In this document: positions 1-64,000 of the stretch, piece by piece
Numbering within the stretch: position 1 is the first letter of the stretch
Layout of the letters: every line of letters begins with the position of its first letter
The notes under the pieces: model-generated
The model's database searches: none
What the model was told of the DNA's origin: nothing
Seen by the model: only the letters and a program-made list of their open reading frames with translations
Program-made: the position numbers and the translations under genes
Source: Spirosoma profusum
Lineage (GTDB): Bacteria; Bacteroidota; Bacteroidia; Cytophagales; Spirosomataceae
Direction: 5' to 3'
NCBI RefSeq assembly: GCF_014699005.1
Contig: NZ_JACWZY010000025.1
Span: 1-64,000 of the forward strand
DNA length: 64,000 bases

Positions 1-732
1 GCTCACTTCAAGATTGTTCTGGATGACAAACCCCGGAACGTAGCTAGTCTACGCGGTTATTCCTATGACACAGACGGGTACTTTGCCCAGAAAGTGATGG
101 TGTTCGAACTCTATGACGAACCGCAGCAAAAGCCTGTACGTCACTTCGATTCTAGCCGCTTTGATGATATGGACGATTCAGGTCTCCTGTCCCGGATCGC
201 CCGAATGGTGCAGGAGGCAGGTGAAGGTAATCGACACGCTACGCTGTTAAAAGCAGCCCGCTTAGCGGGTGGCTACGTAGCGGCTAACCGACTGGATGAG
301 TCAACCGTCGTGTGTGCTCTGGAAACCCTTGCTGGTGAATGGCCCATGTTTTCCAAGTCTCAAAAGACAATAAAAGATGGTATACGCTATGGTACAACAG
401 CACCGATCTATCCACAGGAGCGAACAACACCACTAAAAATAAAATCAAAAACGCTTAACCCACTTACCTACAAAACCTACAAAAGTAGCGTTGAACCCGT
501 TGAGCGTATAGACACTACCGTTAGTTTAGTCGTAACAGTAGCCAATATGGAGGAGTTGCTGGCTGCTCAGGCCGGAACTACGATCCGACTGGATCCTGAA
601 CGCCTGAAAAGGCTGTCCATCTTACCACACTATACAGAAGACTACCCGGCTGATTGGGATCTCCCAAATCCACCGGACGCTATACCCTCCATCCGCCAGC
701 ACTTCACCGTAGAAAGCTATTTAGCCTGTTAG
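1..732 (+). CDS. Phage/plasmid primase-like protein, C-terminal part (5' end outside window)
   Basis: The reading frame is open from base 1 and ends with TAG at 732, so the ATG at 94 is internal and only the C-terminal 243 residues are seen. The stretch with GEGNRHATLLKAARLAGG, then AANRLDES, then KTIKDGIRYG resembles the short helical domain at the end of many phage and plasmid primase/VapE-like replication proteins, which typically reads G-RN-TL-KAA--GG-VA-G-L and ends in TI-SG---G. That assignment is from memory of the family. The tail is Thr/Lys/Tyr rich; its TYKTYK is encoded by two tandem CCTACAAAA units (467-485) that recur elsewhere in the window. The gene precedes small phage genes and terminase, as expected for a phage replication module. 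Confidence 0.55.
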   Translation, partial: AHFKIVLDDKPRNVASLRGYSYDTDGYFAQKVMVFELYDEPQQKPVRHFDSSRFDDMDDSGLLSRIARMVQEAGEGNRHATLLKAARLAGGYVAANRLDESTVVCALETLAGEWPMFSKSQKTIKDGIRYGTTAPIYPQERTTPLKIKSKTLNPLTYKTYKSSVEPVERIDTTVSLVVTVANMEELLAAQAGTTIRLDPERLKRLSILPHYTEDYPADWDLPNPPDAIPSIRQHFTVESYLAC

Positions 733-769
733 CGCAACCCCGAATTTCTCACTAAAACAAGAATCAATC

Positions 770-1003
770 ATGAGACGCATTTACATTGACCTCAACTACG
801 AGCACTTCGTAGACTACTATCAGGGTCGCGAGATTAAAATCAAGCAGGATCGAAAAACCGGAGAAATCCTGTTCGATGCCGAAAGCGTAGCGCCCATTCT
901 GGGCTTTGCCTCAGCGGAGGAAATGTTCAGCAATGATGCCGTATTAGACCTGCTTAACGAGCAGATCACTAATGGGAAAGCCAAACCGATTCGTCGTATC
1001 TAA
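770..1003 (+). CDS. Small phage protein, antirepressor-like fragment
   Basis: A 77-residue protein starting 38 bases after the primase-like gene. The middle, GEILFDAESVAPILGF followed by EEMFSNDAVLDLLNE, resembles a short segment common in phage antirepressor or Bro-N-like proteins (LFDAESIA-CLGY---DEML-ND). It lacks a full DNA-binding domain, so it may be a stand-alone small phage protein. It probably belongs to the same transcript as its neighbours. No catalytic residues can be assigned. Confidence 0.5.
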   Translation: MRRIYIDLNYEHFVDYYQGREIKIKQDRKTGEILFDAESVAPILGFASAEEMFSNDAVLDLLNEQITNGKAKPIRRI

Positions 1004-1009
1004 TCTCAC

Positions 1010-1114
1010 TTACAGCACCACGCAAAGCAGTAATGCCCAGCACGCTAGTGAGAAGCTAATAACCGCCAGAGTGATGCTGGCACTAATAAGATGTTGCTCG
1101 TTCGCCATACTCAT
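1010..1114 (-). CDS. Possible 34-aa single-span membrane peptide
   Basis: A short ORF on the minus strand in the gap between two phage genes: ATG at 1114-1112, TAA at 1012-1010. It encodes a 34-residue peptide that begins MSMANEQHL and continues as one hydrophobic stretch (ITLAVISFSLACWALLLCVVL without its last residue). This looks like a small membrane peptide, for instance holin-like. It runs against the flanking genes and no clear ribosome binding site is seen, so it could be chance. Confidence 0.25.
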   Translation of the reverse strand: MSMANEQHLISASITLAVISFSLACWALLLCVVL

Positions 1115-1166
1115 CTAAAAGCAAACCCCGTGCCAGTATTCTCTGGCTCAAACAACCAACTAACCC

Positions 1167-1739
1167 ATGCAAACCAATAGCAATAACCCAACCCAAACAA
1201 TAACCGGCTATCTGGTCACTAACGCCCAACAGCCCCAGACGGCGGCTTTCTTCACCGACCCTAAACTCCTGCAAGCCCGACGAATGGCGCTGGACTACGT
1301 CGAACAACGCACAGCCGCCGATTCGCTTTCTGACATAGCCCTAGCCTATGAAATTCAACTGGTAGAAGCTAACCCACAAACACCTTTGACTCACTATCAA
1401 CCCATAGCCCTGATTCACCAGCAGGAACTGGCCGCCCAGAAAGCTACGCCCAGTCCGGAGCGCCAAACCCGCTGCCAGCACGGTATGGAAGAGCTCCACC
1501 AGGAGTATCTGTATTACCTGGCTAACCAGCAGTCCATGGGCCTGGGCTTTTTTCGGCTGGCCTGTTACGATCCGGGTGAAGATGTTGCCAGTCTGCAACT
1601 CTCTATTCTGGCCGACGCTATGGCTTACAGCTGCATCCTGGATAGTGGTTTGAACCTATCGTCATTTACGCCCGATTTACCCGAGCGTAACACCATCACC
1701 ACGTTCTACCCCGCGTACTTAACCTCCAACACCCAATAA
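1167..1739 (+). CDS. Hypothetical phage-region protein, 190 aa
   Basis: The start is the ATG at 1167. The stop lies directly before the ATG of the terminase small subunit at 1741, so the two are almost certainly co-transcribed. The protein is Gln/Thr/Ala rich, soluble, without a signal peptide or membrane segment. The N-terminal half (TGYLVTNAQQPQTAAF, then KLLQARRMALDYVEQ) looks like a small alpha/beta domain. I do not recognise a family. Its place suggests a packaging or early morphogenesis accessory. Confidence 0.65.
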   Translation: MQTNSNNPTQTITGYLVTNAQQPQTAAFFTDPKLLQARRMALDYVEQRTAADSLSDIALAYEIQLVEANPQTPLTHYQPIALIHQQELAAQKATPSPERQTRCQHGMEELHQEYLYYLANQQSMGLGFFRLACYDPGEDVASLQLSILADAMAYSCILDSGLNLSSFTPDLPERNTITTFYPAYLTSNTQ

Positions 1740-1740
1740 C

Positions 1741-2217
1741 ATGGCTGCTCCCAAAGACAACGAGTTCTGGAAACTGCGCGCCAAACACGGCCGCGATAAA
1801 CTATTTGAAACGCCCGCCCTGCTGGAAGAAGCCGCCTACGAATACTTCTCCTGGTGTCAGGATACGCCCTTGTATAGAACCGACTTCCGGGGTAAAGATG
1901 CCGATGAGGTACACATCCCACTACCCCGTCCCTTTACCCTGACAGGGCTGTGTCTGTACTGCGATGCCAGCGAACAGTTCTGGCGCACATTTAAGGCTTC
2001 TGGGCCTTCTGAAGATTTTTTAGCGGTCATTTCGCGCATTGAGCAGATCATCTACACCCAGAAGTTCGAAGGGGCGGTGGTGGGTCTCTTCAACGCCAAC
2101 ATCATTAGCCGGGATCTGGGACTGGTGGATAAAAAAGAAGTAGCGGCAGAATTGAAACTGGAGCCCATCACCGGCATGCGCATTCTGTCGAGCATCAACG
2201 CTGATCCAACCAAGTAA
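1741..2217 (+). CDS. Phage terminase small subunit-like DNA-packaging protein
   Basis: A 158-residue protein whose stop is two bases before the terminase large subunit, the usual small-large pair. The N-terminal part (ETPALLEEAAYEYFSWC, then PRPFTLTGLCLYCDAS) matches the pattern of small terminases, where an opening helix is followed by a helix-turn-helix that recognises phage DNA (P-T--GL--YL----). A second region, KFEGAVVGLFNANIISRDLGL, is also typical of this family (A--G----N---I-R-LGL). It would bind the packaging site and bring the large subunit to DNA. Identification rests on these patterns and the neighbour. Confidence 0.8.
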   Translation: MAAPKDNEFWKLRAKHGRDKLFETPALLEEAAYEYFSWCQDTPLYRTDFRGKDADEVHIPLPRPFTLTGLCLYCDASEQFWRTFKASGPSEDFLAVISRIEQIIYTQKFEGAVVGLFNANIISRDLGLVDKKEVAAELKLEPITGMRILSSINADPTK

Positions 2218-2219
2218 GA

Positions 2220-3584
2220 ATGGAATTAACCTTTGATATCTACGGCAATCTCAAGCAACTGGAAGTGTGTCACCACTGGCAGGACAGCTCTGTGACTGAT
2301 ATTGTCTATGGCGGCTCCAAAGGATCAGGAAAGTCGTATCTGGGTTGCTCCCTAATCTTTGGCGATGCCTTTACGTATCCGGGTACGCATTACTTCATTG
2401 CCCGCGATTCCCTTACCAACCTGCGTAAGTTCACCATTCCATCCATTCACGAAGTATTCAATCACTGGCAAATTGGACCTGCTTATTACAACTACAACGG
2501 ACAGGACAATTACTACCAGCTTTACAACAAAAGTCGGGTATATCTACTGGATGCCAAACCGCTGCCCTCTGACCCACTATACGCCCGTTTCGGTTCCATG
2601 CAAATGACACGCGGCTGGATTGAAGAAGCTGGAGAGTTCGTGGAAGCCGCCAAAAACAACCTCGCTGCCAGCATCGAGCGCTGGAAGAACGACACCTACA
2701 ATCTTGCCCCGAAGCTCCTGCAAACCTGCAATCCGGCCAAGAACTACCTCTACAAACAATACTACCGGAAGCATAAAGAGAACAACCTGGAGGACTGGAA
2801 ACGTTTTGTGCAAGCCTTACCACAGGATAATAAGAAGCTGCCACCGGGTTATCTGGAGAACTTACATAGAACTCTTTCCCCCAATGAGAAGCAACGTTTG
2901 TTGTACGGCAATTGGGAGTATGACGACGACCCGGCTGCGCTGATTGACTACGAGAAGATTCTGGATATCTGGAACAACCAGCACGTACCAAGAGGCAGCA
3001 AACGCTGGATCACCTTCGACGTAGCTAGGTATGGGCGCGACAGCACCAAGATTTGTGTCTGGGATGGGTGGCGGGTGATTGGCTACCAGACTCACCGGGG
3101 CTTATCCGTGCCCCAGGTAGCCGCTAAAGTACGGGAGGCCATGAACCGCTTTCAGATTCCGGCTTCTCAGGTGGTGGGCGATGATGACGGCGTAGGGGGT
3201 GGTGTAACGGATCTACTGGGCTGTAAAGGCTTTATCAACAACAGCCGCCCGCTGGAAGAACTGAATCCCGGCATTGGCTGGCAGCAGCCTAACTACTTTA
3301 ACCTGAAATCCCAGTGTTATTTCCGGTTTGCGGACCGCGTAAACAAAGCCGGTCTGTACATAGAGCCTGGCGTCATGAGTGCCCCCGAGCAGGAGGAAAC
3401 CATTGAAGAACTCGAACAGGTCAAACAGAAGGATATGGACACCGACAAACGGAAGTCCGTGGTACCCAAAGAAGAGGTGAAGGAAATCATTGGCCGCTCG
3501 CCTGACAACTCCGATGTGCTGATGATGCGGGAATATTTCGAACTGGCTTACCGGGAGCCCATGCGACGCACCAATCGAAAGTAG
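2220..3584 (+). CDS. Phage terminase large subunit
   Basis: A 454-residue packaging ATPase/nuclease. The Walker A loop GGSKGSGKSYLG lies near residue 32. A conserved GNWEYDDDP segment near residue 235 often marks the ATPase-nuclease junction. The C-terminal RNase H-like nuclease has acidic residues in WITFDVARYGRDST and VVGDDDGVGGG, candidates for metal binding. It cuts concatemeric DNA and pumps it into proheads. The length is normal for Bacteroidota phage terminases and the gene looks intact. What follows is unusual: no portal or capsid gene comes next. Confidence 0.92.
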   Translation: MELTFDIYGNLKQLEVCHHWQDSSVTDIVYGGSKGSGKSYLGCSLIFGDAFTYPGTHYFIARDSLTNLRKFTIPSIHEVFNHWQIGPAYYNYNGQDNYYQLYNKSRVYLLDAKPLPSDPLYARFGSMQMTRGWIEEAGEFVEAAKNNLAASIERWKNDTYNLAPKLLQTCNPAKNYLYKQYYRKHKENNLEDWKRFVQALPQDNKKLPPGYLENLHRTLSPNEKQRLLYGNWEYDDDPAALIDYEKILDIWNNQHVPRGSKRWITFDVARYGRDSTKICVWDGWRVIGYQTHRGLSVPQVAAKVREAMNRFQIPASQVVGDDDGVGGGVTDLLGCKGFINNSRPLEELNPGIGWQQPNYFNLKSQCYFRFADRVNKAGLYIEPGVMSAPEQEETIEELEQVKQKDMDTDKRKSVVPKEEVKEIIGRSPDNSDVLMMREYFELAYREPMRRTNRK

Positions 3585-3701
3585 AGACCTGCAAATACCT
3601 GATTCATTTTCTGTAATAGTGTCAATAAATCAAACGTTCACTTGCGAATATATCAATTAATTTATCAAATAATTAGTAAATTTAAAACAGACGATTTCGG
3701 C

Positions 3702-4094
3702 ATGAAAAAGAAAAACAAAGCGAGAAAACGGATTTCCAGGGCAGCACCCACCCGTCCTGCGCAGGCGGTTAGCGATCAATATCTGGACCGGGGGCAGGAC
3801 TTACTGGCGCAGTTTCAGCATCTACCACCTGATTCCTCGCCTGAAGTACTGGCCCAGCGAAAGCAGCAGCTCGACGCGGCTCTTACTACCCTGTTGCAAG
3901 GTATTGCCCTGGGTGATATGGAACAGGCACAGGCAGATCACCAGCGGGGGAAGTTGTCCGATCAGCAAAAGCAGCGCCGTATCGATACGGCGCTGGATGA
4001 GTTTAACCAGGCCGTAATACCAACGCCACCTGAACCCGAGGAGTCCCGATCTTTTATCTGGGGAGCAAACGGCGAATTCATCTATCTCGGTTAA
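3702..4094 (+). CDS. Hypothetical phage-region protein, 130 aa
   Basis: An upstream ATG exists at 3642, but the ATG at 3702 gives a protein starting MKKKNKARKRIS and leaves the AT-rich 3600-3700 stretch as leader, so it is preferred. The protein has a strongly basic N-terminus, then a charged helical region with many Gln residues (ALGDMEQAQADHQRGKLSDQ) and a C-terminus ending in GEFIYLG. It sits where portal and head genes would be expected and 18 bases before the tape measure gene. It may be a tail-assembly chaperone analogue, but nothing in the sequence proves that. Confidence 0.6.
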   Translation: MKKKNKARKRISRAAPTRPAQAVSDQYLDRGQDLLAQFQHLPPDSSPEVLAQRKQQLDAALTTLLQGIALGDMEQAQADHQRGKLSDQQKQRRIDTALDEFNQAVIPTPPEPEESRSFIWGANGEFIYLG

Positions 4095-4112
4095 TCTAAC
4101 CCACTTACACCC

Positions 4113-7100
4113 ATGGCAAAACAACGGATCGAATACCAGGACATGATTGACCTCGACGGCTATAGAAAGGCCGTTGGGGAATCAAGACAAGATTTTAAAG
4201 CCTTTTACGACGAGGTCATGAAGTTGCTGGCCGCTATGCAACAGCAATCAGCAGCGCTGAAAGGTGAACTCGCAACGCTTTTCAGTAAAAATCAGGGCAA
4301 TAACTCCAATCAGCAGATGCAGGACTATGCGCAGCGGGTTACTTATCTGAGGGCGCAACTCAACGAGGCCAAGGCAGCCGAAGAGAGTCTGATGAAAACC
4401 CAACAATTGCACGGGCAGGTTACCGAGAGTTTGATTCAGCGACAGGAGCGGTTACTCAAGGAGTATGTTAGCCTGGAAGGCAATACGGCTAAGGTTATAC
4501 AGACTAAGAAGCGTCTTGCCCGTGAAATGGTGGACGTGCAGAATCAACTTGACCGCGTTGCCAAATCTACCAAAGCAACTGTCAATGCCACCAAAGAAGC
4601 AGAAGGGCAATACAACCGGCTACAGAAAGAATTGTCGGAAGCTCGTCGGGAGTTAAAGGCGCTCGATAACGCTTTTGACAGCACTACGGGGCGCCTTAAC
4701 AAAAACAATGCGGCTGCTGTATTGCTGGCCAACAAAATCAATACTGCCGACACCTCACTCAAGAAGATGAGTGCCACGATGGGTCAGCACCAGATGAAAG
4801 TCGGGCAGTACGAAAATGCACTGAGTGGACTGGCTAATGGTGGAGTGATGGGGTTGATTGGTAGTCTGGGATTACTTGGCATTGCTTTTACAAAGGCCAT
4901 TGAACTTGCCGGTCAGGCGCTCGGCAAAATGAGCGAGTTCGAGCAATTGCGGGGCGGATTAAAAGCCGTTACCGATGGGTCGCGTGAACTTGGACAGGTG
5001 CAGCAGTTTCTGGAAGCCACCGCCGATAAACTAGGCGTAAGCTTTGTGGCACTGGCTACCGCTTACCGGGGTGTTAAAGTGGGGACGGAAGGCACAAAAC
5101 TGGAAGGAAAAGAAGCCGAACGCATCTTCAAAGCCTTTGTTACCCGACTCGCTGAACTGAAAGTGCCTGCCGAAAAAGCAGAAAAAGCTCTCCTGGCATT
5201 GGAGCAAATGATTTCCAAAGGTAATGTCAGTGCTGAAGAATTGCGCCAACAGTTAGGTGACGCCATGCCGGGAGCGTTCAAATTGTTTGCTGATGCCGCT
5301 GGGGTAAGCACAATGGAGCTAAACGACATGCTCAAAAACGGCGAAGTGCTGGCCGTTGATATACTCCCTAAAGTAGCCGACCAACTGGAGAAAACGTTTT
5401 CCGGTCAGGCCACCGCCAATGTGGAGAGCCTGGCAGGCGCAACCGCCCGACTTGATAATCAGACGGGCCTATTGCTGGATACTTTCAACCAGCAGGCGGG
5501 TATTACCGGCTTTTTTGCTAAGATTAAAAACGGGATCGCTGACACACTGGCGGCTATGCGACTGGCCGTAAAAGATGGCGACTGGCTTACATTCTTTAAT
5601 TCATTTGGTCGCCTGTTTAACCCTGGAGCGATTTTTACAGGGGTTGGTAGTTCGGATGCTTTAAGCCAGGAACAGCAACTACAGGCGTTTAGGGAGATGT
5701 CAGCCGGTATGCGTAAGGCAAAGCTGGATATACTCAAAGAGCAGGCGGAAAGTGCCAAAAACGAAGCTGATTTTCTGGCACAGACACCGGCTCAGAAAAA
5801 GGCAGCAATGGAGCGCTATAAAGCCAATTTGGAAGAATACAATAAGCTCTACCGGGAAAATATCAAACTACAGGCAAAAGACCGGGCCGATGCTATTGCC
5901 CAGGAGCAACGCGAAAACAAGGATGCTCACGATAAAAAATTAGCCGACCTAAAAACCCGCGCTGAAGAGCTGTCACTGGCCGAACGCAATGCGCTGATTG
6001 CCCGCTACCAGCAACAGATTAAACTGGATCAGGAACTGGTAAAAAAACGGCCCGATTTAGTCAACTCCCTGAATGCAGACATTGCCGCCAATAAAGAATA
6101 TATAAAAGTACTGGAAGGCGTCAATAAGGCAAAGGCCAAATCCGATGCCGCTGACGCGAAACGTGATGAAAAAGACCGGGAACGCGATGCTGAGCGTAAA
6201 AAGCGGGAAGCTGAGCAAAAAGTACGACAGGATATTGCGGACAATAAAACCAACACCTCCGTTCAGGCGTCGGGTCTGGAAGCCTCGTTTGCATCGGGTG
6301 CCATGAGTGAAGCCGATTACATCAACCAACGGCTAGCCATCTTGCAGGATGGCGTACTTCGGGAACAGGCGATACTACGAGCGGCAGGTAAGGAGAATAC
6401 CGCTGAATATGCCCAGACGCAACAGGAGTTGAACGATATTGCCGCCGACTACATCAAAAAACGGAATAAACTACAGGAGGAAGCATTTAAAAAGGCTGTA
6501 ACAGGCGTTTCAAAGGCAATTGCCTCAACCAAAGGGAGTATTGAAGGGGAGTTATCTACGCGATTAGCTGACCTGCAAAAAGCCTATAATAATGAAGAAG
6601 CAGAAATTGCAGGACAGGTGTCTAAGCGTCAGATTTCAGAGGGCGAAGGAGAGCAACGCCTTTTTGACTTGAAAATCCAACTTCTTCAAGACATTGAAGC
6701 GGCCACTCTCAAATCAAACGAATCGATTCAGCAAATGTCCGAATCTCGTCTGAGAAAGGTGGAGGATTCATTGCGGGAATCGGGGGCTACTGAGGTACAG
6801 ATTGCAGAAGCACTTGAAAAGGAGAGAGAGAATATTGAGAAGGAGCGATTAGATGGATTGCAGGAAATAGCTGATTTAGAGGTTAAAATTAATGATACTA
6901 AAAACGAGAAAAAGAAAAGTGGCGACAAACGAACAGCCGAAGAACGTTTAAAAATAGAAAACGCGGCACTTGAATTAATGAGAGCCTCCATTGCTGGTTT
7001 TTTTGACATACAAGCTCAGTTCAGAGACCAGGACTTGCAGCGACTGGAAAAAGATAAGGAACACGAGCTTTCTATGTCAGACCAATCGGAGTCATCTAAG

Positions 7101-7733
7101 GCGGCTATTGAAGAAAAGTACGATAGAAAAGCCCGTGAATTGAAACGTAAACAAGCCGCCGATGACAAGGCTGCTGCTTTGTTTCAGATTGCGATTGATA
7201 CAACTGTAGCAGTTACGAAAGCGTTACCGAATATACCTTTGGCAATACTTATCGGGGCGCTGGGCGCGTTGAACGCGGGACTGGTGATCGCCCGCCCACT
7301 ACCTGAATTTTTCAAAGGTACCTCTGATGCGCCCGAAGGCCCGGCGTGGGTGGGTGAACGTGGATACGAGCTAATTGAATCAAAAAAAGGAGGCAAACCA
7401 AGTTATCGATTGGCGGCTGAGAAACAGGTAGCCTACCTGAATGCTCACGACCGGGTTTATAATCATGCCGAAACCAAACGGATCCTACAGGTCAATCAGG
7501 ATATTGCCCAGGACGTAAGAAGCGCACCGGGGGGGAGTTTGTACACTCCTCCGGTTATTCATGCTGGACTCACTGAAAGTGCCATGCGTCAGATTATGAA
7601 AGAAGCGTTTGAAGCACAGCTGTTATACCAGACAATTTTGGATGAGGATAAATTAAGGCACTTCATCCAGAAGGCAAATACTAGGACTGAGTACATGAAT
7701 AGCTACTTCTCCCTGCCGAAGCCGAAACGGTAA
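4113..7733 (+). CDS. Phage tail tape measure protein
   Basis: A 1206-residue protein made mostly of long coiled-coil stretches: residues ~20-230 and ~560-1010, the latter very rich in Lys/Glu/Gln. Between them, near residues 280-450, lies the conserved tape-measure N-terminal domain (FEQLRGGLKAVTDGS, LGVSFVALATAYRGVK, GNVSAEELRQQLGDAMPG). A hydrophobic stretch around residues 245-265 and another near 1035-1055 fit the membrane-active segments of these proteins. It sets tail length in siphophages and myophages. It has only two ACGTA/TACGT words in 3.6 kb, unlike the backbone genes. A strong terminator follows. Confidence 0.9.
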   Translation: MAKQRIEYQDMIDLDGYRKAVGESRQDFKAFYDEVMKLLAAMQQQSAALKGELATLFSKNQGNNSNQQMQDYAQRVTYLRAQLNEAKAAEESLMKTQQLHGQVTESLIQRQERLLKEYVSLEGNTAKVIQTKKRLAREMVDVQNQLDRVAKSTKATVNATKEAEGQYNRLQKELSEARRELKALDNAFDSTTGRLNKNNAAAVLLANKINTADTSLKKMSATMGQHQMKVGQYENALSGLANGGVMGLIGSLGLLGIAFTKAIELAGQALGKMSEFEQLRGGLKAVTDGSRELGQVQQFLEATADKLGVSFVALATAYRGVKVGTEGTKLEGKEAERIFKAFVTRLAELKVPAEKAEKALLALEQMISKGNVSAEELRQQLGDAMPGAFKLFADAAGVSTMELNDMLKNGEVLAVDILPKVADQLEKTFSGQATANVESLAGATARLDNQTGLLLDTFNQQAGITGFFAKIKNGIADTLAAMRLAVKDGDWLTFFNSFGRLFNPGAIFTGVGSSDALSQEQQLQAFREMSAGMRKAKLDILKEQAESAKNEADFLAQTPAQKKAAMERYKANLEEYNKLYRENIKLQAKDRADAIAQEQRENKDAHDKKLADLKTRAEELSLAERNALIARYQQQIKLDQELVKKRPDLVNSLNADIAANKEYIKVLEGVNKAKAKSDAADAKRDEKDRERDAERKKREAEQKVRQDIADNKTNTSVQASGLEASFASGAMSEADYINQRLAILQDGVLREQAILRAAGKENTAEYAQTQQELNDIAADYIKKRNKLQEEAFKKAVTGVSKAIASTKGSIEGELSTRLADLQKAYNNEEAEIAGQVSKRQISEGEGEQRLFDLKIQLLQDIEAATLKSNESIQQMSESRLRKVEDSLRESGATEVQIAEALEKERENIEKERLDGLQEIADLEVKINDTKNEKKKSGDKRTAEERLKIENAALELMRASIAGFFDIQAQFRDQDLQRLEKDKEHELSMSDQSESSKAAIEEKYDRKARELKRKQAADDKAAALFQIAIDTTVAVTKALPNIPLAILIGALGALNAGLVIARPLPEFFKGTSDAPEGPAWVGERGYELIESKKGGKPSYRLAAEKQVAYLNAHDRVYNHAETKRILQVNQDIAQDVRSAPGGSLYTPPVIHAGLTESAMRQIMKEAFEAQLLYQTILDEDKLRHFIQKANTRTEYMNSYFSLPKPKR

Positions 7734-7769
7734 GCGTAGCTTTTCAATAGAGTGGTTAAGGGTAGCAAA

Positions 7770-7797
7770 GGGTCTCGGTTTAACCGAGGCCCTTTCT
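7770..7797 (+). terminator. Rho-independent terminator after the tape measure gene
   Basis: GGGTCTCGG pairs with CCGAGGCCC (one internal wobble) around a TTTAA loop, followed by TTTCTT. It lies 37 bases after the tape measure stop and closes the phage-like transcription unit. Confidence 0.8.
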
Positions 7798-7936
7798 TGT
7801 TGGTGCCTTCTCAATATGGCAGATCACAAATGAACAGCTACCGAACAGGCAATGATCAATTATACCAACAATTGAATACATAGGCTATTTGATGTTAGTA
7901 TTTCTTAGGTAAGACCATACCGCTAAATAAAGCCAA

Positions 7937-7966
7937 TTGGAGATGGGTTGATTCCAACTAACTTTG
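7937..7966 (+). promoter_or_regulatory. Bacteroidota-type promoter for the first repeat protein
   Basis: TTG at 7937-7939 and TAACTTTG at 7959-7966 are separated by 19 bases. This fits the known Bacteroidota consensus (TTG, 19-21 bases, TAnnTTTG). The gene start at 7994 lies 27 bases downstream. It supports an independent transcription unit separate from the phage genes. Confidence 0.6.
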
Positions 7967-7993
7967 ATAAACAGACACTTAACTCTTGATCGT

Positions 7994-9736
7994 ATGAAAT
8001 CACTTTGTCTTATACTCCTGTTTGGTCGGTTGTGCCTTCCTTTGCTAGCGCAGACCAACTATTTGGCCCGGACTGCCAACTCTGCTACACCTGGTATGCA
8101 AAATACCATGATTGGACATGGTGCGGGTATCACCAGCACTAGTGCAGCTAGCCGGAATACATTTGTGGGTTACTATGCGGGGCATGATAATACCTATGGT
8201 GAGGAAAATACTTTTATGGGCACAAACGCCGGAGAATCGAACACCAGTGGATCGCAGAATACGATTATTGGCTTTAACGCGGGCAAAACCAACACGTCTG
8301 GAATTTATAACACATTTATGGGGAGTCACGCAGGAACCAATAACACCACGGGTGGAGCTAATACCTTTATTGGCCTTAATGCAGGATACTCTAACACCAA
8401 CGGAGGAAGTAATACCTTTATTGGCATCTACGCAGGAACTTCGAACACGACAGGAGATGGCAATACTTTTATTGGCCGGAGTTCAGGTGCGCAAAGTGGA
8501 ACGTCTAATTTTAATACCGGACTGGGTTATTATACCGGTTATTTTCTGGAAACAGGAGAAAATAATGTGATGCTTGGCGCTAAAGCAGGCTATAGCACCA
8601 ATACAGGGAGTAACAACGCATTCTTGGGCTTTGAAGCTGGCTACAAAAACACAACTGCCAGCAACAACGTGTTCATTGGTTACCAGACGGGTTACAGTAA
8701 CACGACCGGCATCGCCAATCTGTACATGGGCCAACTCGCGGGTTATAGCAGCAACGGCTCCTACAACCTCTTCATCGGCAACTCCTCAGGCCAACAAACG
8801 ACCTCGGGTGGGGGCAACACCTTCATTGGCAATGGCTCGGGCTATAGCAACACCACCGGCCAGAACAATACCTATATCGGCAATGGGGCTGGCTTCACCG
8901 GCAATGCCGCTGGTCAGAGCAACACCTTCATTGGCCAGAATGCAGGAGTGTCATCGGGAGCCGTCGTCAATAACTCGACCGCCATCGGGGTAGGTGCCCA
9001 GGTGTCGGCGAACTATGCGATTGTGTTGGGGGCTCCCAATCCTGCCTGGAAAGTGGGCATCGGCAACACCGCTCCCAACAATAAGCTTGAAATTACGCAC
9101 GGCACGGCTGGTCAGTCGGGTCTGCGGTTTACTAACCTGAAGAGCACGGACGCGGCTTCGTTGACTAACCAAACAAAAGTTCTGTCTGTCAATAGTAGTG
9201 GGGATGTCATTCTGGTCAGTACCAATGGCTCGACTCGGGAGGGCGTGAGCGAGTCGCTGTGGCAGCGCAAAGGCTCGTTTCTGCAAAGTACCCAGAATGA
9301 TGCCATTATCATTGGCGAGGGCGTGAGCAAGACCCCATCGGATTACAACCTGTTTGTCAGCAAGGGTATATTGACCGAGAAAGTGAAAGTGGCTGTGAAG
9401 AACACGAGCGATTGGAGTGACTATGTGTTCAAGTCAGGCTATTCGCTTAAGCCCCTTGCTGAGGTTGAGCAATACATTCGGAAGCACGAGCATTTGCCAG
9501 GTGTTCCCTCGGCAGAGGACGTAGTTGAAAAGGGCGTTGACGTAGCCAAGATGGATGCCAAGTTGTTGGAGAAGATTGAAGAACTGACCCTGTACAGCAT
9601 AGAACAGCAGAAGGAGAATCAGGCGCTGAAAGATAGAGTTGTGGAGTTGGAAAAAGGTAATCAGGTCAATCAACTACAACAAAAAGAGATTGACGAGCTC
9701 AAAGCGCTGGTCAAACAGGTGCTGGAGAAGAAGTAA
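7994..9736 (+). CDS. Secreted 17-residue-repeat protein with tail-fibre-like C-terminus (copy 1)
   Basis: The ATG at 7994 is chosen over 7964 because it gives a clean signal peptide (MKSLCLILLFGRLCLPLLAQ) and lies just after a promoter. Residues ~35-340 hold about 17 repeats of 17 residues with the pattern TFIG-NAGYSNTTG--N, expected to fold as a beta-helix-like stalk. A linker with GIGNTAPNNKLEI follows. The C-terminal module starts WSDYVF, continues HEHLPGVPSAEDVV and ends in a heptad coiled coil rich in Lys/Glu/Gln. This architecture is known in Bacteroidota proteins annotated as tail fiber or TMF family. It is probably a trimeric cell-surface or extracellular protein; the signal peptide argues against a virion tail fibre. 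Confidence 0.85.
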   Translation: MKSLCLILLFGRLCLPLLAQTNYLARTANSATPGMQNTMIGHGAGITSTSAASRNTFVGYYAGHDNTYGEENTFMGTNAGESNTSGSQNTIIGFNAGKTNTSGIYNTFMGSHAGTNNTTGGANTFIGLNAGYSNTNGGSNTFIGIYAGTSNTTGDGNTFIGRSSGAQSGTSNFNTGLGYYTGYFLETGENNVMLGAKAGYSTNTGSNNAFLGFEAGYKNTTASNNVFIGYQTGYSNTTGIANLYMGQLAGYSSNGSYNLFIGNSSGQQTTSGGGNTFIGNGSGYSNTTGQNNTYIGNGAGFTGNAAGQSNTFIGQNAGVSSGAVVNNSTAIGVGAQVSANYAIVLGAPNPAWKVGIGNTAPNNKLEITHGTAGQSGLRFTNLKSTDAASLTNQTKVLSVNSSGDVILVSTNGSTREGVSESLWQRKGSFLQSTQNDAIIIGEGVSKTPSDYNLFVSKGILTEKVKVAVKNTSDWSDYVFKSGYSLKPLAEVEQYIRKHEHLPGVPSAEDVVEKGVDVAKMDAKLLEKIEELTLYSIEQQKENQALKDRVVELEKGNQVNQLQQKEIDELKALVKQVLEKK

Positions 9737-9762
9737 ATCGACTGATTCAACCCTCTGTGGTG

Positions 9763-9793
9763 AGCCCTGACCTTAAGCAGTCAGGGCTTTTTT
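9763..9793 (+). terminator. Terminator after repeat protein copy 1
   Basis: AGCCCTGAC pairs perfectly with GTCAGGGCT across an eight-base loop and is followed by a T run. A textbook intrinsic terminator 26 bases after the stop. Confidence 0.85.
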
Positions 9794-10164
9794 ATGCTTG
9801 CCAACAAACCCTCCATTAAAGTATTACTTCAAGCCTGTTTTTCTCAATTACGCATGAAAACTCCACAAAATGGTTCAAATGCGCTAGAAATGGGTCAATC
9901 GTGTTAGTCTTTGGTGGGGTCAGGATCAGAATTTTGGAGGCCAATACCCTTCGATCTAGTGACGGGCAAAACCGGCTCAACCTAAGAAAATAAGCCCGTT
10001 CAGGCGAAAATGGAACACGCATTATAGTAGATGGAACATATGTGCTAGTTATTAAAACAATTAGCCCAGACCTTTGCGGGGTTAAAGATTGTCAACAGCT
10101 GGTTAGTTAGAAGAGACAGCACGTTTCGCTTAATGAATGATTCACCGCTTACTCTAAACTTCGT
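9794..10164. other. Non-coding gap before the giant adhesin gene
   Basis: About 370 bases without a credible gene. A minus-strand frame at 9816-10022 has no family features and is judged a chance ORF. GACCTTTG at 10069-10076 is close to the Bacteroidota -7 element and could be the promoter of the next gene. Confidence 0.5.
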
Positions 10165-13100
10165 ATGAAAAGACTTTTTACCCGCAGTTCCTGTTTACGG
10201 CATCCCGCTTCCCGCATGGCGGGGCTCCTGCTAAGCGGTCTGTTGCTGACTTTAGGTACAGGCCTCACCAACCGCCTTCATGCTCAACCATCCGCTGGTG
10301 AATCCAGTGTTGTAGCCAACCCGGCAAGACAGCAGGTTAATTTATTCGTCACTGTCACTGTCACTGTAAGGGATGATCAGGGAGCCCCCCTTGTGAATGT
10401 ACCAGTTACAGTCACAGCCAACCCCAGGGGAGGAACAAAGTCAGGCAATACAAGCACTGGTGGTATAGTCGTTTTCTCGTTCACGTCTGATCAAGCGACC
10501 ACAGTAACCTATACCGCCGTTGCACAAGGTGTGACTATTGACCAGACCGCCAGGGTCGTGTTTACACCGCGAGTATTCACACCCACCACGTTTACCGTAA
10601 CAGGTGGGGGCAGCTATTGCAGCGGAGCTGCCGGGGTTAATGTGGGGCTGTCAGGGTCTGAGGATTTCGTTACTTATCAACTCTATCGTGATAATGTACA
10701 GTTACCGGAATATACTATACCTGGAACAGGAACCCCCATTAGTTTTGGCAACCAGACCATACCGGGCACCTACACCGTGCGAGCCCCTGGCTCTTCTGGA
10801 ACAGTGACGATGAGTGGTTCAGCCGTCGTTAGTGTCATTCCCTCACCCACGGTGAGCATTACGGCCAATCCCTCGCTCACCATTACTCAAGGCCAGACTA
10901 CTCAGCTGACCGCTTCGGGAGCCAACTCCTACAGTTGGTCGAGTGGGCAAAGTACGGCTAGTATATCAGTCAGTGTAGCGGGCCCCTATACAGTAACGGC
11001 CACTGCAGGAAGCTGTTCCTCGGTGAGTAGCGTGGTCGTTAACGTAACCCCGTTGCCCTGCGGCTCAGTGGTGTACGTCACTCCCAGCGGGGCGGGTCTA
11101 CAGAACGGCAGTAGCTGGAGCAATGCGCTCTCGGGCACGGCCCTGCAAGAGGCCATCAACACGGCAGCGGGTTGCGGGGCTCAGGTCTGGGTGGCGGCTG
11201 GTACGTATAAGCCCACCACGGGCAACGATCGGAGCATCAGCTTTGCTATGCGCAACGGGGTGACCATTTTTGGAGGATTCCCGACCACTGGCGAGCCGGG
11301 ACTGGCCCAGCGCAATCCAGCCAGCTTCTCTACCATCCTGAGCGGGGACATCGGTACCCTAGGCGACAATACAGATAACTCCTTCCACGTCATTAACAGC
11401 ACGGGCTTAACTAATACAGCCATGCTGGATGGGTTTATCATCAGTGGAGGCAACGCCAATGGTAGCTCCCCCAATAATCAGGGCGGGGGGATATATAACT
11501 CTAGCGGTAGTCCCAGCCTGACTAACTGTAACTTCCAGGGCAATACCGCCTTTCAAGGCGGGGGGATGAAAAACTCAAACAGCAGTCCCAGCCTGACTAA
11601 CTGTAGCTTCATAGGCAATACGGCTTCTCAAGGTGGGGGGATGGAAAACCAGAGTAACAGCAGTCCCAGTTTAGCTAACTGTAGCTTCATAGGTAATACG
11701 GCTTCTAACACTGGCGGGGGGATGTTTAACGTTGGCGGCAGTCCCAGTCTAATCAACTGTAGTTTTAGTGGCAATACCGCTTCTACTGGTAGGGGGTTGG
11801 GTAACAACGGCAGCCATGTCAGCCTGACCAACTGCGTGCTCTTCGGCAACGGGGGGCAGAATACGATTGCTAACGGTAATAACAGCGTAGTGGTGGCTAC
11901 CTACTCGCTCTTCGAGCCGAGCGAGACCACCTACACGGGTGAAAACAACCTCACGACTACTATCAGTCCCTTTGCAGATGCAGGCAGCGTAGCGCTCAAC
12001 GCCTGCTCGCCGGCTATCAACGCCGGTAACCCCGCCAGTGTCACTGTGGCCAGCCCTCCCTACTCAGCCACCGCTCTGCCCCCCACCGATCTGGTAGGCA
12101 ACCCCCGCATCGTTGGTAGCCGGGTCGATATGGGTGCCGTTGAGTTCCAAGATACACCTAATACGCCCCTGCTCATCACCCAGCAGCCGCCCAGTGGCTC
12201 GGCGGTGTGCGCGGGGAGCAGCGTGATTGCCCCGGTAAGCGTAAGTGGTACGGTCCCCTACACCTATCAGTGGTACAAAGATAGTTTCAGCAGTCCGGTG
12301 GCTTCCCAGACCACGGCCGCCTTTAGCCTGAGCAGTGTCACCACCGCCCAGACAGGCAGCTACTCGGTGGTGATCACCAATGCCTGCAACTCCGTGACCT
12401 CAACGGCCTTTAGTCTGACAGTGACTCCCCTTAGCCCTGACTATCAGGCCCTGGTTGATCTCTACAACAGCACCAACGGGGCGGGCTGGATAAACAAAAC
12501 GGGCTGGCTTACCGGCTGCTCGCCCTGCAACTGGTACGGGGTCACCTGCACTAGCGGCCGGGTAACCGGATTGAATCTGCAGAACAATAACCTGGTTGGC
12601 ACCATCCCTGCCAGCCTGAGTACCCTGACGGGTCTGGTTAACTTGCAAGTCGGCAATAACAATGGGCTGACCGGCGGCATTCCCTCCGGCATTGGCAGCC
12701 TGACGACCCTGCAAGAGCTCAATCTGAGCCAAACCTCGCTGGGGGGCAGCATCCCCGCCAGTCTAGGCCAGCTGAGCCAGCTCCAGTATCTGTATCTCAA
12801 TCAGAGTGGACTCACCGGACCCCTACCGGCTAGTTTGTCGAACCTGACCAGTGTGCAATCTCTTATTTTAGCTAACAACCAGTTAAGCGGCTGCTTTCCC
12901 AGCAGTTATACCGCCTTGTGTGGGAAAAGTGTAGTTTTATCGGGTAACCCTGGTTTGCCCGGCGAGGGTAACTTTGCGGCTTTCTGCGCCAGCGGGGCAG
13001 GCAGTGACGCCTTTCAGGCCCTGGCCACGGCCAGTCCCAATCCGGCCTGTGTGGGGAGCCTGGTCAGCCTGAGCGTGACGGCAGGGACATCCTATCAGTG

Positions 13101-15489
13101 GAGTGGTCCAGCGAGCTTCACGGCCACCACCCAAACGCCCACCATCCCATCTGCTTCAACTGCCAGCAGCGGGATCTACTCGGTGACGGTGGGTAACGGT
13201 AGCCCCACCTGCAGAGCTACCACCAGCGTCAGCCTGACGGTCAACGCCCCACCCAGCGCCACCATTGCTTACCCCGGATCGATTTTCCTCACCAGCAGTG
13301 CACCGGTAAATGTCACCCGAACGGGAACGGCGGGTGGTACGTATTCGGCTACCCCTTCGGGGCTGAGCATTAATGCCAGCACCGGCCAGATTACCCCCGC
13401 CAGTAGTGCGCCAGCCAACTACACGGTGACCTACACCGTGCCAGCTAGTGGTGGGTGTGCCCCGTTTAGCGCCAGCACGACCCTGACCATTCAGCCGCCG
13501 ACACCTACCATCTCCCTGACCCCTTCCCCCAACCCGGTCTGTGCCGGCAATTCCTTTACCCTTACGCCTTCATTCACCAACATTCCGCCAGGTGAGTATT
13601 CCTTTCAGCTCTCCTTCTCCGATTATAGTATTATAGAAACTATTGTCATTGGTCCCAATTCGACGTCGACCTACAGCCGGACCCTAGTGGCTAGTCTTGA
13701 TGGGCCCCAGTCTGTGACGGCCTCTATTACTTTATACGGGGAAGTGTTTTCAGCCGTCGCGAGCCTGACAGTCAATGTCTCCCCCACCCCGACGCTGGTC
13801 AGCAGTGGTACCATTACCTGCGCCAACCCCAGCGTTACCCTAACAGCCGGTGGGGGTTCATCTTATGTCTTTAGTGGGCCTGGGGTTGTTAGCCAGAATC
13901 CTACTTCGGGTAGCGCCTTGGTTAATTCCGGTGGCCTCTACTCAGTTACGGTTACTAGTGCTAGTGGTTGCAGTAGCGTCACAACCCTGACGGTGGATCA
14001 GAATACCACGCCTGCCTCGGTGAGTATTGCTCCTGCTTCGGCCACCCTCACCTGTAGTAATCCAGTGGTGAGTCTGTCAGCGGTAGGAACTGGCACGTAT
14101 CGCTGGAATACCGGAGAAACAACCCCCACCATTAGCGTCTCCACCGCTGCTACGTATTCCCTAACGGTAACGGCAGCAAACGGCTGTTCCGCTTCGGCAT
14201 CCACCCCAATTTCTCTTGATAACACTTCGCCACAGGTTAGTATCGCTCCCGCCAGCGCTACCTTAACGTGTAATGCCCCTACCATGAGTTTGTCTGCGGT
14301 GGGCAGTGGGAGCTACCGCTGGAGTACGGGGGCCACTACGCAGACCATTTCGGTGAGTGTAGCAGGGGCTTACTCCGTTACCTTGACGGGCGCTAATGGC
14401 TGTTCCAGTACGGCCAGTGCCGGGGTGATCTACCAGAACTGTGCCCCGACTGTAGTGAATGCAATTCCTCCTCAATCAGCTACCGTGGGTCAAGCGTTTA
14501 GTTACACGATACCAGCTAACACCTTCACCGATGCCGAGCCGCCTAATAGTCTTACCTTGGCCGTGAGTGGCTTGCCTGCTGGTCTAAGTTTTGTGGCTCC
14601 TAACACCATCACCGGTACGCCTTCCACCACCGTGGGCTCGCCCTTCTCTGTCACGGTGACGGCTACTGATCCGGGCGGACTCACGGCTACCACAAGCTTT
14701 TTACTGAATGTGCAGCCTCGCGGTTTTGCCATCACCGGAGTAACGATGCTCGACTGTAATCACATCAGCTACTACGAACGGCGCATCAACTTCACCGTCA
14801 GCTTCGAGGGCACGAATGGTCAGCCCATCAGCCTATCAGTAGTCAATGAAACCAGGACAATCACTATTGATGAGCCGTATCAATTGAACCTGTTCACTGA
14901 CAACCCGGTGATCGTTTTCAAGGCTCGTCAGCAGGGTACACCGGGGGAGGCTAGCTTTGCCTACAACTGGCTGGCGTATTGTGCCAATGGCAACCCCCGG
15001 GTGGAGAATGCAATTCCTCCTCAATCAGCTACCGTGGGTCAAGCGTTTAGTTACACGATACCAGCTAACACCTTCACCGATGCCGAGACGCCTACTAGTC
15101 TGACGTTATCGGTAGTCGGATTACCCGCTGGTCTAAGTTTTGTGGCTCCTAACACGATTACGGGCATCGCTTCGGCTTCAGCCAGTGCGTTCTACAGTGT
15201 GACGGTAGTGGCTACTGATCCGGCGGGGGGGGCAGTATCGACGACTCTGCCCTTTAGTGTGGTGAATCCAGGCGGCTGCGGGAGTATGTTCACCCTGAAA
15301 GCAGGCGACTGGAATGACCCCGCCGTTTGGTCGTGTGGGCGTATCCCGGTGCTAACTGATGCCGTTACGCTCAATCATGCCGTGAGCTTGCCTGCCACTT
15401 ATCAGGCACAGGCGTTGCGGGTGATCTACAGTGCAGCAGGACGGTTGATCTTTGGCTCGACTAGTCGGTTAAGGCTGGGGGGAAATTAG
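10165..15489 (+). CDS. Giant secreted mosaic adhesin-like protein (1774 aa)
   Basis: A signal peptide is visible (basic start MKRLFTRSS, hydrophobic GLLLSGLLLTLGTGL, cleavage near LHAQP). Domains in rough order: Ig-like/big domain (40-140); further Ig-like repeats (140-295); a parallel beta-helix of the choice-of-anchor type with repeated SPSLTNCSFIGNTAS (~300-660); Ig-like (~670-750); a leucine-rich repeat block with plant-like GTIPASLS, GGIPSGIGSL and GPLPASLS (~755-920); several Ig/PKD-like units (~940-1430); two near-identical putative-Ig domains starting NAIPPQSATVGQAFSYTIP (~1432 and ~1614); and an end with GDWNDPAVWSCGRIPV. It probably acts in attachment or glycan binding outside the cell. 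I see no clear type IX secretion C-terminal domain. Confidence 0.85.
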   Translation: MKRLFTRSSCLRHPASRMAGLLLSGLLLTLGTGLTNRLHAQPSAGESSVVANPARQQVNLFVTVTVTVRDDQGAPLVNVPVTVTANPRGGTKSGNTSTGGIVVFSFTSDQATTVTYTAVAQGVTIDQTARVVFTPRVFTPTTFTVTGGGSYCSGAAGVNVGLSGSEDFVTYQLYRDNVQLPEYTIPGTGTPISFGNQTIPGTYTVRAPGSSGTVTMSGSAVVSVIPSPTVSITANPSLTITQGQTTQLTASGANSYSWSSGQSTASISVSVAGPYTVTATAGSCSSVSSVVVNVTPLPCGSVVYVTPSGAGLQNGSSWSNALSGTALQEAINTAAGCGAQVWVAAGTYKPTTGNDRSISFAMRNGVTIFGGFPTTGEPGLAQRNPASFSTILSGDIGTLGDNTDNSFHVINSTGLTNTAMLDGFIISGGNANGSSPNNQGGGIYNSSGSPSLTNCNFQGNTAFQGGGMKNSNSSPSLTNCSFIGNTASQGGGMENQSNSSPSLANCSFIGNTASNTGGGMFNVGGSPSLINCSFSGNTASTGRGLGNNGSHVSLTNCVLFGNGGQNTIANGNNSVVVATYSLFEPSETTYTGENNLTTTISPFADAGSVALNACSPAINAGNPASVTVASPPYSATALPPTDLVGNPRIVGSRVDMGAVEFQDTPNTPLLITQQPPSGSAVCAGSSVIAPVSVSGTVPYTYQWYKDSFSSPVASQTTAAFSLSSVTTAQTGSYSVVITNACNSVTSTAFSLTVTPLSPDYQALVDLYNSTNGAGWINKTGWLTGCSPCNWYGVTCTSGRVTGLNLQNNNLVGTIPASLSTLTGLVNLQVGNNNGLTGGIPSGIGSLTTLQELNLSQTSLGGSIPASLGQLSQLQYLYLNQSGLTGPLPASLSNLTSVQSLILANNQLSGCFPSSYTALCGKSVVLSGNPGLPGEGNFAAFCASGAGSDAFQALATASPNPACVGSLVSLSVTAGTSYQWSGPASFTATTQTPTIPSASTASSGIYSVTVGNGSPTCRATTSVSLTVNAPPSATIAYPGSIFLTSSAPVNVTRTGTAGGTYSATPSGLSINASTGQITPASSAPANYTVTYTVPASGGCAPFSASTTLTIQPPTPTISLTPSPNPVCAGNSFTLTPSFTNIPPGEYSFQLSFSDYSIIETIVIGPNSTSTYSRTLVASLDGPQSVTASITLYGEVFSAVASLTVNVSPTPTLVSSGTITCANPSVTLTAGGGSSYVFSGPGVVSQNPTSGSALVNSGGLYSVTVTSASGCSSVTTLTVDQNTTPASVSIAPASATLTCSNPVVSLSAVGTGTYRWNTGETTPTISVSTAATYSLTVTAANGCSASASTPISLDNTSPQVSIAPASATLTCNAPTMSLSAVGSGSYRWSTGATTQTISVSVAGAYSVTLTGANGCSSTASAGVIYQNCAPTVVNAIPPQSATVGQAFSYTIPANTFTDAEPPNSLTLAVSGLPAGLSFVAPNTITGTPSTTVGSPFSVTVTATDPGGLTATTSFLLNVQPRGFAITGVTMLDCNHISYYERRINFTVSFEGTNGQPISLSVVNETRTITIDEPYQLNLFTDNPVIVFKARQQGTPGEASFAYNWLAYCANGNPRVENAIPPQSATVGQAFSYTIPANTFTDAETPTSLTLSVVGLPAGLSFVAPNTITGIASASASAFYSVTVVATDPAGGAVSTTLPFSVVNPGGCGSMFTLKAGDWNDPAVWSCGRIPVLTDAVTLNHAVSLPATYQAQALRVIYSAAGRLIFGSTSRLRLGGN

Positions 15490-15504
15490 CGCCTGAAATG
15501 AGAG

Positions 15505-15539
15505 AGTAGTAGCTGTAAAAGCATTCTACAGCTACTACT
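15505..15539 (+). terminator. Hairpin after the giant adhesin gene
   Basis: A perfect 13-bp inverted repeat (15505-15517 with 15527-15539, arm AGTAGTAGCTGTA) 15 bases after the stop. No long T run follows, so it may act as an RNA-stabilising hairpin or weak terminator. Confidence 0.6.
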
Positions 15540-15595
15540 TCAACTAACCCTAAGAAGCCCTAAAGTCATCTCTTCCCCCTGCTCCTGACGGGATC

Positions 15596-15943
15596 ATGAA
15601 ACCAACACCCTACTTAAAACCCCACCAACCCCATAGTCAGCCCCAGGTGAGCTGGACACTGGCCGATGGCAACTATACCCATATGTATTTTCACAACGGG
15701 GGCTACTACCTGTCGGCCATCACCCTGGGTACCATCTGCCAGCGGTTTCCCTATCTGATTCGACTGAGTAAACACATGGCGGTTGCTCCTAGTCTGATTG
15801 TAAGCTGGCATCGAAACCAGGCCCGACAACTGGTGGTAGTGTTGGCCGTGGAGGGCAGTCAGCAGGAAGTAGTTATTCCTCGTCGGCGCGTCCGGGAGAT
15901 AAAGCAGCTCTTACGCCAGCGACAAGTGCAAAGGGGTGACTAG
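15596..15943 (+). CDS. Stand-alone LytTR-type DNA-binding protein
   Basis: 115 residues. The pattern WTLADGNYTHMYFHNGGYYL, then TLGTICQRFPYLIRLSKHMAV and APSLIVSW, follows the LytTR consensus (--YIEADGNY--------K-L-R-TL-ELE--L----F-R-H-S--VN---I). A basic C-terminus (PRRRVREIKQLL) follows. No receiver domain or kinase is present. Such stand-alone LytTR proteins are known in Spirosoma-like genomes and are presumed transcription regulators. It ends five bases before the remnant of a repeat-protein C-terminus, so it may once have been coupled to it. The family call is by pattern only. Confidence 0.65.
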   Translation: MKPTPYLKPHQPHSQPQVSWTLADGNYTHMYFHNGGYYLSAITLGTICQRFPYLIRLSKHMAVAPSLIVSWHRNQARQLVVVLAVEGSQQEVVIPRRRVREIKQLLRQRQVQRGD

Positions 15944-15947
15944 TTAG

Positions 15948-16250
15948 TGGAGTGACAAGGCATTTGATGAAGGGTATCGCCTAAAAGGATTATAGGAGGT
16001 GGAGCGCTATATCCAGGTTCATAAGCATTTGCCCGGCATACTCTCGGCGTCCGAAGTGGTGAAGCAGGGCGTTGACGTAGCCAAGGTGGACGCTAAACTG
16101 CTGGAGAAAATTGAGGAGTTGACGTTGTATAGTATCCAGCAGCAGAAAGAGAATCAGGACTTGAAAGAGCGAGTGGTGGAATTAGATAAACAGCAGGCTA
16201 AATTCTCCCAACTGGAAGAAATGTTAAAACGGTTCATGGAGAAGAAGTAA
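15948..16250 (+). pseudogene. Remnant of a repeat-protein C-terminal module
   Basis: Reading from TGG at 15948 gives WSDKAFDEGYRLKGL, a TAG stop at 15993-15995, then EVERYIQVHKHLPG and the full coiled-coil end (DAKLLEKIEELTLYSIQQQK to FMEKK). This is the same C-terminal module as in the genes at 7994, 23541 and 28313, but with no signal peptide, no 17-residue repeats, and an in-frame stop where the others read KPLAEVE. A GTG at 15999 could give an 83-residue peptide, but the sequence is best read as the decayed 3' end of a fifth family member. It keeps its own terminator. Confidence 0.8.
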
Positions 16251-16273
16251 GAAACCCGGTCTTTATGACACGA

Positions 16274-16310
16274 AAGCCTGCTCGTACCGAGTGGGCTTTT
16301 TGTTTTGTGC
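16274..16310 (+). terminator. Terminator after the repeat-protein remnant
   Basis: AAAGCCTGCTCG pairs with CGAGTGGGCTTT (one G-T pair) around a TAC loop and runs into TTTTTGTTTT. A strong intrinsic terminator kept from the ancestral gene. Confidence 0.8.
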
Positions 16311-16525
16311 ATCAACCCACTGTCACGGCGAAAGGCAGCTAAAAAAACTGCGTTTTGGTGGCTTATTCTCTCAAAATGCGACATGAGTTACCACATTGGA
16401 GACATTTGAGTTCACTTCACAAGCGCCTTTCTCTCCATTTTTGCTCAGGGCTTTCCACTTCTGCCACCCGCCCTACTACGCTCTGTAATTCGCTTCAATT
16501 AATTTATTTCAAACCGTTAATCCGC

Positions 16526-17992
16526 ATGAAAAAGCTTCACGTTATTACAATTTATTTACTACTGATAGGCGGCTCTGGTATGGCTCAAATGCGTATCAGT
16601 GACAAGCCCGCCAGCTCCACACTAGCCAGCACTACCTTGAACGCCAATTCGCTGTTGGAGTTGGAAAGTAGCACTCGCGCCCTTTTATTGCCTCGGCTCA
16701 CTCAGACTCAGATTGACGCCATGCAGGGCGTACCCGCTGGGATGCTGGTTTATAATAGTACTACGAACCTACTCAACATCCGCTCTAATACTGGTTGGGT
16801 TACCCTGGCGCAGGCAGCCAACGCGGCTTCGGCTACCAACCCTTGGTCATCTTCAGGCACGGTAGCTTATACAAACCAGACGGTTGGTATTGGCATCAAT
16901 AATCCTTTTTCGCGACTCGCCAATACCTCGGCCAATACCCTCGATTCGCAAGGCTTCGGCGCTAATCCTGAATCGCTTTCCTGGAGAGCTACTCAACCAG
17001 GCTACGCAGGCGTGTTTCAAAACAGTGGAACACTAACGAATAATAATGGATTACTGGTGAAAGTTACCGCATCTAATTCCACGGCATTAGAGGTTGGTCA
17101 AGGTACGCAGGGAGCCAATGCCACCCCTTTACTCGTGGTTAAATCTAATGGCCGGGTTGGCATTGGCACCAATAATCCTTTTTCGCAACTAGCCAACAAT
17201 TCGGGCAATACAACAGGTACGGATGGGAATGGGGGAAATTCAGGTTCGTTTTCCTGGTCGGTAACTCAGCCAGGTTATGCTGGCCAGATTTATAATGGGG
17301 GTACAAGCGCAAGTAGTAATGGTTTGGTTGTCAAAGTCAATTCAAATAGTGCCACGGCTTTTGATGTAGCGCAGGGGGCGCAAAACGGAGCTGCAACTCC
17401 ACTTTTGACGGTTAAGTCATCAGGTAGAGTTGGCATTGGTACCTCAACCCCCCAATCCCCGCTGGATGTGATTGGGACAATATCGGCTAGTACCCTGAAT
17501 GTAAATGGGACAATATCAACTGGTACTCTGGATGTAAATGGAGTAATCTCAGCTGGTACATTGGGTGTAAATGGGGCAATATCGGCTAGTACATTAGGTG
17601 TAAATGGAGCAATCTCAACTGGTACATTGAGTGCGAGTGGGGCAATATCAGCTAGTAGCCTAGATGTAAATGGGATAATATCGGCTAGTACCCTGAATGT
17701 AAATGGGACAATATCGGCTGGTGCCTTTAATATGGGAATCCAATATATATATGAGGATTACACACAACAGGCTGGATACATTTTTAAATACGTAAAAACC
17801 TGTCCATCTGGCACAAAAGTAATAGGGGGTGGTGGTGGACATAGAGATTTAAATACAGCCGCTGATGATATAGTTGTTAACTATACGGGGCCAGACCCGG
17901 TAAATGCCAACGCTTGGGCTGTGATTGTTAAAAATATAGGGACTAGCGATCGGGGCGTACGAGCGTATGTAATCTGCGCCAAAGTACAGTAA
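16526..17992 (+). CDS. Secreted protein with 11-residue tandem repeats
   Basis: The ATG at 16526 is preferred because it starts a signal peptide (MKKLHVITIYLLLIGGSGMAQ); the longer frame from 16355 would hide it. The N-terminal region (LLELESSTRALLLPRL, GVPAGMLVYNSTTN) is a common opening of Bacteroidota surface proteins. Two related blocks around GIGINNPFSRLANTS and GIGTNNPFSQLANNS follow. Residues ~325-405 hold a tandem repeat of 11 residues (ISASTLNVNGT and variants), a 33-bp DNA repeat at about 17479-17735. The C-terminal ~85 residues (TCPSGTKVIGGGGGHR, ending YVICAKVQ) form a separate small domain with two Cys and replace the coiled-coil module of its relatives. Probably an extracellular fibre with a swapped tip. 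Confidence 0.75.
   Translation: MKKLHVITIYLLLIGGSGMAQMRISDKPASSTLASTTLNANSLLELESSTRALLLPRLTQTQIDAMQGVPAGMLVYNSTTNLLNIRSNTGWVTLAQAANAASATNPWSSSGTVAYTNQTVGIGINNPFSRLANTSANTLDSQGFGANPESLSWRATQPGYAGVFQNSGTLTNNNGLLVKVTASNSTALEVGQGTQGANATPLLVVKSNGRVGIGTNNPFSQLANNSGNTTGTDGNGGNSGSFSWSVTQPGYAGQIYNGGTSASSNGLVVKVNSNSATAFDVAQGAQNGAATPLLTVKSSGRVGIGTSTPQSPLDVIGTISASTLNVNGTISTGTLDVNGVISAGTLGVNGAISASTLGVNGAISTGTLSASGAISASSLDVNGIISASTLNVNGTISAGAFNMGIQYIYEDYTQQAGYIFKYVKTCPSGTKVIGGGGGHRDLNTAADDIVVNYTGPDPVNANAWAVIVKNIGTSDRGVRAYVICAKVQ
17479..17735 (+). repeat. 33-bp tandem coding repeat (about 8 units)
   Basis: Units of 33 bases around AATATCGGCTAGTACCCTGA repeat with small changes (SAS/STG/SAG variants). They encode ISASTLxVNGx. 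Close similarity between neighbouring units suggests recent slippage or unequal recombination and possible length variation between strains. Confidence 0.85.
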
Positions 17993-18381
17993 CCTTGTAG
18001 CTATCTGTTCATGACCAAGCCCTGTTTTTCAGTGGGGCTACACTAGCTCAAGAAATAGATTTAGAGTTGTATTTCGAAGTTAATGACCAATACCCTACAT
18101 AAGTGGGGAATAAACGCCCCTTTTTTCTACAGACAGGAGGCCCAACCAGGTAACGACTCATAAATTAAGGCCCTGTATTTCTGTTAGTTACCTTAGTTTG
18201 GTCTTATTTGGCACAATTTCGGTAAGTGGATAAGTAACGCTATGAACTTGCTAGCTGCCAGAAGAAAGGCAGCATATATATACTCAACGCTAAGAAAAAT
18301 GAAAGAAAGAAGCCTGATTTTGGTCGGGCTTCTTTTTGTTTTATGGGAATTGCAGGGTGTGCATCTTCCTGATAAATCCCT
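17993..18381. other. Non-coding gap between the 11-residue-repeat gene and the DUF4359-like gene
   Basis: About 390 bases. A weak terminator-like GGGG-CCCC hairpin with six T follows at 18104-18126. A second, stronger hairpin lies at 18308-18338. A 64-residue frame at 18242 runs through that hairpin and is judged not to be a gene. Confidence 0.5.
18308..18338. terminator. Intrinsic terminator hairpin
   Basis: AGAAGCCTGA pairs with TCGGGCTTCT (wobbles allowed) and is followed by TTTTGTTTT on the plus strand. No plus-strand gene ends nearby, so it may belong to a lost gene or a small RNA. Confidence 0.55.
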
Positions 18382-18756
18382 CTATTGCTGCTTCCGTACC
18401 TCCTTTAGTTTTTTATCAATTTTTGACGAAAGATAGACGCTACCCAGTATTCCCAAGCCAATCGTTGTCGACTCATCGCCTGACACAAAATTGGTAGTTG
18501 AAAATAAAAGGTAGTTCGTGCGGGTAATACTGCCCTCGATGAGCCTATCAACCATGTATCCTCCCATTAGCGCACCTAAACTAAGTCCTAACTTTTCCGC
18601 CACGCCGTTATCCCTCTTATTTTCTTCAAGTACGGTTTGCTGAATAATTTGGCTCATTTTAGCCTTGACAGCCGCTTTATGTTCTTTAGGGTTGGTCAGG
18701 ATTAGTGCCAATACAGCAAAAAGGGAAATGATCAGGTAGAGAAGGTTACGGTTCAT
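18382..18756 (-). CDS. Membrane-anchored DUF4359-like protein
   Basis: The start MNRNLLYLI (ATG at 18756) is chosen over 18780 because the first eight residues of the longer form add nothing. Residues 4-22 form one membrane helix or uncleaved signal (LLYLIISLFAVLALIL), followed at once by TNPKEHKAAV, the feature of DUF4359 proteins (hydrophobic helix then TNP). The middle has a second hydrophobic stretch (LGLSLGALMGGYMV) and the C-terminus is basic. Function unknown. It is a lone gene on the minus strand in the accessory region. Confidence 0.5.
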   Translation of the reverse strand: MNRNLLYLIISLFAVLALILTNPKEHKAAVKAKMSQIIQQTVLEENKRDNGVAEKLGLSLGALMGGYMVDRLIEGSITRTNYLLFSTTNFVSGDESTTIGLGILGSVYLSSKIDKKLKEVRKQQ

Positions 18757-18896
18757 GGCATGAATAGGGATTACAATCAACTATAAGGTATACTGGTAAC
18801 GAGTAGAATTGATGCGGATACACACAAGATTGCCGCTCTATAACAATCTAACTACTATTTTACCATAAATAATGGTATTTAAATATCTTTACATCT

Positions 18897-19103
18897 GTGT
18901 CAGACGAACTTAAAAACGCAGGTCAGATGATAAGAGAAGCCCGATTAAAGGCTGGCTTAACCCAAAAGGAATTGGGCGAAAAGCTAGGTATTTCTGAGTC
19001 AGCCGTCAATAAACTTGAAAACGCAAATCACGCCCCAACCCTTACAACCCTTAAGCGAGTTGCAGAAGCGACAGGGTTAAAATTGAAAATTGGGTATGAG
19101 TAA
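18897..19103 (+). CDS. XRE-family helix-turn-helix regulator
   Basis: 68 residues from a GTG start at 18897. The whole protein is one HTH_3 domain: MIREARLKAGLTQKELGEKL, then GISESAVNKLENANHAPTL and LKRVAEATGLKL. TQKELGEKLG and ISESAVNKLE are the two HTH helices. Such small proteins act as phage repressors or as antitoxins of HigB-type systems; no toxin partner is seen here. It lies upstream of the recombinase genes, where it could control integration or excision. No ribosome binding site stands out. Confidence 0.8.
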   Translation: MSDELKNAGQMIREARLKAGLTQKELGEKLGISESAVNKLENANHAPTLTTLKRVAEATGLKLKIGYE

Positions 19104-19163
19104 AAAAAATTGGACCACTACTTGAAAAGTTTCTCAAGTTTTCCTAATGTTGTATCTGTAATG

Positions 19164-19234
19164 CAAGGGAAAATCCCTTGTTAAAACATGAGAAACCCCA
19201 ACGCCTAAGAGCCTGGAAAGCTGAGCATTGGGGT
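19164..19234 (+). other. Structured leader: two consecutive hairpins
   Basis: The first hairpin is CAAGGGA-AAA-TCCCTTG (19164-19180), perfect. The second has ACCCCAA (19195-19201) pairing with TTGGGGT (19228-19234) around a 26-base loop with further pairing. They lie between the XRE gene and the next gene and could be a terminator plus leader, or a small RNA. There is no T run after either. Confidence 0.4.
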
Positions 19235-19262
19235 CGTGTAAACACTTAACTTCTTACATCAA

Positions 19263-19607
19263 ATGTCAACGGGACAAAAGTACTCGGGGAAAGGGGATTC
19301 TACAACCCTTTTTCAGCCATCGGCGCAAATTACCCTACAAACCTCTTCTCTGGCGGATGAACGGCCAGAGCCTGTTATTAATCCGCAAATCTTCGAAGCA
19401 CAAACCCAGTTGCTTCAATTGACCGATCGCTTTGCTGCCATTGGTGATGAGCCAGTCCAGCATATTGACACGCTGCTTACTCATTGGCTTAGTACACCTG
19501 CCGACGCGCTTTCTGTTTCAGTGGATGTTAGTCAGCTTCACCGCATTCACCTGCTGATTGATTTCCTTACTCAGTTAGACCATTCCCCTGCTCTTTCAAA
19601 AGCTTAG
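19263..19607 (+). CDS. Hypothetical protein, 114 aa, upstream of recombinases
   Basis: It starts at ATG 19263 and ends 26 bases before the first recombinase. The N-terminal third is disordered and Ser/Thr/Gln rich (STGQKYSGKGDSTTLFQPSA). The C-terminal part (EAQTQLLQLTDRFAAIGDE, VDVSQLHRIHLLIDFLTQL) is predicted helical. It is not a recognised excisionase and no DNA-binding motif is evident. Its place suggests an accessory to the recombinase pair. Confidence 0.5.
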   Translation: MSTGQKYSGKGDSTTLFQPSAQITLQTSSLADERPEPVINPQIFEAQTQLLQLTDRFAAIGDEPVQHIDTLLTHWLSTPADALSVSVDVSQLHRIHLLIDFLTQLDHSPALSKA

Positions 19608-19633
19608 CTCTATTTCAATAATCCCTTTTACAA

Positions 19634-21079
19634 ATGACTGCTATTCCCCAGTATAACAGCATGGCTGCATTGGGCCCTATGGCTCGTTTTTCAGCCCTTC
19701 ACCCCATGACTCGGAAAAAGCGCTTACCGATATCGGTTCGATTCGCTCTACGTTCCCCTAAAAAGGGAACAACCTATTCAAATCCTCATCCGCTTCAGGT
19801 GTGGATTGCAGTCGACGGGAAGCGAATGCATTTTGGCGCATTCTGGATGGGGCAAAAATTGATGGTAGATCCTGCCGACTGGCGGGTAGTAAAACAGGTT
19901 TCAGGCCGTAGAGGAGACTCAGTCAATAACCAGATCGTACAGATGAAAGCCTACATCGAAAGCATTCATCAAAAACAGCTTGATTCAGGCGCTACGCCAA
20001 CACTAAAATCCGTGTGCTTTGAGTGTCTATCTGGTTATTCGCCCGAGTGGAGTATTATTCATGGTTGGGTGTATCCTGACGACAAACAGAAGCGTAATAA
20101 GGCCAATCAATATGCAAACCGCATTTCGGCCGAAAGTCCAATAGATGAAGCTTATCAGGCCTATATCGCTCATCTCCGGAGCTTAGACAATACCGATCGG
20201 GCGCTCTCCAGAATTACCCTTGGCCGCTGGCAGCGCGGGTTAGTGTTGCTGCATGATTATGAATCTAAAACAGGGCAAAAACTGCCTACTGCTGGAGGAC
20301 TCACAATTGGATGGGCAAAGCGGTATCACAGTTGGTTGCAGACCCAGAATGGCGGTCGGCATTTTCCGCAACCCGTCAGCGCTGGCCAGGCCAGTCGATT
20401 TGTACTTAAAGTAGCCAGTGTTCTAGACTGGATGATGGAAGAGGGTTGGCTCGAGCGAAATCCAATTCGCAGTCTGCGTTGGCCCAAACACGAAGACAAA
20501 GAAGTCCTGTTTCTAGAACCTGAGCATATAGCTCATTTACTAACACTGGATTGGAAAGGCACTAAAGGGATCGCTCTGTGGTGGTTCCTATTGATGTGCT
20601 GCACAGGTTTGGACTACCCAGATGCCGTGGCGTATGCACGAGACAGGAACACATATGAGGTTCAGGGTAGAGCTGGCTGGAAGATCGTCGGTAGGCGCAA
20701 AAAGCCCCCTCATGTTGAATATCACTTACCAAGACTTGATGAAGTAGAGCAACTGTTTGCTCTGTACCCCCAGGGTCCTGCTGACATTTCGGGAGGGGTC
20801 GTTAATCGCTATACGGATCAAATTGAAGCGGAGTTAGGCATCTCCTGGCGGATTACTAAGAAAACGGCCCGCAAGACGTTCGGGAGCTTAATGTTAGCGG
20901 CAGGACACCGGATTGCTGATGTAAGCCTGATGATGGGACATTCCTCCATTACGACCACAGAGCGCCATTATGTGAAGGTAAGAGGAACATCGATTGACCG
21001 TAGTATGGAACGGGTGAAAGTGAATATAAACCAATTATCTGGACATTTTGAGGCTATGGAGGGCCAAGGTCATGTTTAA
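19634..21079 (+). CDS. Tyrosine recombinase, Bacteroidota phage-integrase type (first of tandem pair)
   Basis: 481 residues. An N-terminal Arm-type beta domain (ISVRFALRSPKKG, VWIAVDGKRMHFGAFW) is followed by a SAM-like core-binding region (~140-280) and a catalytic domain (~285-470). Box I reads CCTGLDYPDAVAY, with Asp where the catalytic Arg would be. Box II reads KKTARKTFGSLMLAAG, keeping the Arg but with Lys in the usual His positions. Box III (MMGHSSITTTERHYVKV) keeps His and the nucleophile Tyr. It overlaps the second recombinase by 8 bp. It may be catalytically altered or act only with its partner. Expected role: integration/excision of the element or a local inversion. Confidence 0.85.
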   Translation: MTAIPQYNSMAALGPMARFSALHPMTRKKRLPISVRFALRSPKKGTTYSNPHPLQVWIAVDGKRMHFGAFWMGQKLMVDPADWRVVKQVSGRRGDSVNNQIVQMKAYIESIHQKQLDSGATPTLKSVCFECLSGYSPEWSIIHGWVYPDDKQKRNKANQYANRISAESPIDEAYQAYIAHLRSLDNTDRALSRITLGRWQRGLVLLHDYESKTGQKLPTAGGLTIGWAKRYHSWLQTQNGGRHFPQPVSAGQASRFVLKVASVLDWMMEEGWLERNPIRSLRWPKHEDKEVLFLEPEHIAHLLTLDWKGTKGIALWWFLLMCCTGLDYPDAVAYARDRNTYEVQGRAGWKIVGRRKKPPHVEYHLPRLDEVEQLFALYPQGPADISGGVVNRYTDQIEAELGISWRITKKTARKTFGSLMLAAGHRIADVSLMMGHSSITTTERHYVKVRGTSIDRSMERVKVNINQLSGHFEAMEGQGHV

Positions 21080-22361
21080 AAGTATAGTCAATAAATTAAC
21101 CTTCTGCTTTCGTATCCGCTCCAAACAGACCAGCGGGGAAGTGATGCTTTACTGCCGCCTTGGTCTCAATGGCGAACGAACGACGGAATATCGTACCGGT
21201 ATCTGCGTAACCCTTGATGTGTGGAAGCGAAAGCAGGAACTATTGCAGGAAGCTTGCTCTGAAGCACTAAAACTACACCTGCAACTCGATCAGTTTCGTA
21301 GCCAGCATGAACAGATTCTACAATCACAAAAAATAATTGCCCCCTTACCTCGGGCAAATACCGTCCGCCAAGCCTGGTCAAGACAGCACTTGCCCAATCT
21401 AAGAGCGTCTGATGGCTTGAATGTACCCAATCCTCATCTTAGCCTGCGCGTGGTCTATCAGGACTACATCACTCACCTTGATACACGGCCTAAAGAAGAG
21501 CGAAAAGCCGACAAGACCCGCGCTAGTTATCGGATGGCGGGTCAGCATCTGAATACGTTCTTGAACAAAAAGCGTCAACCCGGTTTTTTGGCCGAGCAGA
21601 TAACGCCGGGCTTTGGTATGCAGTTCTATGACTACCTGCGAGAGAAAAGTATCAACGCCGATACAGCAAACCGCTACCTGACCTTTGTAAAAGCTGCGCT
21701 GCATCACGCTTTGCTGTACGACCGGATTCAGGTAAATGGGCTATTTCAATTCAAGCCACCTAGGGGTAACCCAGCAAAACGTATTGTTTTTCTGAGCGAA
21801 ACGGCGCTGGCTGAACTCAAGGTATTACCCCTAATCGGCATTCGGGATATAGTTCGTAAATGGGCCTTATTTATGTGTTACACTGGACTGGATTACAACG
21901 ACGCCCTTAAAGTAGTCACTCATGAATCGGTTTTCCGTGTGAATACACCTTATGGGGATAAATGGGTGTACCAGCGCCTGAAACTACGTCACGCACCGGC
22001 TTGGGGGGAATGCCATATCCCGATATTACCACAAGCTCAGGAGTTATTCAGGGAACTAGCGAAAGGCAAGCGCCCCCGGCTGAAGGTAATCAATACCCAT
22101 TTGAAGGAGATCGCACAAAAGCTACAGTTACCGTTTGAGTTCTGTAGTAAGGTGTGCCGTAAGACAGCAGGTGTTGTGTTTCTAAAGGAAGGATATTCCA
22201 TGCCCAGCATTCAGAAGATATTAGGCCATCAATCACTGAGCATGACTGAACGTCATTACCTGACGATCCAATCGTTTGTTGTCGACAGTGATATGGCCAA
22301 AATCCGCCAATCTCCCGCGAATGGCAATAATGCTTTTACTCACATTTATAAAGCCTCTTAA
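21072..22361 (+). CDS. Tyrosine recombinase (second of tandem pair)
   Basis: The ATG at 21072 (MFKSIVNKLTF) lies inside the last codons of the first recombinase (ATGTTTAA overlap), typical of translational coupling; the longer frame starts with TTG. 429 residues: Arm domain (CFRIRSKQTSGEVMLYCRL), SAM-like domain with SLRVVYQDYITHLD and FYDYLREKSINADTANRYL, then the catalytic domain. Box I is CYTGLDYNDALKV, again lacking the Arg. Box II is CRKTAGVVFLKEG. Box III is ILGHQSLSMTERHYLTI with His and Tyr kept. Both members of the pair share the same box I change, so this looks like a subfamily trait and not random decay. Confidence 0.85.
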   Translation: MFKSIVNKLTFCFRIRSKQTSGEVMLYCRLGLNGERTTEYRTGICVTLDVWKRKQELLQEACSEALKLHLQLDQFRSQHEQILQSQKIIAPLPRANTVRQAWSRQHLPNLRASDGLNVPNPHLSLRVVYQDYITHLDTRPKEERKADKTRASYRMAGQHLNTFLNKKRQPGFLAEQITPGFGMQFYDYLREKSINADTANRYLTFVKAALHHALLYDRIQVNGLFQFKPPRGNPAKRIVFLSETALAELKVLPLIGIRDIVRKWALFMCYTGLDYNDALKVVTHESVFRVNTPYGDKWVYQRLKLRHAPAWGECHIPILPQAQELFRELAKGKRPRLKVINTHLKEIAQKLQLPFEFCSKVCRKTAGVVFLKEGYSMPSIQKILGHQSLSMTERHYLTIQSFVVDSDMAKIRQSPANGNNAFTHIYKAS

Positions 22362-22365
22362 GCTC

Positions 22366-22635
22366 ATGAAACCAGTATCCGGAAACCCCAACGATTGCCA
22401 CGATATAGATACGCTCAGAGAGTGGGTCACTGACTTGCAGGAAGTAGTCAGTATTCACCGAGAACTAGTTACCTGTAGCCGCCACCAGGTTGAGGTTGGT
22501 CATAAGCTCACTGAGCTGGCGGAACAAAAGACAGCGGCCTTGGAAGAGAAGATTGAGTTAATGCAAAAGCGTTTAAACCAGTACGAGATTGCCTTTTCAG
22601 CCAAGCATTACAATCATGTTAGGCGACTGAATTGA
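22366..22635 (+). CDS. Small coiled-coil protein of the recombinase operon
   Basis: 90 residues, starting four bases after the second recombinase stop, so in the same operon. A helical protein: LREWVTDLQEVVSIHRELV and then a heptad-like stretch (LTELAEQKTAALEEKIELMQ). It ends SAKHYNHVRRLN. The last twelve residues are duplicated, with synonymous codon changes, in a remnant at 23340-23376. No DNA-binding motif is seen. It may be a recombination directionality or architectural factor; this is inference from its place. Confidence 0.6.
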   Translation: MKPVSGNPNDCHDIDTLREWVTDLQEVVSIHRELVTCSRHQVEVGHKLTELAEQKTAALEEKIELMQKRLNQYEIAFSAKHYNHVRRLN

Positions 22636-22654
22636 TACCGTTAGCAACCTAGCC

Positions 22655-22693
22655 AATAGCCAGCGCTTATTAACTGAGCGCTGGCTATTTTTG
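22655..22693 (+). terminator. Terminator of the recombinase operon
   Basis: A 13-bp perfect stem (AATAGCCAGCGCT with AGCGCTGGCTATT) around an 8-base loop followed by TTTGT. A strong intrinsic terminator. Confidence 0.85.
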
Positions 22694-22739
22694 TAAATGT
22701 ACGCTTGATATAAAATTATAATGCCACCGAAAACGGTAT

Positions 22740-23219
22740 TTACTGAGTGGCAAAGTGCTGGCTCCTGATTGATCGCCGAATAGAGGGAGGTAGACCTTTA
22801 CCCTTCTTATAAGCGTCAACCAGAACCGCTTCTCGATGCCGGTTGAAGCGAATCCGCCGAATCACTCCCAAGGTAAGGATGGGCAGGCCAGGCAAACTAA
22901 ACTTGAGACTAATTGAAGCAGATCCCTCCTCAAGGGGCATACCACTGGTCGCCTTTTTCGCCGAGTTTACCAAGGCATAACTACCCAGGCCGATTAAGCC
23001 CAAGCCCACCCCGACGCCAACTCCTGTCCAAATGGCTGTCTTGGCACTGCGACGTTTTCGAAGAAAAAGCTGGTGGATGGCTATCAGGCTATCAGAAGCC
23101 GGGCGAACCTGAAGCCGAATCGAGTCGGTGGGCGGTGAGGTTTGTGCATAGGTCGATGCGGGTATATTCGGACTGGTTAAAATGAGTAGTAGGAAGAACA
23201 GCCATAGGGGAGCTTTCAT
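22740..23219 (-). CDS. Hypothetical exported membrane protein, 159 aa
   Basis: A signal peptide is visible (MKAPLWLFFLLLILTSPNIPASTYAQ). A second hydrophobic segment near residues 62-88 is Gly/Val rich (TAIWTGVGVGVGLGLIGLGS) and a third, shorter one lies near 108-120. The C-terminus is strongly basic (RRIRFNRHREAV, IRRSIRSQ). No known family. It runs against the recombinase operon and converges on its terminator. It is flanked by the two related copies of the HYNHVRRLN-coding tail, so it may have entered as a small insertion. Confidence 0.6.
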   Translation of the reverse strand: MKAPLWLFFLLLILTSPNIPASTYAQTSPPTDSIRLQVRPASDSLIAIHQLFLRKRRSAKTAIWTGVGVGVGLGLIGLGSYALVNSAKKATSGMPLEEGSASISLKFSLPGLPILTLGVIRRIRFNRHREAVLVDAYKKGKGLPPSIRRSIRSQHFATQ

Positions 23220-23339
23220 TTCGTGTATCGAATTAATGGTGGGTTTAGCAGCATCGAAAGGTAAACGAAAAAGCCAAGATGTGAGCGGCCAATTAGTTAC
23301 CGGTCAATAAAGGTCACCATAGGAGCTGGTTTGCTAAAG

Positions 23340-23376
23340 CAGCCGAGCATTACAATCATGTGCGCCGGTTGAATTG
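23340..23376 (+). pseudogene. Remnant of the 3' end of a paralogue of the 90-aa recombinase-operon gene
   Basis: The frame reads AAEHYNHVRRLN then TGA, against SAKHYNHVRRLN in the gene ending at 22635. The first ~20 bases are nearly identical and the last six codons differ mostly at synonymous positions (GTT AGG CGA CTG versus GTG CGC CGG TTG). That pattern is expected from a once functional paralogue, not from a fresh duplication. No upstream part of the gene is left. A weak hairpin (AAACGC...GCGTTT, about 23403-23430) follows, like the terminator after the intact gene. Confidence 0.65.
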
Positions 23377-23492
23377 AGGGTATAGAACGCAACCCATAGA
23401 CGAAACGCTGGCTCTACTGGGCTGGCGTTTTTGTTGTCAATGGCTTCACGTACCGCTTACTCATTCACTTCCGATGAATATGAGGCAGTTAT

Positions 23493-23512
23493 GTACATTT
23501 GTTAAAATGTAC
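23493..23512 (+). promoter_or_regulatory. Palindrome overlapping a -7 element
   Basis: GTACATTT and AAATGTAC are perfect inverted arms around GTTA. The left arm includes TACATTTG (23494-23501), a match to TAnnTTTG. The next gene starts at 23541, 40 bases downstream. A regulator bound here would block the promoter directly. Confidence 0.45.
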
Positions 23513-23540
23513 CCGACTCTTCTTATCAATCCTTTACGCT

Positions 23541-25100
23541 ATGAAATCAATTCTTCTTCTGCTACTGGTAGTCGCCCTCGCTATACCTGCCTGGGCTCAG
23601 CAAACGCAAAGCATCTACTACACGGCCTCCACCAGTGCCGATGGTAAATCCAACATCACCCTGGGTGCCTACGCGGGTACGGTCGGAGGGGTCCGTACTG
23701 TAACGCTGGGGGCCTTTGCCGGGCAGAGTAACACGGGCACTGAGAATGTATTTGTGGGCTATGCAGCAGGTCTGCTAACCACCATTGGGAGTTATAATGC
23801 CTTTATTGGCAGTTATGCGGGTTATAAGAATTCACAGGGAGTGCATAATTCCTTTCTGGGCTATAACGCCGGATACAGTAATACCATGGGAAGGTATAAT
23901 TCGTTTGTGGGGTCCTATGCGGGATACAGTAATACCACCGGCAGTTTTAATGCCTTTATAGGCTCTAGTGCGGGCAACTACAATACCACCGGGGACCAAA
24001 ATTCCTTTCTGGGCTATTACGCGGGCACTTACAATTCGAGTGGTGATGATAACGCCTTTGTTGGCTATGCTGCGGGCTTCTCCAATAACACTGGCTTTTC
24101 GAACAGCTTTGTAGGAAGTTCAGCGGGCTACTCCAACACGACAGGGGCTTATAACAGCTTTCTGGGCTATCAGGCAGGCTACAACGGCACCGGTAGCACT
24201 GATAATAGCTTCGTGGGGGCTTATGCGGGCTTTTACACAACTGGAGACAGCAACAGCTTCTTAGGCTATTCGGCGGGCTATACCAATTCTACGGGAGTCA
24301 ATAACAGTTTTGTGGGCCGTTCAGCGGGTTACAGCAATGGCATGGGTAGTAATAACGTGTTCATTGGCTACCGGTCGGGTTACAACAACACCAGCGGAGC
24401 TAACAATATTATACTTGGTCCCTCTTCCGGCACGGTCATCACGACAGGCAGCAATAATATCATGCTGGGTTCAAACACGCAACCCACCAGCAATAACCTG
24501 AATAATTCCGTAGCGATTGGCACGAATGCTACTGTAGCTTTAAGTAATGCCATCGTCTTAGGCGATCCCACCAACACCAGCATCGCTGTCGGCATTGGTA
24601 CCAATGCTCCTCAATTCCCGTTGGATGTGCGGGGCACCATCAACCTACGAAACAATGGCCGCATCAAGTTTGCCCACCTCTCCAACTCAATACACCAGGG
24701 AGCAACCGATCAGTTCCTTACGGTTAACGAGCAAGGCGAAACCGTACTAGCCCGCTATCAGCTTCGTATCAATAGCCCCAGCGAGTGGAGTGACAAAGTT
24801 TTTGCCCCCACGTACCAACTCCGTTCACTACCTGCCGTTGCCAACTACGTAGCCCAGCACGGCCATTTACCCGGTGTTCCCTCGGCAGAACAGGTAACTA
24901 AAGAGGGGATCGATCTGGTCAGGATGAATGCGACGCTGTTAGAGAAGGTAGAGGAATTGACCTTGTACAGTATTCAGTTAGAGAAAGGTGATCAGCAGAA
25001 ACAGCAGCAGTTGCAAGTACAGCAACTGAAGCTTCAGACGCTGGAACAAAAGCAGGCTGAGCTAGAACGGCTGCTTAATCAACTCTTGAAACAGAAGTAA
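23541..25100 (+). CDS. Secreted 17-residue-repeat protein (copy 2)
   Basis: The ATG at 23541 starts a signal peptide (MKSILLLLLVVALAIPAWAQ). Residues ~45-290 contain about 15 repeats of the type SFVGSYAGYSNTTGSFN. A conserved linker follows (VALSNAIVLGDPTNTSIAVG, FPLDVRGTINLR, VNEQGETVLARY). The C-terminal module is WSDKVFAPTYQLRSL, HGHLPGVPSAEQVT and a coiled coil, here longer and very rich in Gln (QQKQQQLQVQQLKLQ). Linker and C-terminus are closest to the copy at 28313. Probably a trimeric surface fibre; substrate unknown. Confidence 0.85.
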   Translation: MKSILLLLLVVALAIPAWAQQTQSIYYTASTSADGKSNITLGAYAGTVGGVRTVTLGAFAGQSNTGTENVFVGYAAGLLTTIGSYNAFIGSYAGYKNSQGVHNSFLGYNAGYSNTMGRYNSFVGSYAGYSNTTGSFNAFIGSSAGNYNTTGDQNSFLGYYAGTYNSSGDDNAFVGYAAGFSNNTGFSNSFVGSSAGYSNTTGAYNSFLGYQAGYNGTGSTDNSFVGAYAGFYTTGDSNSFLGYSAGYTNSTGVNNSFVGRSAGYSNGMGSNNVFIGYRSGYNNTSGANNIILGPSSGTVITTGSNNIMLGSNTQPTSNNLNNSVAIGTNATVALSNAIVLGDPTNTSIAVGIGTNAPQFPLDVRGTINLRNNGRIKFAHLSNSIHQGATDQFLTVNEQGETVLARYQLRINSPSEWSDKVFAPTYQLRSLPAVANYVAQHGHLPGVPSAEQVTKEGIDLVRMNATLLEKVEELTLYSIQLEKGDQQKQQQLQVQQLKLQTLEQKQAELERLLNQLLKQK

Positions 25101-25607
25101 GCTCGAGTGGTGAAAGTGATGAAAGTGGCGGTGAGAAAAAGTATTTATTTTCTTCTCGTACTTGATTGACCTTTTGTAGGTTTTGTAGGGTAGTCGACTG
25201 CTCGTTTTCAGAAATATGTGTAGCATTAAAGTGCCCGCCAGGTGAGGTCGGGTTACATGTTTGACTCTCGCTTGGGAATATATGGGGGATTAGGGAGGCC
25301 GCGTTTTGGTATCTCCTTTGGGGCGATGAGCCATCCCACTGCTAACTCGAAAAGAAATGCTAGTATTTCCATACAGTTACTTTAGGTTTCGTTACAAAGT
25401 ATAGCAATTTACTCAACTAGTCAAACATATTAGTAAATGCCTGGCTCACTGAACAACTCGTATACTTTTGCAGCACCCACCTTTTGCAGATAAACCTAGC
25501 CACTTTTCGTTAGTGTAAGGTGCTGTCAAACTGAGTAAATAAGTTGTGCTCATATCTACCTACTATGTGAACCAAGACTGGAATCAACCACCTGCCTAAT
25601 TTACAGA
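25101..25607. other. Non-coding gap before the AraC gene
   Basis: About 500 bases with no credible ORF. It holds a 19-base exact reverse copy (25171-25189) of the CCTACAAAA double unit at 467-485, and a TACTTTTG -7-like element at 25463-25470 without a clear TTG at the expected distance. If that is the promoter, the AraC gene has a leader of about 130 bases. Confidence 0.5.
25463..25470 (+). promoter_or_regulatory. Candidate -7 element for the AraC gene
   Basis: TACTTTTG matches TAnnTTTG. No good TTG lies 19-21 bases upstream, so support is partial. Confidence 0.35.
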
Positions 25608-26429
25608 ATGAACTACCTCGATTTTATACCAAATGCTCAATTACGGCCCTATATCGAGCGATATGCGGTTGTAGAGGCATCAGTACCAATCGGCGAACAA
25701 ATTCTTTTTTTTGTGCCTCCATCCAGCACTGGCCAACTGGCCATTAATTGTGGACTGGCCAACCATAAACCCAACCCCGTCAGCGGGCGATTAGATCAGC
25801 ATTTTGTTACCTGCCTAATCGGCCCATTCACCCGCCGACATCAGTACATTATACACGGTCATGTGCACACAGTGGTCGCTTATTTTACCCCAACTGGAAT
25901 GCACACCCTTTTGGGGGTTGACCTAACTTCGCTGGCTGACCAAACCATTGACTTTCAGACTATACTCCCTGCCGATGCTCATACGTTGGCCGGTTCAGTA
26001 CGATCAGCTGAAGGTGACAAGGCAAAAGTTAACCAACTTGAGCTGTATCTGATGAGTAAACTTATAGGAGTTAAACCACTCAAAAGAGGTCTTGATACAG
26101 CAGTATTACTATTACAGACCAAGCCCGACACGGTTTCTATTAGCGAGGTGGCAGCGGCAACTGGCTTGCCCCAACGTACGCTCGAACGCCGATTTAGGGA
26201 AGCAACCGGCTTACGTATGAAACAATTCAGCCGTATTAACCGCTTTCTGGTCATTCGTAGCGCCATAGTCAGTGGGCAGATTCGAAGTTGGGAAGACCTT
26301 CTTAATCAGGGCGGTTACTACGATCAATCGCATTACATCAAGGAGTTCAAACAATTTACAGGCCAACCCCCTTCTGCCTACTTCGCTCATAATATCGGCT
26401 TCGACAATTTTTTGCTCAAAAGCCCATAA
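25608..26429 (+). CDS. AraC-family transcription regulator
   Basis: 273 residues. The C-terminal part carries the AraC double HTH: SISEVAAATGLPQRTLERRF is the first helix-turn-helix, and GGYYDQSHYIKEFKQFTGQP with PSAYF at the end is the second, with the family's conserved D-SH--K-FK--TG--P. The N-terminal ~150 residues are like the DUF6597/ligand domain seen in many Bacteroidota AraC regulators (YIERYAVVEA, FVTCLIGPFTRRHQY). It likely controls the following FG-GAP gene or a distant target. Its ACGTA density is intermediate (three sites), unlike the phage genes, so it may be host-derived. Confidence 0.88.
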   Translation: MNYLDFIPNAQLRPYIERYAVVEASVPIGEQILFFVPPSSTGQLAINCGLANHKPNPVSGRLDQHFVTCLIGPFTRRHQYIIHGHVHTVVAYFTPTGMHTLLGVDLTSLADQTIDFQTILPADAHTLAGSVRSAEGDKAKVNQLELYLMSKLIGVKPLKRGLDTAVLLLQTKPDTVSISEVAAATGLPQRTLERRFREATGLRMKQFSRINRFLVIRSAIVSGQIRSWEDLLNQGGYYDQSHYIKEFKQFTGQPPSAYFAHNIGFDNFLLKSP

Positions 26430-26499
26430 GTCTATTCCTAATTTGAGCGATCGGCCGGTAAATGGCGATTTTTTCCTATATCGACGGGTAGGATCAAGT

Positions 26500-26507
26500 T
26501 ACTTTTG
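26500..26507 (+). promoter_or_regulatory. Candidate -7 element of the FG-GAP gene
   Basis: TACTTTTG, 66 bases upstream of the ATG at 26573, fits TAnnTTTG. The -33 TTG is not evident. Confidence 0.35.
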
Positions 26508-26572
26508 TGCCTATAGTGGCCTTGTCAACAGCGTTTAAGATCAGGCAACAGCAGTATCCTCAGCTCCTTACC

Positions 26573-28003
26573 ATGAAAGCACATCTCTACTGTTTGATCC
26601 TGCTTTGTTTGTTTACTAAAGCAACCCGGGCACAGATCGGTTTTGGAGGCACACCGCATCCTTCGGCAGCCATCGATGTACCCTCCACCACCAAAGCCGC
26701 TTATCTGCCCCGCATGAGCAGTGCCCAGCGCATAGCGATTGTTAACCCCCAGGTAGGTGCCATCGTCTTCGACTTAGACAAGACTACCCTTTATCTCTAC
26801 GACGGCCAGAACTGGTTGCCCATGGCCACCACCTCTGCTAATGCACTCGCCCCCGTGTCGCGAACTGCTAGCGACGGAATGTCGGGGGATGGCATGGGCG
26901 TATTAGGCGATAGCTTTGGTCAAAGCGTATCTATATGGGGTGACTATGCCCTTATAGGAGCGCCCCAGGATGTTGTCAATGGCCAGTTAAGTCAAGGTTC
27001 AGCCTATGTATTTGTGCGAATCGGCAGAGCCTGGACTCAACAGGCCAAGCTTCTCGCCAGTGATGGTTCGGGTGGAAATGCCTTCGGTTCCAGTGTTTCT
27101 CTATCAGGTGATTACGCCTTTATAGGTACTGGCGTTAACTCCGCTTATGTCTTTTTTCGAAACGGAACCGCCTGGAATCAACAGCAAAAGCTAACCAGCA
27201 GCGCCAATAGCGGTTTCGGCCAATCGGTAAGTATTTCAGGCGATTATGCGCTGGTAGGAGCCTTTTATGAAACTGTGGGGGAAAATAGTCATCAGGGGTC
27301 AGCGTATATATTTATGCGCTCTGGGACGACCTGGACTCAACAGGCTAAACTTGTATCGAACGATGGGTATATTGACGATGCCTTTGGGAGTAGGGTAGCC
27401 CTGTCGGGTGATTACGCCCTGATTGGTGCGCCTCAGAACGATGCGAACAGTGCTACTAATACCAACCAGGGGGCAGCTTATGTGTTTTCCCGCAATGTGT
27501 TTGTGGGTTCAGGCAACACTTGGAGTCAGCAGGCTAAGTTAACCGCTTCTGAAGGGTCCCCCAACGATCAGTTCGGCTGGGGTGTTGCTTTATCAGGCTC
27601 ATACGCGGTTGTTGGCTCTGTGTTCAATGACCTGGGAGCCAACACCGACCAGGGGGCTGCCTATGTATTCTCCCGTTCCGGCACTAGTTGGACTCAACTG
27701 GTTAAATTAACCGCTTTCGATGGGTCAACCGATGATCACTTTGGGGGGAGTGTCAGTATAGGGGGCGATTATATCATTGTAGGGGCGACGGGGGCCGATG
27801 GCGACGGGTATATCAATCAGGGAGCCTGCTACGTGTATCAACGAAGTGGCATAAATTGGGTTCAGGTGCGTAGGGTTGATGACAATTCCCCACCCAATAC
27901 CAGAAATGGTAGTTCGGTCGGTATGTCCAATGGCACGTTTGTTATTGGAGGGCCAGGTTTTCAGCTGGGTAAGGGTAAAGTTAGCTTCGGCGTAGTCGAG
28001 TAA
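26573..28003 (+). CDS. Secreted FG-GAP repeat (integrin-like beta-propeller) protein
   Basis: The ATG at 26573 gives a signal peptide (MKAHLYCLILLCLFTKATRAQ); the frame from 26507 hides it. Residues 21-95 are the common Bacteroidota opening (AAIDVPSTTKAAYLPRM, QVGAIVFDLDKTTLYLYDG). The rest holds about seven FG-GAP units: FGQSVSIWGDYALIGAP, FGSSVSLSGDYAFIG, FGQSVSISGDYALVGA, FGSRVALSGDYALIGAP, FGWGVALSGSYAVVGS, FGGSVSIGGDYIIVGA and a weaker last one, each followed by AYVF and W-QQ-KL. This should fold into a seven-bladed propeller, probably for surface or extracellular binding. Confidence 0.85.
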   Translation: MKAHLYCLILLCLFTKATRAQIGFGGTPHPSAAIDVPSTTKAAYLPRMSSAQRIAIVNPQVGAIVFDLDKTTLYLYDGQNWLPMATTSANALAPVSRTASDGMSGDGMGVLGDSFGQSVSIWGDYALIGAPQDVVNGQLSQGSAYVFVRIGRAWTQQAKLLASDGSGGNAFGSSVSLSGDYAFIGTGVNSAYVFFRNGTAWNQQQKLTSSANSGFGQSVSISGDYALVGAFYETVGENSHQGSAYIFMRSGTTWTQQAKLVSNDGYIDDAFGSRVALSGDYALIGAPQNDANSATNTNQGAAYVFSRNVFVGSGNTWSQQAKLTASEGSPNDQFGWGVALSGSYAVVGSVFNDLGANTDQGAAYVFSRSGTSWTQLVKLTAFDGSTDDHFGGSVSIGGDYIIVGATGADGDGYINQGACYVYQRSGINWVQVRRVDDNSPPNTRNGSSVGMSNGTFVIGGPGFQLGKGKVSFGVVE

Positions 28004-28312
28004 GTGGTTCTTAGTTTGTCCAACACCTATTTCTCCTCAATTGAATTATTGGCCCTACCTATCGCAGGAAGTGATCCTCCCCTCGATACACATCCTGGCT
28101 ACTGGTGTACACATCAAACAGAATCGTGGTGGTACAAATCGGGTATTTTTACGGGTATTTTAGGACGGTTTTGTGCCTTCCATTGTTATGTAAAACGACC
28201 TGCGTTTTCTGATGTGGCTGATTGACTTTCAGGAGGGTGATACGGTTATGGCTTATCCGAGTCACTTGAACTAGATATAAAGAGCCCCTATCAAATCGGT
28301 AGGGGCTAAGTC
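28004..28312. other. Gap between convergent genes, no gene seen
   Basis: A 73-residue frame that begins at the FG-GAP stop has no recognisable features and is rejected. The only feature is the hairpin at 28283-28307. Confidence 0.5.
28283..28307 (-). terminator. Terminator of repeat protein copy 3
   Basis: TAGCCCCTA pairs with TAGGGGCT around a short loop, six bases past the stop on the minus strand, followed by CTTTATAT. The T run is weak; it may serve both converging genes. Confidence 0.6.
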
Positions 28313-30058
28313 TTATTTCTTTTCCAGTAGCTGTTTGACGAGTTGCTCTAGTTGGTCGATACGTTTTTGCTGTTGCTGAAGTTTGTCTTCCTGCTGCTCA
28401 GCTCTCTTGTCCTGTTGGATACTGTAAAGCGTCAGTTCTTCAATCTTCTCCAGCAACTTAGCGTCCATCTTAGCCGGATCGATTCCTTCTTTGACTACCT
28501 CCTCTGCGGAGGGTACATTAGGTAAATGTCCGTGTTGATTAATATGCGTTTCAACCTCAGCCAATGGCTTAAGCGCATAGCTTTTATCAAACACCTTGTC
28601 ACTCCACTGGTTTACGTTGTCGATACTGATCCGGTACCGAGCCAGCTCTGTTTCTCCCTGTTCATTCACCGTCAGAAATTTGTCAGTTGTACCGTTACGT
28701 ATCGGATTGCCCAGATGAGCGAATTTGATTTTGCCATTTTCACGGAGGTTGATTGTTCCCCGTACATCGAGGGGGAATTGGGGGGAGTCGGTACCGATAC
28801 CGACCGCAATGCTGGTATTATCGGGATTCCCTAATATGATAGCGTTACTTAAGGCGACTCTGGCATTGGAACCAATAGCTACAGCGTTTTGAAGGTTACT
28901 GGATGCAGGCTGAGCATTAGTTCCCAGCATGATATTGTTACTACCAGTGGTAATTAATGCCCCCGATGAGGAGCCAATCAGCACATTGTTATTGCCTTGA
29001 GTATTGGAAACCCCCGCCTGAAAACCCAGAAATACATTGTTGGTACCAGTGGTATTGTCATAGCCCGCCTTTACACCTACATAGGAATTCTGCTCACCAG
29101 TTGAATTGGTGTAGCCTGCCTGATAGCCCACAAACGAATTGTAGCTACCCGTTTTGTTATAAAAGCCTGAATAAGACCCTATAAACGAATTCTGATCCCC
29201 AGTAGAATTAGCACTACCCGCACTAGCGCCTACGAATGAATTATATCTACCTGTAGTGTTGGAAACACCTGAACCAGAACCTACAAATGAATTCTGGTCA
29301 CCTGTCGTGTTATAATACCCAGCATAAGCGCCTATAAACGCATTATGCCTTCCCTCGGAGTTATTTGTGCCCGCCTGATAACCTAAAAATGAATTATTGA
29401 CACCCGTGGTGTTACGATAGCCAGCACCTGAGCCTACAAATGAATTATTCTCACCAGTAGTGTTGAAGGCACCTGCCCCTGATCCTACAAATGAATTACT
29501 CGTACCTGTCGTGTTATCACGCCCTGCATTTATGCCCGCAAATACATTATAACTGCCGGTTGTGTTTGAATAGCCTGCCCTTGAACCAAAAAACGAATTA
29601 TTTATACCCGTTGTGTTAGCTTGTCCGGACTGATAGCCTACAAACGCATTATCAGTGCCAGTTGTGTTACCTAAACCTGCATTGACACCAATAAAGGAAT
29701 TATTAGAACCTGTCGTGTTACCTAGACCCGCGTTAACTCCGACAAACGAATTATATGACCCTATGGTGTTGTTTAGACCCGCGTTAACTCCGACAAACGA
29801 ATTTGAATTGCCCTTGGTATTGTTTTGGCCTACCTGATAGCCTACAAACGTATTCTGAATACCAGTTGTATTGTTTTGGCCAACATCGCCCCCCAGAAAC
29901 GAATTAAATGAGCCCGACATTGTTGCATTACCTGCATTGGGCCCCACAATCACATTATTAACCCCTGGGGTCGTGGAGTTTGGTGTTGTCACTATGTAGT
30001 TATTTTGCCCAAGACAAAAAACCGGCACTAAAAACAGAAGCGTAAACAGGTGTTTCAT
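28313..30058 (-). CDS. Secreted 17-residue-repeat protein (copy 3, longest array)
   Basis: The ATG at 30058 starts a signal peptide (MKHLFTLLFLVPVFCLGQ); the longer frame to 30148 is not used. Residues ~30-385 contain about 20 repeats of 17 residues (SFVGVNAGLGNTTGSNN and variants), a 51-bp DNA period. The linker (VALSNAIILGNPDNTSIAVG, FPLDVRGTINLREN, VNEQGETELARY) and C-terminal module (WSDKVFDKSYALKPLAEVE, HGHLPNVPSAEEVVKEG, then a coiled coil) match the gene at 23541, which lies in the opposite orientation. Function as for the other copies: likely a surface fibre or adhesin. Confidence 0.87.
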   Translation of the reverse strand: MKHLFTLLFLVPVFCLGQNNYIVTTPNSTTPGVNNVIVGPNAGNATMSGSFNSFLGGDVGQNNTTGIQNTFVGYQVGQNNTKGNSNSFVGVNAGLNNTIGSYNSFVGVNAGLGNTTGSNNSFIGVNAGLGNTTGTDNAFVGYQSGQANTTGINNSFFGSRAGYSNTTGSYNVFAGINAGRDNTTGTSNSFVGSGAGAFNTTGENNSFVGSGAGYRNTTGVNNSFLGYQAGTNNSEGRHNAFIGAYAGYYNTTGDQNSFVGSGSGVSNTTGRYNSFVGASAGSANSTGDQNSFIGSYSGFYNKTGSYNSFVGYQAGYTNSTGEQNSYVGVKAGYDNTTGTNNVFLGFQAGVSNTQGNNNVLIGSSSGALITTGSNNIMLGTNAQPASSNLQNAVAIGSNARVALSNAIILGNPDNTSIAVGIGTDSPQFPLDVRGTINLRENGKIKFAHLGNPIRNGTTDKFLTVNEQGETELARYRISIDNVNQWSDKVFDKSYALKPLAEVETHINQHGHLPNVPSAEEVVKEGIDPAKMDAKLLEKIEELTLYSIQQDKRAEQQEDKLQQQQKRIDQLEQLVKQLLEKK

Positions 30059-30082
30059 GAAGTAATTGATTAGGATAAGTGT

Positions 30083-30090
30083 CAAAAATA
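30083..30090 (-). promoter_or_regulatory. Candidate -7 element of repeat protein copy 3
   Basis: Read on the minus strand, TATTTTTG (TAnnTTTG) lies 25 bases upstream of the ATG at 30058. No clear TTG upstream. Confidence 0.4.
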
Positions 30091-30554
30091 TAAAATAAGG
30101 TGAATTGGTAAGATGATTTTGAGGTGACAGGCTATAAAAAAATCTCAACCTAGCTTAAGCCCACCTGTGTAGGATGTGTAGGAAATGTAGGCTCTAAAAC
30201 ATCTTTTTATTTTTTTGCCTACTAATTCAGGGGCTGAAATACAGCGCTTAAGCTTCAATGCGGAGTTAAACGAGTTACATTTGATCGCGCTTAATTCGAG
30301 CCCTGGCGGCTCTGCAAAAGCCAGAGATTCGCCTTTTTTGTAAATTTTATCCACAGACCATTCTAGACGCAGAGCAGTCAAACTAAAAAGGGGTGTATAG
30401 GGGGCCTTTTCTGGTAGGTGCTACAGAAATGGTAAGAAGAGCCTTTTAAGCGCTTGCGGAGTGGTATTAGTGGTATTGGAACAGTCTTTTAAGTTAAGCA
30501 CAAGCGGAGTCATATTAGTACATTAGTAATATCCATAATCAGCGGAGAAATGCC
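30091..30554. other. Non-coding gap with short repeats
   Basis: About 460 bases without a gene. On the minus strand it has three tandem 9-base units CCTACAnnn (about 30165-30192). A degenerate direct repeat of about 45 bases with the core GCGGAG occurs near 30459, 30503 and 30542. Confidence 0.45.
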
Positions 30555-31391
30555 TTACTGAATTGTCGTCTGATCTACTCTAGCCTCCACTGCCTGCTGT
30601 ACACTTTGGGATAGAGTAGACAGCAGGTCATACCCTGTCTGCTTTTCGATCTCATCTACACTTACCCGGTAATTCCCCCATGCCTGCATTCCGGCCGCAT
30701 TGGTATTCGGGAGCAGGATCGCAATAACTCGCGTCTGAGCGTTTATCCGGTTCACATCATCCAAACCAACAGGCAGCACTACAATCACTTTCCACAGCGA
30801 AGCAGGAACGCTTAGTTTGCCACTGGCTAACGTGCTTGCCTTCCCGTTGTCTCCCTCGCCACCTTTGCCTGCTGTTCCGGCAATGATGTAGAGTTCATTT
30901 CCCTTAACAACCAGGCCCCGGCAGTAGTCCTCCAGACGTAGCCAGCTCTGACGGTTTAACTGAGGAGCCTGGGGTACAATATTGGTCAGGATAAACGTAG
31001 TTCGGTTTTCCTCCGCTGTGCTATCGCGATCATCTGAAGGGCAAAGGTGATTTCTGTCAAAGCCGGTATTGGTATAGTCAGCATGTTTAACCTGATACCA
31101 AGAAGCGGGTAATGACTGATCAGGAATGAAGTTGCCACTGTAGCGGGTAGCCGACCCTTTCCAGGCAGTAGACAGATGCCAGCTACACCAGTTAGCGATG
31201 CCGGTGGAAGTGTTATAGGAGAGTGAATAGGTGGGGCGGGTGATCAGGTAAGTATGGAGACTACTCTCACTAGTTTTTGCTCCATCAGGTATGCCCAAGG
31301 CTACATTGGAGTCACGGGTGGGTGTGGTATTAGTCGGGGCGTCAACTGAGGGCTGCTTGCACTGACTTAGCGCTATAACGAACCCTAGCAT
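30555..31391 (-). CDS. DNA/RNA non-specific endonuclease, lipoprotein
   Basis: The ATG at 31391 is chosen because it starts a short lipoprotein signal ([11 protein letters not shown], Cys at residue 11); the longer frame from 31493 would put this inside. 278 residues. The NUC/EndoG-like catalytic region is [20 protein letters not shown], where the family motif is normally DRGH; here Gly is Asn but the catalytic His is kept. The metal-binding Asn is likely in [15 protein letters not shown]. It should be exported and anchored in a membrane, degrading DNA or RNA outside the cytoplasm for defence or nutrient use. Its ACGTA density is between that of phage and backbone genes. Confidence 0.85.
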
Positions 31392-31482
31392 TAGGCCAAG
31401 TCTAGCAAGTAGTTTCGAAAGTGATTGAAATTCGGGCACTTGTAGAAAGTAATGAGATGTGTAAACCAGCGCGTAAACCAAC

Positions 31483-31517
31483 AAAAAAAGCACCTACATT
31501 TTTACATGTAAGTGCTT
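31483..31517 (-). terminator. Intrinsic terminator of the tRNA gene
   Basis: On the minus strand AAGCACTTACAT pairs with ATGTAGGTGCTT (one mismatch) and runs into seven T. It starts 11 bases after the tRNA 3' end. Confidence 0.8.
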
Positions 31518-31528
31518 AATTATGAGGG

Positions 31529-31602
31529 TGGGCCAGGCAGGGCTCGAACCTGCGACTTACTGATTATGAGTCAGGCACTCTAACCGACTGAGTTACAAGC
31601 CC
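31529..31602 (-). tRNA. tRNA with CAU anticodon (probably Ile2, read AUA; Met possible)
   Basis: 74 bases, cloverleaf folded by hand: acceptor GGGCTTG with CTGGCCC, D-stem ACTC/GAGT, anticodon loop CTCATAA with CAU at 31568-31566, T-arm GCAGG-TTCGAGC-CCTGC, discriminator A. No CCA is encoded. The context GACTCATAATC is typical of tRNA-Ile2, whose C34 is changed to lysidine by TilS, and less so of elongator Met. One U-U mismatch in the acceptor and one C-U at the top of the anticodon stem are visible. It marks the change from accessory to backbone DNA. Confidence 0.88.
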
Positions 31603-31716
31603 ATTGCTGATTGATTGCTCAGATTTAGCGGGACAAAATTACGAAATTTTTGGCAGTACAAACAGCATTTGCCTGATTTTCGAACAATACGTCTGCAATC
31701 CTGCGTTCGGCTCTGG

Positions 31717-31724
31717 TATCTTTG
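31717..31724 (+). promoter_or_regulatory. -7 element directly before the HD gene
   Basis: TATCTTTG fits TAnnTTTG and ends five bases before the ATG at 31730. If used, transcription would start at or next to the start codon and the mRNA would be leaderless. Confidence 0.45.
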
Positions 31725-31729
31725 TAAGG

Positions 31730-33010
31730 ATGACAGCATCAAACAAGAAGAAAATTCTGAACGACCCGGTATACGGGTTCATTACTATTCCGACCGAGCT
31801 CCTCTTTGATTTGGTCGAGCATCCATACTTTCAACGACTTCGACGTATCAAGCAACTAGGTTTGTCGGAATATGTATATCCTGGCGCGTTGCACACTCGT
31901 TTTCACCACGCGCTTGGCGCTATGCACCTGATGGGGCAGGCCATGAGTACGCTGCAAAGCAAAGGCCATATTATCACCTCCGACGAGTGCGAAGCAGCTC
32001 AGATTGCCATTCTGCTGCACGATATTGGACATGGGCCATTTTCGCACGTACTGGAATGCTGCTTGCTGGACAATGTGCTGCATGAACAGATTTCGCTCAT
32101 GCTTATGCACGACCTCAACCGGCAGTTTAGTGGAGCGTTGTCGCTGGCAATCAGCATGTTTGACGGAACGTATCACCGACCATTTTTTCATCAACTCGTT
32201 TCGAGTCAGTTGGATATGGACCGAATGGATTATCTCAACCGCGACGGCTATTATACGGGGGTGGCCGAAGGGGCAATCGGGGCCGAACGTATCATCAAAA
32301 TGCTTGATCTGGTTGATGACCAACTTGTTGTCGAAGCCAAGGGAATTCTGAGTGTTGAGAATTTTTTGAATGCCCGGCGACTGATGTACTGGCAGGTTTA
32401 CCTGCATAAAACGTCAATCTGCTGCGAGTCGATGTTGATTCAGATACTACGTCGGGCGCGGTTTCTGATTCGTCAATCCGAGCCAGTCCAGGCCGGGTCA
32501 GTTCAGACAGAGTCGGTTTATGCACCTAATACGTTCCGGCTTTTTCTGCTCGAAAGCGTTTCGCTCGAGCAGTTTCAGACGAATCGAACGTATCTGGATG
32601 CGTTTACCAAACTCGATGATTTCGATGTCTGGTCGTGTATCAAGCAGTGGGCGCTGCACCCCGATCTGATTCTATCGACGCTGTGTCAGATGCTGCTCGA
32701 TCGGAAATTATTTAAAATCATGCTCTCGACAGAGCCATTTGCCGACGAGTTGCTAAAGGAGTTGGAAGAACAACTACGTAGTAATGGGCTGAACGATGAA
32801 ATGCTGTCTTATTTTCTGATTGAAGGGCAGGCCACCAATGCTGCCTATCTGCCATCGGGGGATCGGATTGCTATTAAACTCAAAAGTGGCAAGGTTATCG
32901 ACGTAGCAGATGCGTCGGATCTGTCGAACATTCACGTACTGACCAACATCGTTCGTCGCTACTACGTTTGTTGGGCAAAAGACCTGACGCTGGGCAGCAA
33001 CGTAGCGTAG
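31730..33010 (+). CDS. HD-domain phosphohydrolase
   Basis: The ATG at 31730 is chosen: MTASNKKKILNDPVYGFITIP is the normal opening of this family, while the frame from 31604 runs through the tRNA-side gap. 426 residues. The HD motif residues are His in RFHHALGAMHLM and the HD pair in ILLHDIGHGPFSH, with a later Asp in QLDMDRMDYLNRDGYY. The relatives are deoxynucleotide triphosphohydrolase-like enzymes (SAMHD1/dGTPase fold) that are soluble and conserved in Bacteroidota next to lpxD. The substrate is not known from sequence. It shows dense ACGTA words (about 14 in 1.5 kb including flanks). Confidence 0.9.
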   Translation: MTASNKKKILNDPVYGFITIPTELLFDLVEHPYFQRLRRIKQLGLSEYVYPGALHTRFHHALGAMHLMGQAMSTLQSKGHIITSDECEAAQIAILLHDIGHGPFSHVLECCLLDNVLHEQISLMLMHDLNRQFSGALSLAISMFDGTYHRPFFHQLVSSQLDMDRMDYLNRDGYYTGVAEGAIGAERIIKMLDLVDDQLVVEAKGILSVENFLNARRLMYWQVYLHKTSICCESMLIQILRRARFLIRQSEPVQAGSVQTESVYAPNTFRLFLLESVSLEQFQTNRTYLDAFTKLDDFDVWSCIKQWALHPDLILSTLCQMLLDRKLFKIMLSTEPFADELLKELEEQLRSNGLNDEMLSYFLIEGQATNAAYLPSGDRIAIKLKSGKVIDVADASDLSNIHVLTNIVRRYYVCWAKDLTLGSNVA

Positions 33011-33131
33011 TTACCTACTTTTTCTTCAACGAATTCAGGGGGATAGTATACGAAAAGTGCAATTTGTTAGTTACCTTAGCGGCCTGATCGCTCATGGAAA
33101 GTGAGCGTTTTGCGACGGTCGTCATACGTAT

Positions 33132-34160
33132 ATGAAGTTTACAGTCAAGCAGATTGCAACACTGCTGGGGGGCGAAGTAGCCGGAAATGATACACTGGCA
33201 ATCACCGGATTAGCCAAGATTGAAGAAGGCCGCCCTGGGGATATTTCGTTTCTATCAAATTTAAAGTATGAACCCCATCTGTATACGACGCAGGCATCGG
33301 CGGTGATTGTCGACCGTTCGTTTGAGCCTAAAAAGCCTGTTGATTCTGCGTTGATTTTTGTCGATAATTCCTATTCGGCCTTCACCCGACTTCTGGAAGA
33401 ATACCATAAACAATTGCTTTTTGCCCGCGTGGGCGTTGAGCAGCCGTCGTATCTGGGCGAGGGTACCGAAATTGGCGAACAGAACTACCGGGGCGCGTTT
33501 TCGTACATTGGTCGTAACTGCCGGATTGGGCATAACGTCAAGATTTATCCACATTCCTATGTGGGTAACAATGTGCAAATCGGGGATAACACGATCATTC
33601 ACCCCGGCGTGCGTATCCTTGATAACTCCATCATCGGGAAAAACTGTGTTATTCACCCAAACGCCGTGATTGGCAGTGAAGGATTTGGCTTTGCACCACA
33701 GTCCGATGGTACGTATAAAACCATACCGCAATTGGGTAATGTGATTCTGGAAGATTTTGTGAACGTCGGATCAAATACGACCATCGACTGCGCCACAATG
33801 GGATCGACCATTATTCGGCAAGGGGTGAAACTGGATAACCTGATCCAGGTCGGGCATAACGTAGAAATCGGTAAAAATACGGTTGTGGCCGCACAGACGG
33901 GAATTTCGGGCTCAACCAAAATTGGCGAGAACTGTGTTATTGCGGGGCAGGTCGGTTTTGCAGGCCATTTAACGATTGCCAATGGTACTAAAGTAGGAGC
34001 TCAATCGGGCGTCGGCAAAAGCGTTGACAAAGAGGGTACATCGATTAATAGTTCGCCTGCTTTTGGTTTGAAAGAAAGTATGCGTTCGCTGGCTGTTTTC
34101 CGACGTTTACCGACTCTGGAGCAGCGCCTTACCGATTTAGAAAAGAAAAATGAAAAATAG
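33132..34160 (+). CDS. lpxD: UDP-3-O-acyl-glucosamine N-acyltransferase
   Basis: 342 residues, the usual LpxD length. The N-terminal uridine-binding domain starts MKFTVKQIATLLGGEV and has EGRPGDISFLSNLKY. The left-handed beta-helix of hexapeptides follows from about residue 110 (GENCVIAGQVGFAGHL, VGHNVEIG). The likely catalytic His is in LIQVGHNVEIG. It adds the second acyl chain to UDP-3-O-acyl-glucosamine in lipid A synthesis. It is first of a lipid A block (lpxD, lpxC-fabZ, lpxA) in the same direction, with an inverted repeat in the 49-base gap after it. Confidence 0.96.
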   Translation: MKFTVKQIATLLGGEVAGNDTLAITGLAKIEEGRPGDISFLSNLKYEPHLYTTQASAVIVDRSFEPKKPVDSALIFVDNSYSAFTRLLEEYHKQLLFARVGVEQPSYLGEGTEIGEQNYRGAFSYIGRNCRIGHNVKIYPHSYVGNNVQIGDNTIIHPGVRILDNSIIGKNCVIHPNAVIGSEGFGFAPQSDGTYKTIPQLGNVILEDFVNVGSNTTIDCATMGSTIIRQGVKLDNLIQVGHNVEIGKNTVVAAQTGISGSTKIGENCVIAGQVGFAGHLTIANGTKVGAQSGVGKSVDKEGTSINSSPAFGLKESMRSLAVFRRLPTLEQRLTDLEKKNEK

Positions 34161-34206
34161 TTATCAGTTTGCTATCTATCACCTATCGTAAACTGACAAC
34201 TGATAA
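34161..34206. repeat. Inverted repeat between lpxD and lpxC-fabZ
   Basis: TTATCAGTT (34161-34169) pairs with AACTGATAA (34198-34206). It ends four bases before the lpxC start and could influence translation or mRNA processing. Confidence 0.5.
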
Positions 34207-34209
34207 AGA

Positions 34210-35604
34210 ATGAATACCAAACAACAGACAATTCAGAAAGCCGTTTCGGTATCGGGAGTAGGATTACACACGGGCGTTCAGGCAACAATGACTTTTTTGC
34301 CTGCCCCTACCAATCATGGCTATAAATTTCAGCGTGTCGACTTACCAGGCCAACCCATCGTTGATGCTGACGTTGATAACGTAGTGGATCTTTCGCGGGG
34401 AACCACTATCGAGCAAAGCGGAGCACGGATCCACACGGTTGAACACACGTTGGCTGCCCTCGTGGGTTTACAACTCGACAATATACTCATTCAGTTAGAC
34501 GGCCCGGAACCGCCCATTATGGATGGCTCGTCGATTCAGTTTATCGATGCGCTACGGGATGCCGGTATCGAAGAACAGAACGCCACCCGAAACTACTTCG
34601 AAGTTAACGAATACGTTCATTATCGGAATGCCGAAAAAGACATTGAAATGGCAGCTTTGCCATTAAATGATTACCGGCTTACGGTGATGGTCGATTATAA
34701 CTCACGGGTTATCAGCAGTCAACACGCATCGCTGAACGACATCACCCAGTTTCCTGACCAGATTGCCAGCAGCCGGACATTCGTTTTTCTGCACGACCTC
34801 GAAACGCTTTACAAACAAAACCTGATTAAAGGGGGCGATCTGACAAACGCCATTGTGATTGTGGACCGCGACGTACAGGATGGTGAACTTGACTATCTGG
34901 CCGATTTACTCAAAAAGCCAAAGGTTAGTGTTAACAAGCAGGATGGTATCCTGAACAATATTAAGCTGCACCATCCCAACGAAATGGCGCGCCATAAACT
35001 GCTCGACGTAGTGGGTGATCTGGCGCTGATTGGCCGGCCTATCAAAGCGCAGATTCTGGCCGCCCGCCCGGGTCATGCTGCCAACGTAGCGTTTGCCAAA
35101 AAAATCAAGAAGCTCATTCAGAAAAATGCGGCTAATCAGGTGCCTCAGTACGACCCAACTCAGCCACCCGTACTGGATATCAATGGGATTTCGCAAATGC
35201 TGCCCCACCGCTATCCGTTCCAGATGATTGACAAAATCATTGCTTTGGACGAAAACAGCGTAGTAGGCATCAAAAATGTAACCATGAATGAGCCATTTTT
35301 CCCAGGGCACTTTCCGGGAAATCCTGTCATGCCGGGTGTGATGCAGCTCGAAGCGATGGCCCAAACGGGCGGTATTCTGGTCCTGAGCACCGTATCGGAC
35401 CCCGAAAATTACTGGCCTTACCTGATTGGTATCGAAAACTGTCGGTTCCGGCGCAACGTTTTACCCGGCGACATGGTAATATTTCGGTGTGAGTTCACCT
35501 CACCCATGAAACGGGGTATTGTAAAAATGCAGGGTCGCGGGTACGTGGCCAACCAACTGGTTTGTGAAGCCGATATGATTGCCAGTCTGGTTAAAAAGAA
35601 GTGA
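34210..35604 (+). CDS. lpxC-fabZ: Bifunctional UDP-3-O-acyl-GlcNAc deacetylase / 3-hydroxyacyl-ACP dehydratase
   Basis: 464 residues in one frame. Residues ~1-300 are LpxC: SVSGVGLHTGVQ, the zinc-binding THTVEHTLAAL-like IHTVEHTLAALVG, and GDLALIGRPIKAQI with HAANV further on. Residues ~315-464 are FabZ: ISQMLPHRYPFQMIDKI with the active-site His, and PFFPGHFPGNPVMPGVMQLE with the catalytic Glu. LpxC commits to lipid A; FabZ dehydrates hydroxyacyl-ACP for fatty acid synthesis, so the fusion ties the two. This fusion is known for Bacteroidota. The stop codon is the first part of a long inverted repeat. Confidence 0.97.
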   Translation: MNTKQQTIQKAVSVSGVGLHTGVQATMTFLPAPTNHGYKFQRVDLPGQPIVDADVDNVVDLSRGTTIEQSGARIHTVEHTLAALVGLQLDNILIQLDGPEPPIMDGSSIQFIDALRDAGIEEQNATRNYFEVNEYVHYRNAEKDIEMAALPLNDYRLTVMVDYNSRVISSQHASLNDITQFPDQIASSRTFVFLHDLETLYKQNLIKGGDLTNAIVIVDRDVQDGELDYLADLLKKPKVSVNKQDGILNNIKLHHPNEMARHKLLDVVGDLALIGRPIKAQILAARPGHAANVAFAKKIKKLIQKNAANQVPQYDPTQPPVLDINGISQMLPHRYPFQMIDKIIALDENSVVGIKNVTMNEPFFPGHFPGNPVMPGVMQLEAMAQTGGILVLSTVSDPENYWPYLIGIENCRFRRNVLPGDMVIFRCEFTSPMKRGIVKMQGRGYVANQLVCEADMIASLVKKK

Positions 35605-35707
35605 TGAGTGATGAGTGATGACCGATAAGTGATAAGCGATGAGTGTAGCAATTAATCAAGCAATACTCATCACGTACCACTTATCGGTCATCACTCATCA
35701 CTCATCA
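35602..35707. repeat. Long inverted repeat between lpxC-fabZ and lpxA
   Basis: A perfect 30-base arm at 35602-35631 and its complement at 35678-35707. The arms are built from direct units of GATGAGT/GATAAGT. The TGA stop of lpxC-fabZ is inside the left arm. The transcript would form a long hairpin before lpxA. Confidence 0.85.
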
Positions 35708-35723
35708 TTCATCACTTAAAAAC

Positions 35724-36518
35724 ATGATTCAACCATTAGCTTATATACATCCTGAAGCGAAGATTGCTCAAAATGTGGTTATTGAGCCGTTTGCCATTAT
35801 CCACAAAGATGTTGAGGTCGCCGAAGGAACATGGATTGGTTCACATGCGGTCATTAATGAAGGAGCCCGCATCGGCCGAAACTGCAAGATTTATCCCGGA
35901 GCCGTTATTTCATCGACTCCGCAGGATTTGAAGTTCAACAACGAATACACCCGAACGTTTATCGGCGATAACACGACGATACGTGAATATGCCACCATCA
36001 GCCGGGGAACCGAAGAACACTGGAAAACCGAAATTGGCAGCAATTGCCTGATCATGGCCTACGCACACGTAGCACACGACTGTCGGATTGGTAACCATTG
36101 CATTATCACCAACAACGTACAGATGGCCGGCCACGTACACATGGGCGACTGGGCCATCATTGGCGGTTCGAGTTCAGTGCTTCAGTTTACTCGTATCGGC
36201 GCTCATGCCATGATTTCAGGCGGTTCGCTGGTACGTAAGGACGTACCGCCTTATACCAAAGCCGCCCGTGAGCCACTCTCTTACACAGGTATCAATTCAA
36301 TCGGTTTACGTCGGCGGGGATTCGAAAACGACAAAATAAACCAGATTCAGGATGTTTACCGCTACATCTACATGCGGGGGCTGAATAATGCTGATGCGCT
36401 CACGCAGATTGAACTGGAGTTGCCACCCTCCAACGAGCGCGACGACATTGTAAACTTCATCCGCAGCTCGGAGCGGGGTATCATGCGCGGGCCTTCATCG
36501 AATGGAGAGAAAGAATAA
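35724..36518 (+). CDS. lpxA: UDP-N-acetylglucosamine acyltransferase
   Basis: 264 residues, normal for LpxA. Left-handed beta-helix from the start (PLAYIHPEAKIAQNVVIEPF, GSHAVINEGARIGRNCKIYP) with the family-specific DLKFNNEYTRTFIGD and the catalytic His in AYAHVAHDCRIGNHCI. The C-terminal helical part begins at GINSIGLRRRGF. It adds the first acyl chain to UDP-GlcNAc, the opening step of lipid A synthesis, in the cytoplasm. It is the third lipid A gene here; lpxB is not in the window. Confidence 0.96.
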   Translation: MIQPLAYIHPEAKIAQNVVIEPFAIIHKDVEVAEGTWIGSHAVINEGARIGRNCKIYPGAVISSTPQDLKFNNEYTRTFIGDNTTIREYATISRGTEEHWKTEIGSNCLIMAYAHVAHDCRIGNHCIITNNVQMAGHVHMGDWAIIGGSSSVLQFTRIGAHAMISGGSLVRKDVPPYTKAAREPLSYTGINSIGLRRRGFENDKINQIQDVYRYIYMRGLNNADALTQIELELPPSNERDDIVNFIRSSERGIMRGPSSNGEKE

Positions 36519-36527
36519 TTGAATGAG

Positions 36528-36578
36528 TAATGGATAATGAACAATGAATAATGGGTTCACCGCCAACATTATCCATTA
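36528..36578. repeat. Inverted repeat at the start of the ABC ATPase gene
   Basis: Perfect 12-base arms TAATGGATAATG (36528-36539) and CATTATCCATTA (36567-36578). The first base of the gene's ATG at 36578 is the last base of the right arm, so the hairpin would bury the ribosome binding region. Confidence 0.7.
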
Positions 36579-37195
36579 TGGAAATCGTTGCCAGTCAGCT
36601 AGGGAAGAAATACCGCAAAGAGTGGATTTTTCGGCGTGTCGATTTAACGCTTACCGCCGGAACAAGTTACACCTTCGTTGGGCCGAACGGAAGCGGTAAA
36701 TCAACGCTGCTGCAACTTCTTGCCGGAAGCTTACCTGTTACGGAAGGCAAGCTCACGTATTCGCGAAAAGGGGCCGTAATAGAGCCAGATTATTGGTTTC
36801 AACAAGTGAGTCTGGCCGCGCCTTATCTGGAATTGGTGGAAGAACTGACTCTGACGGAGTTGCTGATTTTCCACCAGACATTCAAGCCGTTCAAACAAAA
36901 TATGACGCCCGACGACGTAGCAGAACGGCTGCTGCTGACAAACGCCCGCCACAAAGAAATTAAGTATTTTTCGTCGGGTATGAAGCAGCGTGTAAAGCTA
37001 GGATTGGCATTTTTTACGGATTCCCCCGTAGTCATTCTCGATGAACCCACCTCGAACCTCGACCGTCAGGGAGCAGCCTGGTATCATGAACAGGTACGTC
37101 AGCTCAGTCCTGACCAACTGCTGTTAATTGGCTCCAACCAGCCCGAAGAATACGACTTCTGCCCGAACGTATTGGACGTAACGCAGTGGAAATAA
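36578..37195 (+). CDS. ABC transporter ATP-binding protein
   Basis: The ATG at 36578 (MEIVASQLGKKYRKEW) is preferred over 36551, which would translate the inverted repeat. 205 residues, a bare ATPase. Walker A is VGPNGSGKSTLLQLLAG, the signature is FSSGMKQRVKLGLAF, and Walker B is PVVILDEPTSNLD. It is a compact ATPase like those of heme or polysaccharide exporters and gliding-type ABC systems; the permease is not next to it. It sits in the direction of the lipid A block, so a role in envelope assembly is possible but unproven. Confidence 0.88.
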   Translation: MEIVASQLGKKYRKEWIFRRVDLTLTAGTSYTFVGPNGSGKSTLLQLLAGSLPVTEGKLTYSRKGAVIEPDYWFQQVSLAAPYLELVEELTLTELLIFHQTFKPFKQNMTPDDVAERLLLTNARHKEIKYFSSGMKQRVKLGLAFFTDSPVVILDEPTSNLDRQGAAWYHEQVRQLSPDQLLLIGSNQPEEYDFCPNVLDVTQWK

Positions 37196-37214
37196 ACGGA
37201 TTTGCACGTAGCAA

Positions 37215-38861
37215 CTAACGTAGCAATTTCTGACGTAATGTGCCGATAACCCGTCGGGTTTCGTCGATCCGTGTCTTCAGACCATCCCGATAGCGTCCGG
37301 CCTGTTGTTCTACGTTCGTAGGCGGTGTATCAAGGAGTTTTTCGATTTCCTGAAGATATTGTTCGCTAAGGTCGAGGTAGTGTCCGGCGGTTTCTGGATT
37401 ATGGAACCCACCACCGTCGACCGTTACGTATATGGGCGTTGTATGGGCCGCCTGACTCGGCCCGGCCGAACAGCGGGCTGCGATCCATTGTCCTCTTTCT
37501 AGGGGTAGCGTCAATCGAAGCGACAACTGCTCTGCTGACTGACCACTGTCGCGAGCTGTAACCCGGCCAATTACGCGCCCGTGGCTGACGATTTCCAGCG
37601 TATCAAGCGGAACCTGTCCCGGATGACCATAAGCTCGTGCAGTGATGGTAATGGAATTACCTCGTTTGATAGTCAGGTGATCGCCCGGTATGGCGGTATC
37701 TCCTGCCGATGTGTCTGTTACGTTAAAATCAAGTATCGGCCCACTGGATACGAATGTATGCCCGGCAGCCACTGCCGAACGCCAGTTTGATACGTTGAGG
37801 TTTTCGCCGGCTTTGCCCAGATACGTGTAAAACCGTGCATTACCGATACGTGACAATCGCTCTGGCGGACCGTGACCGTGATCCTGCCCGCACCAGGGGA
37901 AATCAGAACCAGCCGTGGCCGTAAGCGGAATGCCCAAATCGAGCATGTGGTAATAATGATCGGTGTGCAGCGGATGATCGTCTACGCAGAACTGGAGCAG
38001 TTCAAACGCATCGACTTTACCGCGCAGACCATCAAGAATAAGGCCACGGTAGCCATGAAACGTTTCGGCCTGGTGTGCGTATCCTGTAACACCACCAAGC
38101 TGATGTACCTTATCGAAAATGTCATCGTAATAGTAATATCGCTCGCGCCGACGAACCCGGTCAGCCGCACCCAGCGCAAAAGCATGGCCTAAATCGGGCG
38201 TTCGAGGATCTTCCTGGCCAGTGATAAGCAAGTGATTATCATGCTTATACATTCCTTTCTCACCGTAAGCGTACTGCGGGTAATACGTTTCCCAGAAATC
38301 GCCCATACGTAGCAGAGCTCCTATGCGAACATCTTCAGCCTGCAGCCAGGTCATAATGAGCGGATTTTCGCGGGGCGAACGGCGGATGTGAATGTGACCG
38401 TCAGTCGAGTACCAACCCTTTGCAACTGTATTGATCCAGCGACTGAGTCGATACGTCTTCGAAAGATTTTTCCCCGCTGACAACACTAGTTTGTGCGTTT
38501 GCCGGAGAAATTCGTTGCCTTTAGAAATCGCTAATTCATACGTACCAGCAGGCAAATTCAGGTGAAACTTTCCCGCTACGTAGAACGAACTATCGGGCTG
38601 AAAACCATACCCATCTTCATGATCCCAAAGGCCGTACATCACAGCAACGGCTTCAGTAGGCAGTTGTGTTATCGCGCGACCGTTACGTGTCAGCCGAACG
38701 CGTACCGGCGTAGGTTTATTTGTAGAAGCGTCAAGAATTGTAATGGAAAGCTGGGTAATTGGCTGGGCACGTAGCACCATTACGTTAATACAAAGGGGGC
38801 AGATTGAAAATAATGTAGCTAAGAATAACTTGAAATAGAAGTATATAAGTTGATTTGCCAT
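37215..38861 (-). CDS. Exported CehA/McbA-family metallohydrolase
   Basis: 548 residues. The N-terminus has a signal-like hydrophobic segment (KLFLATLFSICPLCINVMVL). A beta-sandwich region follows (TKNPTPVRVRLTRNGRA-type). The PHP-like domain has metal ligands in YSTDGHIHIRRSP, GGVTGYAHQAE and TATAGSDFPWCGQDHGHG. This family (CehA, McbA) hydrolyses carbamate-like esters in characterised members; here the natural substrate is not known. The C-terminus is helical (YLQEIEKLLDTP). It converges on the ABC ATPase gene with a 19-base gap. Confidence 0.85.
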   Translation of the reverse strand: MANQLIYFYFKLFLATLFSICPLCINVMVLRAQPITQLSITILDASTNKPTPVRVRLTRNGRAITQLPTEAVAVMYGLWDHEDGYGFQPDSSFYVAGKFHLNLPAGTYELAISKGNEFLRQTHKLVLSAGKNLSKTYRLSRWINTVAKGWYSTDGHIHIRRSPRENPLIMTWLQAEDVRIGALLRMGDFWETYYPQYAYGEKGMYKHDNHLLITGQEDPRTPDLGHAFALGAADRVRRRERYYYYDDIFDKVHQLGGVTGYAHQAETFHGYRGLILDGLRGKVDAFELLQFCVDDHPLHTDHYYHMLDLGIPLTATAGSDFPWCGQDHGHGPPERLSRIGNARFYTYLGKAGENLNVSNWRSAVAAGHTFVSSGPILDFNVTDTSAGDTAIPGDHLTIKRGNSITITARAYGHPGQVPLDTLEIVSHGRVIGRVTARDSGQSAEQLSLRLTLPLERGQWIAARCSAGPSQAAHTTPIYVTVDGGGFHNPETAGHYLDLSEQYLQEIEKLLDTPPTNVEQQAGRYRDGLKTRIDETRRVIGTLRQKLLR

Positions 38862-38889
38862 TATCAGTCCTTTACTGCGTTAAAGCTAA

Positions 38890-39310
38890 CTATAGTAACG
38901 GAATTACCTGAATCATCGACGCGTATCTTGGTGCGAAATCAGCTACGTTATGAGTCAACAATGTGTTAATATCATAGTGAAGCATTAAGGCTACTACAGT
39001 CATATACTGATTTAGCTTTAACCTGGAATTTGTCGATGAGGGTATCAAATTCGGCAATTGTTCCTGATGTTTCGGAGAGAAACGTAGTGCTTTCGCGTAT
39101 AAAAGCAGCTTTTTGGCTTATTGATTCTGGCGATAGAATTCCTTCGGATGTTAATACACGTGTGTACTCTTTGATAATTTGTGGACATGAACAAATCTCA
39201 TAATCCCGCTCCTGGAATTCAGCGAATTTTTGGTGGGCAATTGTGTAAAATGGACTTTGCGGATTGGATGCGTATACCCAGCAGTTTGTGTCAATGAAAA
39301 CTACAGCCAT
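38890..39310 (-). pseudogene. PIN-domain toxin (VapC-like), broken by a small deletion
   Basis: The intact frame gives MAVVFIDTNCWVYASNP, with first acidic Asp, and runs to VYDCSSLNASL then stop at 38972. In the +1 frame the sequence continues VVALMLHYDINTLLTHNVADF and ends at TAG 38890-38892. This tail has exactly the form of a PIN C-terminus (VHDANIVA-ML, TLLTHN-ADF). The join shows that about five bases, coding for the DAN active-site motif, are missing. The toxin should therefore be inactive or truncated at 112 residues. It sits five bases after the candidate antitoxin. A sequencing error is possible. Confidence 0.8.
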
Positions 39311-39312
39311 AC

Positions 39313-39555
39313 TTAATCATAAAGTTCATCGCGGCTGTATATATGATTTTTATCATCCCAACCTGCAGAAGCTAAGTGCCGAAAATCAATGCGGGTCTTC
39401 CCTTTCTTTGTACGAGCGATACGTTGTTTAACTACCGCCTGTACTTCCTCTGGCAGTGTTTGAACAATAACCAGTACGCTTCGGCGGTTTGTTGCCGGGA
39501 AAGATTCATGACTCGAATTTTTGCTAAATCTACTTATTCTACACAGAAGAAACAA
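39313..39555 (-). CDS. Candidate antitoxin paired with the broken PIN gene
   Basis: A small frame that ends at TAA 39313, five bases before the toxin ATG, as in vapBC-type operons. The likely real protein begins around VLVIVQTLPEEVQAVV and ends DDKNHIYSRDELYD, an acidic C-terminus such as antitoxins use to bind the toxin. There is no in-frame ATG; the listed start is TTG, so the true start is uncertain and the gene may itself be damaged. No DNA-binding motif can be named. Confidence 0.45.
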   Translation of the reverse strand: MFLLCRISRFSKNSSHESFPATNRRSVLVIVQTLPEEVQAVVKQRIARTKKGKTRIDFRHLASAGWDDKNHIYSRDELYD

Positions 39556-39583
39556 ACTAGGCTTATAGCTTCAGTGAAGATCA

Positions 39584-42148
39584 TTACCCCTCCGCCCGCA
39601 ACACGTCTAACGGTGGACGGACCAATACGTCGCGGCTATTGAACAAGCCGATCACAACAGTCAGCACCGTTACCACCGTCGCTACCACAACCAGCGGTAC
39701 TACGTCAGGGCGATAAGGGACTTCGAAGACGAATTGCGCCAATGCCCAGGTTCCGGCGATGGAAAGGAGAATCCCTGAGAGGGCCGCTAAAAGTCCCAGT
39801 AAACCATATTCCAGTGCTGTGATACGTAGAATCTGGCTTTGGCTGGCCCCCAGTGTACGTAGCAGTACGCTCTCGCGTAATCGCTGAAACTTGCTGATCA
39901 CAACCGAACTGGCCAGTACCAGCAATCCCGTTAGGATGCTGAACAAGGCCATGAACTGGATCACAAACGAGATTTGAGCCAGAATATCATCTATCGTTTT
40001 GAGAATTAACCCCAAATCAATGGCCGATACGTTCGGAAAACGACTGACCAGGCCACGCTGAAGCAGTGCCGACGTCTGATTGTCAGGAACGCGGGTCATC
40101 AGAACGTGAAACTGTGGAGCCTGTTCCAGTACGCCTTTCGGAAAAACAACCAGAAAATTCGTCTGTACCCGATTCCATTCAACCTCACGCGTACCGCCGA
40201 CAATGGTCTGAATAGCGGCTCCCTGTACGTTGAAATTTAACGTATCACCGAGTTTGAGGTGCATTCGTTCCAGAAATCCATCTTCAATTGATACGTAAGT
40301 AGTACCGTCAGCCTGATAGGGCGCTTTCCCTGCTATCAGCTTTTCCGAAGAAATAAGCGAGTCGCGATACGTAACGCGGTACTCACGTGTGAAGGCCCAT
40401 TTTGGTATTTTCAACGACGTATCACGACGCGCTGTTTCTGCCGTTTTCCCGTTAATGTCGGTCAGGCGCATTGTAACGACGGGCACTTCCTGCAAAACAG
40501 GTAATTTCTGTCCATTCACCAGTGATTTTACACCCGAAAGTTGCTCATTCTGAATGTCGAACAGCACCATATTGGGCTGATTGCCACTAGCCGACAGCTC
40601 AACTCGTCCAATCAACAGCCCCTGCGTTAAATACAACGTAGCAATTAAAAAAGCGCCCAGACCGATTGACGTTACCAAAATTAGTGTCTGATTGTTAGGA
40701 CGATACAGATTAGCCAGACTTTGCCGCCAGACGTAACTCCAGGTTGTTGGAAAAAACCGACGTACCAACCAGATTAGCCCCAATCCTAGTGCTGTTAGAA
40801 TGCCGAAAGCGATGGTTAGTCCAGCTGTGAAGCCGAGGGCCAGCATAAAATTCCCGGTTTGCCAGTACGCAAAACCGATAATGAAACCAACCACCACCAG
40901 ATACACCAGCCAACGTAGCGGATCGCGCCCACTTAGGTCATCTTCGTATGATGTACGTAATGCACGTAACGGTGCTACGTTCCGAATGGCCAGCAGGGGT
41001 ATCAGGGCGAAAAGAACGGAAATGAACAAGCCTGTACCAATACCCCCCAGAATAGCCGTTGCCGACAACGTAGTATCGACCGTTATTGGCAGGAAATTTC
41101 CAAATACACGTGGCAAAATTAACTGTACACTCGATCCCGCTATTGCCCCCACAACGGCTCCAATAAAGCCCATAATGGCCGTCTGCAGCAGGAAAATCAG
41201 GAACGATTGTCGTCCACTGGCACCGAGTGTTCGTAAGATGGCAACGGACGCTATTTTCTCTTTCACATACAACTGCACCGCGCTGGCGACGCCCACACAT
41301 CCCAGCAACAACGCCACAAACGCTACCAGGCTCAAATATTTAGTCAGGTCGGCAAACGAGCGACCCGTCTGGCGTTTCCGTTCGGCAATCGTGTCGAAGC
41401 CAATTCCTTCTTTATCAAGACGGGAGGAAATCGTTTTGACATATTTTTCAACATCTGTACCGGGCGCAAACTGGTAATAGTATTTGTAAGCCACCCGACT
41501 TCCGCGCTGCAACAGGCCGGTTTTCTCCAAATACTGATTTGGGATAAACACCGTGGGCGTAACGGTGGTCGTAATCGCAGCCTGCCCTGGCGTTTTCATT
41601 ACGCGTCCGCCAATCAGAAACGACAGATTTCCCACTTTCACCGAATCGCCGGGTTGCGCGCCCAATTGAACCAGCAATGCATCATCGACCAAAGCTACTT
41701 GCGTTTTCGCCTGTCGAAATGTTTGAATTGCCGATGCTGGCGTTACGTCCCAGACACCATAATACGGGAAATTCCCCTGCAACCCTTTCACCTGTGCCAG
41801 CCGTACGCCACCCGTTTTGGCAACCGACACCAGCGACGGAAACGAAACTTCATACGCTCTGTCGCGGCCGATGCCTTTCATAAATTCCTGCGTTTTGGCC
41901 GCCGGTTGACGTGTCCATGACAGCGTAAGATCGGCACCCAGCAACTCCCGCGCCTGCTCATCGATGCTACGTGCCAGATTATCGCCAAACGAATTAATAG
42001 CCACCAGAGCCGCAATTCCCAGCACGATGGCCGACATGAATAGTAAGAGCCGTTGTCGGCTTCGGCGACTGTCACGCCAGGCCATACGTAGCAGCCAGCT
42101 TAAACCCGGTTTGGTATGCAACGTAGCGTTGAATCGAGGAGAATCCAT
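39584..42148 (-). CDS. FtsX-type ABC transporter permease (YbbP-like)
   Basis: 854 residues. A membrane helix near residues 32-52 (RLLLFMSAIVLGIAALVAI) and a MacB-type periplasmic domain are followed by a first FtsX core (~255-400: FVALLLGCVGVASAVQLYV, SVAILRTLGASGRQS), extra helices (~410-510), a second periplasmic part and a second FtsX core (~730-850: SILTGLLVLASSVVI, SVLLRTLGASQSQIL). This is the layout of YbbP-type permeases with a partner ATPase, here the gene at 42207. The role is probably lipid, lipoprotein or peptide handling at the inner membrane. Its start lies 58 bases after the ATPase stop. Confidence 0.9.
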   Translation of the reverse strand: MDSPRFNATLHTKPGLSWLLRMAWRDSRRSRQRLLLFMSAIVLGIAALVAINSFGDNLARSIDEQARELLGADLTLSWTRQPAAKTQEFMKGIGRDRAYEVSFPSLVSVAKTGGVRLAQVKGLQGNFPYYGVWDVTPASAIQTFRQAKTQVALVDDALLVQLGAQPGDSVKVGNLSFLIGGRVMKTPGQAAITTTVTPTVFIPNQYLEKTGLLQRGSRVAYKYYYQFAPGTDVEKYVKTISSRLDKEGIGFDTIAERKRQTGRSFADLTKYLSLVAFVALLLGCVGVASAVQLYVKEKIASVAILRTLGASGRQSFLIFLLQTAIMGFIGAVVGAIAGSSVQLILPRVFGNFLPITVDTTLSATAILGGIGTGLFISVLFALIPLLAIRNVAPLRALRTSYEDDLSGRDPLRWLVYLVVVGFIIGFAYWQTGNFMLALGFTAGLTIAFGILTALGLGLIWLVRRFFPTTWSYVWRQSLANLYRPNNQTLILVTSIGLGAFLIATLYLTQGLLIGRVELSASGNQPNMVLFDIQNEQLSGVKSLVNGQKLPVLQEVPVVTMRLTDINGKTAETARRDTSLKIPKWAFTREYRVTYRDSLISSEKLIAGKAPYQADGTTYVSIEDGFLERMHLKLGDTLNFNVQGAAIQTIVGGTREVEWNRVQTNFLVVFPKGVLEQAPQFHVLMTRVPDNQTSALLQRGLVSRFPNVSAIDLGLILKTIDDILAQISFVIQFMALFSILTGLLVLASSVVISKFQRLRESVLLRTLGASQSQILRITALEYGLLGLLAALSGILLSIAGTWALAQFVFEVPYRPDVVPLVVVATVVTVLTVVIGLFNSRDVLVRPPLDVLRAEG

Positions 42149-42166
42149 ATTTAATTTTCAATGTGT

Positions 42167-42238
42167 GAATGATAGAATGTGTGAATAGGGGATGTAATAG
42201 ACTTAATCACTCCTTCAATAATTCAGTCATTCTATCAT
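42167..42238. repeat. Inverted repeat at the ATPase-permease junction
   Basis: AATGATAGAATG (42167-42178) and CATTCTATCATT (42227-42238) are perfect arms. The right arm lies inside the last codons of the ATPase gene. It could act as an mRNA stability or attenuation element between the two genes. Confidence 0.65.
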
Positions 42239-42899
42239 TGACTACCGTGCCGTTTTTGATGCGGATGATACGTTGAGTGCGGGAGGCTAATTCCATGTCG
42301 TGCGTAACCAGGACGAGGGTTGTGCCGGCTTCGCGGTTGAGTTCGAACAGCAGATCGACCACGGTGGCGCTGGTATCGCCGTCGAGATTGCCGGTTGGTT
42401 CGTCGGCAAACAGGAGTTTAGGTCGATTGGCAAACGCACGGGCCAATGACACCCGCTGCTGCTCACCACCCGACAGTTGGGTTGGGTAATGGTGGCCACG
42501 CTGCCCCAGTCCAACCCGATCCAGCAATGCCTGCGCTGTTTTAGCAACGCCTTTTTCGCCCCGTAACTCAAGCGGAACCATTACGTTCTCAAGGGCGGTG
42601 AGTGTTGGCAGCAGTTGAAAATTCTGGAAAATGAAACCAACGTACTGATTTCGGATGGAGGCCCGCTCATCTTCAGAAAGCTCGTCCAGACGAATATCGT
42701 TGAGGTAAACACTGCCCGACGAAGCCCGATCCAGGCCAGCACACAGGCCCAGCAAAGTAGTTTTGCCGCTACCCGACGGACCGACGATGGCGAACGTATC
42801 ACCGGGTTCGAGCGTAAAATTGACGCCGTGCAACACGGTCAGCTCGCGACCACCACTGGAGTAGGTTTTGGTCAGATTTTCAACACGCAGAATACTCAT
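42207..42899 (-). CDS. ABC transporter ATP-binding protein (YbbA/LolD-like)
   Basis: 230 residues. Walker A VGPSGSGKTTLLGLCAG, Q-loop GFIFQNFQLLPTLTALENV, signature LSGGEQQRVSLARAFA, Walker B PKLLFADEPTGNLDG and H-loop VTHDMELA are all present. This is the MacB/LolD/YbbA type that works with FtsX-like permeases, fitting the gene downstream. Together they form a two-gene operon divergent from a TesA-like esterase gene. The E. coli ybbA-ybbP pair is divergent from tesA in the same way, so the layout supports the identification. Confidence 0.92.
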   Translation of the reverse strand: MSILRVENLTKTYSSGGRELTVLHGVNFTLEPGDTFAIVGPSGSGKTTLLGLCAGLDRASSGSVYLNDIRLDELSEDERASIRNQYVGFIFQNFQLLPTLTALENVMVPLELRGEKGVAKTAQALLDRVGLGQRGHHYPTQLSGGEQQRVSLARAFANRPKLLFADEPTGNLDGDTSATVVDLLFELNREAGTTLVLVTHDMELASRTQRIIRIKNGTVVNDRMTELLKE

Positions 42900-43040
42900 T
42901 GGAACAAAAAAGGGTTGACACTCATTGTCTTAAACGTAGCAGTGAGCGGAAAATCGCAGCTTAGACGAAGATTCTTCCACTCAACTGCGTTATTCGCTGC
43001 TATTGCCGCGTTTTTATTGTAACAAACCGACGCACGCTGT

Positions 43041-43748
43041 ATGAAGTTCTGTCCGAACGCCCAAACACTCTTTTCTTTGATAAGCGGGTTATTCATCTGC
43101 TTAACGGTCTGGAACTGTGGTTCATCCGATAAAAAAACGGATTCTGTTACCACCAATGCCCCCGTTAGCACGACCGCCACTCAATCCAACACAAGCAAAA
43201 AGAAGGTCGTACTCTTCTATGGCAACAGCTTGGCTGCGGGTTATGGCGTTGAACCAACAGAGGCTTTTCCCGCACTAGTGGGCGAAAAAATTGATTCGGC
43301 AGGACTGGATTATACCGTTGTAAATGCGGGCTTAAGTGGTGAAACAACCGCAGGCGGTAAAAGCCGGATTAGTTGGGTGCTACGTCAGCCCGTGTCGGTT
43401 TTTGTATTGGAATTGGGTGGTAACGATGGCCTTCGGGGAATTCCGCTAACATCAACCCGGCAAAATCTGCAAGCTATTATGGATACGGTACGTAAGAAAA
43501 GCCCTGAAGCGAAAATCGTGCTAGCCGGGATGCAGATTCCACCCAACATGGGCACTACGTACACAAAAGAGTTCCGGGAATTGTTTAAAGAACTGGCTGA
43601 CAAGAACAAAGCTATTCTGATTCCATTTTTGCTCGAAGGAGTAGGGGGGATACCCAAACTGAATCAGCGCGATGGGATTCACCCAACACCCGCCGGACAC
43701 AAGATTGTCGCCAATACCGTATGGCAAGTGCTACGTCCTGTATTGTAA
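43041..43748 (+). CDS. TesA-like GDSL esterase, lipoprotein
   Basis: 235 residues. Lipoprotein signal with LICLTVWNC-type end (Cys near residue 29). The SGNH motifs are block I FYGNSLAAGYGVEP (GNS instead of GDS, Ser kept), block II Gly in NAGLSGETTAGG, block III LELGGNDGLRGIP, and block V GIHPTPAGH. It should hydrolyse acyl esters or thioesters in the periplasm, as TesA/arylesterase does. It is divergent from the YbbAP-like transporter genes, an arrangement shared with E. coli, which hints at a joint role in acyl-lipid recycling. Confidence 0.88.
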   Translation: MKFCPNAQTLFSLISGLFICLTVWNCGSSDKKTDSVTTNAPVSTTATQSNTSKKKVVLFYGNSLAAGYGVEPTEAFPALVGEKIDSAGLDYTVVNAGLSGETTAGGKSRISWVLRQPVSVFVLELGGNDGLRGIPLTSTRQNLQAIMDTVRKKSPEAKIVLAGMQIPPNMGTTYTKEFRELFKELADKNKAILIPFLLEGVGGIPKLNQRDGIHPTPAGHKIVANTVWQVLRPVL

Positions 43749-43758
43749 TAGGAATCTA

Positions 43759-43810
43759 TTTGAGATTTTTAAGAGCGTTTTTGTCATGCTGAGGCACGAA
43801 GCATCTCAAA
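43759..43810. repeat. Single-arm copy of the GTCATnCTGA repeat with a small hairpin
   Basis: TTTTGTCATGCTGAGGCACG (43779-43798) matches the arms of the large palindromes at 46296 and 51274 but lacks a second arm. TTTGAGAT (43759-43766) and ATCTCAAA (43803-43810) pair around it. It lies 18 bases before the ChaN-like gene. Confidence 0.6.
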
Positions 43811-43828
43811 AAACTGAAACAACCCTTT

Positions 43829-44731
43829 ATGCGCCTAGCCCTATTTCTGCTTTGCCTGCTGGCCTTCGCCTTTCGGCCTGATAAACCGGCGTATCGGTTG
43901 TATACTCCTCAGTTAAAGGCCACTACGTATGCCAAGTTGTTACGTCAGGCGACGCAGGCCGACGTAGTGCTTTTTGGTGAATTGCATAATAATCCCATCT
44001 GTCATTGGCTGGAATTGCAGCTAACGAAGGATTTACAGGCGGCCAAAAAAGAAAACCTGGTACTGGGAGCGGAGATGTTTGAGACTGATAATCAGACCGC
44101 GATCAGCAATTACGTACAGGGACAAACCGATGGTAAGGAGTTGGCGAACCAGGCGCGTCTCTGGCCTAATTTCGATACCGATTATAAACCAATCGCCGAT
44201 TTTGCCCGCCAGCAACATATTCCATTCATCGCCACGAACGTACCGCGCAAGTACGCCCGGCTGGTTTCTCGTCAGGGGCTGGCTGCGCTTGATACCATTT
44301 CGGCTGATGGTAAACAGCAGATGGTACCGCTCCCGCTGACGGTTGATCTTACACTTCCGGGTTATAAAGCGATGATGGAGATGATGGGTGGTTCGACGCA
44401 TGGAAGTACCCCCAATTCAGCCAATCCCCATGGTGCTACGAATGATATGAGTGCCAATTTTGCCCGGGCACAGGCTATCAAAGACGCTACGATGGCGCAT
44501 TTTATTCTGCAAAATCTGAAAACTGGACAAACCATGCTGCATTTCAATGGCGATTACCACTCCAAAAACTTCGAAGGCATTGTCTGGTATCTCCGGCGGC
44601 AACGTCCGACACTTACTATTTTAACCCTTTCCTCCGTCGAACTTCCTGATCCAGAGCACCCTGCTTCTGAAAACCGTAACCTCGCCGATTTCGTCCTGGC
44701 CATCCCGGCCGATATGACCAAAACGTATTGA
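43829..44731 (+). CDS. ChaN-family protein (haem-binding-like lipoprotein family)
   Basis: 300 residues. Signal-like start MRLALFLLCLLAFAF. Family marks are VVLFGELHNNPICHWLELQL near residue 50, LGAEMFETDNQTAI near 87, FIATNVPRKYARLVS near 145, and MLHFNGDYHSKNFEGIVWYL near 250. The His and Tyr residues of the first and last of these correspond to the conserved positions of ChaN/EreA-like folds. ChaN of Campylobacter binds stacked haem pairs; whether this one does is unknown. The Cys for lipidation is not evident, so it may be periplasmic. Confidence 0.85.
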   Translation: MRLALFLLCLLAFAFRPDKPAYRLYTPQLKATTYAKLLRQATQADVVLFGELHNNPICHWLELQLTKDLQAAKKENLVLGAEMFETDNQTAISNYVQGQTDGKELANQARLWPNFDTDYKPIADFARQQHIPFIATNVPRKYARLVSRQGLAALDTISADGKQQMVPLPLTVDLTLPGYKAMMEMMGGSTHGSTPNSANPHGATNDMSANFARAQAIKDATMAHFILQNLKTGQTMLHFNGDYHSKNFEGIVWYLRRQRPTLTILTLSSVELPDPEHPASENRNLADFVLAIPADMTKTY

Positions 44732-44831
44732 CGTAACGAGACCGGAATGGCGTTCCAGCATTATACACAAAACCGTTGTCATGAATTTCGGGTTGTTTAG
44801 TTGAGAAAATCACTACGTATCCGAGATTACT

Positions 44832-45596
44832 ATGATTAAGGAGCTGCTGAACTTAACCGGAAAAAATGCGCTTGTTACGGGTTCGAGTCAGGGAATTGGG
44901 CAGGCTATTGCGCTGGCACTGGCCGAATTTGGAGCTAACGTACTGATTCATAATCGCAAAGGCGATGCCGAAGCGAAGGACGTAGCGAAGCAGGTACGAA
45001 AAAAAGGTGTGAGAAGCCAGGTTGTTGGTGTAGACCTGTTGCAGAAAGGAGCCGCTGATAAACTCTACAAAAAAGCCATCGACGCGTTTGAATCCGTAGA
45101 TATTCTGGTGACGAATGCGTCCGTTCAATTACCTGTCGATTGGGACGATACTACGTCCGAAGAATTCGACCGGCAGGTCAACGCCAACTGGAAATCAACA
45201 CTTTTACTAATGCAGCGTTTTGCGCCCGACATGGCCGAGCGAGGTTGGGGACGTATCCTGACGATTGGGAGCGTACAGGAAGAAAAACCGCATCCAGCCA
45301 TGATTGTGTATGCGGGTACGAAGGCCGCCGTGGCCAACACCGTTCGGAACCTCGCCCTACAACTTGCTGATAAGAACGTAACAGTCAATAATCTGTCGCC
45401 CGGTGTGATCAATACGCCCCGTATCGACGAGCCAACCCCTCCCGTACCTAAACGTATCAGTGACCGAATGAATATACCGGTAGGCTCAGCAGGTCAACCG
45501 GAAGACGTAGCCAGCATGGCGTTGTTGCTTTGCTCCGACGCAGGTCGCTACGTTACTGGTCAGACTATTTTTGTGGATGGCGGGATGAGTTTGTGA
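44832..45596 (+). CDS. Short-chain dehydrogenase/reductase
   Basis: 254 residues. Rossmann motif VTGSSQGIGQAIALALAE at the start, NAS-type motif in LVTNASVQLP, catalytic Ser in TIGSVQEEKPHP, and YAGTK with catalytic Tyr and Lys. The end VTGQTIFVDGGMSL is typical of FabG-like classical SDRs. It would oxidise or reduce a hydroxy/keto group with NAD(P); the substrate cannot be told. The N after NAS and the HP motif suggest a sugar or small-alcohol enzyme more than FabG proper. It stands alone and converges on a VOC gene through a shared terminator. Confidence 0.88.
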   Translation: MIKELLNLTGKNALVTGSSQGIGQAIALALAEFGANVLIHNRKGDAEAKDVAKQVRKKGVRSQVVGVDLLQKGAADKLYKKAIDAFESVDILVTNASVQLPVDWDDTTSEEFDRQVNANWKSTLLLMQRFAPDMAERGWGRILTIGSVQEEKPHPAMIVYAGTKAAVANTVRNLALQLADKNVTVNNLSPGVINTPRIDEPTPPVPKRISDRMNIPVGSAGQPEDVASMALLLCSDAGRYVTGQTIFVDGGMSL

Positions 45597-45600
45597 TAGA

Positions 45601-45643
45601 ATAATACGAATACCATTACTTGGAGTAATGGTATTCGTATTAT
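45601..45643. terminator. Bidirectional terminator between SDR and VOC genes
   Basis: Perfect 20-base arms (45601-45620 and 45624-45643) around a three-base loop, right between two convergent stops. It is a very stable hairpin readable from both strands, though the T tracts are short. Confidence 0.75.
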
Positions 45644-45653
45644 CACTACGTTA

Positions 45654-46124
45654 CTAGCCATTGTAAGCCTGTTCAATAGCAGCAATGTCGATTTTGCTCA
45701 TCTTCATCATTGCCTGCATCACTCGTTTCGCTTTCTCCGGGTCTTTATCCTGTATCCGCTTGGTCAGTATGGAAGGAACAATCTGCCAGGAAACACCGAA
45801 TTTATCTTTCAGCCAGCCGCACGGGCCTTTTTCACCGCCCTCGGAGAGTTTTTCCCAGTACGTATCGACTTCTTCCTGCGTCTCACAGTCAACGTAGAGT
45901 GAGATACCTTCCGAAAATGTAAAATGTGGGCCGCCGTTGAGGGCCATGTAGTCTTGCCCATCGAGCTGAAATCCTACCATCATCACCGAACCAGCAGTCG
46001 CTGGAGCACCTTCGCCATAACGGGAAACATGTTTAATGGATGAATTCTTGAAGATCGAGGTGTATAACGTAGCAGCCTCTTCGGCCTGATCGGTAAACGT
46101 CAGGAACGTGGTGATTTTTTGCAT
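45654..46124 (-). CDS. VOC-family protein, PhnB / 3-demethylubiquinone methyltransferase-like domain
   Basis: The ATG at 46124 (MQKITTFLTFTDQAEEA) is preferred; the frame from 46181 adds an unrelated leader. 156 residues, the usual length. Marks are FLTFTDQAEEAATLYTSIF, FQLDGQDYMALNGGPHFTF and CGWLKDKFGVSWQIVPSIL. This family folds as a glyoxalase/bleomycin-resistance-like dimer; most members have no proven function. Ends with CEKAKRVMQAMMKM-like helical tail (EKAKRVMQAMMKMSKID). Confidence 0.88.
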   Translation of the reverse strand: MQKITTFLTFTDQAEEAATLYTSIFKNSSIKHVSRYGEGAPATAGSVMMVGFQLDGQDYMALNGGPHFTFSEGISLYVDCETQEEVDTYWEKLSEGGEKGPCGWLKDKFGVSWQIVPSILTKRIQDKDPEKAKRVMQAMMKMSKIDIAAIEQAYNG

Positions 46125-46295
46125 GATGTTCGCTATTATCTGTTGATTACAGAACAAAGATAGCGATTGGCATTTGCGCAAATGGCTGGTAAAAACGACA
46201 AAAACAGGGGTGATTGCGACAAAGTTTTACCCACTGTTACGAAGTGAAAAAGTCAGCCACTACGTAGCATTTGTGTGAATTATGGGTAGTTACTT

Positions 46296-46383
46296 TTTGT
46301 CATCCTGACGCAGGAAGGATCTTAAGGCTTCCTTACTAGAGTGCTAGGAAAACTTAAGATCCTTCCTGCGTCAGGATGACAAA
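46296..46383. repeat. Palindromic repeat element, GTCATCCTGA family
   Basis: Perfect 31-base arms (46296-46326 and 46353-46383) around a 26-base spacer. The arm starts TTTGTCATCCTGACGC. The same opening, TTTGTCATGCTGAG, is seen at 43779, 51259 and 51275. It lies in the gap upstream of the VOC gene and downstream of the sialate transporter stop. It looks like a dispersed palindromic unit common in Bacteroidota genomes. Confidence 0.85.
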
Positions 46384-46432
46384 GAAGTACCATAAAAAAC
46401 TGAAAATGAGTGGCTGACTTTAATACATTACC

Positions 46433-49003
46433 TTAAACTGGTATAGCTTTTACTGGATGCTTTTTCTCCGGAAATAATTGGCTGAATAATAATCCAAACA
46501 CGATGCAACCAATAATGCCGACACCGGGATATAGAAAGAAATGAACCCATCCGTTGGCCTGGACGAAATACAGCAGAATGGCACTCAGCAGAAAACCAAT
46601 CAAAATGCCCTGACTGTTGATTTGTTTGAAGAAAATGCCAGCGACAAACATACCGGCCAAACATCCGCCAAACATACCCGTCAGTTTAAGATATTGATCC
46701 CAGATGGATGCGTTTTGCAGGTAAACGAGTCCAATAGCGATACCAATTCCCGCTATGCCTAAACCTAACGTAGCAAGCCGGGCAAATCGGAAGCGTTGTT
46801 TGTCAGATGACTTTGGCTTAAAATGTCGGTAAAAATCGGTCGTCATAACTGTAGCGATTGAGTTCATGCTCGAGGAGATGGTCGACATCGTTGCGGCAAA
46901 TAAGCCAGCGATTACAAGGCCACGCAAACCAACCGGAAGTTGGGTAGAGATGTACCAGGGAAACACATCGTCGGTGCGTCCCATTGGGTTTAGCCCGCCC
47001 GGATTATGTCGGAAAAAGACCCAGAGCGCAGTACCAACGCTGAAAAAAATAAGCGTTGCCGGAATCACCAGCAGTGCGTTTGTCCAGATGGATTGACGCG
47101 CTTCAGCTTCGGTTGGTGTAGTCAGGTAACGCTGCACGACTACCTGATCGGATGAATACGTAGTAAGTTGCGACAGGAAATTGCCTACCAAAACCACCCA
47201 AAGTACCGGCTCCGTAATGCCCCAGCCCTGATTGACAAGGTGCAATTTTCCGGCATCGGCCGCTTCGCGAAACATCGAACCGAAACTACCCGTAGCATTG
47301 GCGATAAAAAATAAACTAGCGAAAGCTCCACCCAACAAAATTCCGACCTGCGCCACCTCAGTCCAGACAACCGCTTCGATACCGCCTGAAATTGTATATA
47401 ATACTGTAATCGCGCTCATCACAACGATGCAAGCCATCAGATTTAGCCCCGTGACTGTACTCAATACCAGCGCGGGCAGATACGTAACAATGCCCAGCCG
47501 TCCTACCTGAAACAACACGAACGTAAGGCTCCCCAGCAACTTAACTCGCTGGTTGAAACGTAGCGCCAGAAACTCATAGACGCTGGTAATCTTGATTTTA
47601 CGGAAATAGGGCAGAAACCAATACGCTACAATAGGTGCTACGACCACAATCATTACGTTGGCAAACAGGTACGTCCAGTCGGTAGCAAAGGTTTTGGCTG
47701 GAATGGCAATAAATGTCAGCGCACTTAGTTTAGAACCGAAAATACTAAGACCAGCCGCCCACCAGGGAATGTTTTGACCGCCCAGAAAAAAATCGTCGGT
47801 GGAAGCTCCCATTTTGCGCGCTACGTAGGTACTGATTCCGATAACCAGGAGAAAATAAACCCCAACTACACCCCAGTCCCAGCCGCCAAACGTACCGGCC
47901 TGCTGCACTGGAGAAGCCGTCAAAACACGATTGGTACGTACGCCCGGTCTAACCTCGCCACCCGGCAATACAAGCTGTCCGTTCCAGACAACGAGTGGCG
48001 TGGTAACGGGCGCCCACGTACTACCCATTGGGTTACTGACTGCGTCGGCTTTCTTGTCTGTGCTGACAGAGCCCGTAACTGTCCATGTATTGGTTAGGGT
48101 ATGATACGCCAGAATATCCGTTCGGAAGCCGGGGTGGGTTTCTTTTAAAACAGCGTTTTTGTCAGCATTGGCACCGTCGTCTCCGCCCGACAGGAGTAAG
48201 TGAGTTTGACCAGCAGCGTACGCAGGTGAAGGAGCGGCTACCGTAGGGTGGGGGAGGTCGGCGATACGTTGCCAACTTTTCTGTGTTGGATTATAGGCGT
48301 AAGCATCTGACAGATAGCGCCGTTTTATGGTTTTCGTTTGCGTATCCTGATAAACTTCTGTTCCACTAAAAAGAAAGAATTTGCCATCCTGCGCGCCCGC
48401 TACCGCCAACATTCGCCCCGCTCCCGGCCAACCCGATAGCTTTTGCCACTGCGCATCTGGTTTCGTCAAATCAAGGCTCAAAAATAGATTTTCGGCAGTC
48501 GTGTCGGTTGGCGATTCGATTCCGCCAGCTACGTATACTGTATTGTTGAGAACGGCCCCGCTCGCATTGGCCAAGGGCACAGGAAGCGGACGTAGTGGTT
48601 TTGTTGAAACCGTGCCGTTTTGATAACGTAGTACAAACACATCGGCGTAATGGCGCTCCCCATCTGCTCCTCCAATGCATAACACGCCTTCGGGAATGGT
48701 CATCGAGATAGCGTACCCCATTTTTCGGGGTAATTTGCCTACTTTTTTCCAGGCTCCGGTTGATGTTTCCAGCGCAAAAACAGCATCGTACCAGGTTTTG
48801 GGCGTTTTGCCCCAGGGCCCAGCGTTATCCGGGAAATTCGCTCCTCCACCTATCAGCAAAGCGCCATTAGAGACGCCAGCAACGGAGCCGGCAAAACCTA
48901 CCGGGTCGGGTACGGGTGGTAACTGACCCCAGGAAAATGGCTGGGCTATGGATAACTGACTCATCAAGATTAGCCAAAAAAACGGTACGACAAAAGGCTT
49001 CAT
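46433..49003 (-). CDS. Sialate mutarotase (NanM-like Kelch) fused to a sodium:solute symporter
   Basis: 856 residues. Signal peptide (FWLILMSQLSIAQ), then residues ~22-365 form a Kelch beta-propeller like N-acetylneuraminate epimerase NanM (GFAGSVAGVSNGALLIGGGA, YVAGGIESPTDTT, LLLSGGDDGANADKN). Residues ~375-850 are an SSS-family sodium symporter with about 13 helices; FFLGGQNIPWWAAGLSIFGS and SSMNSIATVMTTDFY are family marks. Known sialic acid symporters belong to this family. The propeller would face the periplasm and convert released alpha-Neu5Ac to the form carried. Gene order after sialidases and lyase supports sialate; other substrates are possible. Confidence 0.88.
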   Translation of the reverse strand: MKPFVVPFFWLILMSQLSIAQPFSWGQLPPVPDPVGFAGSVAGVSNGALLIGGGANFPDNAGPWGKTPKTWYDAVFALETSTGAWKKVGKLPRKMGYAISMTIPEGVLCIGGADGERHYADVFVLRYQNGTVSTKPLRPLPVPLANASGAVLNNTVYVAGGIESPTDTTAENLFLSLDLTKPDAQWQKLSGWPGAGRMLAVAGAQDGKFFLFSGTEVYQDTQTKTIKRRYLSDAYAYNPTQKSWQRIADLPHPTVAAPSPAYAAGQTHLLLSGGDDGANADKNAVLKETHPGFRTDILAYHTLTNTWTVTGSVSTDKKADAVSNPMGSTWAPVTTPLVVWNGQLVLPGGEVRPGVRTNRVLTASPVQQAGTFGGWDWGVVGVYFLLVIGISTYVARKMGASTDDFFLGGQNIPWWAAGLSIFGSKLSALTFIAIPAKTFATDWTYLFANVMIVVVAPIVAYWFLPYFRKIKITSVYEFLALRFNQRVKLLGSLTFVLFQVGRLGIVTYLPALVLSTVTGLNLMACIVVMSAITVLYTISGGIEAVVWTEVAQVGILLGGAFASLFFIANATGSFGSMFREAADAGKLHLVNQGWGITEPVLWVVLVGNFLSQLTTYSSDQVVVQRYLTTPTEAEARQSIWTNALLVIPATLIFFSVGTALWVFFRHNPGGLNPMGRTDDVFPWYISTQLPVGLRGLVIAGLFAATMSTISSSMNSIATVMTTDFYRHFKPKSSDKQRFRFARLATLGLGIAGIGIAIGLVYLQNASIWDQYLKLTGMFGGCLAGMFVAGIFFKQINSQGILIGFLLSAILLYFVQANGWVHFFLYPGVGIIGCIVFGLLFSQLFPEKKHPVKAIPV

Positions 49004-49039
49004 GCGCGCAATACGTTAGTGCTTACTTCTACTGACCGT

Positions 49040-49990
49040 TCAGGCTGGGAGATTTACTGCCTGATTCCCGGATACCGCCTGAAGCCGTTCCCAGAACCCA
49101 ATGGTATCCAGTTCTGTATAAAGCTGGTCGTACTGAGTGGATGTAAGTTTGGTTAACGGCAGACGACATGGCCCCACGTCATAGCCCAGCATATGCATAA
49201 TTGCTTTCTGGGCCGGAATTGGCGGATATTTTACAAAAGCACGTACCATATCGACCAGATGCGCCATGCAGGTTCGGGCTTCTTCCTGATTGCCTGCTAC
49301 GTAGTGCCGCTGAACTTCCAGATAAAGCGGAGCTGCGAAATTATACGTACTACCAATAGCGGCCTGTGCTCCCAAACTCAGCGCGGGCAGCAGCATTTCG
49401 TCGTAGCCGAATAGTACGTCGTAACGGCCATTTTGGTAACGTAGACAGGTCTGGTATTCCCAAAGTGTATTGGCCGTGTATTTAATACCGCGCAGATTTG
49501 GGATCTGCGTTTCACTCAATCGGAGAAACTCAACCATATCCAGACCAATACCGGTCAGCACAGGAATATGGTAATAATAAAACGGCATTCTCGGTTCAGC
49601 GGACGCAATTTCGGCCATGCTATCGACCAGATTCTGCACCGACGATGGCTTAAAATAAAACGCAGCTACCGACGAAGCAGCATCAGCACCAATGGCATAG
49701 GCATGGCGCATCAATTCCTGCGATTCGCGGATGCTGGAATGCCCGACATGAACCCAAATCGGCAAACGACCCGCCGACGCTTTTACAAAGGTCTCGGCCA
49801 CAGTCTTGCGTTCCTGCGTGGTCATATTGGGGCCCTCGCCATTGCTACCGCAAATAAATGCCCCGCTCAGTCCATCGGCTACCAGCTTATCGACCAGCGT
49901 AGGGATTAATGACAGGTTGAGCGAACCGTCTTCGTGAAATGGTGTGAATGGGGCCGCCAGCAGCCCTTCGGTTTTTTGAAATGTTACCAT
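49040..49990 (-). CDS. nanA: N-acetylneuraminate lyase-like aldolase
   Basis: 316 residues of the DHDPS/NAL family, a TIM barrel. The GSNGEGPNMTTQER loop near residue 47 corresponds to the pyruvate-binding GSTGE motif. The Tyr is in PFYYYHIPVLTG near residue 140 and the Schiff-base Lys in LRGIKYTANTLWEY near 169. The spacing and the PVLTGI motif fit sialate lyases, which split Neu5Ac into pyruvate and ManNAc. It lies between the transporter fusion and two sialidases with gaps of 13 and 36 bases, which strengthens the sialate assignment. Cytoplasmic. Confidence 0.87.
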   Translation of the reverse strand: MVTFQKTEGLLAAPFTPFHEDGSLNLSLIPTLVDKLVADGLSGAFICGSNGEGPNMTTQERKTVAETFVKASAGRLPIWVHVGHSSIRESQELMRHAYAIGADAASSVAAFYFKPSSVQNLVDSMAEIASAEPRMPFYYYHIPVLTGIGLDMVEFLRLSETQIPNLRGIKYTANTLWEYQTCLRYQNGRYDVLFGYDEMLLPALSLGAQAAIGSTYNFAAPLYLEVQRHYVAGNQEEARTCMAHLVDMVRAFVKYPPIPAQKAIMHMLGYDVGPCRLPLTKLTSTQYDQLYTELDTIGFWERLQAVSGNQAVNLPA

Positions 49991-50003
49991 GAACTCGGAG
50001 TGT

Positions 50004-51236
50004 TTATTTCGTTAAGGTCGCTACGTTACCTGTGTCTTTCTGGTCAGTAAGCCAGGCCAGATTAAACCGTTTCAGCACAACTCTGTACCGCCAGGATTGC
50101 TTTTCGGCTTCGTTCGTTTCGTATAGGCAGTAAATCATACCATCGGGACCAACAGCTAAATCGGAGTAGCCCGCTTTGCCGGGGTCAATCACTTTTTTCA
50201 CCGGCCAGCTCTGACCATCGTCGTAACTCAGTTTGACGGTAAGATTTTGCCGTTTGCGGTTGCCGCGATTATTCATTGGTTCCGGGTCGTTTTCACTGTC
50301 GGGATTGACGAACGCAATCCGACTCTTTCCCCCTTTATCTGTACTGCTCACCCGAATCAGACTCGCCATGCAGACAGGATCAAATAATTCGTCGTCGAAT
50401 GCGGGTTTGGTCCAGCCAGTCGCGCCATCGGCGCTATAAGCAACCATTCGGCGGTGCGGCTCTGATTCGGTACGTATGTTGAGCATTACGCGGCCATCTG
50501 TGGTTTCAATCGCTACGTGTTCACTGGGGTTTTTGATTTCGGCGGTTGTATTGGTGATGATGTCGCCCCGTTTCCAGGTTTTGCCAAGATCATCGCTGTA
50601 AACCGTAGCGATACAGGATGGGCGGTGATCGCCACCTGGAATCTTCGGATTTGGTTCGCAAAGCCAAACGGGAACGACCAATCGGCCCGCGTGCGCACCT
50701 TTTTGCAATTGAATGGCATGACCGGGGCCAGGAGCCAGCACTTTCCAATTGTACTCAGGACGGAACTGCTCAAAAGCATTGGTAATGTCACTTGGTGCCG
50801 ACCAGGTTTTGCCATCGTCGGTCGATCGGACGTAGAAACAGTTGCTGTAATTACGCTGATAAAGCACATGGATGGTCTTCCCGTCGCGGTCAACAATGGG
50901 CGTGCAGTTGGACGTAGGGCGTTTGTTTTCGCGGGCGGCAATCACTACGTTATCTTCCCAGGTTTTGCCGCCGTCAGTGCTACGTCGCATCACAATGTCG
51001 ATGTCGGCCCAGTCGCCCGTGTTATTGACGCGCGCTTCGCAGAAAGCCAGTAATGTTCCTTTCGCAGTCATGACCAACGCCGGAATCCGCGTAGTTGCAT
51101 ACGTAGTACCGGGGTCAAAAACGGTGGCGGTTATTTCGAAAACAGGCTCTTGACTGGGTCCAGCCGTATTTTTAGCGGTACGACAACCGCTTAAGAGAAG
51201 TGTGCCGATGGTAAGAAAAGAAAGGAAATACTTCAT
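50004..51236 (-). CDS. Exo-alpha-sialidase, lipoprotein (first)
   Basis: 410 residues. Lipoprotein signal MKYFLSFLTIGTLLLSGC (Cys 18). The six-bladed sialidase fold is shown by the Arg-Ile-Pro motif (ATTRIPALVM) and at least four Asp boxes: STDGGKTWED, STDDGKTWSA, SDDLGKTWKR and SYDDGQSWPV. Further catalytic Arg and Tyr candidates are in MLNIRTESEP and GMIYCLYE. It should release terminal sialic acid from glycans at the cell surface. It lies downstream of another sialidase with a 200-base gap that contains a large palindrome. Confidence 0.92.
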   Translation of the reverse strand: MKYFLSFLTIGTLLLSGCRTAKNTAGPSQEPVFEITATVFDPGTTYATTRIPALVMTAKGTLLAFCEARVNNTGDWADIDIVMRRSTDGGKTWEDNVVIAARENKRPTSNCTPIVDRDGKTIHVLYQRNYSNCFYVRSTDDGKTWSAPSDITNAFEQFRPEYNWKVLAPGPGHAIQLQKGAHAGRLVVPVWLCEPNPKIPGGDHRPSCIATVYSDDLGKTWKRGDIITNTTAEIKNPSEHVAIETTDGRVMLNIRTESEPHRRMVAYSADGATGWTKPAFDDELFDPVCMASLIRVSSTDKGGKSRIAFVNPDSENDPEPMNNRGNRKRQNLTVKLSYDDGQSWPVKKVIDPGKAGYSDLAVGPDGMIYCLYETNEAEKQSWRYRVVLKRFNLAWLTDQKDTGNVATLTK

Positions 51237-51258
51237 ACGGTTTTGCGGTTTAGGTAAT

Positions 51259-51400
51259 TTGTCATGCTGAGTGTTTTGTCATGCTGAGGTACGAATCGGA
51301 CCGCCGAAGCGGCATCTTAACGTATCATTACTCTCAAGTTAGGAAGCTTTAAGATGCCGCTTCGGCGGTCCGATTCGTACCTCAGCATGACAAAAGCACT
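51259..51400. repeat. Large palindromic repeat between the two sialidase genes
   Basis: Perfect 47-base arms (51274-51320 and 51349-51395) around a 28-base spacer, with the match extending about five more bases outward with one mismatch. A partial extra copy TTGTCATGCTGAG sits at 51259-51271. The arm contains GTCATGCTGAGG as at 43779. It would form a very stable hairpin in the operon transcript and may lower expression of the downstream genes. Confidence 0.88.
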
Positions 51401-51435
51401 CATTATTTACTTGGTCTGACAAGAATAAATAGTCT

Positions 51436-53109
51436 CTACTTAATCAATTCATCCAATTTGATTTTCTGAAAAACCAGATCGGCCTGACTGCTTTCGTAGA
51501 CAATTCCAACCGTTTTTTCATTTACTGATGTGATGCACGAGTAGCCGCGTCCTTTCAATTCATCGAGTAAGATCCAGTGCTGTTGCGGCCAGGTTTTACC
51601 ATTATCGAAGCTTACTTTCAGGGTGATATGGTCGCGGTCGGTTTTGCTGTTTGGATTGACAAATAACAACAAACTACGGTTTTTGCCGCCTACTGTATAA
51701 TCGTGTCGGTGAATGCTTCCCATACAAGTCGGTTCAGGCAATGCGCTGGACGAGCTTGGGTGTTCCCGCCAGATTTTGCCCAAATCATTCGTTACGGCAA
51801 TTACACGACCGTTGCTGGCTGACAGATTTCCCCGGTTTTTGTTAGCACGCATGTTCAGCATGACGGAACCATCAGAAAGCTGAACGGCCATATTTTCGGT
51901 TGTGCTTTCTGAGCTGGCTTTGGGGCTGGTAGCCCAGGTTTTGCCGCCGTCTTTGCTGTACGTAATGTTCGAGAACGGTCGTCCGTCGGGTTCGCGGCCC
52001 TGTGTTGGGAAGACCAACGTACCGTCAGCTAACGTAATGCCTGCACCGGGCGCGGGTGCCCAGAGCCACCAGTCTTCTTTTTTGCACATTTGGGTCAGGT
52101 TGACGGGTTCGCTCCAGGTCTTGCCATCGTCGGTGCTTTTCGTGAGTAAAAATTGAGACGTTTGTTTGACATCGAAACCCGGCTGTGAACCTTTGTTCCG
52201 CCACTGATGATTCCAGCTAGTGCTGGCTTCATTCAAGCCCTCAATCCATTTCCCCTGATCATCAAGCACACCATGCATCCACAGGCCCGCTACGTAGATA
52301 GTCTTCGAGTTTCTATCGACCAGAATACAGGGGTCTGAAACGCCGTTGAATTTCTGCGGCAGATTCCCCCACGTACCTTTATCGAGCGCAATACGCATTG
52401 GCTCCCACGTAGTACCACCGTCCGTGCTCCGACTGACGCCGATATCAATATCGCCCTGCAAATCGCGTGCACTCCCTCGACGCGCATCGTAAATGGCCAG
52501 CAACGTACCATTGTTGGTTGTGGCTAACCCCGGAATGCGATACGTATGCACATTCTCGTCGTTGTGCTGACGTAGCGCCACACCGATACGTTGCTTCACT
52601 ACGTTCGGTGATTGTTGCGGCTTGATACGTTCCGATGCTACGTTCACGGCTTCACAGGTTGCGTCAACGTAGCCCATCAGATCAGCCGTCTTTTTCAGTT
52701 CGTAGGAAAGCCAGAAATAGTTGACACCCGGCTTCAGCGTTTGTTTTCCGTTGATAGAAAATTGCCTGTTTATGGTAGCAGTTTCCCCGAAAAGGACGGC
52801 GGTTTTTTTAGTGAGTGCCGTATTTAAAACTGAGTCGGTTCCGCAATAATAAAGTCTGGCTTTGGCAATGTCGGCAATGCGTGTCGTTCCCTGGCTATCG
52901 AAAGTGAACGTAGTGGTTTCGTTTTCACTACGTTGCTCGGGTACTGTAACCGTAAGCCGGACAATTGGATTTTCCGTTTTGCCGGTTAATACAGGCGTTA
53001 CAAACTGTTTCTCGCTGACTGTTAGACCTGTTTCAGCCGGAAAACGTCCCGCTGAGAGCAGAATGCCTAAAAACAGAGTGGTTAACAAAACAGGGCTGTT
53101 TTTATTCAT
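51436..53109 (-). CDS. Exo-alpha-sialidase with N-terminal accessory domain (second)
   Basis: 557 residues. Signal-like start (LLTTLFLGILLSAG). Residues ~30-175 form a beta-sandwich accessory domain (KQFVTPVLTGKTENPIV, TIADIAKARLYYCGT). The sialidase domain follows: HTYRIPGLATTNNGTLLAIYD holds the RIP Arg, and Asp boxes are STDGGTTWEP, STDDGKTWSE, SKDGGKTWAT and SFDNGKTWPQ. GYSCITSVNEKTVGIVYE has the conserved end with the Tyr-Glu pair. Like BT-type Bacteroides sialidases it should act outside the cell or in the periplasm. Having two sialidases suggests different linkages or compartments. Confidence 0.93.
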   Translation of the reverse strand: MNKNSPVLLTTLFLGILLSAGRFPAETGLTVSEKQFVTPVLTGKTENPIVRLTVTVPEQRSENETTTFTFDSQGTTRIADIAKARLYYCGTDSVLNTALTKKTAVLFGETATINRQFSINGKQTLKPGVNYFWLSYELKKTADLMGYVDATCEAVNVASERIKPQQSPNVVKQRIGVALRQHNDENVHTYRIPGLATTNNGTLLAIYDARRGSARDLQGDIDIGVSRSTDGGTTWEPMRIALDKGTWGNLPQKFNGVSDPCILVDRNSKTIYVAGLWMHGVLDDQGKWIEGLNEASTSWNHQWRNKGSQPGFDVKQTSQFLLTKSTDDGKTWSEPVNLTQMCKKEDWWLWAPAPGAGITLADGTLVFPTQGREPDGRPFSNITYSKDGGKTWATSPKASSESTTENMAVQLSDGSVMLNMRANKNRGNLSASNGRVIAVTNDLGKIWREHPSSSSALPEPTCMGSIHRHDYTVGGKNRSLLLFVNPNSKTDRDHITLKVSFDNGKTWPQQHWILLDELKGRGYSCITSVNEKTVGIVYESSQADLVFQKIKLDELIK

Positions 53110-53113
53110 ATTT

Positions 53114-53228
53114 TTTGTAGAGACAGGGCATGCCCTGTCTCATGGGTGTCAGCAATTGTTGTATTTACCAAAACCATCCGGTCATGAGACAGGGCATGCC
53201 CCCGTAGCGACGGACCGGTCTCTACAAA
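53114..53228. repeat. Nested palindromic repeat between sialidase and SusD genes
   Basis: The left arm at 53114-53144 contains the 18-base palindrome GACAGGGCATGCCCTGTC. The right arm (53183-53200 plus 53218-53228) is its complement interrupted by a 17-base insert. It is a second repeat family, different from the GTCATnCTGA one. It is placed inside the operon, just after the SusD stop. Confidence 0.8.
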
Positions 53229-54671
53229 TCAATACCCTTCCGTCTGTTTGATCTTGCTATTCAGTGCCATTACCCGTGTCGCGATGGGCCAATACAAGGG
53301 GGTGGTTTTGCCTTTCAGGTTGGGCACTACGTCGTACACATTGATGGTGCCGCCTTTGTGAAAACGTACCAGATCCCACCAGCGCTTGTTTTCGTGAAAT
53401 AACTCTCGACCGCGCTCGTCTAAGATTTCCTTTTCCAGCACGAGTTTATCTGTAGCCGTAAAATCAGCAACACCGGCCCGTTTGCGGACTTTGTTTAATT
53501 CCACCAGCGCATCCGCCGACCGGCCAAGGGCTGTCAGCGCTTCGGCTTTTAGTAGAAGTATGTCGGCTAGCCGATAGACAATTACGTCATCGTCGGCAAT
53601 GCGGTCTTCGGCGTAAACTGTACCGCGAAACTTATTCGGCCAGGCAACGAGCTGTTTGGTTCCCTGCAATTCCCAGATGTAGCTGACATCCTTGCGTGTA
53701 TCGTTGGGGAATTTGTTGATCAGCGCAAGAAGCGCCGGACTAACGGCATAAGCTGCCTGCGCATTACCGGGTTCTTTCACCAGCGGCAAATCGGCTGCGT
53801 TGGTAGCTGTACCAGAATAATTGATAAGCGGCAACGCGTTTCGGGAGTACATATCCCCACCCGTTTCGTTTCGGTTGAAATACAGCGAGAAGATAATTTC
53901 CGCGTTTTTCTTGTTGGTCGAAACGAAAATATTCCGGAACGACGGCAGCAGACTTACGCCTGATTTTTCGACTTCGGCAATGGCTGTTAACGCGTCGTTG
54001 AAATCCGCAGCTCCGCCGTTGAGTACTTTGGCGGTCCACATTTTGGCATCGGCTTTAGTGGCATACGCGGCTGGTTTGGAGAACCGGTTTTTATCAACGT
54101 AACCCGCTTCCGGGAAGGCCGCAATCGCAGCATCGAGATCGGTAAATACCTGTTTGAATACGTCGGCAACAGGTTTACGTTCCAGCAGTGGTACGTTCTC
54201 ATCAACAATGGCATCGAGCGTGAGTGGTACGTCACCCCAGATTTTGGCCATGTAGAAATACATACTGGCGCGGAGGCAAAGGGCTTCGGCGCGTGTCCGG
54301 TTTTTGACCGTCTGGTTTGCGAAATTGAAACCGTCCATTTGCTTCAGCAGTAGGTTGACATGCCCAATTACTGAATAATAAGGCGTCCAGTCTTTGGAAT
54401 TACCCGCGTTGATGACCTGCGACCAATAGGCCGAGAACCGGGGTAAACTTCCCTGAACGTAGCTGTCGCTGCGGTCGTCGCCGAAGGACAGATCGTTCAT
54501 CTGGGTTCGGTAGAGTTGGTAAATACCGTTGAGATAAGCTGAGAAATCGTCTTCGTTTTGCCAGTAAACCTGGTTCGTGATCTGCGACGCGGGTTTGACC
54601 TCCAGAATGCTGTTGCAGGAAAAGCAATGCAGGGCGGCAATGCAGCTAAACGTAATGAGTATCTTTTTCAT
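53229..54671 (-). CDS. SusD/RagB-family glycan-binding lipoprotein
   Basis: The ATG at 54671 starts a lipoprotein signal (MKKILITFSCIAALHCFSC, Cys 19 before NSILEVKP); the longer frame from 54713 does not. 480 residues. SusD marks are QITNQVYWQNEDDFSAYLNG near the start, RAEALCLRASMYFYMAKIWG (TPR-like helix), and the conserved C-terminus ILDERGRELFHENKRWWDLVRF. It binds glycans on the cell surface and hands them to SusC. It starts 19 bases after the SusC stop. The ligand is inferred from the neighbouring sialidases. Confidence 0.95.
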   Translation of the reverse strand: MKKILITFSCIAALHCFSCNSILEVKPASQITNQVYWQNEDDFSAYLNGIYQLYRTQMNDLSFGDDRSDSYVQGSLPRFSAYWSQVINAGNSKDWTPYYSVIGHVNLLLKQMDGFNFANQTVKNRTRAEALCLRASMYFYMAKIWGDVPLTLDAIVDENVPLLERKPVADVFKQVFTDLDAAIAAFPEAGYVDKNRFSKPAAYATKADAKMWTAKVLNGGAADFNDALTAIAEVEKSGVSLLPSFRNIFVSTNKKNAEIIFSLYFNRNETGGDMYSRNALPLINYSGTATNAADLPLVKEPGNAQAAYAVSPALLALINKFPNDTRKDVSYIWELQGTKQLVAWPNKFRGTVYAEDRIADDDVIVYRLADILLLKAEALTALGRSADALVELNKVRKRAGVADFTATDKLVLEKEILDERGRELFHENKRWWDLVRFHKGGTINVYDVVPNLKGKTTPLYWPIATRVMALNSKIKQTEGY

Positions 54672-54690
54672 GGATGATGTCGGAAAAGGG

Positions 54691-57600
54691 TTAGAAACGG
54701 ATGGTTGCGCCAATGGTGAACTGGCGTGGCCGTGGGTAGCCGCCTTCGTCGAAACCTTTGTAAACCTCTGGGTTCAAGCCCGTATAGCCCGTCAGATAGC
54801 CCAGATTATACACGCCAGCGTTCAACTGAACTGATCCTGTTTTGATGCGGTTGGTAATGGCTTTCGGCACCTGATACGAAATCGAAACCTCGCGGAAAGC
54901 CAGCCAGTCGCCCTTGGAAATGTAGATGGAATTGTCGGAACTGTAGCCTTCAAGACCCACTTGCGTGTAACCCACTGCCGACGCACCGCGCAGGTGATTC
55001 CGGTAGCCAAAATCGGCGTCCCCGAAGCTGAAACGAGGGTATTTTTTGCCAACGTCGCCGGGATTTTGCCAAACGTCATCGTTGAGTGCCTGACTAGGAG
55101 CGCCTTCGTTCGATGCACGCGCCTGTCCCATCGAGCGAGCCAGCGCCCCGTTGCTGACGATATGGCCCAGCGCATAGTCTACGGTAAATCGCAACGTAAC
55201 GCCTTTCCAGTTGAGGGTATTTTGCATACCGCCAATTTTGTCGGGAACACGCCAGCCCTGAAACACCAGGTCTTTTCCGTCGATTTGGCCATCCTTGTTA
55301 AGGTCGGCCCAGTTTACGTCGCCCCCGTGTTTAACTTTACCCAGCGCTACGCTCGTAACAACCAGGTCTTTGGGAGCGCCTTTCGCTTCTTCATCAGTCG
55401 CATAAATCCCGTTCGACTGCCAGGCCCAAACGCCACCCGGACGCTCTCCTTCGGCATAGCCACCTACCTCAATATCACGGCCCAATGCCGGGTCATAAAC
55501 AGCACCGCCATTGATACGGTTTTTATCCCGTCCGTTTGGTGGCAGCTTCACAACGGTTTGACGGTTGAAGGCAAACGAAAAATTGGTGTTCCAGGTGAAG
55601 GCGCCCGCTTTCAGCACCGTAGCACCTAACTCTACTTCGATACCCCGGTTGCGAAGCTGACCAACATTGTACGGAATACTCGTAAAGCCAGATTCGGTCG
55701 GCAACTGCAAATTATCCAAACGGTTCTTTGTCAGTTTATTATAGACATCAATCGTCAACGTAATTCGGTTGAACAAACTCAGGTCGATACCAGCGTCGAC
55801 GGTTTCGGTGGTTTCCCAGAGCAGATTCGGATTTGCCAACGTAGTACGAAGAATACCGCCGTTCCCGCCGTATGGACGTGCTCCGTAACCGCCATACGTA
55901 TCAGTATAACTTAGGTTCGATAAACCAGTCTGACCATAACTACTTCGAATTTTGAACTGATTTATAAACGGAACCTGCCAGAACGATTCCCGATGGATAT
56001 TCCAGCCAGCCGAAACCGACGGAAACAGCGCGTATTGGTTATTCGGAGCGAAACTGGAGAATCCGTCGTAACGTAACGATGCGCCGAATAAATACTTACC
56101 ATCATAATCGTAGTTCACCTGCCCGAAGAAACTGGCCGTTTTGCTGACATTCAGGATAGAATTAACGGTGAAATTCGGTTGCTGAACGCCATTCACGGAA
56201 GTCGTCTGCGGATCGCCCGAGATGGTTGTGTTGTAATCGTTGGTAGAACGTTGGCCGCCGACCACTAAACTAAATGAAGAAATTCGGGTATAGTTAAAAC
56301 CAGCTAATGCTGTCAGATTATGTTTCGTGCCAAACGTGTGATCGTATTGCAGAATCTGGTCGGTCATAATCTGCCGGGTCTGATTCGACTGCTCTGCTTT
56401 TTGCCGCTGGACCTGCTGGCCGGGGAAAAATCGCTCGAAGAAAATGTACTGAAAATTATTGATGTAGATCGACGCAGAAGGCCGGAAATGCAGTCCTTTC
56501 GCAATTTCCAGATCGCCCGCCAGCCGGAACGTCGTTTGTTCGTTATTGGCATTCAAATCCTGATAATACAGTTCGTGCAAACGGTTCCGAACCGTTACGC
56601 TCTCGCCCAGATACGGTTTGCCGTCTTCGGCGTAAATCCGGTTAAGGGGCGTAATACGTACCCCACGTACCAACTGATTCAGCGTGTTATCGACGTATTT
56701 GTTGTCATTCCAGAGATACGATAAATTGGCGTCGAGTTTGAATCGATCACTTACTTTGAAACCCGCATTCGCCAGCGCACTAAAGCGTTTGTAGCCCGTT
56801 CCCAGAAACACCCCACCCTGATCGACGTAACCGAGTGATACGTTGTAATTGCTACGTTCGTTTCCACCATCGACCGCTACGTTGTAATTGTTGGTATGCG
56901 CCGTTTGCCAGACAACATCCTGATAATGATTGTCTTTGAAAATAATTGTCTTGCCTAGATTGAGCGGATCATCAATGGTTTCCCAGCCGTTCGCCAGCAG
57001 ATTGTCGACGTAAGGCTGGCCTTCTACCGAAACCAGGTTGGCGAGGTAAGCTGTCGTATAATAAGCCGCGCCGTATTGACCTTTCTGCGTATACGTTGGC
57101 GTAGTCGCTGAGTTGCCGGCCGAGTAAAGTTTGGTGTTGATATCAAATACGTCCAGTCCACGCGCCCAGGTTTTTCGAGCCAGCGTCAGGTAATCGCGAC
57201 CACCCAAATATTGATAATTACGAGCCTGTGTTTCAACACCATGCTGATACCGGAATGTTACGTTGCCACGCCCAGCGTTGTTCTTGCCAGATTTGGTTTT
57301 GATGATAATAACGCCATTCGCGCCCCGCGCTCCGTAAGCCGCCGTAGAAGCCGCATCTTTCAGGACTTGTAAGGATTCGATATCGTCGGAATTAACGTCG
57401 TTGAAATTCCGGAAAACGCCATCGATAATAACCAACGGATTACTGGATTGAATAGCGCCAATCAGATCACCGCCACCCGTACCGGTACTGGTTCCGTATG
57501 GATTCAACGTAGTACCACCACGTATCACAATGTTGGCCGCTGCCCCCGGCTGACCAGACAACACCGGTACCGAAACACCGGCCATTTTACCCTGCAATGC

Positions 57601-58041
57601 CTGTACCGGGCTAACTGACGGAATGTTCTGCAACTCCTTATTATCGAGTTTCGAAACCGATGCACTCGTTTTCGCTCTTGATTGTTCGGCGTAACCCACA
57701 ACGATAACTTCGTTGAGCGCCTTAACATCTTCCTGAAGCGCTACGTTAAGCTGACTACGTCCGTTAAGCGGAATTTCCTGCGTTACGTAGCCAATAAAGG
57801 AGATGACCAACGTAGCATTGGGATTGGGTACGGTAAGCGTATATGCCCCGTTTATGTCGGTGACGGTACCCGTTGTAGTGCCTTTCACCACCACACTTAC
57901 GCCGGGCAGACCTTCGTTTCCTCCGCCCGTAACCTGCCCTTGAACCTGCAATCGGGTTTGTGCCAAACTATTAAAGGCGCTAAACCACATAGTTAGCCCA
58001 ATTATCCAGCTACAAATATGAATTATAGAACACTTTACCAT
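54691..58041 (-). CDS. SusC/RagA-family TonB-dependent transporter
   Basis: 1116 residues. Signal peptide to about residue 28 (FSAFNSLAQ). Then a CarboxypepD-regulatory domain (VQGQVTGGGNEGLPGVSVVV, TVTDINGAYTLTV), the SusC box-like VIVVGYAEQSRAKTSASVSKL, a plug domain (ALQGKMAGVSV, STAAYGARGANGVIIIKTK) and a long beta barrel ending VYKGFDEGGYPRPRQFTIGA with a terminal Phe. It imports oligosaccharides across the outer membrane with TonB energy, in pair with SusD. It is the first gene of the operon and has a GTAGGACAT site 51-63 bases upstream of the start, like those near the GntR gene. Confidence 0.95.
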   Translation of the reverse strand: MVKCSIIHICSWIIGLTMWFSAFNSLAQTRLQVQGQVTGGGNEGLPGVSVVVKGTTTGTVTDINGAYTLTVPNPNATLVISFIGYVTQEIPLNGRSQLNVALQEDVKALNEVIVVGYAEQSRAKTSASVSKLDNKELQNIPSVSPVQALQGKMAGVSVPVLSGQPGAAANIVIRGGTTLNPYGTSTGTGGGDLIGAIQSSNPLVIIDGVFRNFNDVNSDDIESLQVLKDAASTAAYGARGANGVIIIKTKSGKNNAGRGNVTFRYQHGVETQARNYQYLGGRDYLTLARKTWARGLDVFDINTKLYSAGNSATTPTYTQKGQYGAAYYTTAYLANLVSVEGQPYVDNLLANGWETIDDPLNLGKTIIFKDNHYQDVVWQTAHTNNYNVAVDGGNERSNYNVSLGYVDQGGVFLGTGYKRFSALANAGFKVSDRFKLDANLSYLWNDNKYVDNTLNQLVRGVRITPLNRIYAEDGKPYLGESVTVRNRLHELYYQDLNANNEQTTFRLAGDLEIAKGLHFRPSASIYINNFQYIFFERFFPGQQVQRQKAEQSNQTRQIMTDQILQYDHTFGTKHNLTALAGFNYTRISSFSLVVGGQRSTNDYNTTISGDPQTTSVNGVQQPNFTVNSILNVSKTASFFGQVNYDYDGKYLFGASLRYDGFSSFAPNNQYALFPSVSAGWNIHRESFWQVPFINQFKIRSSYGQTGLSNLSYTDTYGGYGARPYGGNGGILRTTLANPNLLWETTETVDAGIDLSLFNRITLTIDVYNKLTKNRLDNLQLPTESGFTSIPYNVGQLRNRGIEVELGATVLKAGAFTWNTNFSFAFNRQTVVKLPPNGRDKNRINGGAVYDPALGRDIEVGGYAEGERPGGVWAWQSNGIYATDEEAKGAPKDLVVTSVALGKVKHGGDVNWADLNKDGQIDGKDLVFQGWRVPDKIGGMQNTLNWKGVTLRFTVDYALGHIVSNGALARSMGQARASNEGAPSQALNDDVWQNPGDVGKKYPRFSFGDADFGYRNHLRGASAVGYTQVGLEGYSSDNSIYISKGDWLAFREVSISYQVPKAITNRIKTGSVQLNAGVYNLGYLTGYTGLNPEVYKGFDEGGYPRPRQFTIGATIRF

Positions 58042-58091
58042 AACAAATGGGGTTAAATGGGAATAGAGATGTTTATCTTGTTGTTATGTAA

Positions 58092-58104
58092 ATAAGTAGG
58101 ACAT
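58092..58104. promoter_or_regulatory. Candidate GntR operator upstream of SusC
   Basis: ATAAGTAGGACAT. It differs in one base from ATAAGTAGTACAT at 61191-61203 and shares the core with the palindrome at 60348. It lies 51-63 bases before the SusC start. Confidence 0.5.
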
Positions 58105-58226
58105 AATTACACAATGTTCTAGCTATTTTTGAAAAAATCAAAGTCTTTCGCTTACTTTTTTGTATTACTTAGGGAAATAATAACATTTAAACGGCCAAGA
58201 TAATGTGGCTTCCAGCATTGAACTTT

Positions 58227-59183
58227 TTACTGGGTAAATGCCGGAATCAATAGTCGAGCGGCAGTACGTACCGGCTGCGCATCGGTTTCCGGAATCGAAC
58301 GATACGGCCAGCGCATCCGGCAACCGACTTTCGACCAACCTCCTACTACCGACATAAACTTGTCACAAGCCGGATTTGGATAGCCTTTTTCAGTAATATA
58401 AGGAGCAATATACTCGCGCATCCACCGCTGAATTCCCTGTTCCCATTCTAGCGCCTGGTCTAAATCACTCAGCATCAGATTGTACCAATCCTGCGCCAGT
58501 TTCGGGTGCAGACATGCTACGTTCGAGTAAGCGCCGTGGGCACCTTCCTGAATACCCGTTGCCAGAAAATGGCCCGGCACGAACACTGATAGGCCCTGCA
58601 TGTATTTCCGCATCTGAACGTACCATGCTGAATCACCACCCGGTACTTTTACACCAACTAATTGAGGAATAGCGTCTTTCAATTGACTGAATTGAGTAGG
58701 CGTTAAGCGAACTTTGGCGTGCGGAGGATTATAAAGCACTAGCCGAACGTCAGTTGATACGTCTGCCATTCGACGCAGGAATGAAATGATTTCAGATTCA
58801 GTCGGCGGAAACCAGTCGGGCAAAATTACCTGCACGGCACCCGGCTCCCAACGTAGCGACCGTTTTAACCGCTCTAACGACAAAATCGGACTCATGTGAC
58901 TGACGCCAATTTGAAACGGCATTCCAGCAGCATGGCATTTCTGCGCTAATAATTCATGAATCTGATCAAATTCGACTTCGGTCTGGTTATAAAATTCGCC
59001 CGCCGTTCCGTTCGAGTAGATGCCATCGACGCCGAAGGCAATCAACGTATCGATTTCATTCGCTAACTCCTCAAAATCAATCGAATCATCTTCACAAATC
59101 GGGAGCATCAACGTAGCCCAGTTGCCCCGAATATCGGTTGCCTCAAGCGAGTGATACGTTGATGGTTTATTACGTGCGCTCAT
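58227..59183 (-). CDS. DHDPS-family aldolase (sugar-acid or sialate type)
   Basis: 318 residues, TIM barrel. SNGTAGEFYNQTEVEFD matches the GTxGE loop; the Tyr is in VLYNPPHAKVRLT; the Schiff-base Lys is in QLVGVKVPGGDSAW. It is a paralogue of the gene at 49040 but clearly different (LYNPP instead of YYYHIP). It starts 23 bases after the enolase-family gene stop, so the two form an operon. A dehydratase plus such an aldolase is the usual pair for breaking down sugar acids (2-keto-3-deoxy acids to pyruvate and an aldehyde). That role is inferred; true dihydrodipicolinate synthesis is less likely here. Confidence 0.82.
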   Translation of the reverse strand: MSARNKPSTYHSLEATDIRGNWATLMLPICEDDSIDFEELANEIDTLIAFGVDGIYSNGTAGEFYNQTEVEFDQIHELLAQKCHAAGMPFQIGVSHMSPILSLERLKRSLRWEPGAVQVILPDWFPPTESEIISFLRRMADVSTDVRLVLYNPPHAKVRLTPTQFSQLKDAIPQLVGVKVPGGDSAWYVQMRKYMQGLSVFVPGHFLATGIQEGAHGAYSNVACLHPKLAQDWYNLMLSDLDQALEWEQGIQRWMREYIAPYITEKGYPNPACDKFMSVVGGWSKVGCRMRWPYRSIPETDAQPVRTAARLLIPAFTQ

Positions 59184-59206
59184 GTGCTACGTTGTTTTGA
59201 CTTGAC

Positions 59207-60334
59207 TTAATACGTGCAGCCCCGGATTATCTCAACGGTGTGATTATCGAGCCAATCCCAGTCCAGTTCAACACCAAGACCTGGACCTGTTGGGCAATAC
59301 TGACAACCATCTTCCCGAATTTCCAGCGGATCGTTTTTCAATCCAAAACGGAACATAGGATGGTGACTTTCCAGAAAACGTGACAATCGTGTGGCACAAC
59401 CGACGTGCAGATTTGCTACGTCCAGCAAGGGGGCTCCTGCCGTGTGAATTTCCAGGCCATAACCCATCATTTCGCACATTCCCAGGGCTTTCATGATGCC
59501 CGTTACCCCACTTTTATGATGCACATCGCCCCGGATGAGGTCAATTGCCCCATTGGTCATGTAGTTTGATAGCTCAAATAATCCGACGGTTTCGGCAGCT
59601 AAAACTGGCGTTCGAATGGTGTCTGACAGTTTTTTCAACTGACCGATATGAGCGTCTGGAAATGGTTCCTCAAACCATTCATAACGGAGTTCATCCAACT
59701 CATAACCAATCACCAAAGCATCATCAAACGTCAGTACTGCCGATGAATCCAGCATCAGCGGAAAGTCGGGGCCAACTAATTCACGGGCTTTCCGTAATCG
59801 GGGAATATCCAGTGCTGAACCGCCTGAGAGTTGCAGTTTTATTCCCCGAAATCCCTGTTTCACTTTTTGGGTAACTTCCTGTTCAACCTCTTCGAGCGTC
59901 GTTATTGTTTGCGGTGGACAGGTGGCGTAGGTGGGTACCTTTTCGCGGTATTGGCCAAGCAATTTCGCAATCGATATATCTGCCACTTTACCTTTTATAT
60001 CCCATAACGCTACGTCCAGATTGCCCCAAATGGCTTCCCGGAAATTGTATAAATGCCGCTGTTTTTGCCGAAACGACTGCCAGATTGCTTCGTGATTGAG
60101 CGGATCTTTTCCCACCAGATCATGATAATATACATCCTGAACCGCATAAGCCGATGCGCGCCCCTGACCTAACGGACCATAATCCATCGTGTAGCCTTCT
60201 ACGCCCTCATCGGTATGCAACGTAGTGAGTGGAAAGTCCCAATACGATACGTGGCCGGACGGTATCGGGCGCGGATGAAACCACGCTTCAGCGCCTACGC
60301 GAATCAGGCGAGTTGTAATCTCAGTGATAAGCAT
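59207..60334 (-). CDS. Enolase-superfamily enzyme (mandelate racemase/sugar-acid dehydratase type)
   Basis: The ATG at 60334 (MLITEITTRLIRVG) is used; the alternative GTG at 60346 would abut the operator palindrome. 375 residues. Active-site residues seen: Lys in RGIKLQLSGGS, metal ligands Asp in PLMLDSSAVLTF, Glu in YEWFEEPFPD and Glu in VLAAETVGLFE, and a His in YGLEIHTAGAPLLD. This fits the mandelate racemase subgroup with a His acid/base, mostly acid-sugar dehydratases. Together with the aldolase gene downstream it forms a plausible two-step sugar-acid pathway. Substrate unknown. Confidence 0.85.
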   Translation of the reverse strand: MLITEITTRLIRVGAEAWFHPRPIPSGHVSYWDFPLTTLHTDEGVEGYTMDYGPLGQGRASAYAVQDVYYHDLVGKDPLNHEAIWQSFRQKQRHLYNFREAIWGNLDVALWDIKGKVADISIAKLLGQYREKVPTYATCPPQTITTLEEVEQEVTQKVKQGFRGIKLQLSGGSALDIPRLRKARELVGPDFPLMLDSSAVLTFDDALVIGYELDELRYEWFEEPFPDAHIGQLKKLSDTIRTPVLAAETVGLFELSNYMTNGAIDLIRGDVHHKSGVTGIMKALGMCEMMGYGLEIHTAGAPLLDVANLHVGCATRLSRFLESHHPMFRFGLKNDPLEIREDGCQYCPTGPGLGVELDWDWLDNHTVEIIRGCTY

Positions 60335-60347
60335 CTGAAATTGCACT

Positions 60348-60360
60348 TATGTAGTACATA
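60348..60360. promoter_or_regulatory. Candidate GntR operator upstream of the enolase-family gene
   Basis: TATGTAGTACATA is a perfect 13-base palindrome around a central G, 13 bases before the ATG at 60334. The core GTAGTACAT is shared with sites at 61191 and (one change) 58092. A dimeric GntR protein is expected to bind such a site. Confidence 0.55.
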
Positions 60361-60432
60361 TCGATGCGAATAAAAATCACACGAATGATATCTCCTAATT
60401 TATCTGCTATTTTTTTGTTGGATAATGAAATT

Positions 60433-61122
60433 TCAGGCTAAACGTAGCAGATGTGGCTCGAGATGTTTGAGCATGCCACTAGTAAACTCTTCAGGAGTTC
60501 CGTTCTTCAGAATATTGACCAAATCCCGGTGAGTAACTGAGCCAACAGTATGGAAGTCGTGGTCGGTTTCGTATTCTACTACATATTCGAAAACCGGCAT
60601 GAGCATGGCCTGAAACCGCTTAATAGTCTCATTGCCAGCCATTTCGTATAAAGCCGAGTGGAAAGCGATTTCACAGTCAACTTTTTCCTGAATCGTCAGC
60701 ACCTGAGATTCCTGCTTGACAATCGCTTCCAGTTTTTGGATACCCTCGTCGGTTTTTCGGACAAATAGCAAGGCGGCCTGACCAACTTCCAGTACCAGCC
60801 GAAATTCAAAAATCTGTTTACGCGTATCGGTACCTAAAATGTGGGGATGCATCATCCGTTCCAGCCCGCTCAGAATATCGGGTTGTGTCAGTATCATACC
60901 CCGACGTTTTTTAGTGTCAATCATACCCAGCATCCGCAGTCGGCTCAAAGCTTCTCGTACTACGTTTCGACTAACGCCCAGTGCTTCAGCCAGTTCCACT
61001 TCTTTCGGAATAGCGTCACCTGGCCTGAAGGCTTTGTGAGTAATGTATTCACGTAATCGCTCCTCCACCTGATCGGCCATAGTGGTCGAAATGATCGGTT
61101 CTATTTTAGGTGTCGCTTCCAT
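60433..61122 (-). CDS. GntR/FadR-family transcription regulator
   Basis: 229 residues. N-terminal winged HTH: QVEERLREYITHKAFRPGDA, then IPKEVELAEALGVSRNVVREAL, the classic GntR motif. The C-terminal FCD-type helical domain follows (LVLEVGQAALLFVRKTDEG, FHSALYEMAGNETIKRFQ, THRDLVNILKNGTPEEF) with the Asp/His metal-ligand pattern of FadR-type effectors. Such proteins respond to acids or sugars. It is divergent from the sulfatase and 86 bases upstream of the enolase-family gene. Near-identical candidate sites before three transcription starts suggest it controls the whole locus and itself. Confidence 0.9.
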   Translation of the reverse strand: MEATPKIEPIISTTMADQVEERLREYITHKAFRPGDAIPKEVELAEALGVSRNVVREALSRLRMLGMIDTKKRRGMILTQPDILSGLERMMHPHILGTDTRKQIFEFRLVLEVGQAALLFVRKTDEGIQKLEAIVKQESQVLTIQEKVDCEIAFHSALYEMAGNETIKRFQAMLMPVFEYVVEYETDHDFHTVGSVTHRDLVNILKNGTPEEFTSGMLKHLEPHLLRLA

Positions 61123-61190
61123 TATATATATTATTTCGATGAACGATATGTATACCCATTCATCGAAATGCTAAAGTAGTGAATTGGCTA

Positions 61191-61203
61191 ATAAGTAGTA
61201 CAT
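61191..61203. promoter_or_regulatory. Candidate GntR operator in the regulator-sulfatase gap
   Basis: ATAAGTAGTACAT, with the GTAGTACAT core. It lies between the divergent GntR (start 61122) and sulfatase (start 61260) genes, so one protein bound here could act on both. Confidence 0.55.
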
Positions 61204-61259
61204 TTATACAAATTTCAAATTAATAAAGAAGGCGTTACGATCGGCATTAACCTGTGCAA

Positions 61260-62756
61260 ATGAAAGCAATCGTTTGTTGGATATTACTGGGAATTGTCAG
61301 TACTGTCGGTTTAGGGCTGCAATACGTTCCATCAAAATCAGCTACGTCAGAGCAAAAACGTAATGAACCAAACGTACTATTCATTGTTGTCGACGATTTA
61401 CGCACTGATCTGGGTTGCTACGGGGATTCGCTCGCTCACACGCCGAATATTGACAAACTGGCTCGCACGGGCGTAGTATTTGATCGGGCTTACTGTCAGC
61501 AGGCTGTTTGTGCGCCGTCGCGAGCGTCCATGCTGACCGGATTACGCCCTGATTCGCTACGTGTTTGGGACCTCAATACACCCATTCGAACCCATTTGGC
61601 GAACGTAGTGACGCTGCCACAGTATTTTAAGCAACAAGGATACGTAACACAGTGTATCGGCAAAATCTTTCATGATCCCGCTGATCATCAGGACGCTCAG
61701 TCATGGTCGGTGCCCGAACAACTGCATATTACCGATGACGCTGGCGGCAAATACGTCCTCCCTGAAAATATACGTAACGGCGGTAAAGGTTTCTGGAAAG
61801 CAGCTCCTACCGAGCGCGCTGAGGTACCGGATTCGGCGTATGTGGATGGGCGAGTGGCGCTGGCAGCAGTACGTGCGCTTGAGAAATTACGGACGCAACC
61901 GTTTTTTCTGGCCGTTGGGTTTCGTCGTCCTCATTTGCCGTTTTCAGCGCCCGAACGCCACTGGAAATTTCATAAACCTGAGCAATTCGCTATTCGAAGC
62001 AATGAACAACTGCCGATGGGAGCGCCAGTTTACGCAGGTCATGAATCGTCGGAGCTTCGCGGATACACGGACGTACCGCCTAAAGATGATTTGTCGGATG
62101 CAATGAAACAGCAGCTTCGGCACGGCTATTACGCCAGCACCAGCTACGTCGATGCGCAGGTAGGGCTTGTTTTGCAGAAAATCAGGCAATTAGGATTAGC
62201 CAGCAATACGATTGTAGTTCTGGTTAGTGATCACGGCTTTCATCTGGGCGAACAGGGGCTCTGGACGAAAACATCGAATTACGAACTTGATGTGCGCGTA
62301 CCACTTATTGTTTCGGCACCCGCGCAGAAGGCCAGAGGTAAGCATACAAAAGCGTTGGTTGAATTGATCGATCTATTTCCGACGCTGACAGATTTGTGCC
62401 AGATCCCTACGCCAAAACAGATACAGGGTAAGTCGTTCAAAAAGCTGGTCGATAACCCAGGTCTAACGCATCGATCCAGTGCGATTAGCCAGTTTCCACG
62501 ACCCTGGACATATAAAAAGAATCCAGAATTGATCGGGTATTCCATCCGTAATCAGCGTTTTCGCTACACTGAATGGCGACGGTATCAGGATGGTAACGTA
62601 GCAGCAAGTGAGTTATACGACCTCGAACATGAACCGATTGAACGTACCAACCTAAGTGGTCAATCAGCTTATAGGAATATCTTGAAAGACATGTCTCAGG
62701 CGTTACATAACGAAATCCCGGCAAAACCGGCTCCTTTACAACGTGCTTCCCGTTAA
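61260..62756 (+). CDS. Sulfatase (iduronate-2-sulfatase-like), exported
   Basis: The ATG at 61260 (MKAIVCWILLGIVSTVGLG) starts a signal peptide; six bases earlier is only a GTG. 498 residues. Alkaline-phosphatase fold sulfatase: metal ligands DD in LFIVVDDLRTDLGCYGD, the modified Cys in VCAPSRASMLTGLRPDSLRVW (C-x-P-S-R, needs formylglycine formation), and DHGFHLGEQGLWTKTSNYE. GFRRPHLPFSAPERHW is typical of iduronate-2-sulfatases. It removes sulfate from sugars in the periplasm or outside. Beside the sialidases it suggests use of sulfated sialoglycans such as mucins. Confidence 0.92.
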   Translation: MKAIVCWILLGIVSTVGLGLQYVPSKSATSEQKRNEPNVLFIVVDDLRTDLGCYGDSLAHTPNIDKLARTGVVFDRAYCQQAVCAPSRASMLTGLRPDSLRVWDLNTPIRTHLANVVTLPQYFKQQGYVTQCIGKIFHDPADHQDAQSWSVPEQLHITDDAGGKYVLPENIRNGGKGFWKAAPTERAEVPDSAYVDGRVALAAVRALEKLRTQPFFLAVGFRRPHLPFSAPERHWKFHKPEQFAIRSNEQLPMGAPVYAGHESSELRGYTDVPPKDDLSDAMKQQLRHGYYASTSYVDAQVGLVLQKIRQLGLASNTIVVLVSDHGFHLGEQGLWTKTSNYELDVRVPLIVSAPAQKARGKHTKALVELIDLFPTLTDLCQIPTPKQIQGKSFKKLVDNPGLTHRSSAISQFPRPWTYKKNPELIGYSIRNQRFRYTEWRRYQDGNVAASELYDLEHEPIERTNLSGQSAYRNILKDMSQALHNEIPAKPAPLQRASR

Positions 62757-62996
62757 CGTACTACGTCTGAGAGTAAGGTTACGGGTAATGGATTTTAAAA
62801 TAAACCTACACTACGTATCGCTTCACTACGTAGCATTCTCCATTTATCAGATGCTTTTCTGGCAGAACATCAACACAGAAACGTATTAAACCGAAAATCC
62901 CGGACGGATAGGTATAAATTACCAGGTTCCGCGTTTTGTAACATATAACTCTTGTGTAGTTAATAAGCTGGATTGTTTACCTGAACGCTTAAACTC

Positions 62997-64000
62997 ATGC
63001 GCCCTTTTTTACCTAAAAAACGGTCTTTTCTCTCCCGACAGACCGTTCTTGTTTCGGCTACTGGTCTGGTAGTTGGTGGGCTTTTTGTCGGAGCTTACCA
63101 GAACCGAAACCTCAACAAAGCTTCGCAGTCGTACCTGACAAGCCTGTTCGCAAAACTAGGCGACGACGATAAACATGACCCCAAATACGCGGTTGGTAGC
63201 CTGAATATTGCACCTGGCCTCGAAGCGACTCTTTATGCCGCCGAGCCAATGCTAACCAATCCGACCAACATCGATGTAGACGCCCGTGGTCGTGTTTGGG
63301 TTTGCGAAGCCTATAATTATCGTCCAGCCGTCAACGGCAATCCGACAAAAAAAGAGGGTGATCGTATCGTCATTCTGGAAGATACCAACGGCGATGGCAA
63401 GGCCGACGAAACCAAAGTGTTTTATCAGGGCCCCGAAATCGAATCACCACTGGGGATTTGGGTGCAGGGTAACAAAGTAATCGTTTCCGACAGCCCGAAC
63501 GTCTGGGTATTTACCGATGAAAATGGTGACGATAAGGCTGACAAAAAGGAGTTGCTGTTTACAGGTATCGGCGGTGAGCAACACGACCACGGAATGCACA
63601 CGTTTGTGTTCGGCCCCGACGGAAAATGGTATTTCAACTTCGGAAATTCGGGCGAACAATTGCTCGATAAAAATGGCAACGCCATTACCGATATCGCCAG
63701 TGGAAAAACCATCAATAAGCAGAATTTCAAACAGGGCATGGTGTTTCGCTGCGACCCTGACGGGAAGAACGTAGAGCTACTGGCCCAGAATTTCCGTAAT
63801 AACTACGAAGTGGCGGTCGATTCCTACGGTACGCTCTGGCAATCGGATAATGACGACGATGGCAACAAGAGTGTACGGATTAACTACGTCATGGAATATG
63901 GTAACTACGGCTACACTGACGAGATGACGGGGGCAGGTTGGCAGGCCAACCGCGATAATATTGAAACCGAAATTCCTTTCCGCCACTGGCATCTGAACGA
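62997..64000 (+). CDS. PVC-type dehydrogenase / membrane-bound glucose-dehydrogenase-like protein (3' end outside window)
   Basis: The ATG at 62997 (MRPFLPKKRSFLSRQ) starts a frame open to the end of the window, 334 codons. An N-terminal signal or anchor (TVLVSATGLVVGGLFVGAY) is followed by a beta-propeller: LYAAEPMLTNPTNIDVDARG, RVWVCEAYNYRP, RIVILEDTNGDGKADE, VSDSPNVWVFTDENGDDKAD and DHGMHTFVFGPDGKWYFNFG. This matches proteins called membrane-bound dehydrogenase or PVC-type haem-binding CxxCH proteins, common in Bacteroidota and Planctomycetes near sulfatases. The C-terminal cytochrome part would lie beyond the window. Function in sugar or glycan oxidation is inferred. Confidence 0.82.
   Translation, partial: MRPFLPKKRSFLSRQTVLVSATGLVVGGLFVGAYQNRNLNKASQSYLTSLFAKLGDDDKHDPKYAVGSLNIAPGLEATLYAAEPMLTNPTNIDVDARGRVWVCEAYNYRPAVNGNPTKKEGDRIVILEDTNGDGKADETKVFYQGPEIESPLGIWVQGNKVIVSDSPNVWVFTDENGDDKADKKELLFTGIGGEQHDHGMHTFVFGPDGKWYFNFGNSGEQLLDKNGNAITDIASGKTINKQNFKQGMVFRCDPDGKNVELLAQNFRNNYEVAVDSYGTLWQSDNDDDGNKSVRINYVMEYGNYGYTDEMTGAGWQANRDNIETEIPFRHWHLN

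Follow-up and report, generated by a model that had tools for sequence, protein, structure and literature searches.

The window analysed here is a 64,000-nucleotide stretch of the source Spirosoma genome (G000, 8.73 Mb). A phage-like element and resident chromosome meet in it at a tRNA gene, and the two parts differ in their content of a short DNA word, ACGTANYR. The features are as follows.

1..31525, no strand assigned: phage-like element, word-poor (13 ACGTANYR), recognised by terminase, tape measure, integrase and tail-spike-like proteins
37..44, plus strand: sole AACGTAGC of the phage-like part
4113..7733, plus strand: tape-measure gene of the phage-like element, ACGTA/TACGT bin counts 0 and 2
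31526..31603, minus strand: tRNA-Met gene at the density boundary
31604..33010, plus strand: HD-domain gene, the first resident frame, with 12 ACGTANYR between 31685 and 33000
31604..64000, no strand assigned: resident chromosome by word counts and gene families (184 ACGTANYR on the two strands together), with an lpxD-lpxC/fabZ-lpxA region, ABC transporters and a likely sialic-acid/sulfatase locus
62756..62832, no strand assigned: ACGTA/TACGT cluster running from a sulfatase gene stop into the following gap

Counted on both strands, the pentamer ACGTA occurs 264 times in 32001-64000 and 45 times in 1-31500, where base composition leads one to expect 64 and 62. The strictest Markov model, built on the 4-mers of the same sequence, expects 180 in the former segment. 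Each 2-kb bin holds 0-5 copies as far as 32 kb and 8-22 beyond. The density of ACGTANYR jumps abruptly at the tRNA gene, with the first copy beyond it at 31685. The first-pass annotation had described ACGTA as over-represented in the backbone half and scarce in the phage-like part, and the disparity is stronger than it stated. Its count of 14 ACGTA/TACGT at 31.6-33.1 kb is reproduced, and its nearly empty tape-measure gene (2 by its count) agrees with the bins 4001-6000 and 6001-8000, which cover most of that gene. At 42.9-46.3 kb, the enrichment stands but the estimate of about 26 was too low; the count is 33. The cluster it had noticed at 62755-62830 does contain four places, which give six strand-wise hits because the palindrome TACGTA counts twice. 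The longer form that it had called frequent, AACGTAGC, is found 28 times in the window, one of these within 1-31.5 kb, and 4,503 times in the genome versus 259 for the reversed word. That the word marks resident against recently acquired DNA is borne out by the 184 and 13 copies of ACGTANYR in the two parts, and the densities in phage-like and core DNA are far from equal.

The true unit is longer than ACGTA: it is ACGTANYR, an asymmetric word of 8 bases that has ACGTA as its core, with C disfavoured as the base immediately 5' of it. There are 39,401 copies genome-wide versus 3,143 for the reversed control word, a density of about one per 222 bases or about 4,500 per Mb, and the genome-wide counts are not near the Markov expectation. 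In the sampled core, the density is about 5 words per kb, with 1,584 coding and 228 non-coding sites, and all six frame/strand phases are used, in agreement with the first-pass annotation, which had found the word in every codon phase, on either strand and in non-genic gaps. Among the first 20 stretches sampled, the low-density stretches L002, L009, L013 and L017 were omitted from the core counts, which are the shuffle, mismatch, near-word, filling, outside-frame, sister-word, word-distance, gap and frame counts, and kept in the GC-skew strand test and in one of the analyses defining ACGTANYR. L013 contains a phage integrase gene; L002, L009 and L017 were set aside for their low density. Searches of the open-access literature returned no report of such an iterated word in Spirosoma or Bacteroidota.

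The enrichment is specific to the exact word and fills a large share of the places where the protein sequence permits it. In G000, the observed/expected ratio of ACGTANYR is 10.5, and its 15 core mismatches fall at 0.56-1.5. AACGTAGCA stands at 38x, with 0-5.4x for its 15 core mismatches. ACGTANYR is 6.8-fold over synonymous shuffles of the sampled core genes of G000, which upholds the earlier claim that codon use is not the explanation. ACGTANYR is carried by 1,544 of 3,097 codon-compatible places in G000 and by 266 of 780 in S. terrae, as compared to 84/1,116 in word-poor Spirosoma and 12/217 in prophage. Similarly, the own word of Rhabdobacter occupies 453 of its 880 compatible places versus 16 of 357 in word-poor Spirosoma. 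In the sequence outside frames, each genome's word is enriched 8.9x in G000, 36x in Rhabdobacter and 26x in G231. An ordinary codon, dipeptide or nucleotide bias could point to the majority of sites lying in genes and to two unenriched phases in Fibrisoma, but it is scarcely credible as the source of the word: besides the shuffles and the enrichment outside frames, which refute it for G000 and Rhabdobacter, core mismatches abolish the enrichment, and the reversed word stays low. The ratio of the synonymous-shuffle expectation to the codon-order-shuffle expectation is 1.40 in G000, 0.96 in word-poor Spirosoma and 2.52 for AAGTACCY in Rhabdobacter. This shift at the protein level is not general, since a pooled sample of S. 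terrae, S. validum and S. endophyticum gives 1.04. The one-off neighbours of the word are not depleted from any one source; before NYR, ATGTA and ACGCA are mildly low, and GCGTA and TCGTA are mildly high. A single-source mutation bias, such as a Vsr-like C/T conversion, was rejected on this ground.

The words show no sign of even spacing (the CV of the gaps between them is 1.26). Short gaps are at or above chance except for those of 5-9 bases (32 vs 46), and 96% of sampled core positions are at most 500 bases from a word. One alternative is that the word is selected directly because a protein that structures the chromosome, or marks it as self, binds to it throughout the resident DNA. Such a protein would fit a density near one per 200 bases on both strands, inside and outside genes, with rarity in newcomers, and it would fit the synonymous constraint within words described below. 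We nevertheless consider it doubtful, given the uneven spacing and the other Spirosoma that live with near-background counts, and it is hard to imagine selection strong enough to act on single sites until half of the compatible ones are occupied.

The first-pass annotation had also proposed looking for strand bias. With GC skew as a proxy for the replication strand, there is no clear preference in six sets, 43-53% of words being on the GC-skew-positive strand (p 0.07-0.92). The counts on that strand versus the other are 997 vs 938 in G000, 331 vs 380 in G023, 334 vs 302 in Fibrisoma, 317 vs 325 in Rhabdobacter, 185 vs 188 in Persicitalea and 48 vs 64 in Fibrivirga. Rank correlations with skew are of mixed sign: +0.42 in G000 (p 0.057), +0.47 in Fibrisoma (p 0.038) and -0.40 in G023 (p 0.083). 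Plus and minus counts across the G000 stretches vary slightly more than by chance (chi-square 34.6, 21 df, p 0.03). In G231, the counts are 250 vs 258 for ARGTACY and 35 vs 58 for AAGTACC, which are little informative since G231's own word is palindromic. The Chi sites of RecBCD/AddAB are short, over-represented core-genome words that vary between genera and are oriented with replication. A Chi-like signal for a recombination nuclease would share the first two properties with the Spirosoma word, but the latter has no clear orientation by the skew proxy, the skew correlations differ in sign between sets, and it is much denser than Chi; we judge this explanation very unlikely. It is clear that one asymmetric word fills the chromosome through something acting on double-stranded DNA regardless of strand, gene and codon phase.

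Related words fill the chromosomes of sister genera. ACGTANYR itself is found in some other Spirosoma and in both Fibrisoma, and further Spirosoma have near-background counts. The named word-rich strains are Spirosoma terrae, S. validum, S. endophyticum, Fibrisoma limi and Rhabdobacter roseus, the last with its own word, and S. panaciterrae is word-poor. In a one-gene tree with several weak forks, the word-rich species are scattered among the word-poor ones. The words of sister genera follow rules of the R/Y/S type, and RGGTACCY of G231 is the sole palindrome among them. In G231, there are 12 RGGTACCY in 100 kb of smaller contigs versus 234 in 220 kb of chromosome. G240 and G241 are rich in ARGTACY, but the 100 kb of G241 examined yielded no sharply defined word. 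Over five genes, the G000 sites are shared at 16/34 with S. validum, 13/34 with S. endophyticum and 7/22 with S. terrae, versus 1-7 of 21-35 with word-poor Spirosoma; other 5-mers are shared at 0.25-0.32. In a query of 4.2 kb, the main matches show 70-75% identity to relatives, which is too distant for counting gains and losses.

The two Fibrisoma allow a comparison over 148 kb of alignment, in which codons lying wholly inside words were set against those outside. Synonymously unchanged were 153 of 181 GTA codons inside words versus 676 of 1,199 outside, 45 of 46 TAC codons versus 1,655 of 2,078, and 158 of 191 ACG codons versus 1,468 of 2,008. CGT codons are hardly better kept inside words (22/38 vs 336/634). 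Summed over these four codons with pairs counted in both directions, 378 of 457 are unchanged versus 299 expected (z 7.9). Hence, most codon types inside the word are held against synonymous change in this pair. In the two phases that require the Arg codon CGT, the word is at baseline in Fibrisoma (20/763 and 38/711), and outside frames it reaches only 2.2x (32 vs 14.5). A plain sharing test, in which 170 of 284 ACGTA before NYR were shared and 11 words of the same composition were shared at 0.23-0.58, could not separate decay from maintenance; the codon-controlled test favours maintenance. Pure protection or decay in Fibrisoma was set aside on the strength of the latter test. From these data, selection is indistinguishable from biased repair.

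The first-pass annotation had likened the word to HIP1 and to an uptake signal. It is indeed a highly iterated genome word, but it does not fit either model straightforwardly. HIP1 and the alternate HIPs of cyanobacteria are described in PMC4390886 as palindromes. They number about 500-2,500 per Mb, apart from one that is more frequent, and usually come with a matching orphan methylase. The Spirosoma word resembles them in being short and far over expectation genome-wide, with different words taking its place in certain relatives. It differs from them in its asymmetry, in its count of about 4,500 per Mb, and in that the four methylase families searched gave no shared methylase. We searched 22 genomes with PF01555, PF07669, PF02384 and PF00145 and compared 73 of the 124 matches, including nearly all from word-rich Spirosoma, over the catalytic region. 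At 40% identity, no group among these 73 matches of the four families is common to all word-rich Spirosoma; the groups are partially shared. One unites G033, G023, both Fibrisoma, Persicitalea and Fibrivirga with the word-poor G001, G004, G005, G015 and G029, and others join G006 with G035 and G000 with G006. PF07669 is matched in all ten word-rich genomes and also in 11 of the 12 that are word-poor, and the type IIG enzyme of G000 (G000:C46, about 13.1-16.5 kb) has its nearest counterpart (44%) in the word-poor G010.

Classic uptake signals act through type IV pili. The DUS are words of 10-12 bases that work through such pili, lie on both strands and are rare in mobile DNA. An analogous self-DNA uptake signal would arise if a competence system preferred word-bearing DNA, with recombination spreading the word and dialects isolating species, as in DUS and USS. 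The Spirosoma word is likewise over-represented on both strands of resident DNA and rare in recent arrivals such as phage-like DNA, RGGTACCY is sparse on the smaller G231 contigs, and the dialects have a common core, as do the related dialects across the Neisseriaceae (PMC3630211). However, the Spirosoma word has 8 degenerate bases, and a core density of roughly 5 copies per kb (4.5 genome-wide) with half of the compatible places filled is past the point at which a further word is expected to aid uptake; the densest DUS case given in PMC3630211 is 5,918 in 2.4 Mb. In the one-gene tree its presence looks scattered among Spirosoma species, whereas DUS dialects are reported to follow phylogeny in Neisseriaceae (PMC3630211). 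A search for the type IV pilus ATPase family PF00437 at E 1e-5 gave no match in any of the 22 genomes, with 13 of 14 controls positive. Pilus-based uptake is therefore unlikely as the source of the word. Riemerella, according to PMC8459023, is competent though pilus homologs were not found in it. Overall, we regard an uptake signal as rather unlikely.

Our best reading, put forward tentatively, is a drive of the HIP1 kind in which a word-specific enzyme acts on each site autonomously. Each near-word would be converted to, or held as, the word on its own account, with no dependence on the cell needing another word nearby. In favour of this reading are the nearly all-or-none specificity, the R/Y/S-type rules of the sister words, the share of codon-compatible places filled, the enrichment outside frames, the absence of even spacing, the near-words not being depleted from any single source, the shift at the protein level in G000 and Rhabdobacter, and the maintenance seen in Fibrisoma. 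Against it stand the four methylase families, which gave no candidate enzyme group common to all word-rich Spirosoma, the similar traces that selection would leave, the protein-level shift not being general, the baseline phases and CGT codons of Fibrisoma, and the blurred picture in G241. The most likely mechanism would be a word-directed repair ratchet. An enzyme recognising the exact word may mark the strand that carries it, and a mismatch between the word and a one-off word would then be resolved in favour of the word. Word-making mutations would be kept more often and word-breaking mutations removed more often, and newly arrived phage or plasmid DNA would have had too little time to fill up. 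Restriction-modification enzymes have recognition rules of fixed bases plus R, Y, S and N, and those of the putative enzyme resemble them, including the rules of type IIG and other type II systems; type II sites are usually avoided or neutral, whereas the Spirosoma word is enriched. More tentatively still, we suggest that this is a bacterial word drive in which an enzyme writes and defends its own recognition word site by site along the whole chromosome, occupies half of the places that are synonymously open to it and, where it is strongest, shifts protein sequences. A family of dialects would arise as the enzyme's specificity drifted from genus to genus, and the drive would work with neither a HIP-type palindrome and orphan methylase nor pilus-based uptake.

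A process at the level of DNA can thus control which synonymous codons a bacterial genome uses, and it nudges protein sequences in two of the genomes; analyses of codon usage and selection in such species are affected. The function of highly iterated words, a question since HIP1, becomes directly testable with named strains that have high counts, low counts and different words within one genus and family. The density of the word may also date the arrival of DNA, the phage-like element being nearly empty of it.

The window divides into two parts by its content of ACGTA/TACGT. The first-pass annotation had placed many copies of the pentamer in the right half and few in the left, and the counts agree: 264 against 45, where base composition predicts 64 and 62.

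1-31.5 kb: phage-like part, with terminase, tape-measure, integrase and tail-spike-like proteins
31526-31603: tRNA-Met, at which the phage-like part stops
Right part of the window: resident DNA that carries lpxD, lpxC/fabZ and lpxA (lipid A genes), transporters, and a sialidase/sulfatase locus

The longer word ACGTANYR occurs 13 times in 1-31525 and 184 times in 31604-64000; its first resident copy is 82 bases past the tRNA-Met. The LpxC/FabZ protein has its best relatives in Spirosoma. The contig begins within the phage-like element (1-31603), so the element's left end is absent from it; an integrase-like gene lies inside the element at 19634-21079. The stretch 46433-62756 is likely a locus for use of sialic acid and sulfated glycans. 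It holds two sialidase-like and two DHDPS-family genes together with a SusC/SusD pair, a sulfatase, an enzyme of the mandelate-racemase type, and a sodium/solute symporter to which a mutarotase-like domain is fused. Elsewhere in this genome (81 contigs, 8,731,341 bases), bases 1-20000 of contig C13 include a Fic gene as well as one for a phage integrase and have ACGTA under chance (23 versus 43), in line with recent arrival.

The word was defined from 432 kb of the S. profusum genome (20 sampled stretches and the window's resident half). After ACGTA comes one loosely set base, then a pyrimidine, then a purine, and C is disfavoured before it; ACGTAGCA stands 26-fold above a dinucleotide model. 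The real unit is ACGTANYR, at 10.5 times expectation, while its 15 single core mismatches reach only 0.56-1.5 times. Genome-wide there are 19,710 copies forward and 19,691 reverse, against 1,549 and 1,594 for the reversed-sequence control.

That codon use does not explain the word, and that it occurs in all phases, on both strands and in gaps, is confirmed. Sampled core genes hold 1,544 words, against 228 +/- 9 after synonymous shuffling (84 versus 57 in word-poor Spirosoma, those near background; 12 versus 8 in the prophage). Outside frames of at least 80 codons it is enriched 8.9-fold (145 versus 16 expected; 5 versus 5 in word-poor relatives). It occurs in all six phases, with 776 sense and 808 antisense copies. 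Relative to GC skew no clear strand preference was found, which makes a Chi-like use highly improbable. Where the protein permits the word through synonymous codons, it is present in 1,544 of 3,097 places in S. profusum, 266 of 780 in S. terrae, 537 of 3,119 in Fibrisoma, 84 of 1,116 in word-poor Spirosoma and 12 of 217 in the prophage; the reversed word fills 97 of 1,050 in S. profusum. Amino-acid neighbourhoods are shifted in S. profusum: the synonymous-shuffle expectation is 1.40 times the codon-order-shuffle one (0.96 in word-poor Spirosoma). This ratio is only 1.04 in a pooled sample of S. terrae, S. validum and S. endophyticum, so the shift is not general.

Totals of ACGTANYR across 36 Spirosoma genomes are 39,401 in S. 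profusum, 22,928 in S. terrae, 22,187 in S. validum, 18,007 in S. endophyticum, 10,207 in G023 and 6,389 in G028 (a genome 71% complete); the remaining 30 range from 2,365 to 5,994. Both Fibrisoma have about 11,900 each. In a sample of 390 genomes from the order, S. terrae not among them, six have more than 9,000 copies, namely both Fibrisoma and four Spirosoma. A one-gene tree, several of whose forks are weak, shows the word-rich species as scattered; S. profusum adjoins S. validum, S. terrae lies near word-poor S. panaciterrae, S. endophyticum lies elsewhere and Fibrisoma falls outside Spirosoma.

The two Fibrisoma were compared over 148 kb at 86% identity. Codons wholly inside words were synonymously unchanged more often than elsewhere for GTA (153/181 versus 676/1,199), TAC (45/46 versus 1,655/2,078) and ACG (158/191 versus 1,468/2,008), and hardly so for CGT (22/38 versus 336/634). 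Together, 378 of 457 were unchanged against 299 expected (z 7.9 with pairs counted in both directions; the true value is estimated nearer 5.6). Amino-acid conservation was no different (457/492 versus 453 expected), so most Fibrisoma words are preserved at the DNA level. The two phases that depend on CGT for Arg show no enrichment (20/763 and 38/711 places filled) and enrichment outside frames is 2.2-fold (32 versus 14.5); the Fibrisoma signal is therefore weaker and partly tied to codons.

Other genera have sister words. Across 222 genomes of the family, ARGTACY reaches 37,850 in Rhabdobacter roseus (reversed control 4,634), 15,700 in G231, 15,093 in a Telluribacter (G241), 14,326 in G240, 10,783 in Persicitalea and 7,400 in G107. 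In samples, the Rhabdobacter word ARGTACCY is enriched 25.6-fold in genes and 36-fold outside, RGGTACCY of G231 22- and 26-fold, and AASTACC of Persicitalea 10- and 4.8-fold; ACGTACCY of Fibrivirga is enriched 20- and 16.5-fold, the latter from 10 sites. A common A-N-S-T-A core aligns these words except RGGTACCY, whose first place is R. No sharp word was found in 100 kb of the Telluribacter. Rhabdobacter has its word in 453 of 880 compatible places, with a dipeptide ratio of 2.52 measured on AAGTACCY. For G231, 220 kb sampled from the 6.5-Mb contig have RGGTACCY at 234 places, and 100 kb from three smaller contigs have it at 12. AAGTACC, which is not the main word of G231, is split 35 versus 58 relative to GC skew on contig C2 (L295, L312-L321), possibly by chance. 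Sampled loci of Rudanella (L039) and Spirosoma sordidisoli (L056) strongly over-represent the 7-mers TGCTCAA (20 versus 2.4) and CTACCGA/GTCGGTA (18-19 versus about 2.2); these could reflect additional dialects or codon use.

Some words are avoided. GMGGCG (CGCCKC) is nearly missing from the Spirosoma, Fibrisoma, Rudanella and Larkinella loci among L001-L052 and L056: 1 versus 389 expected in 14 Spirosoma loci, 5 versus 399 in the S. profusum sample, 2 versus 80 in two Fibrisoma, 0 versus 92 in three Rudanella-group loci and 0 versus 139 in five Larkinella. It is near expectation in Fibrella/Fibrivirga (101 versus 109) and 25 Dyadobacter loci (444 versus 474). The avoidance is perhaps the trace of an old restriction system. 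In G108, G112, G113, G117, G130, G143 (309 versus 3,678) and G147, of a genus that is probably Dyadobacter, ARGTACY is some 5 to 12 times rarer than the reversed word; other genomes of that genus lack the avoidance.

What fills the chromosome? In the sampled core, 96% of positions have a word within 500 bases, and gap analysis found no even spacing. With half of compatible places filled, these point to a process acting per site. Signals for uptake or for guiding repair, if they require a word roughly every kilobase, would level off below the density seen; PMC4390886 puts the expectation of the model for HIP, the highly iterated palindrome of cyanobacteria, at about one per 1,000. The likening of the word to HIP or an uptake signal stands in part: it is the same kind of thing as both but lacks a tested defining feature of each. 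Type IV pilus ATPases (PF00437) are absent from all 22 genomes searched, and we consider a DNA uptake signal unlikely, although PMC8459023 reports competence without pilus homologs in the phylum. A structural or self-marking protein reading the word also seems improbable. The sharp R/Y/S/N rule and one palindromic dialect look like those of restriction-modification enzymes. Given this likeness and the site-by-site filling, we tentatively favour a ratchet, somewhat short of an even chance, in which a word-specific enzyme would mark the strand bearing the word and repair, following the marked strand, would keep or make the word. Four methylase families were searched in 22 genomes, of which 10 are word-rich and 12 are word-poor. 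Their groups are partially shared among word-rich genomes; none common to all word-rich Spirosoma was found in these families, with catalytic regions only and 73 of 124 matches compared. S. profusum has one type IIG enzyme, whose closest relative (44%) is from a word-poor genome.

No earlier report of such a word in Spirosoma or Bacteroidota was found in the open-access literature searched. ACGTANYR, with its dialects in one Bacteroidota family, is a real, strong, genome-saturating word.
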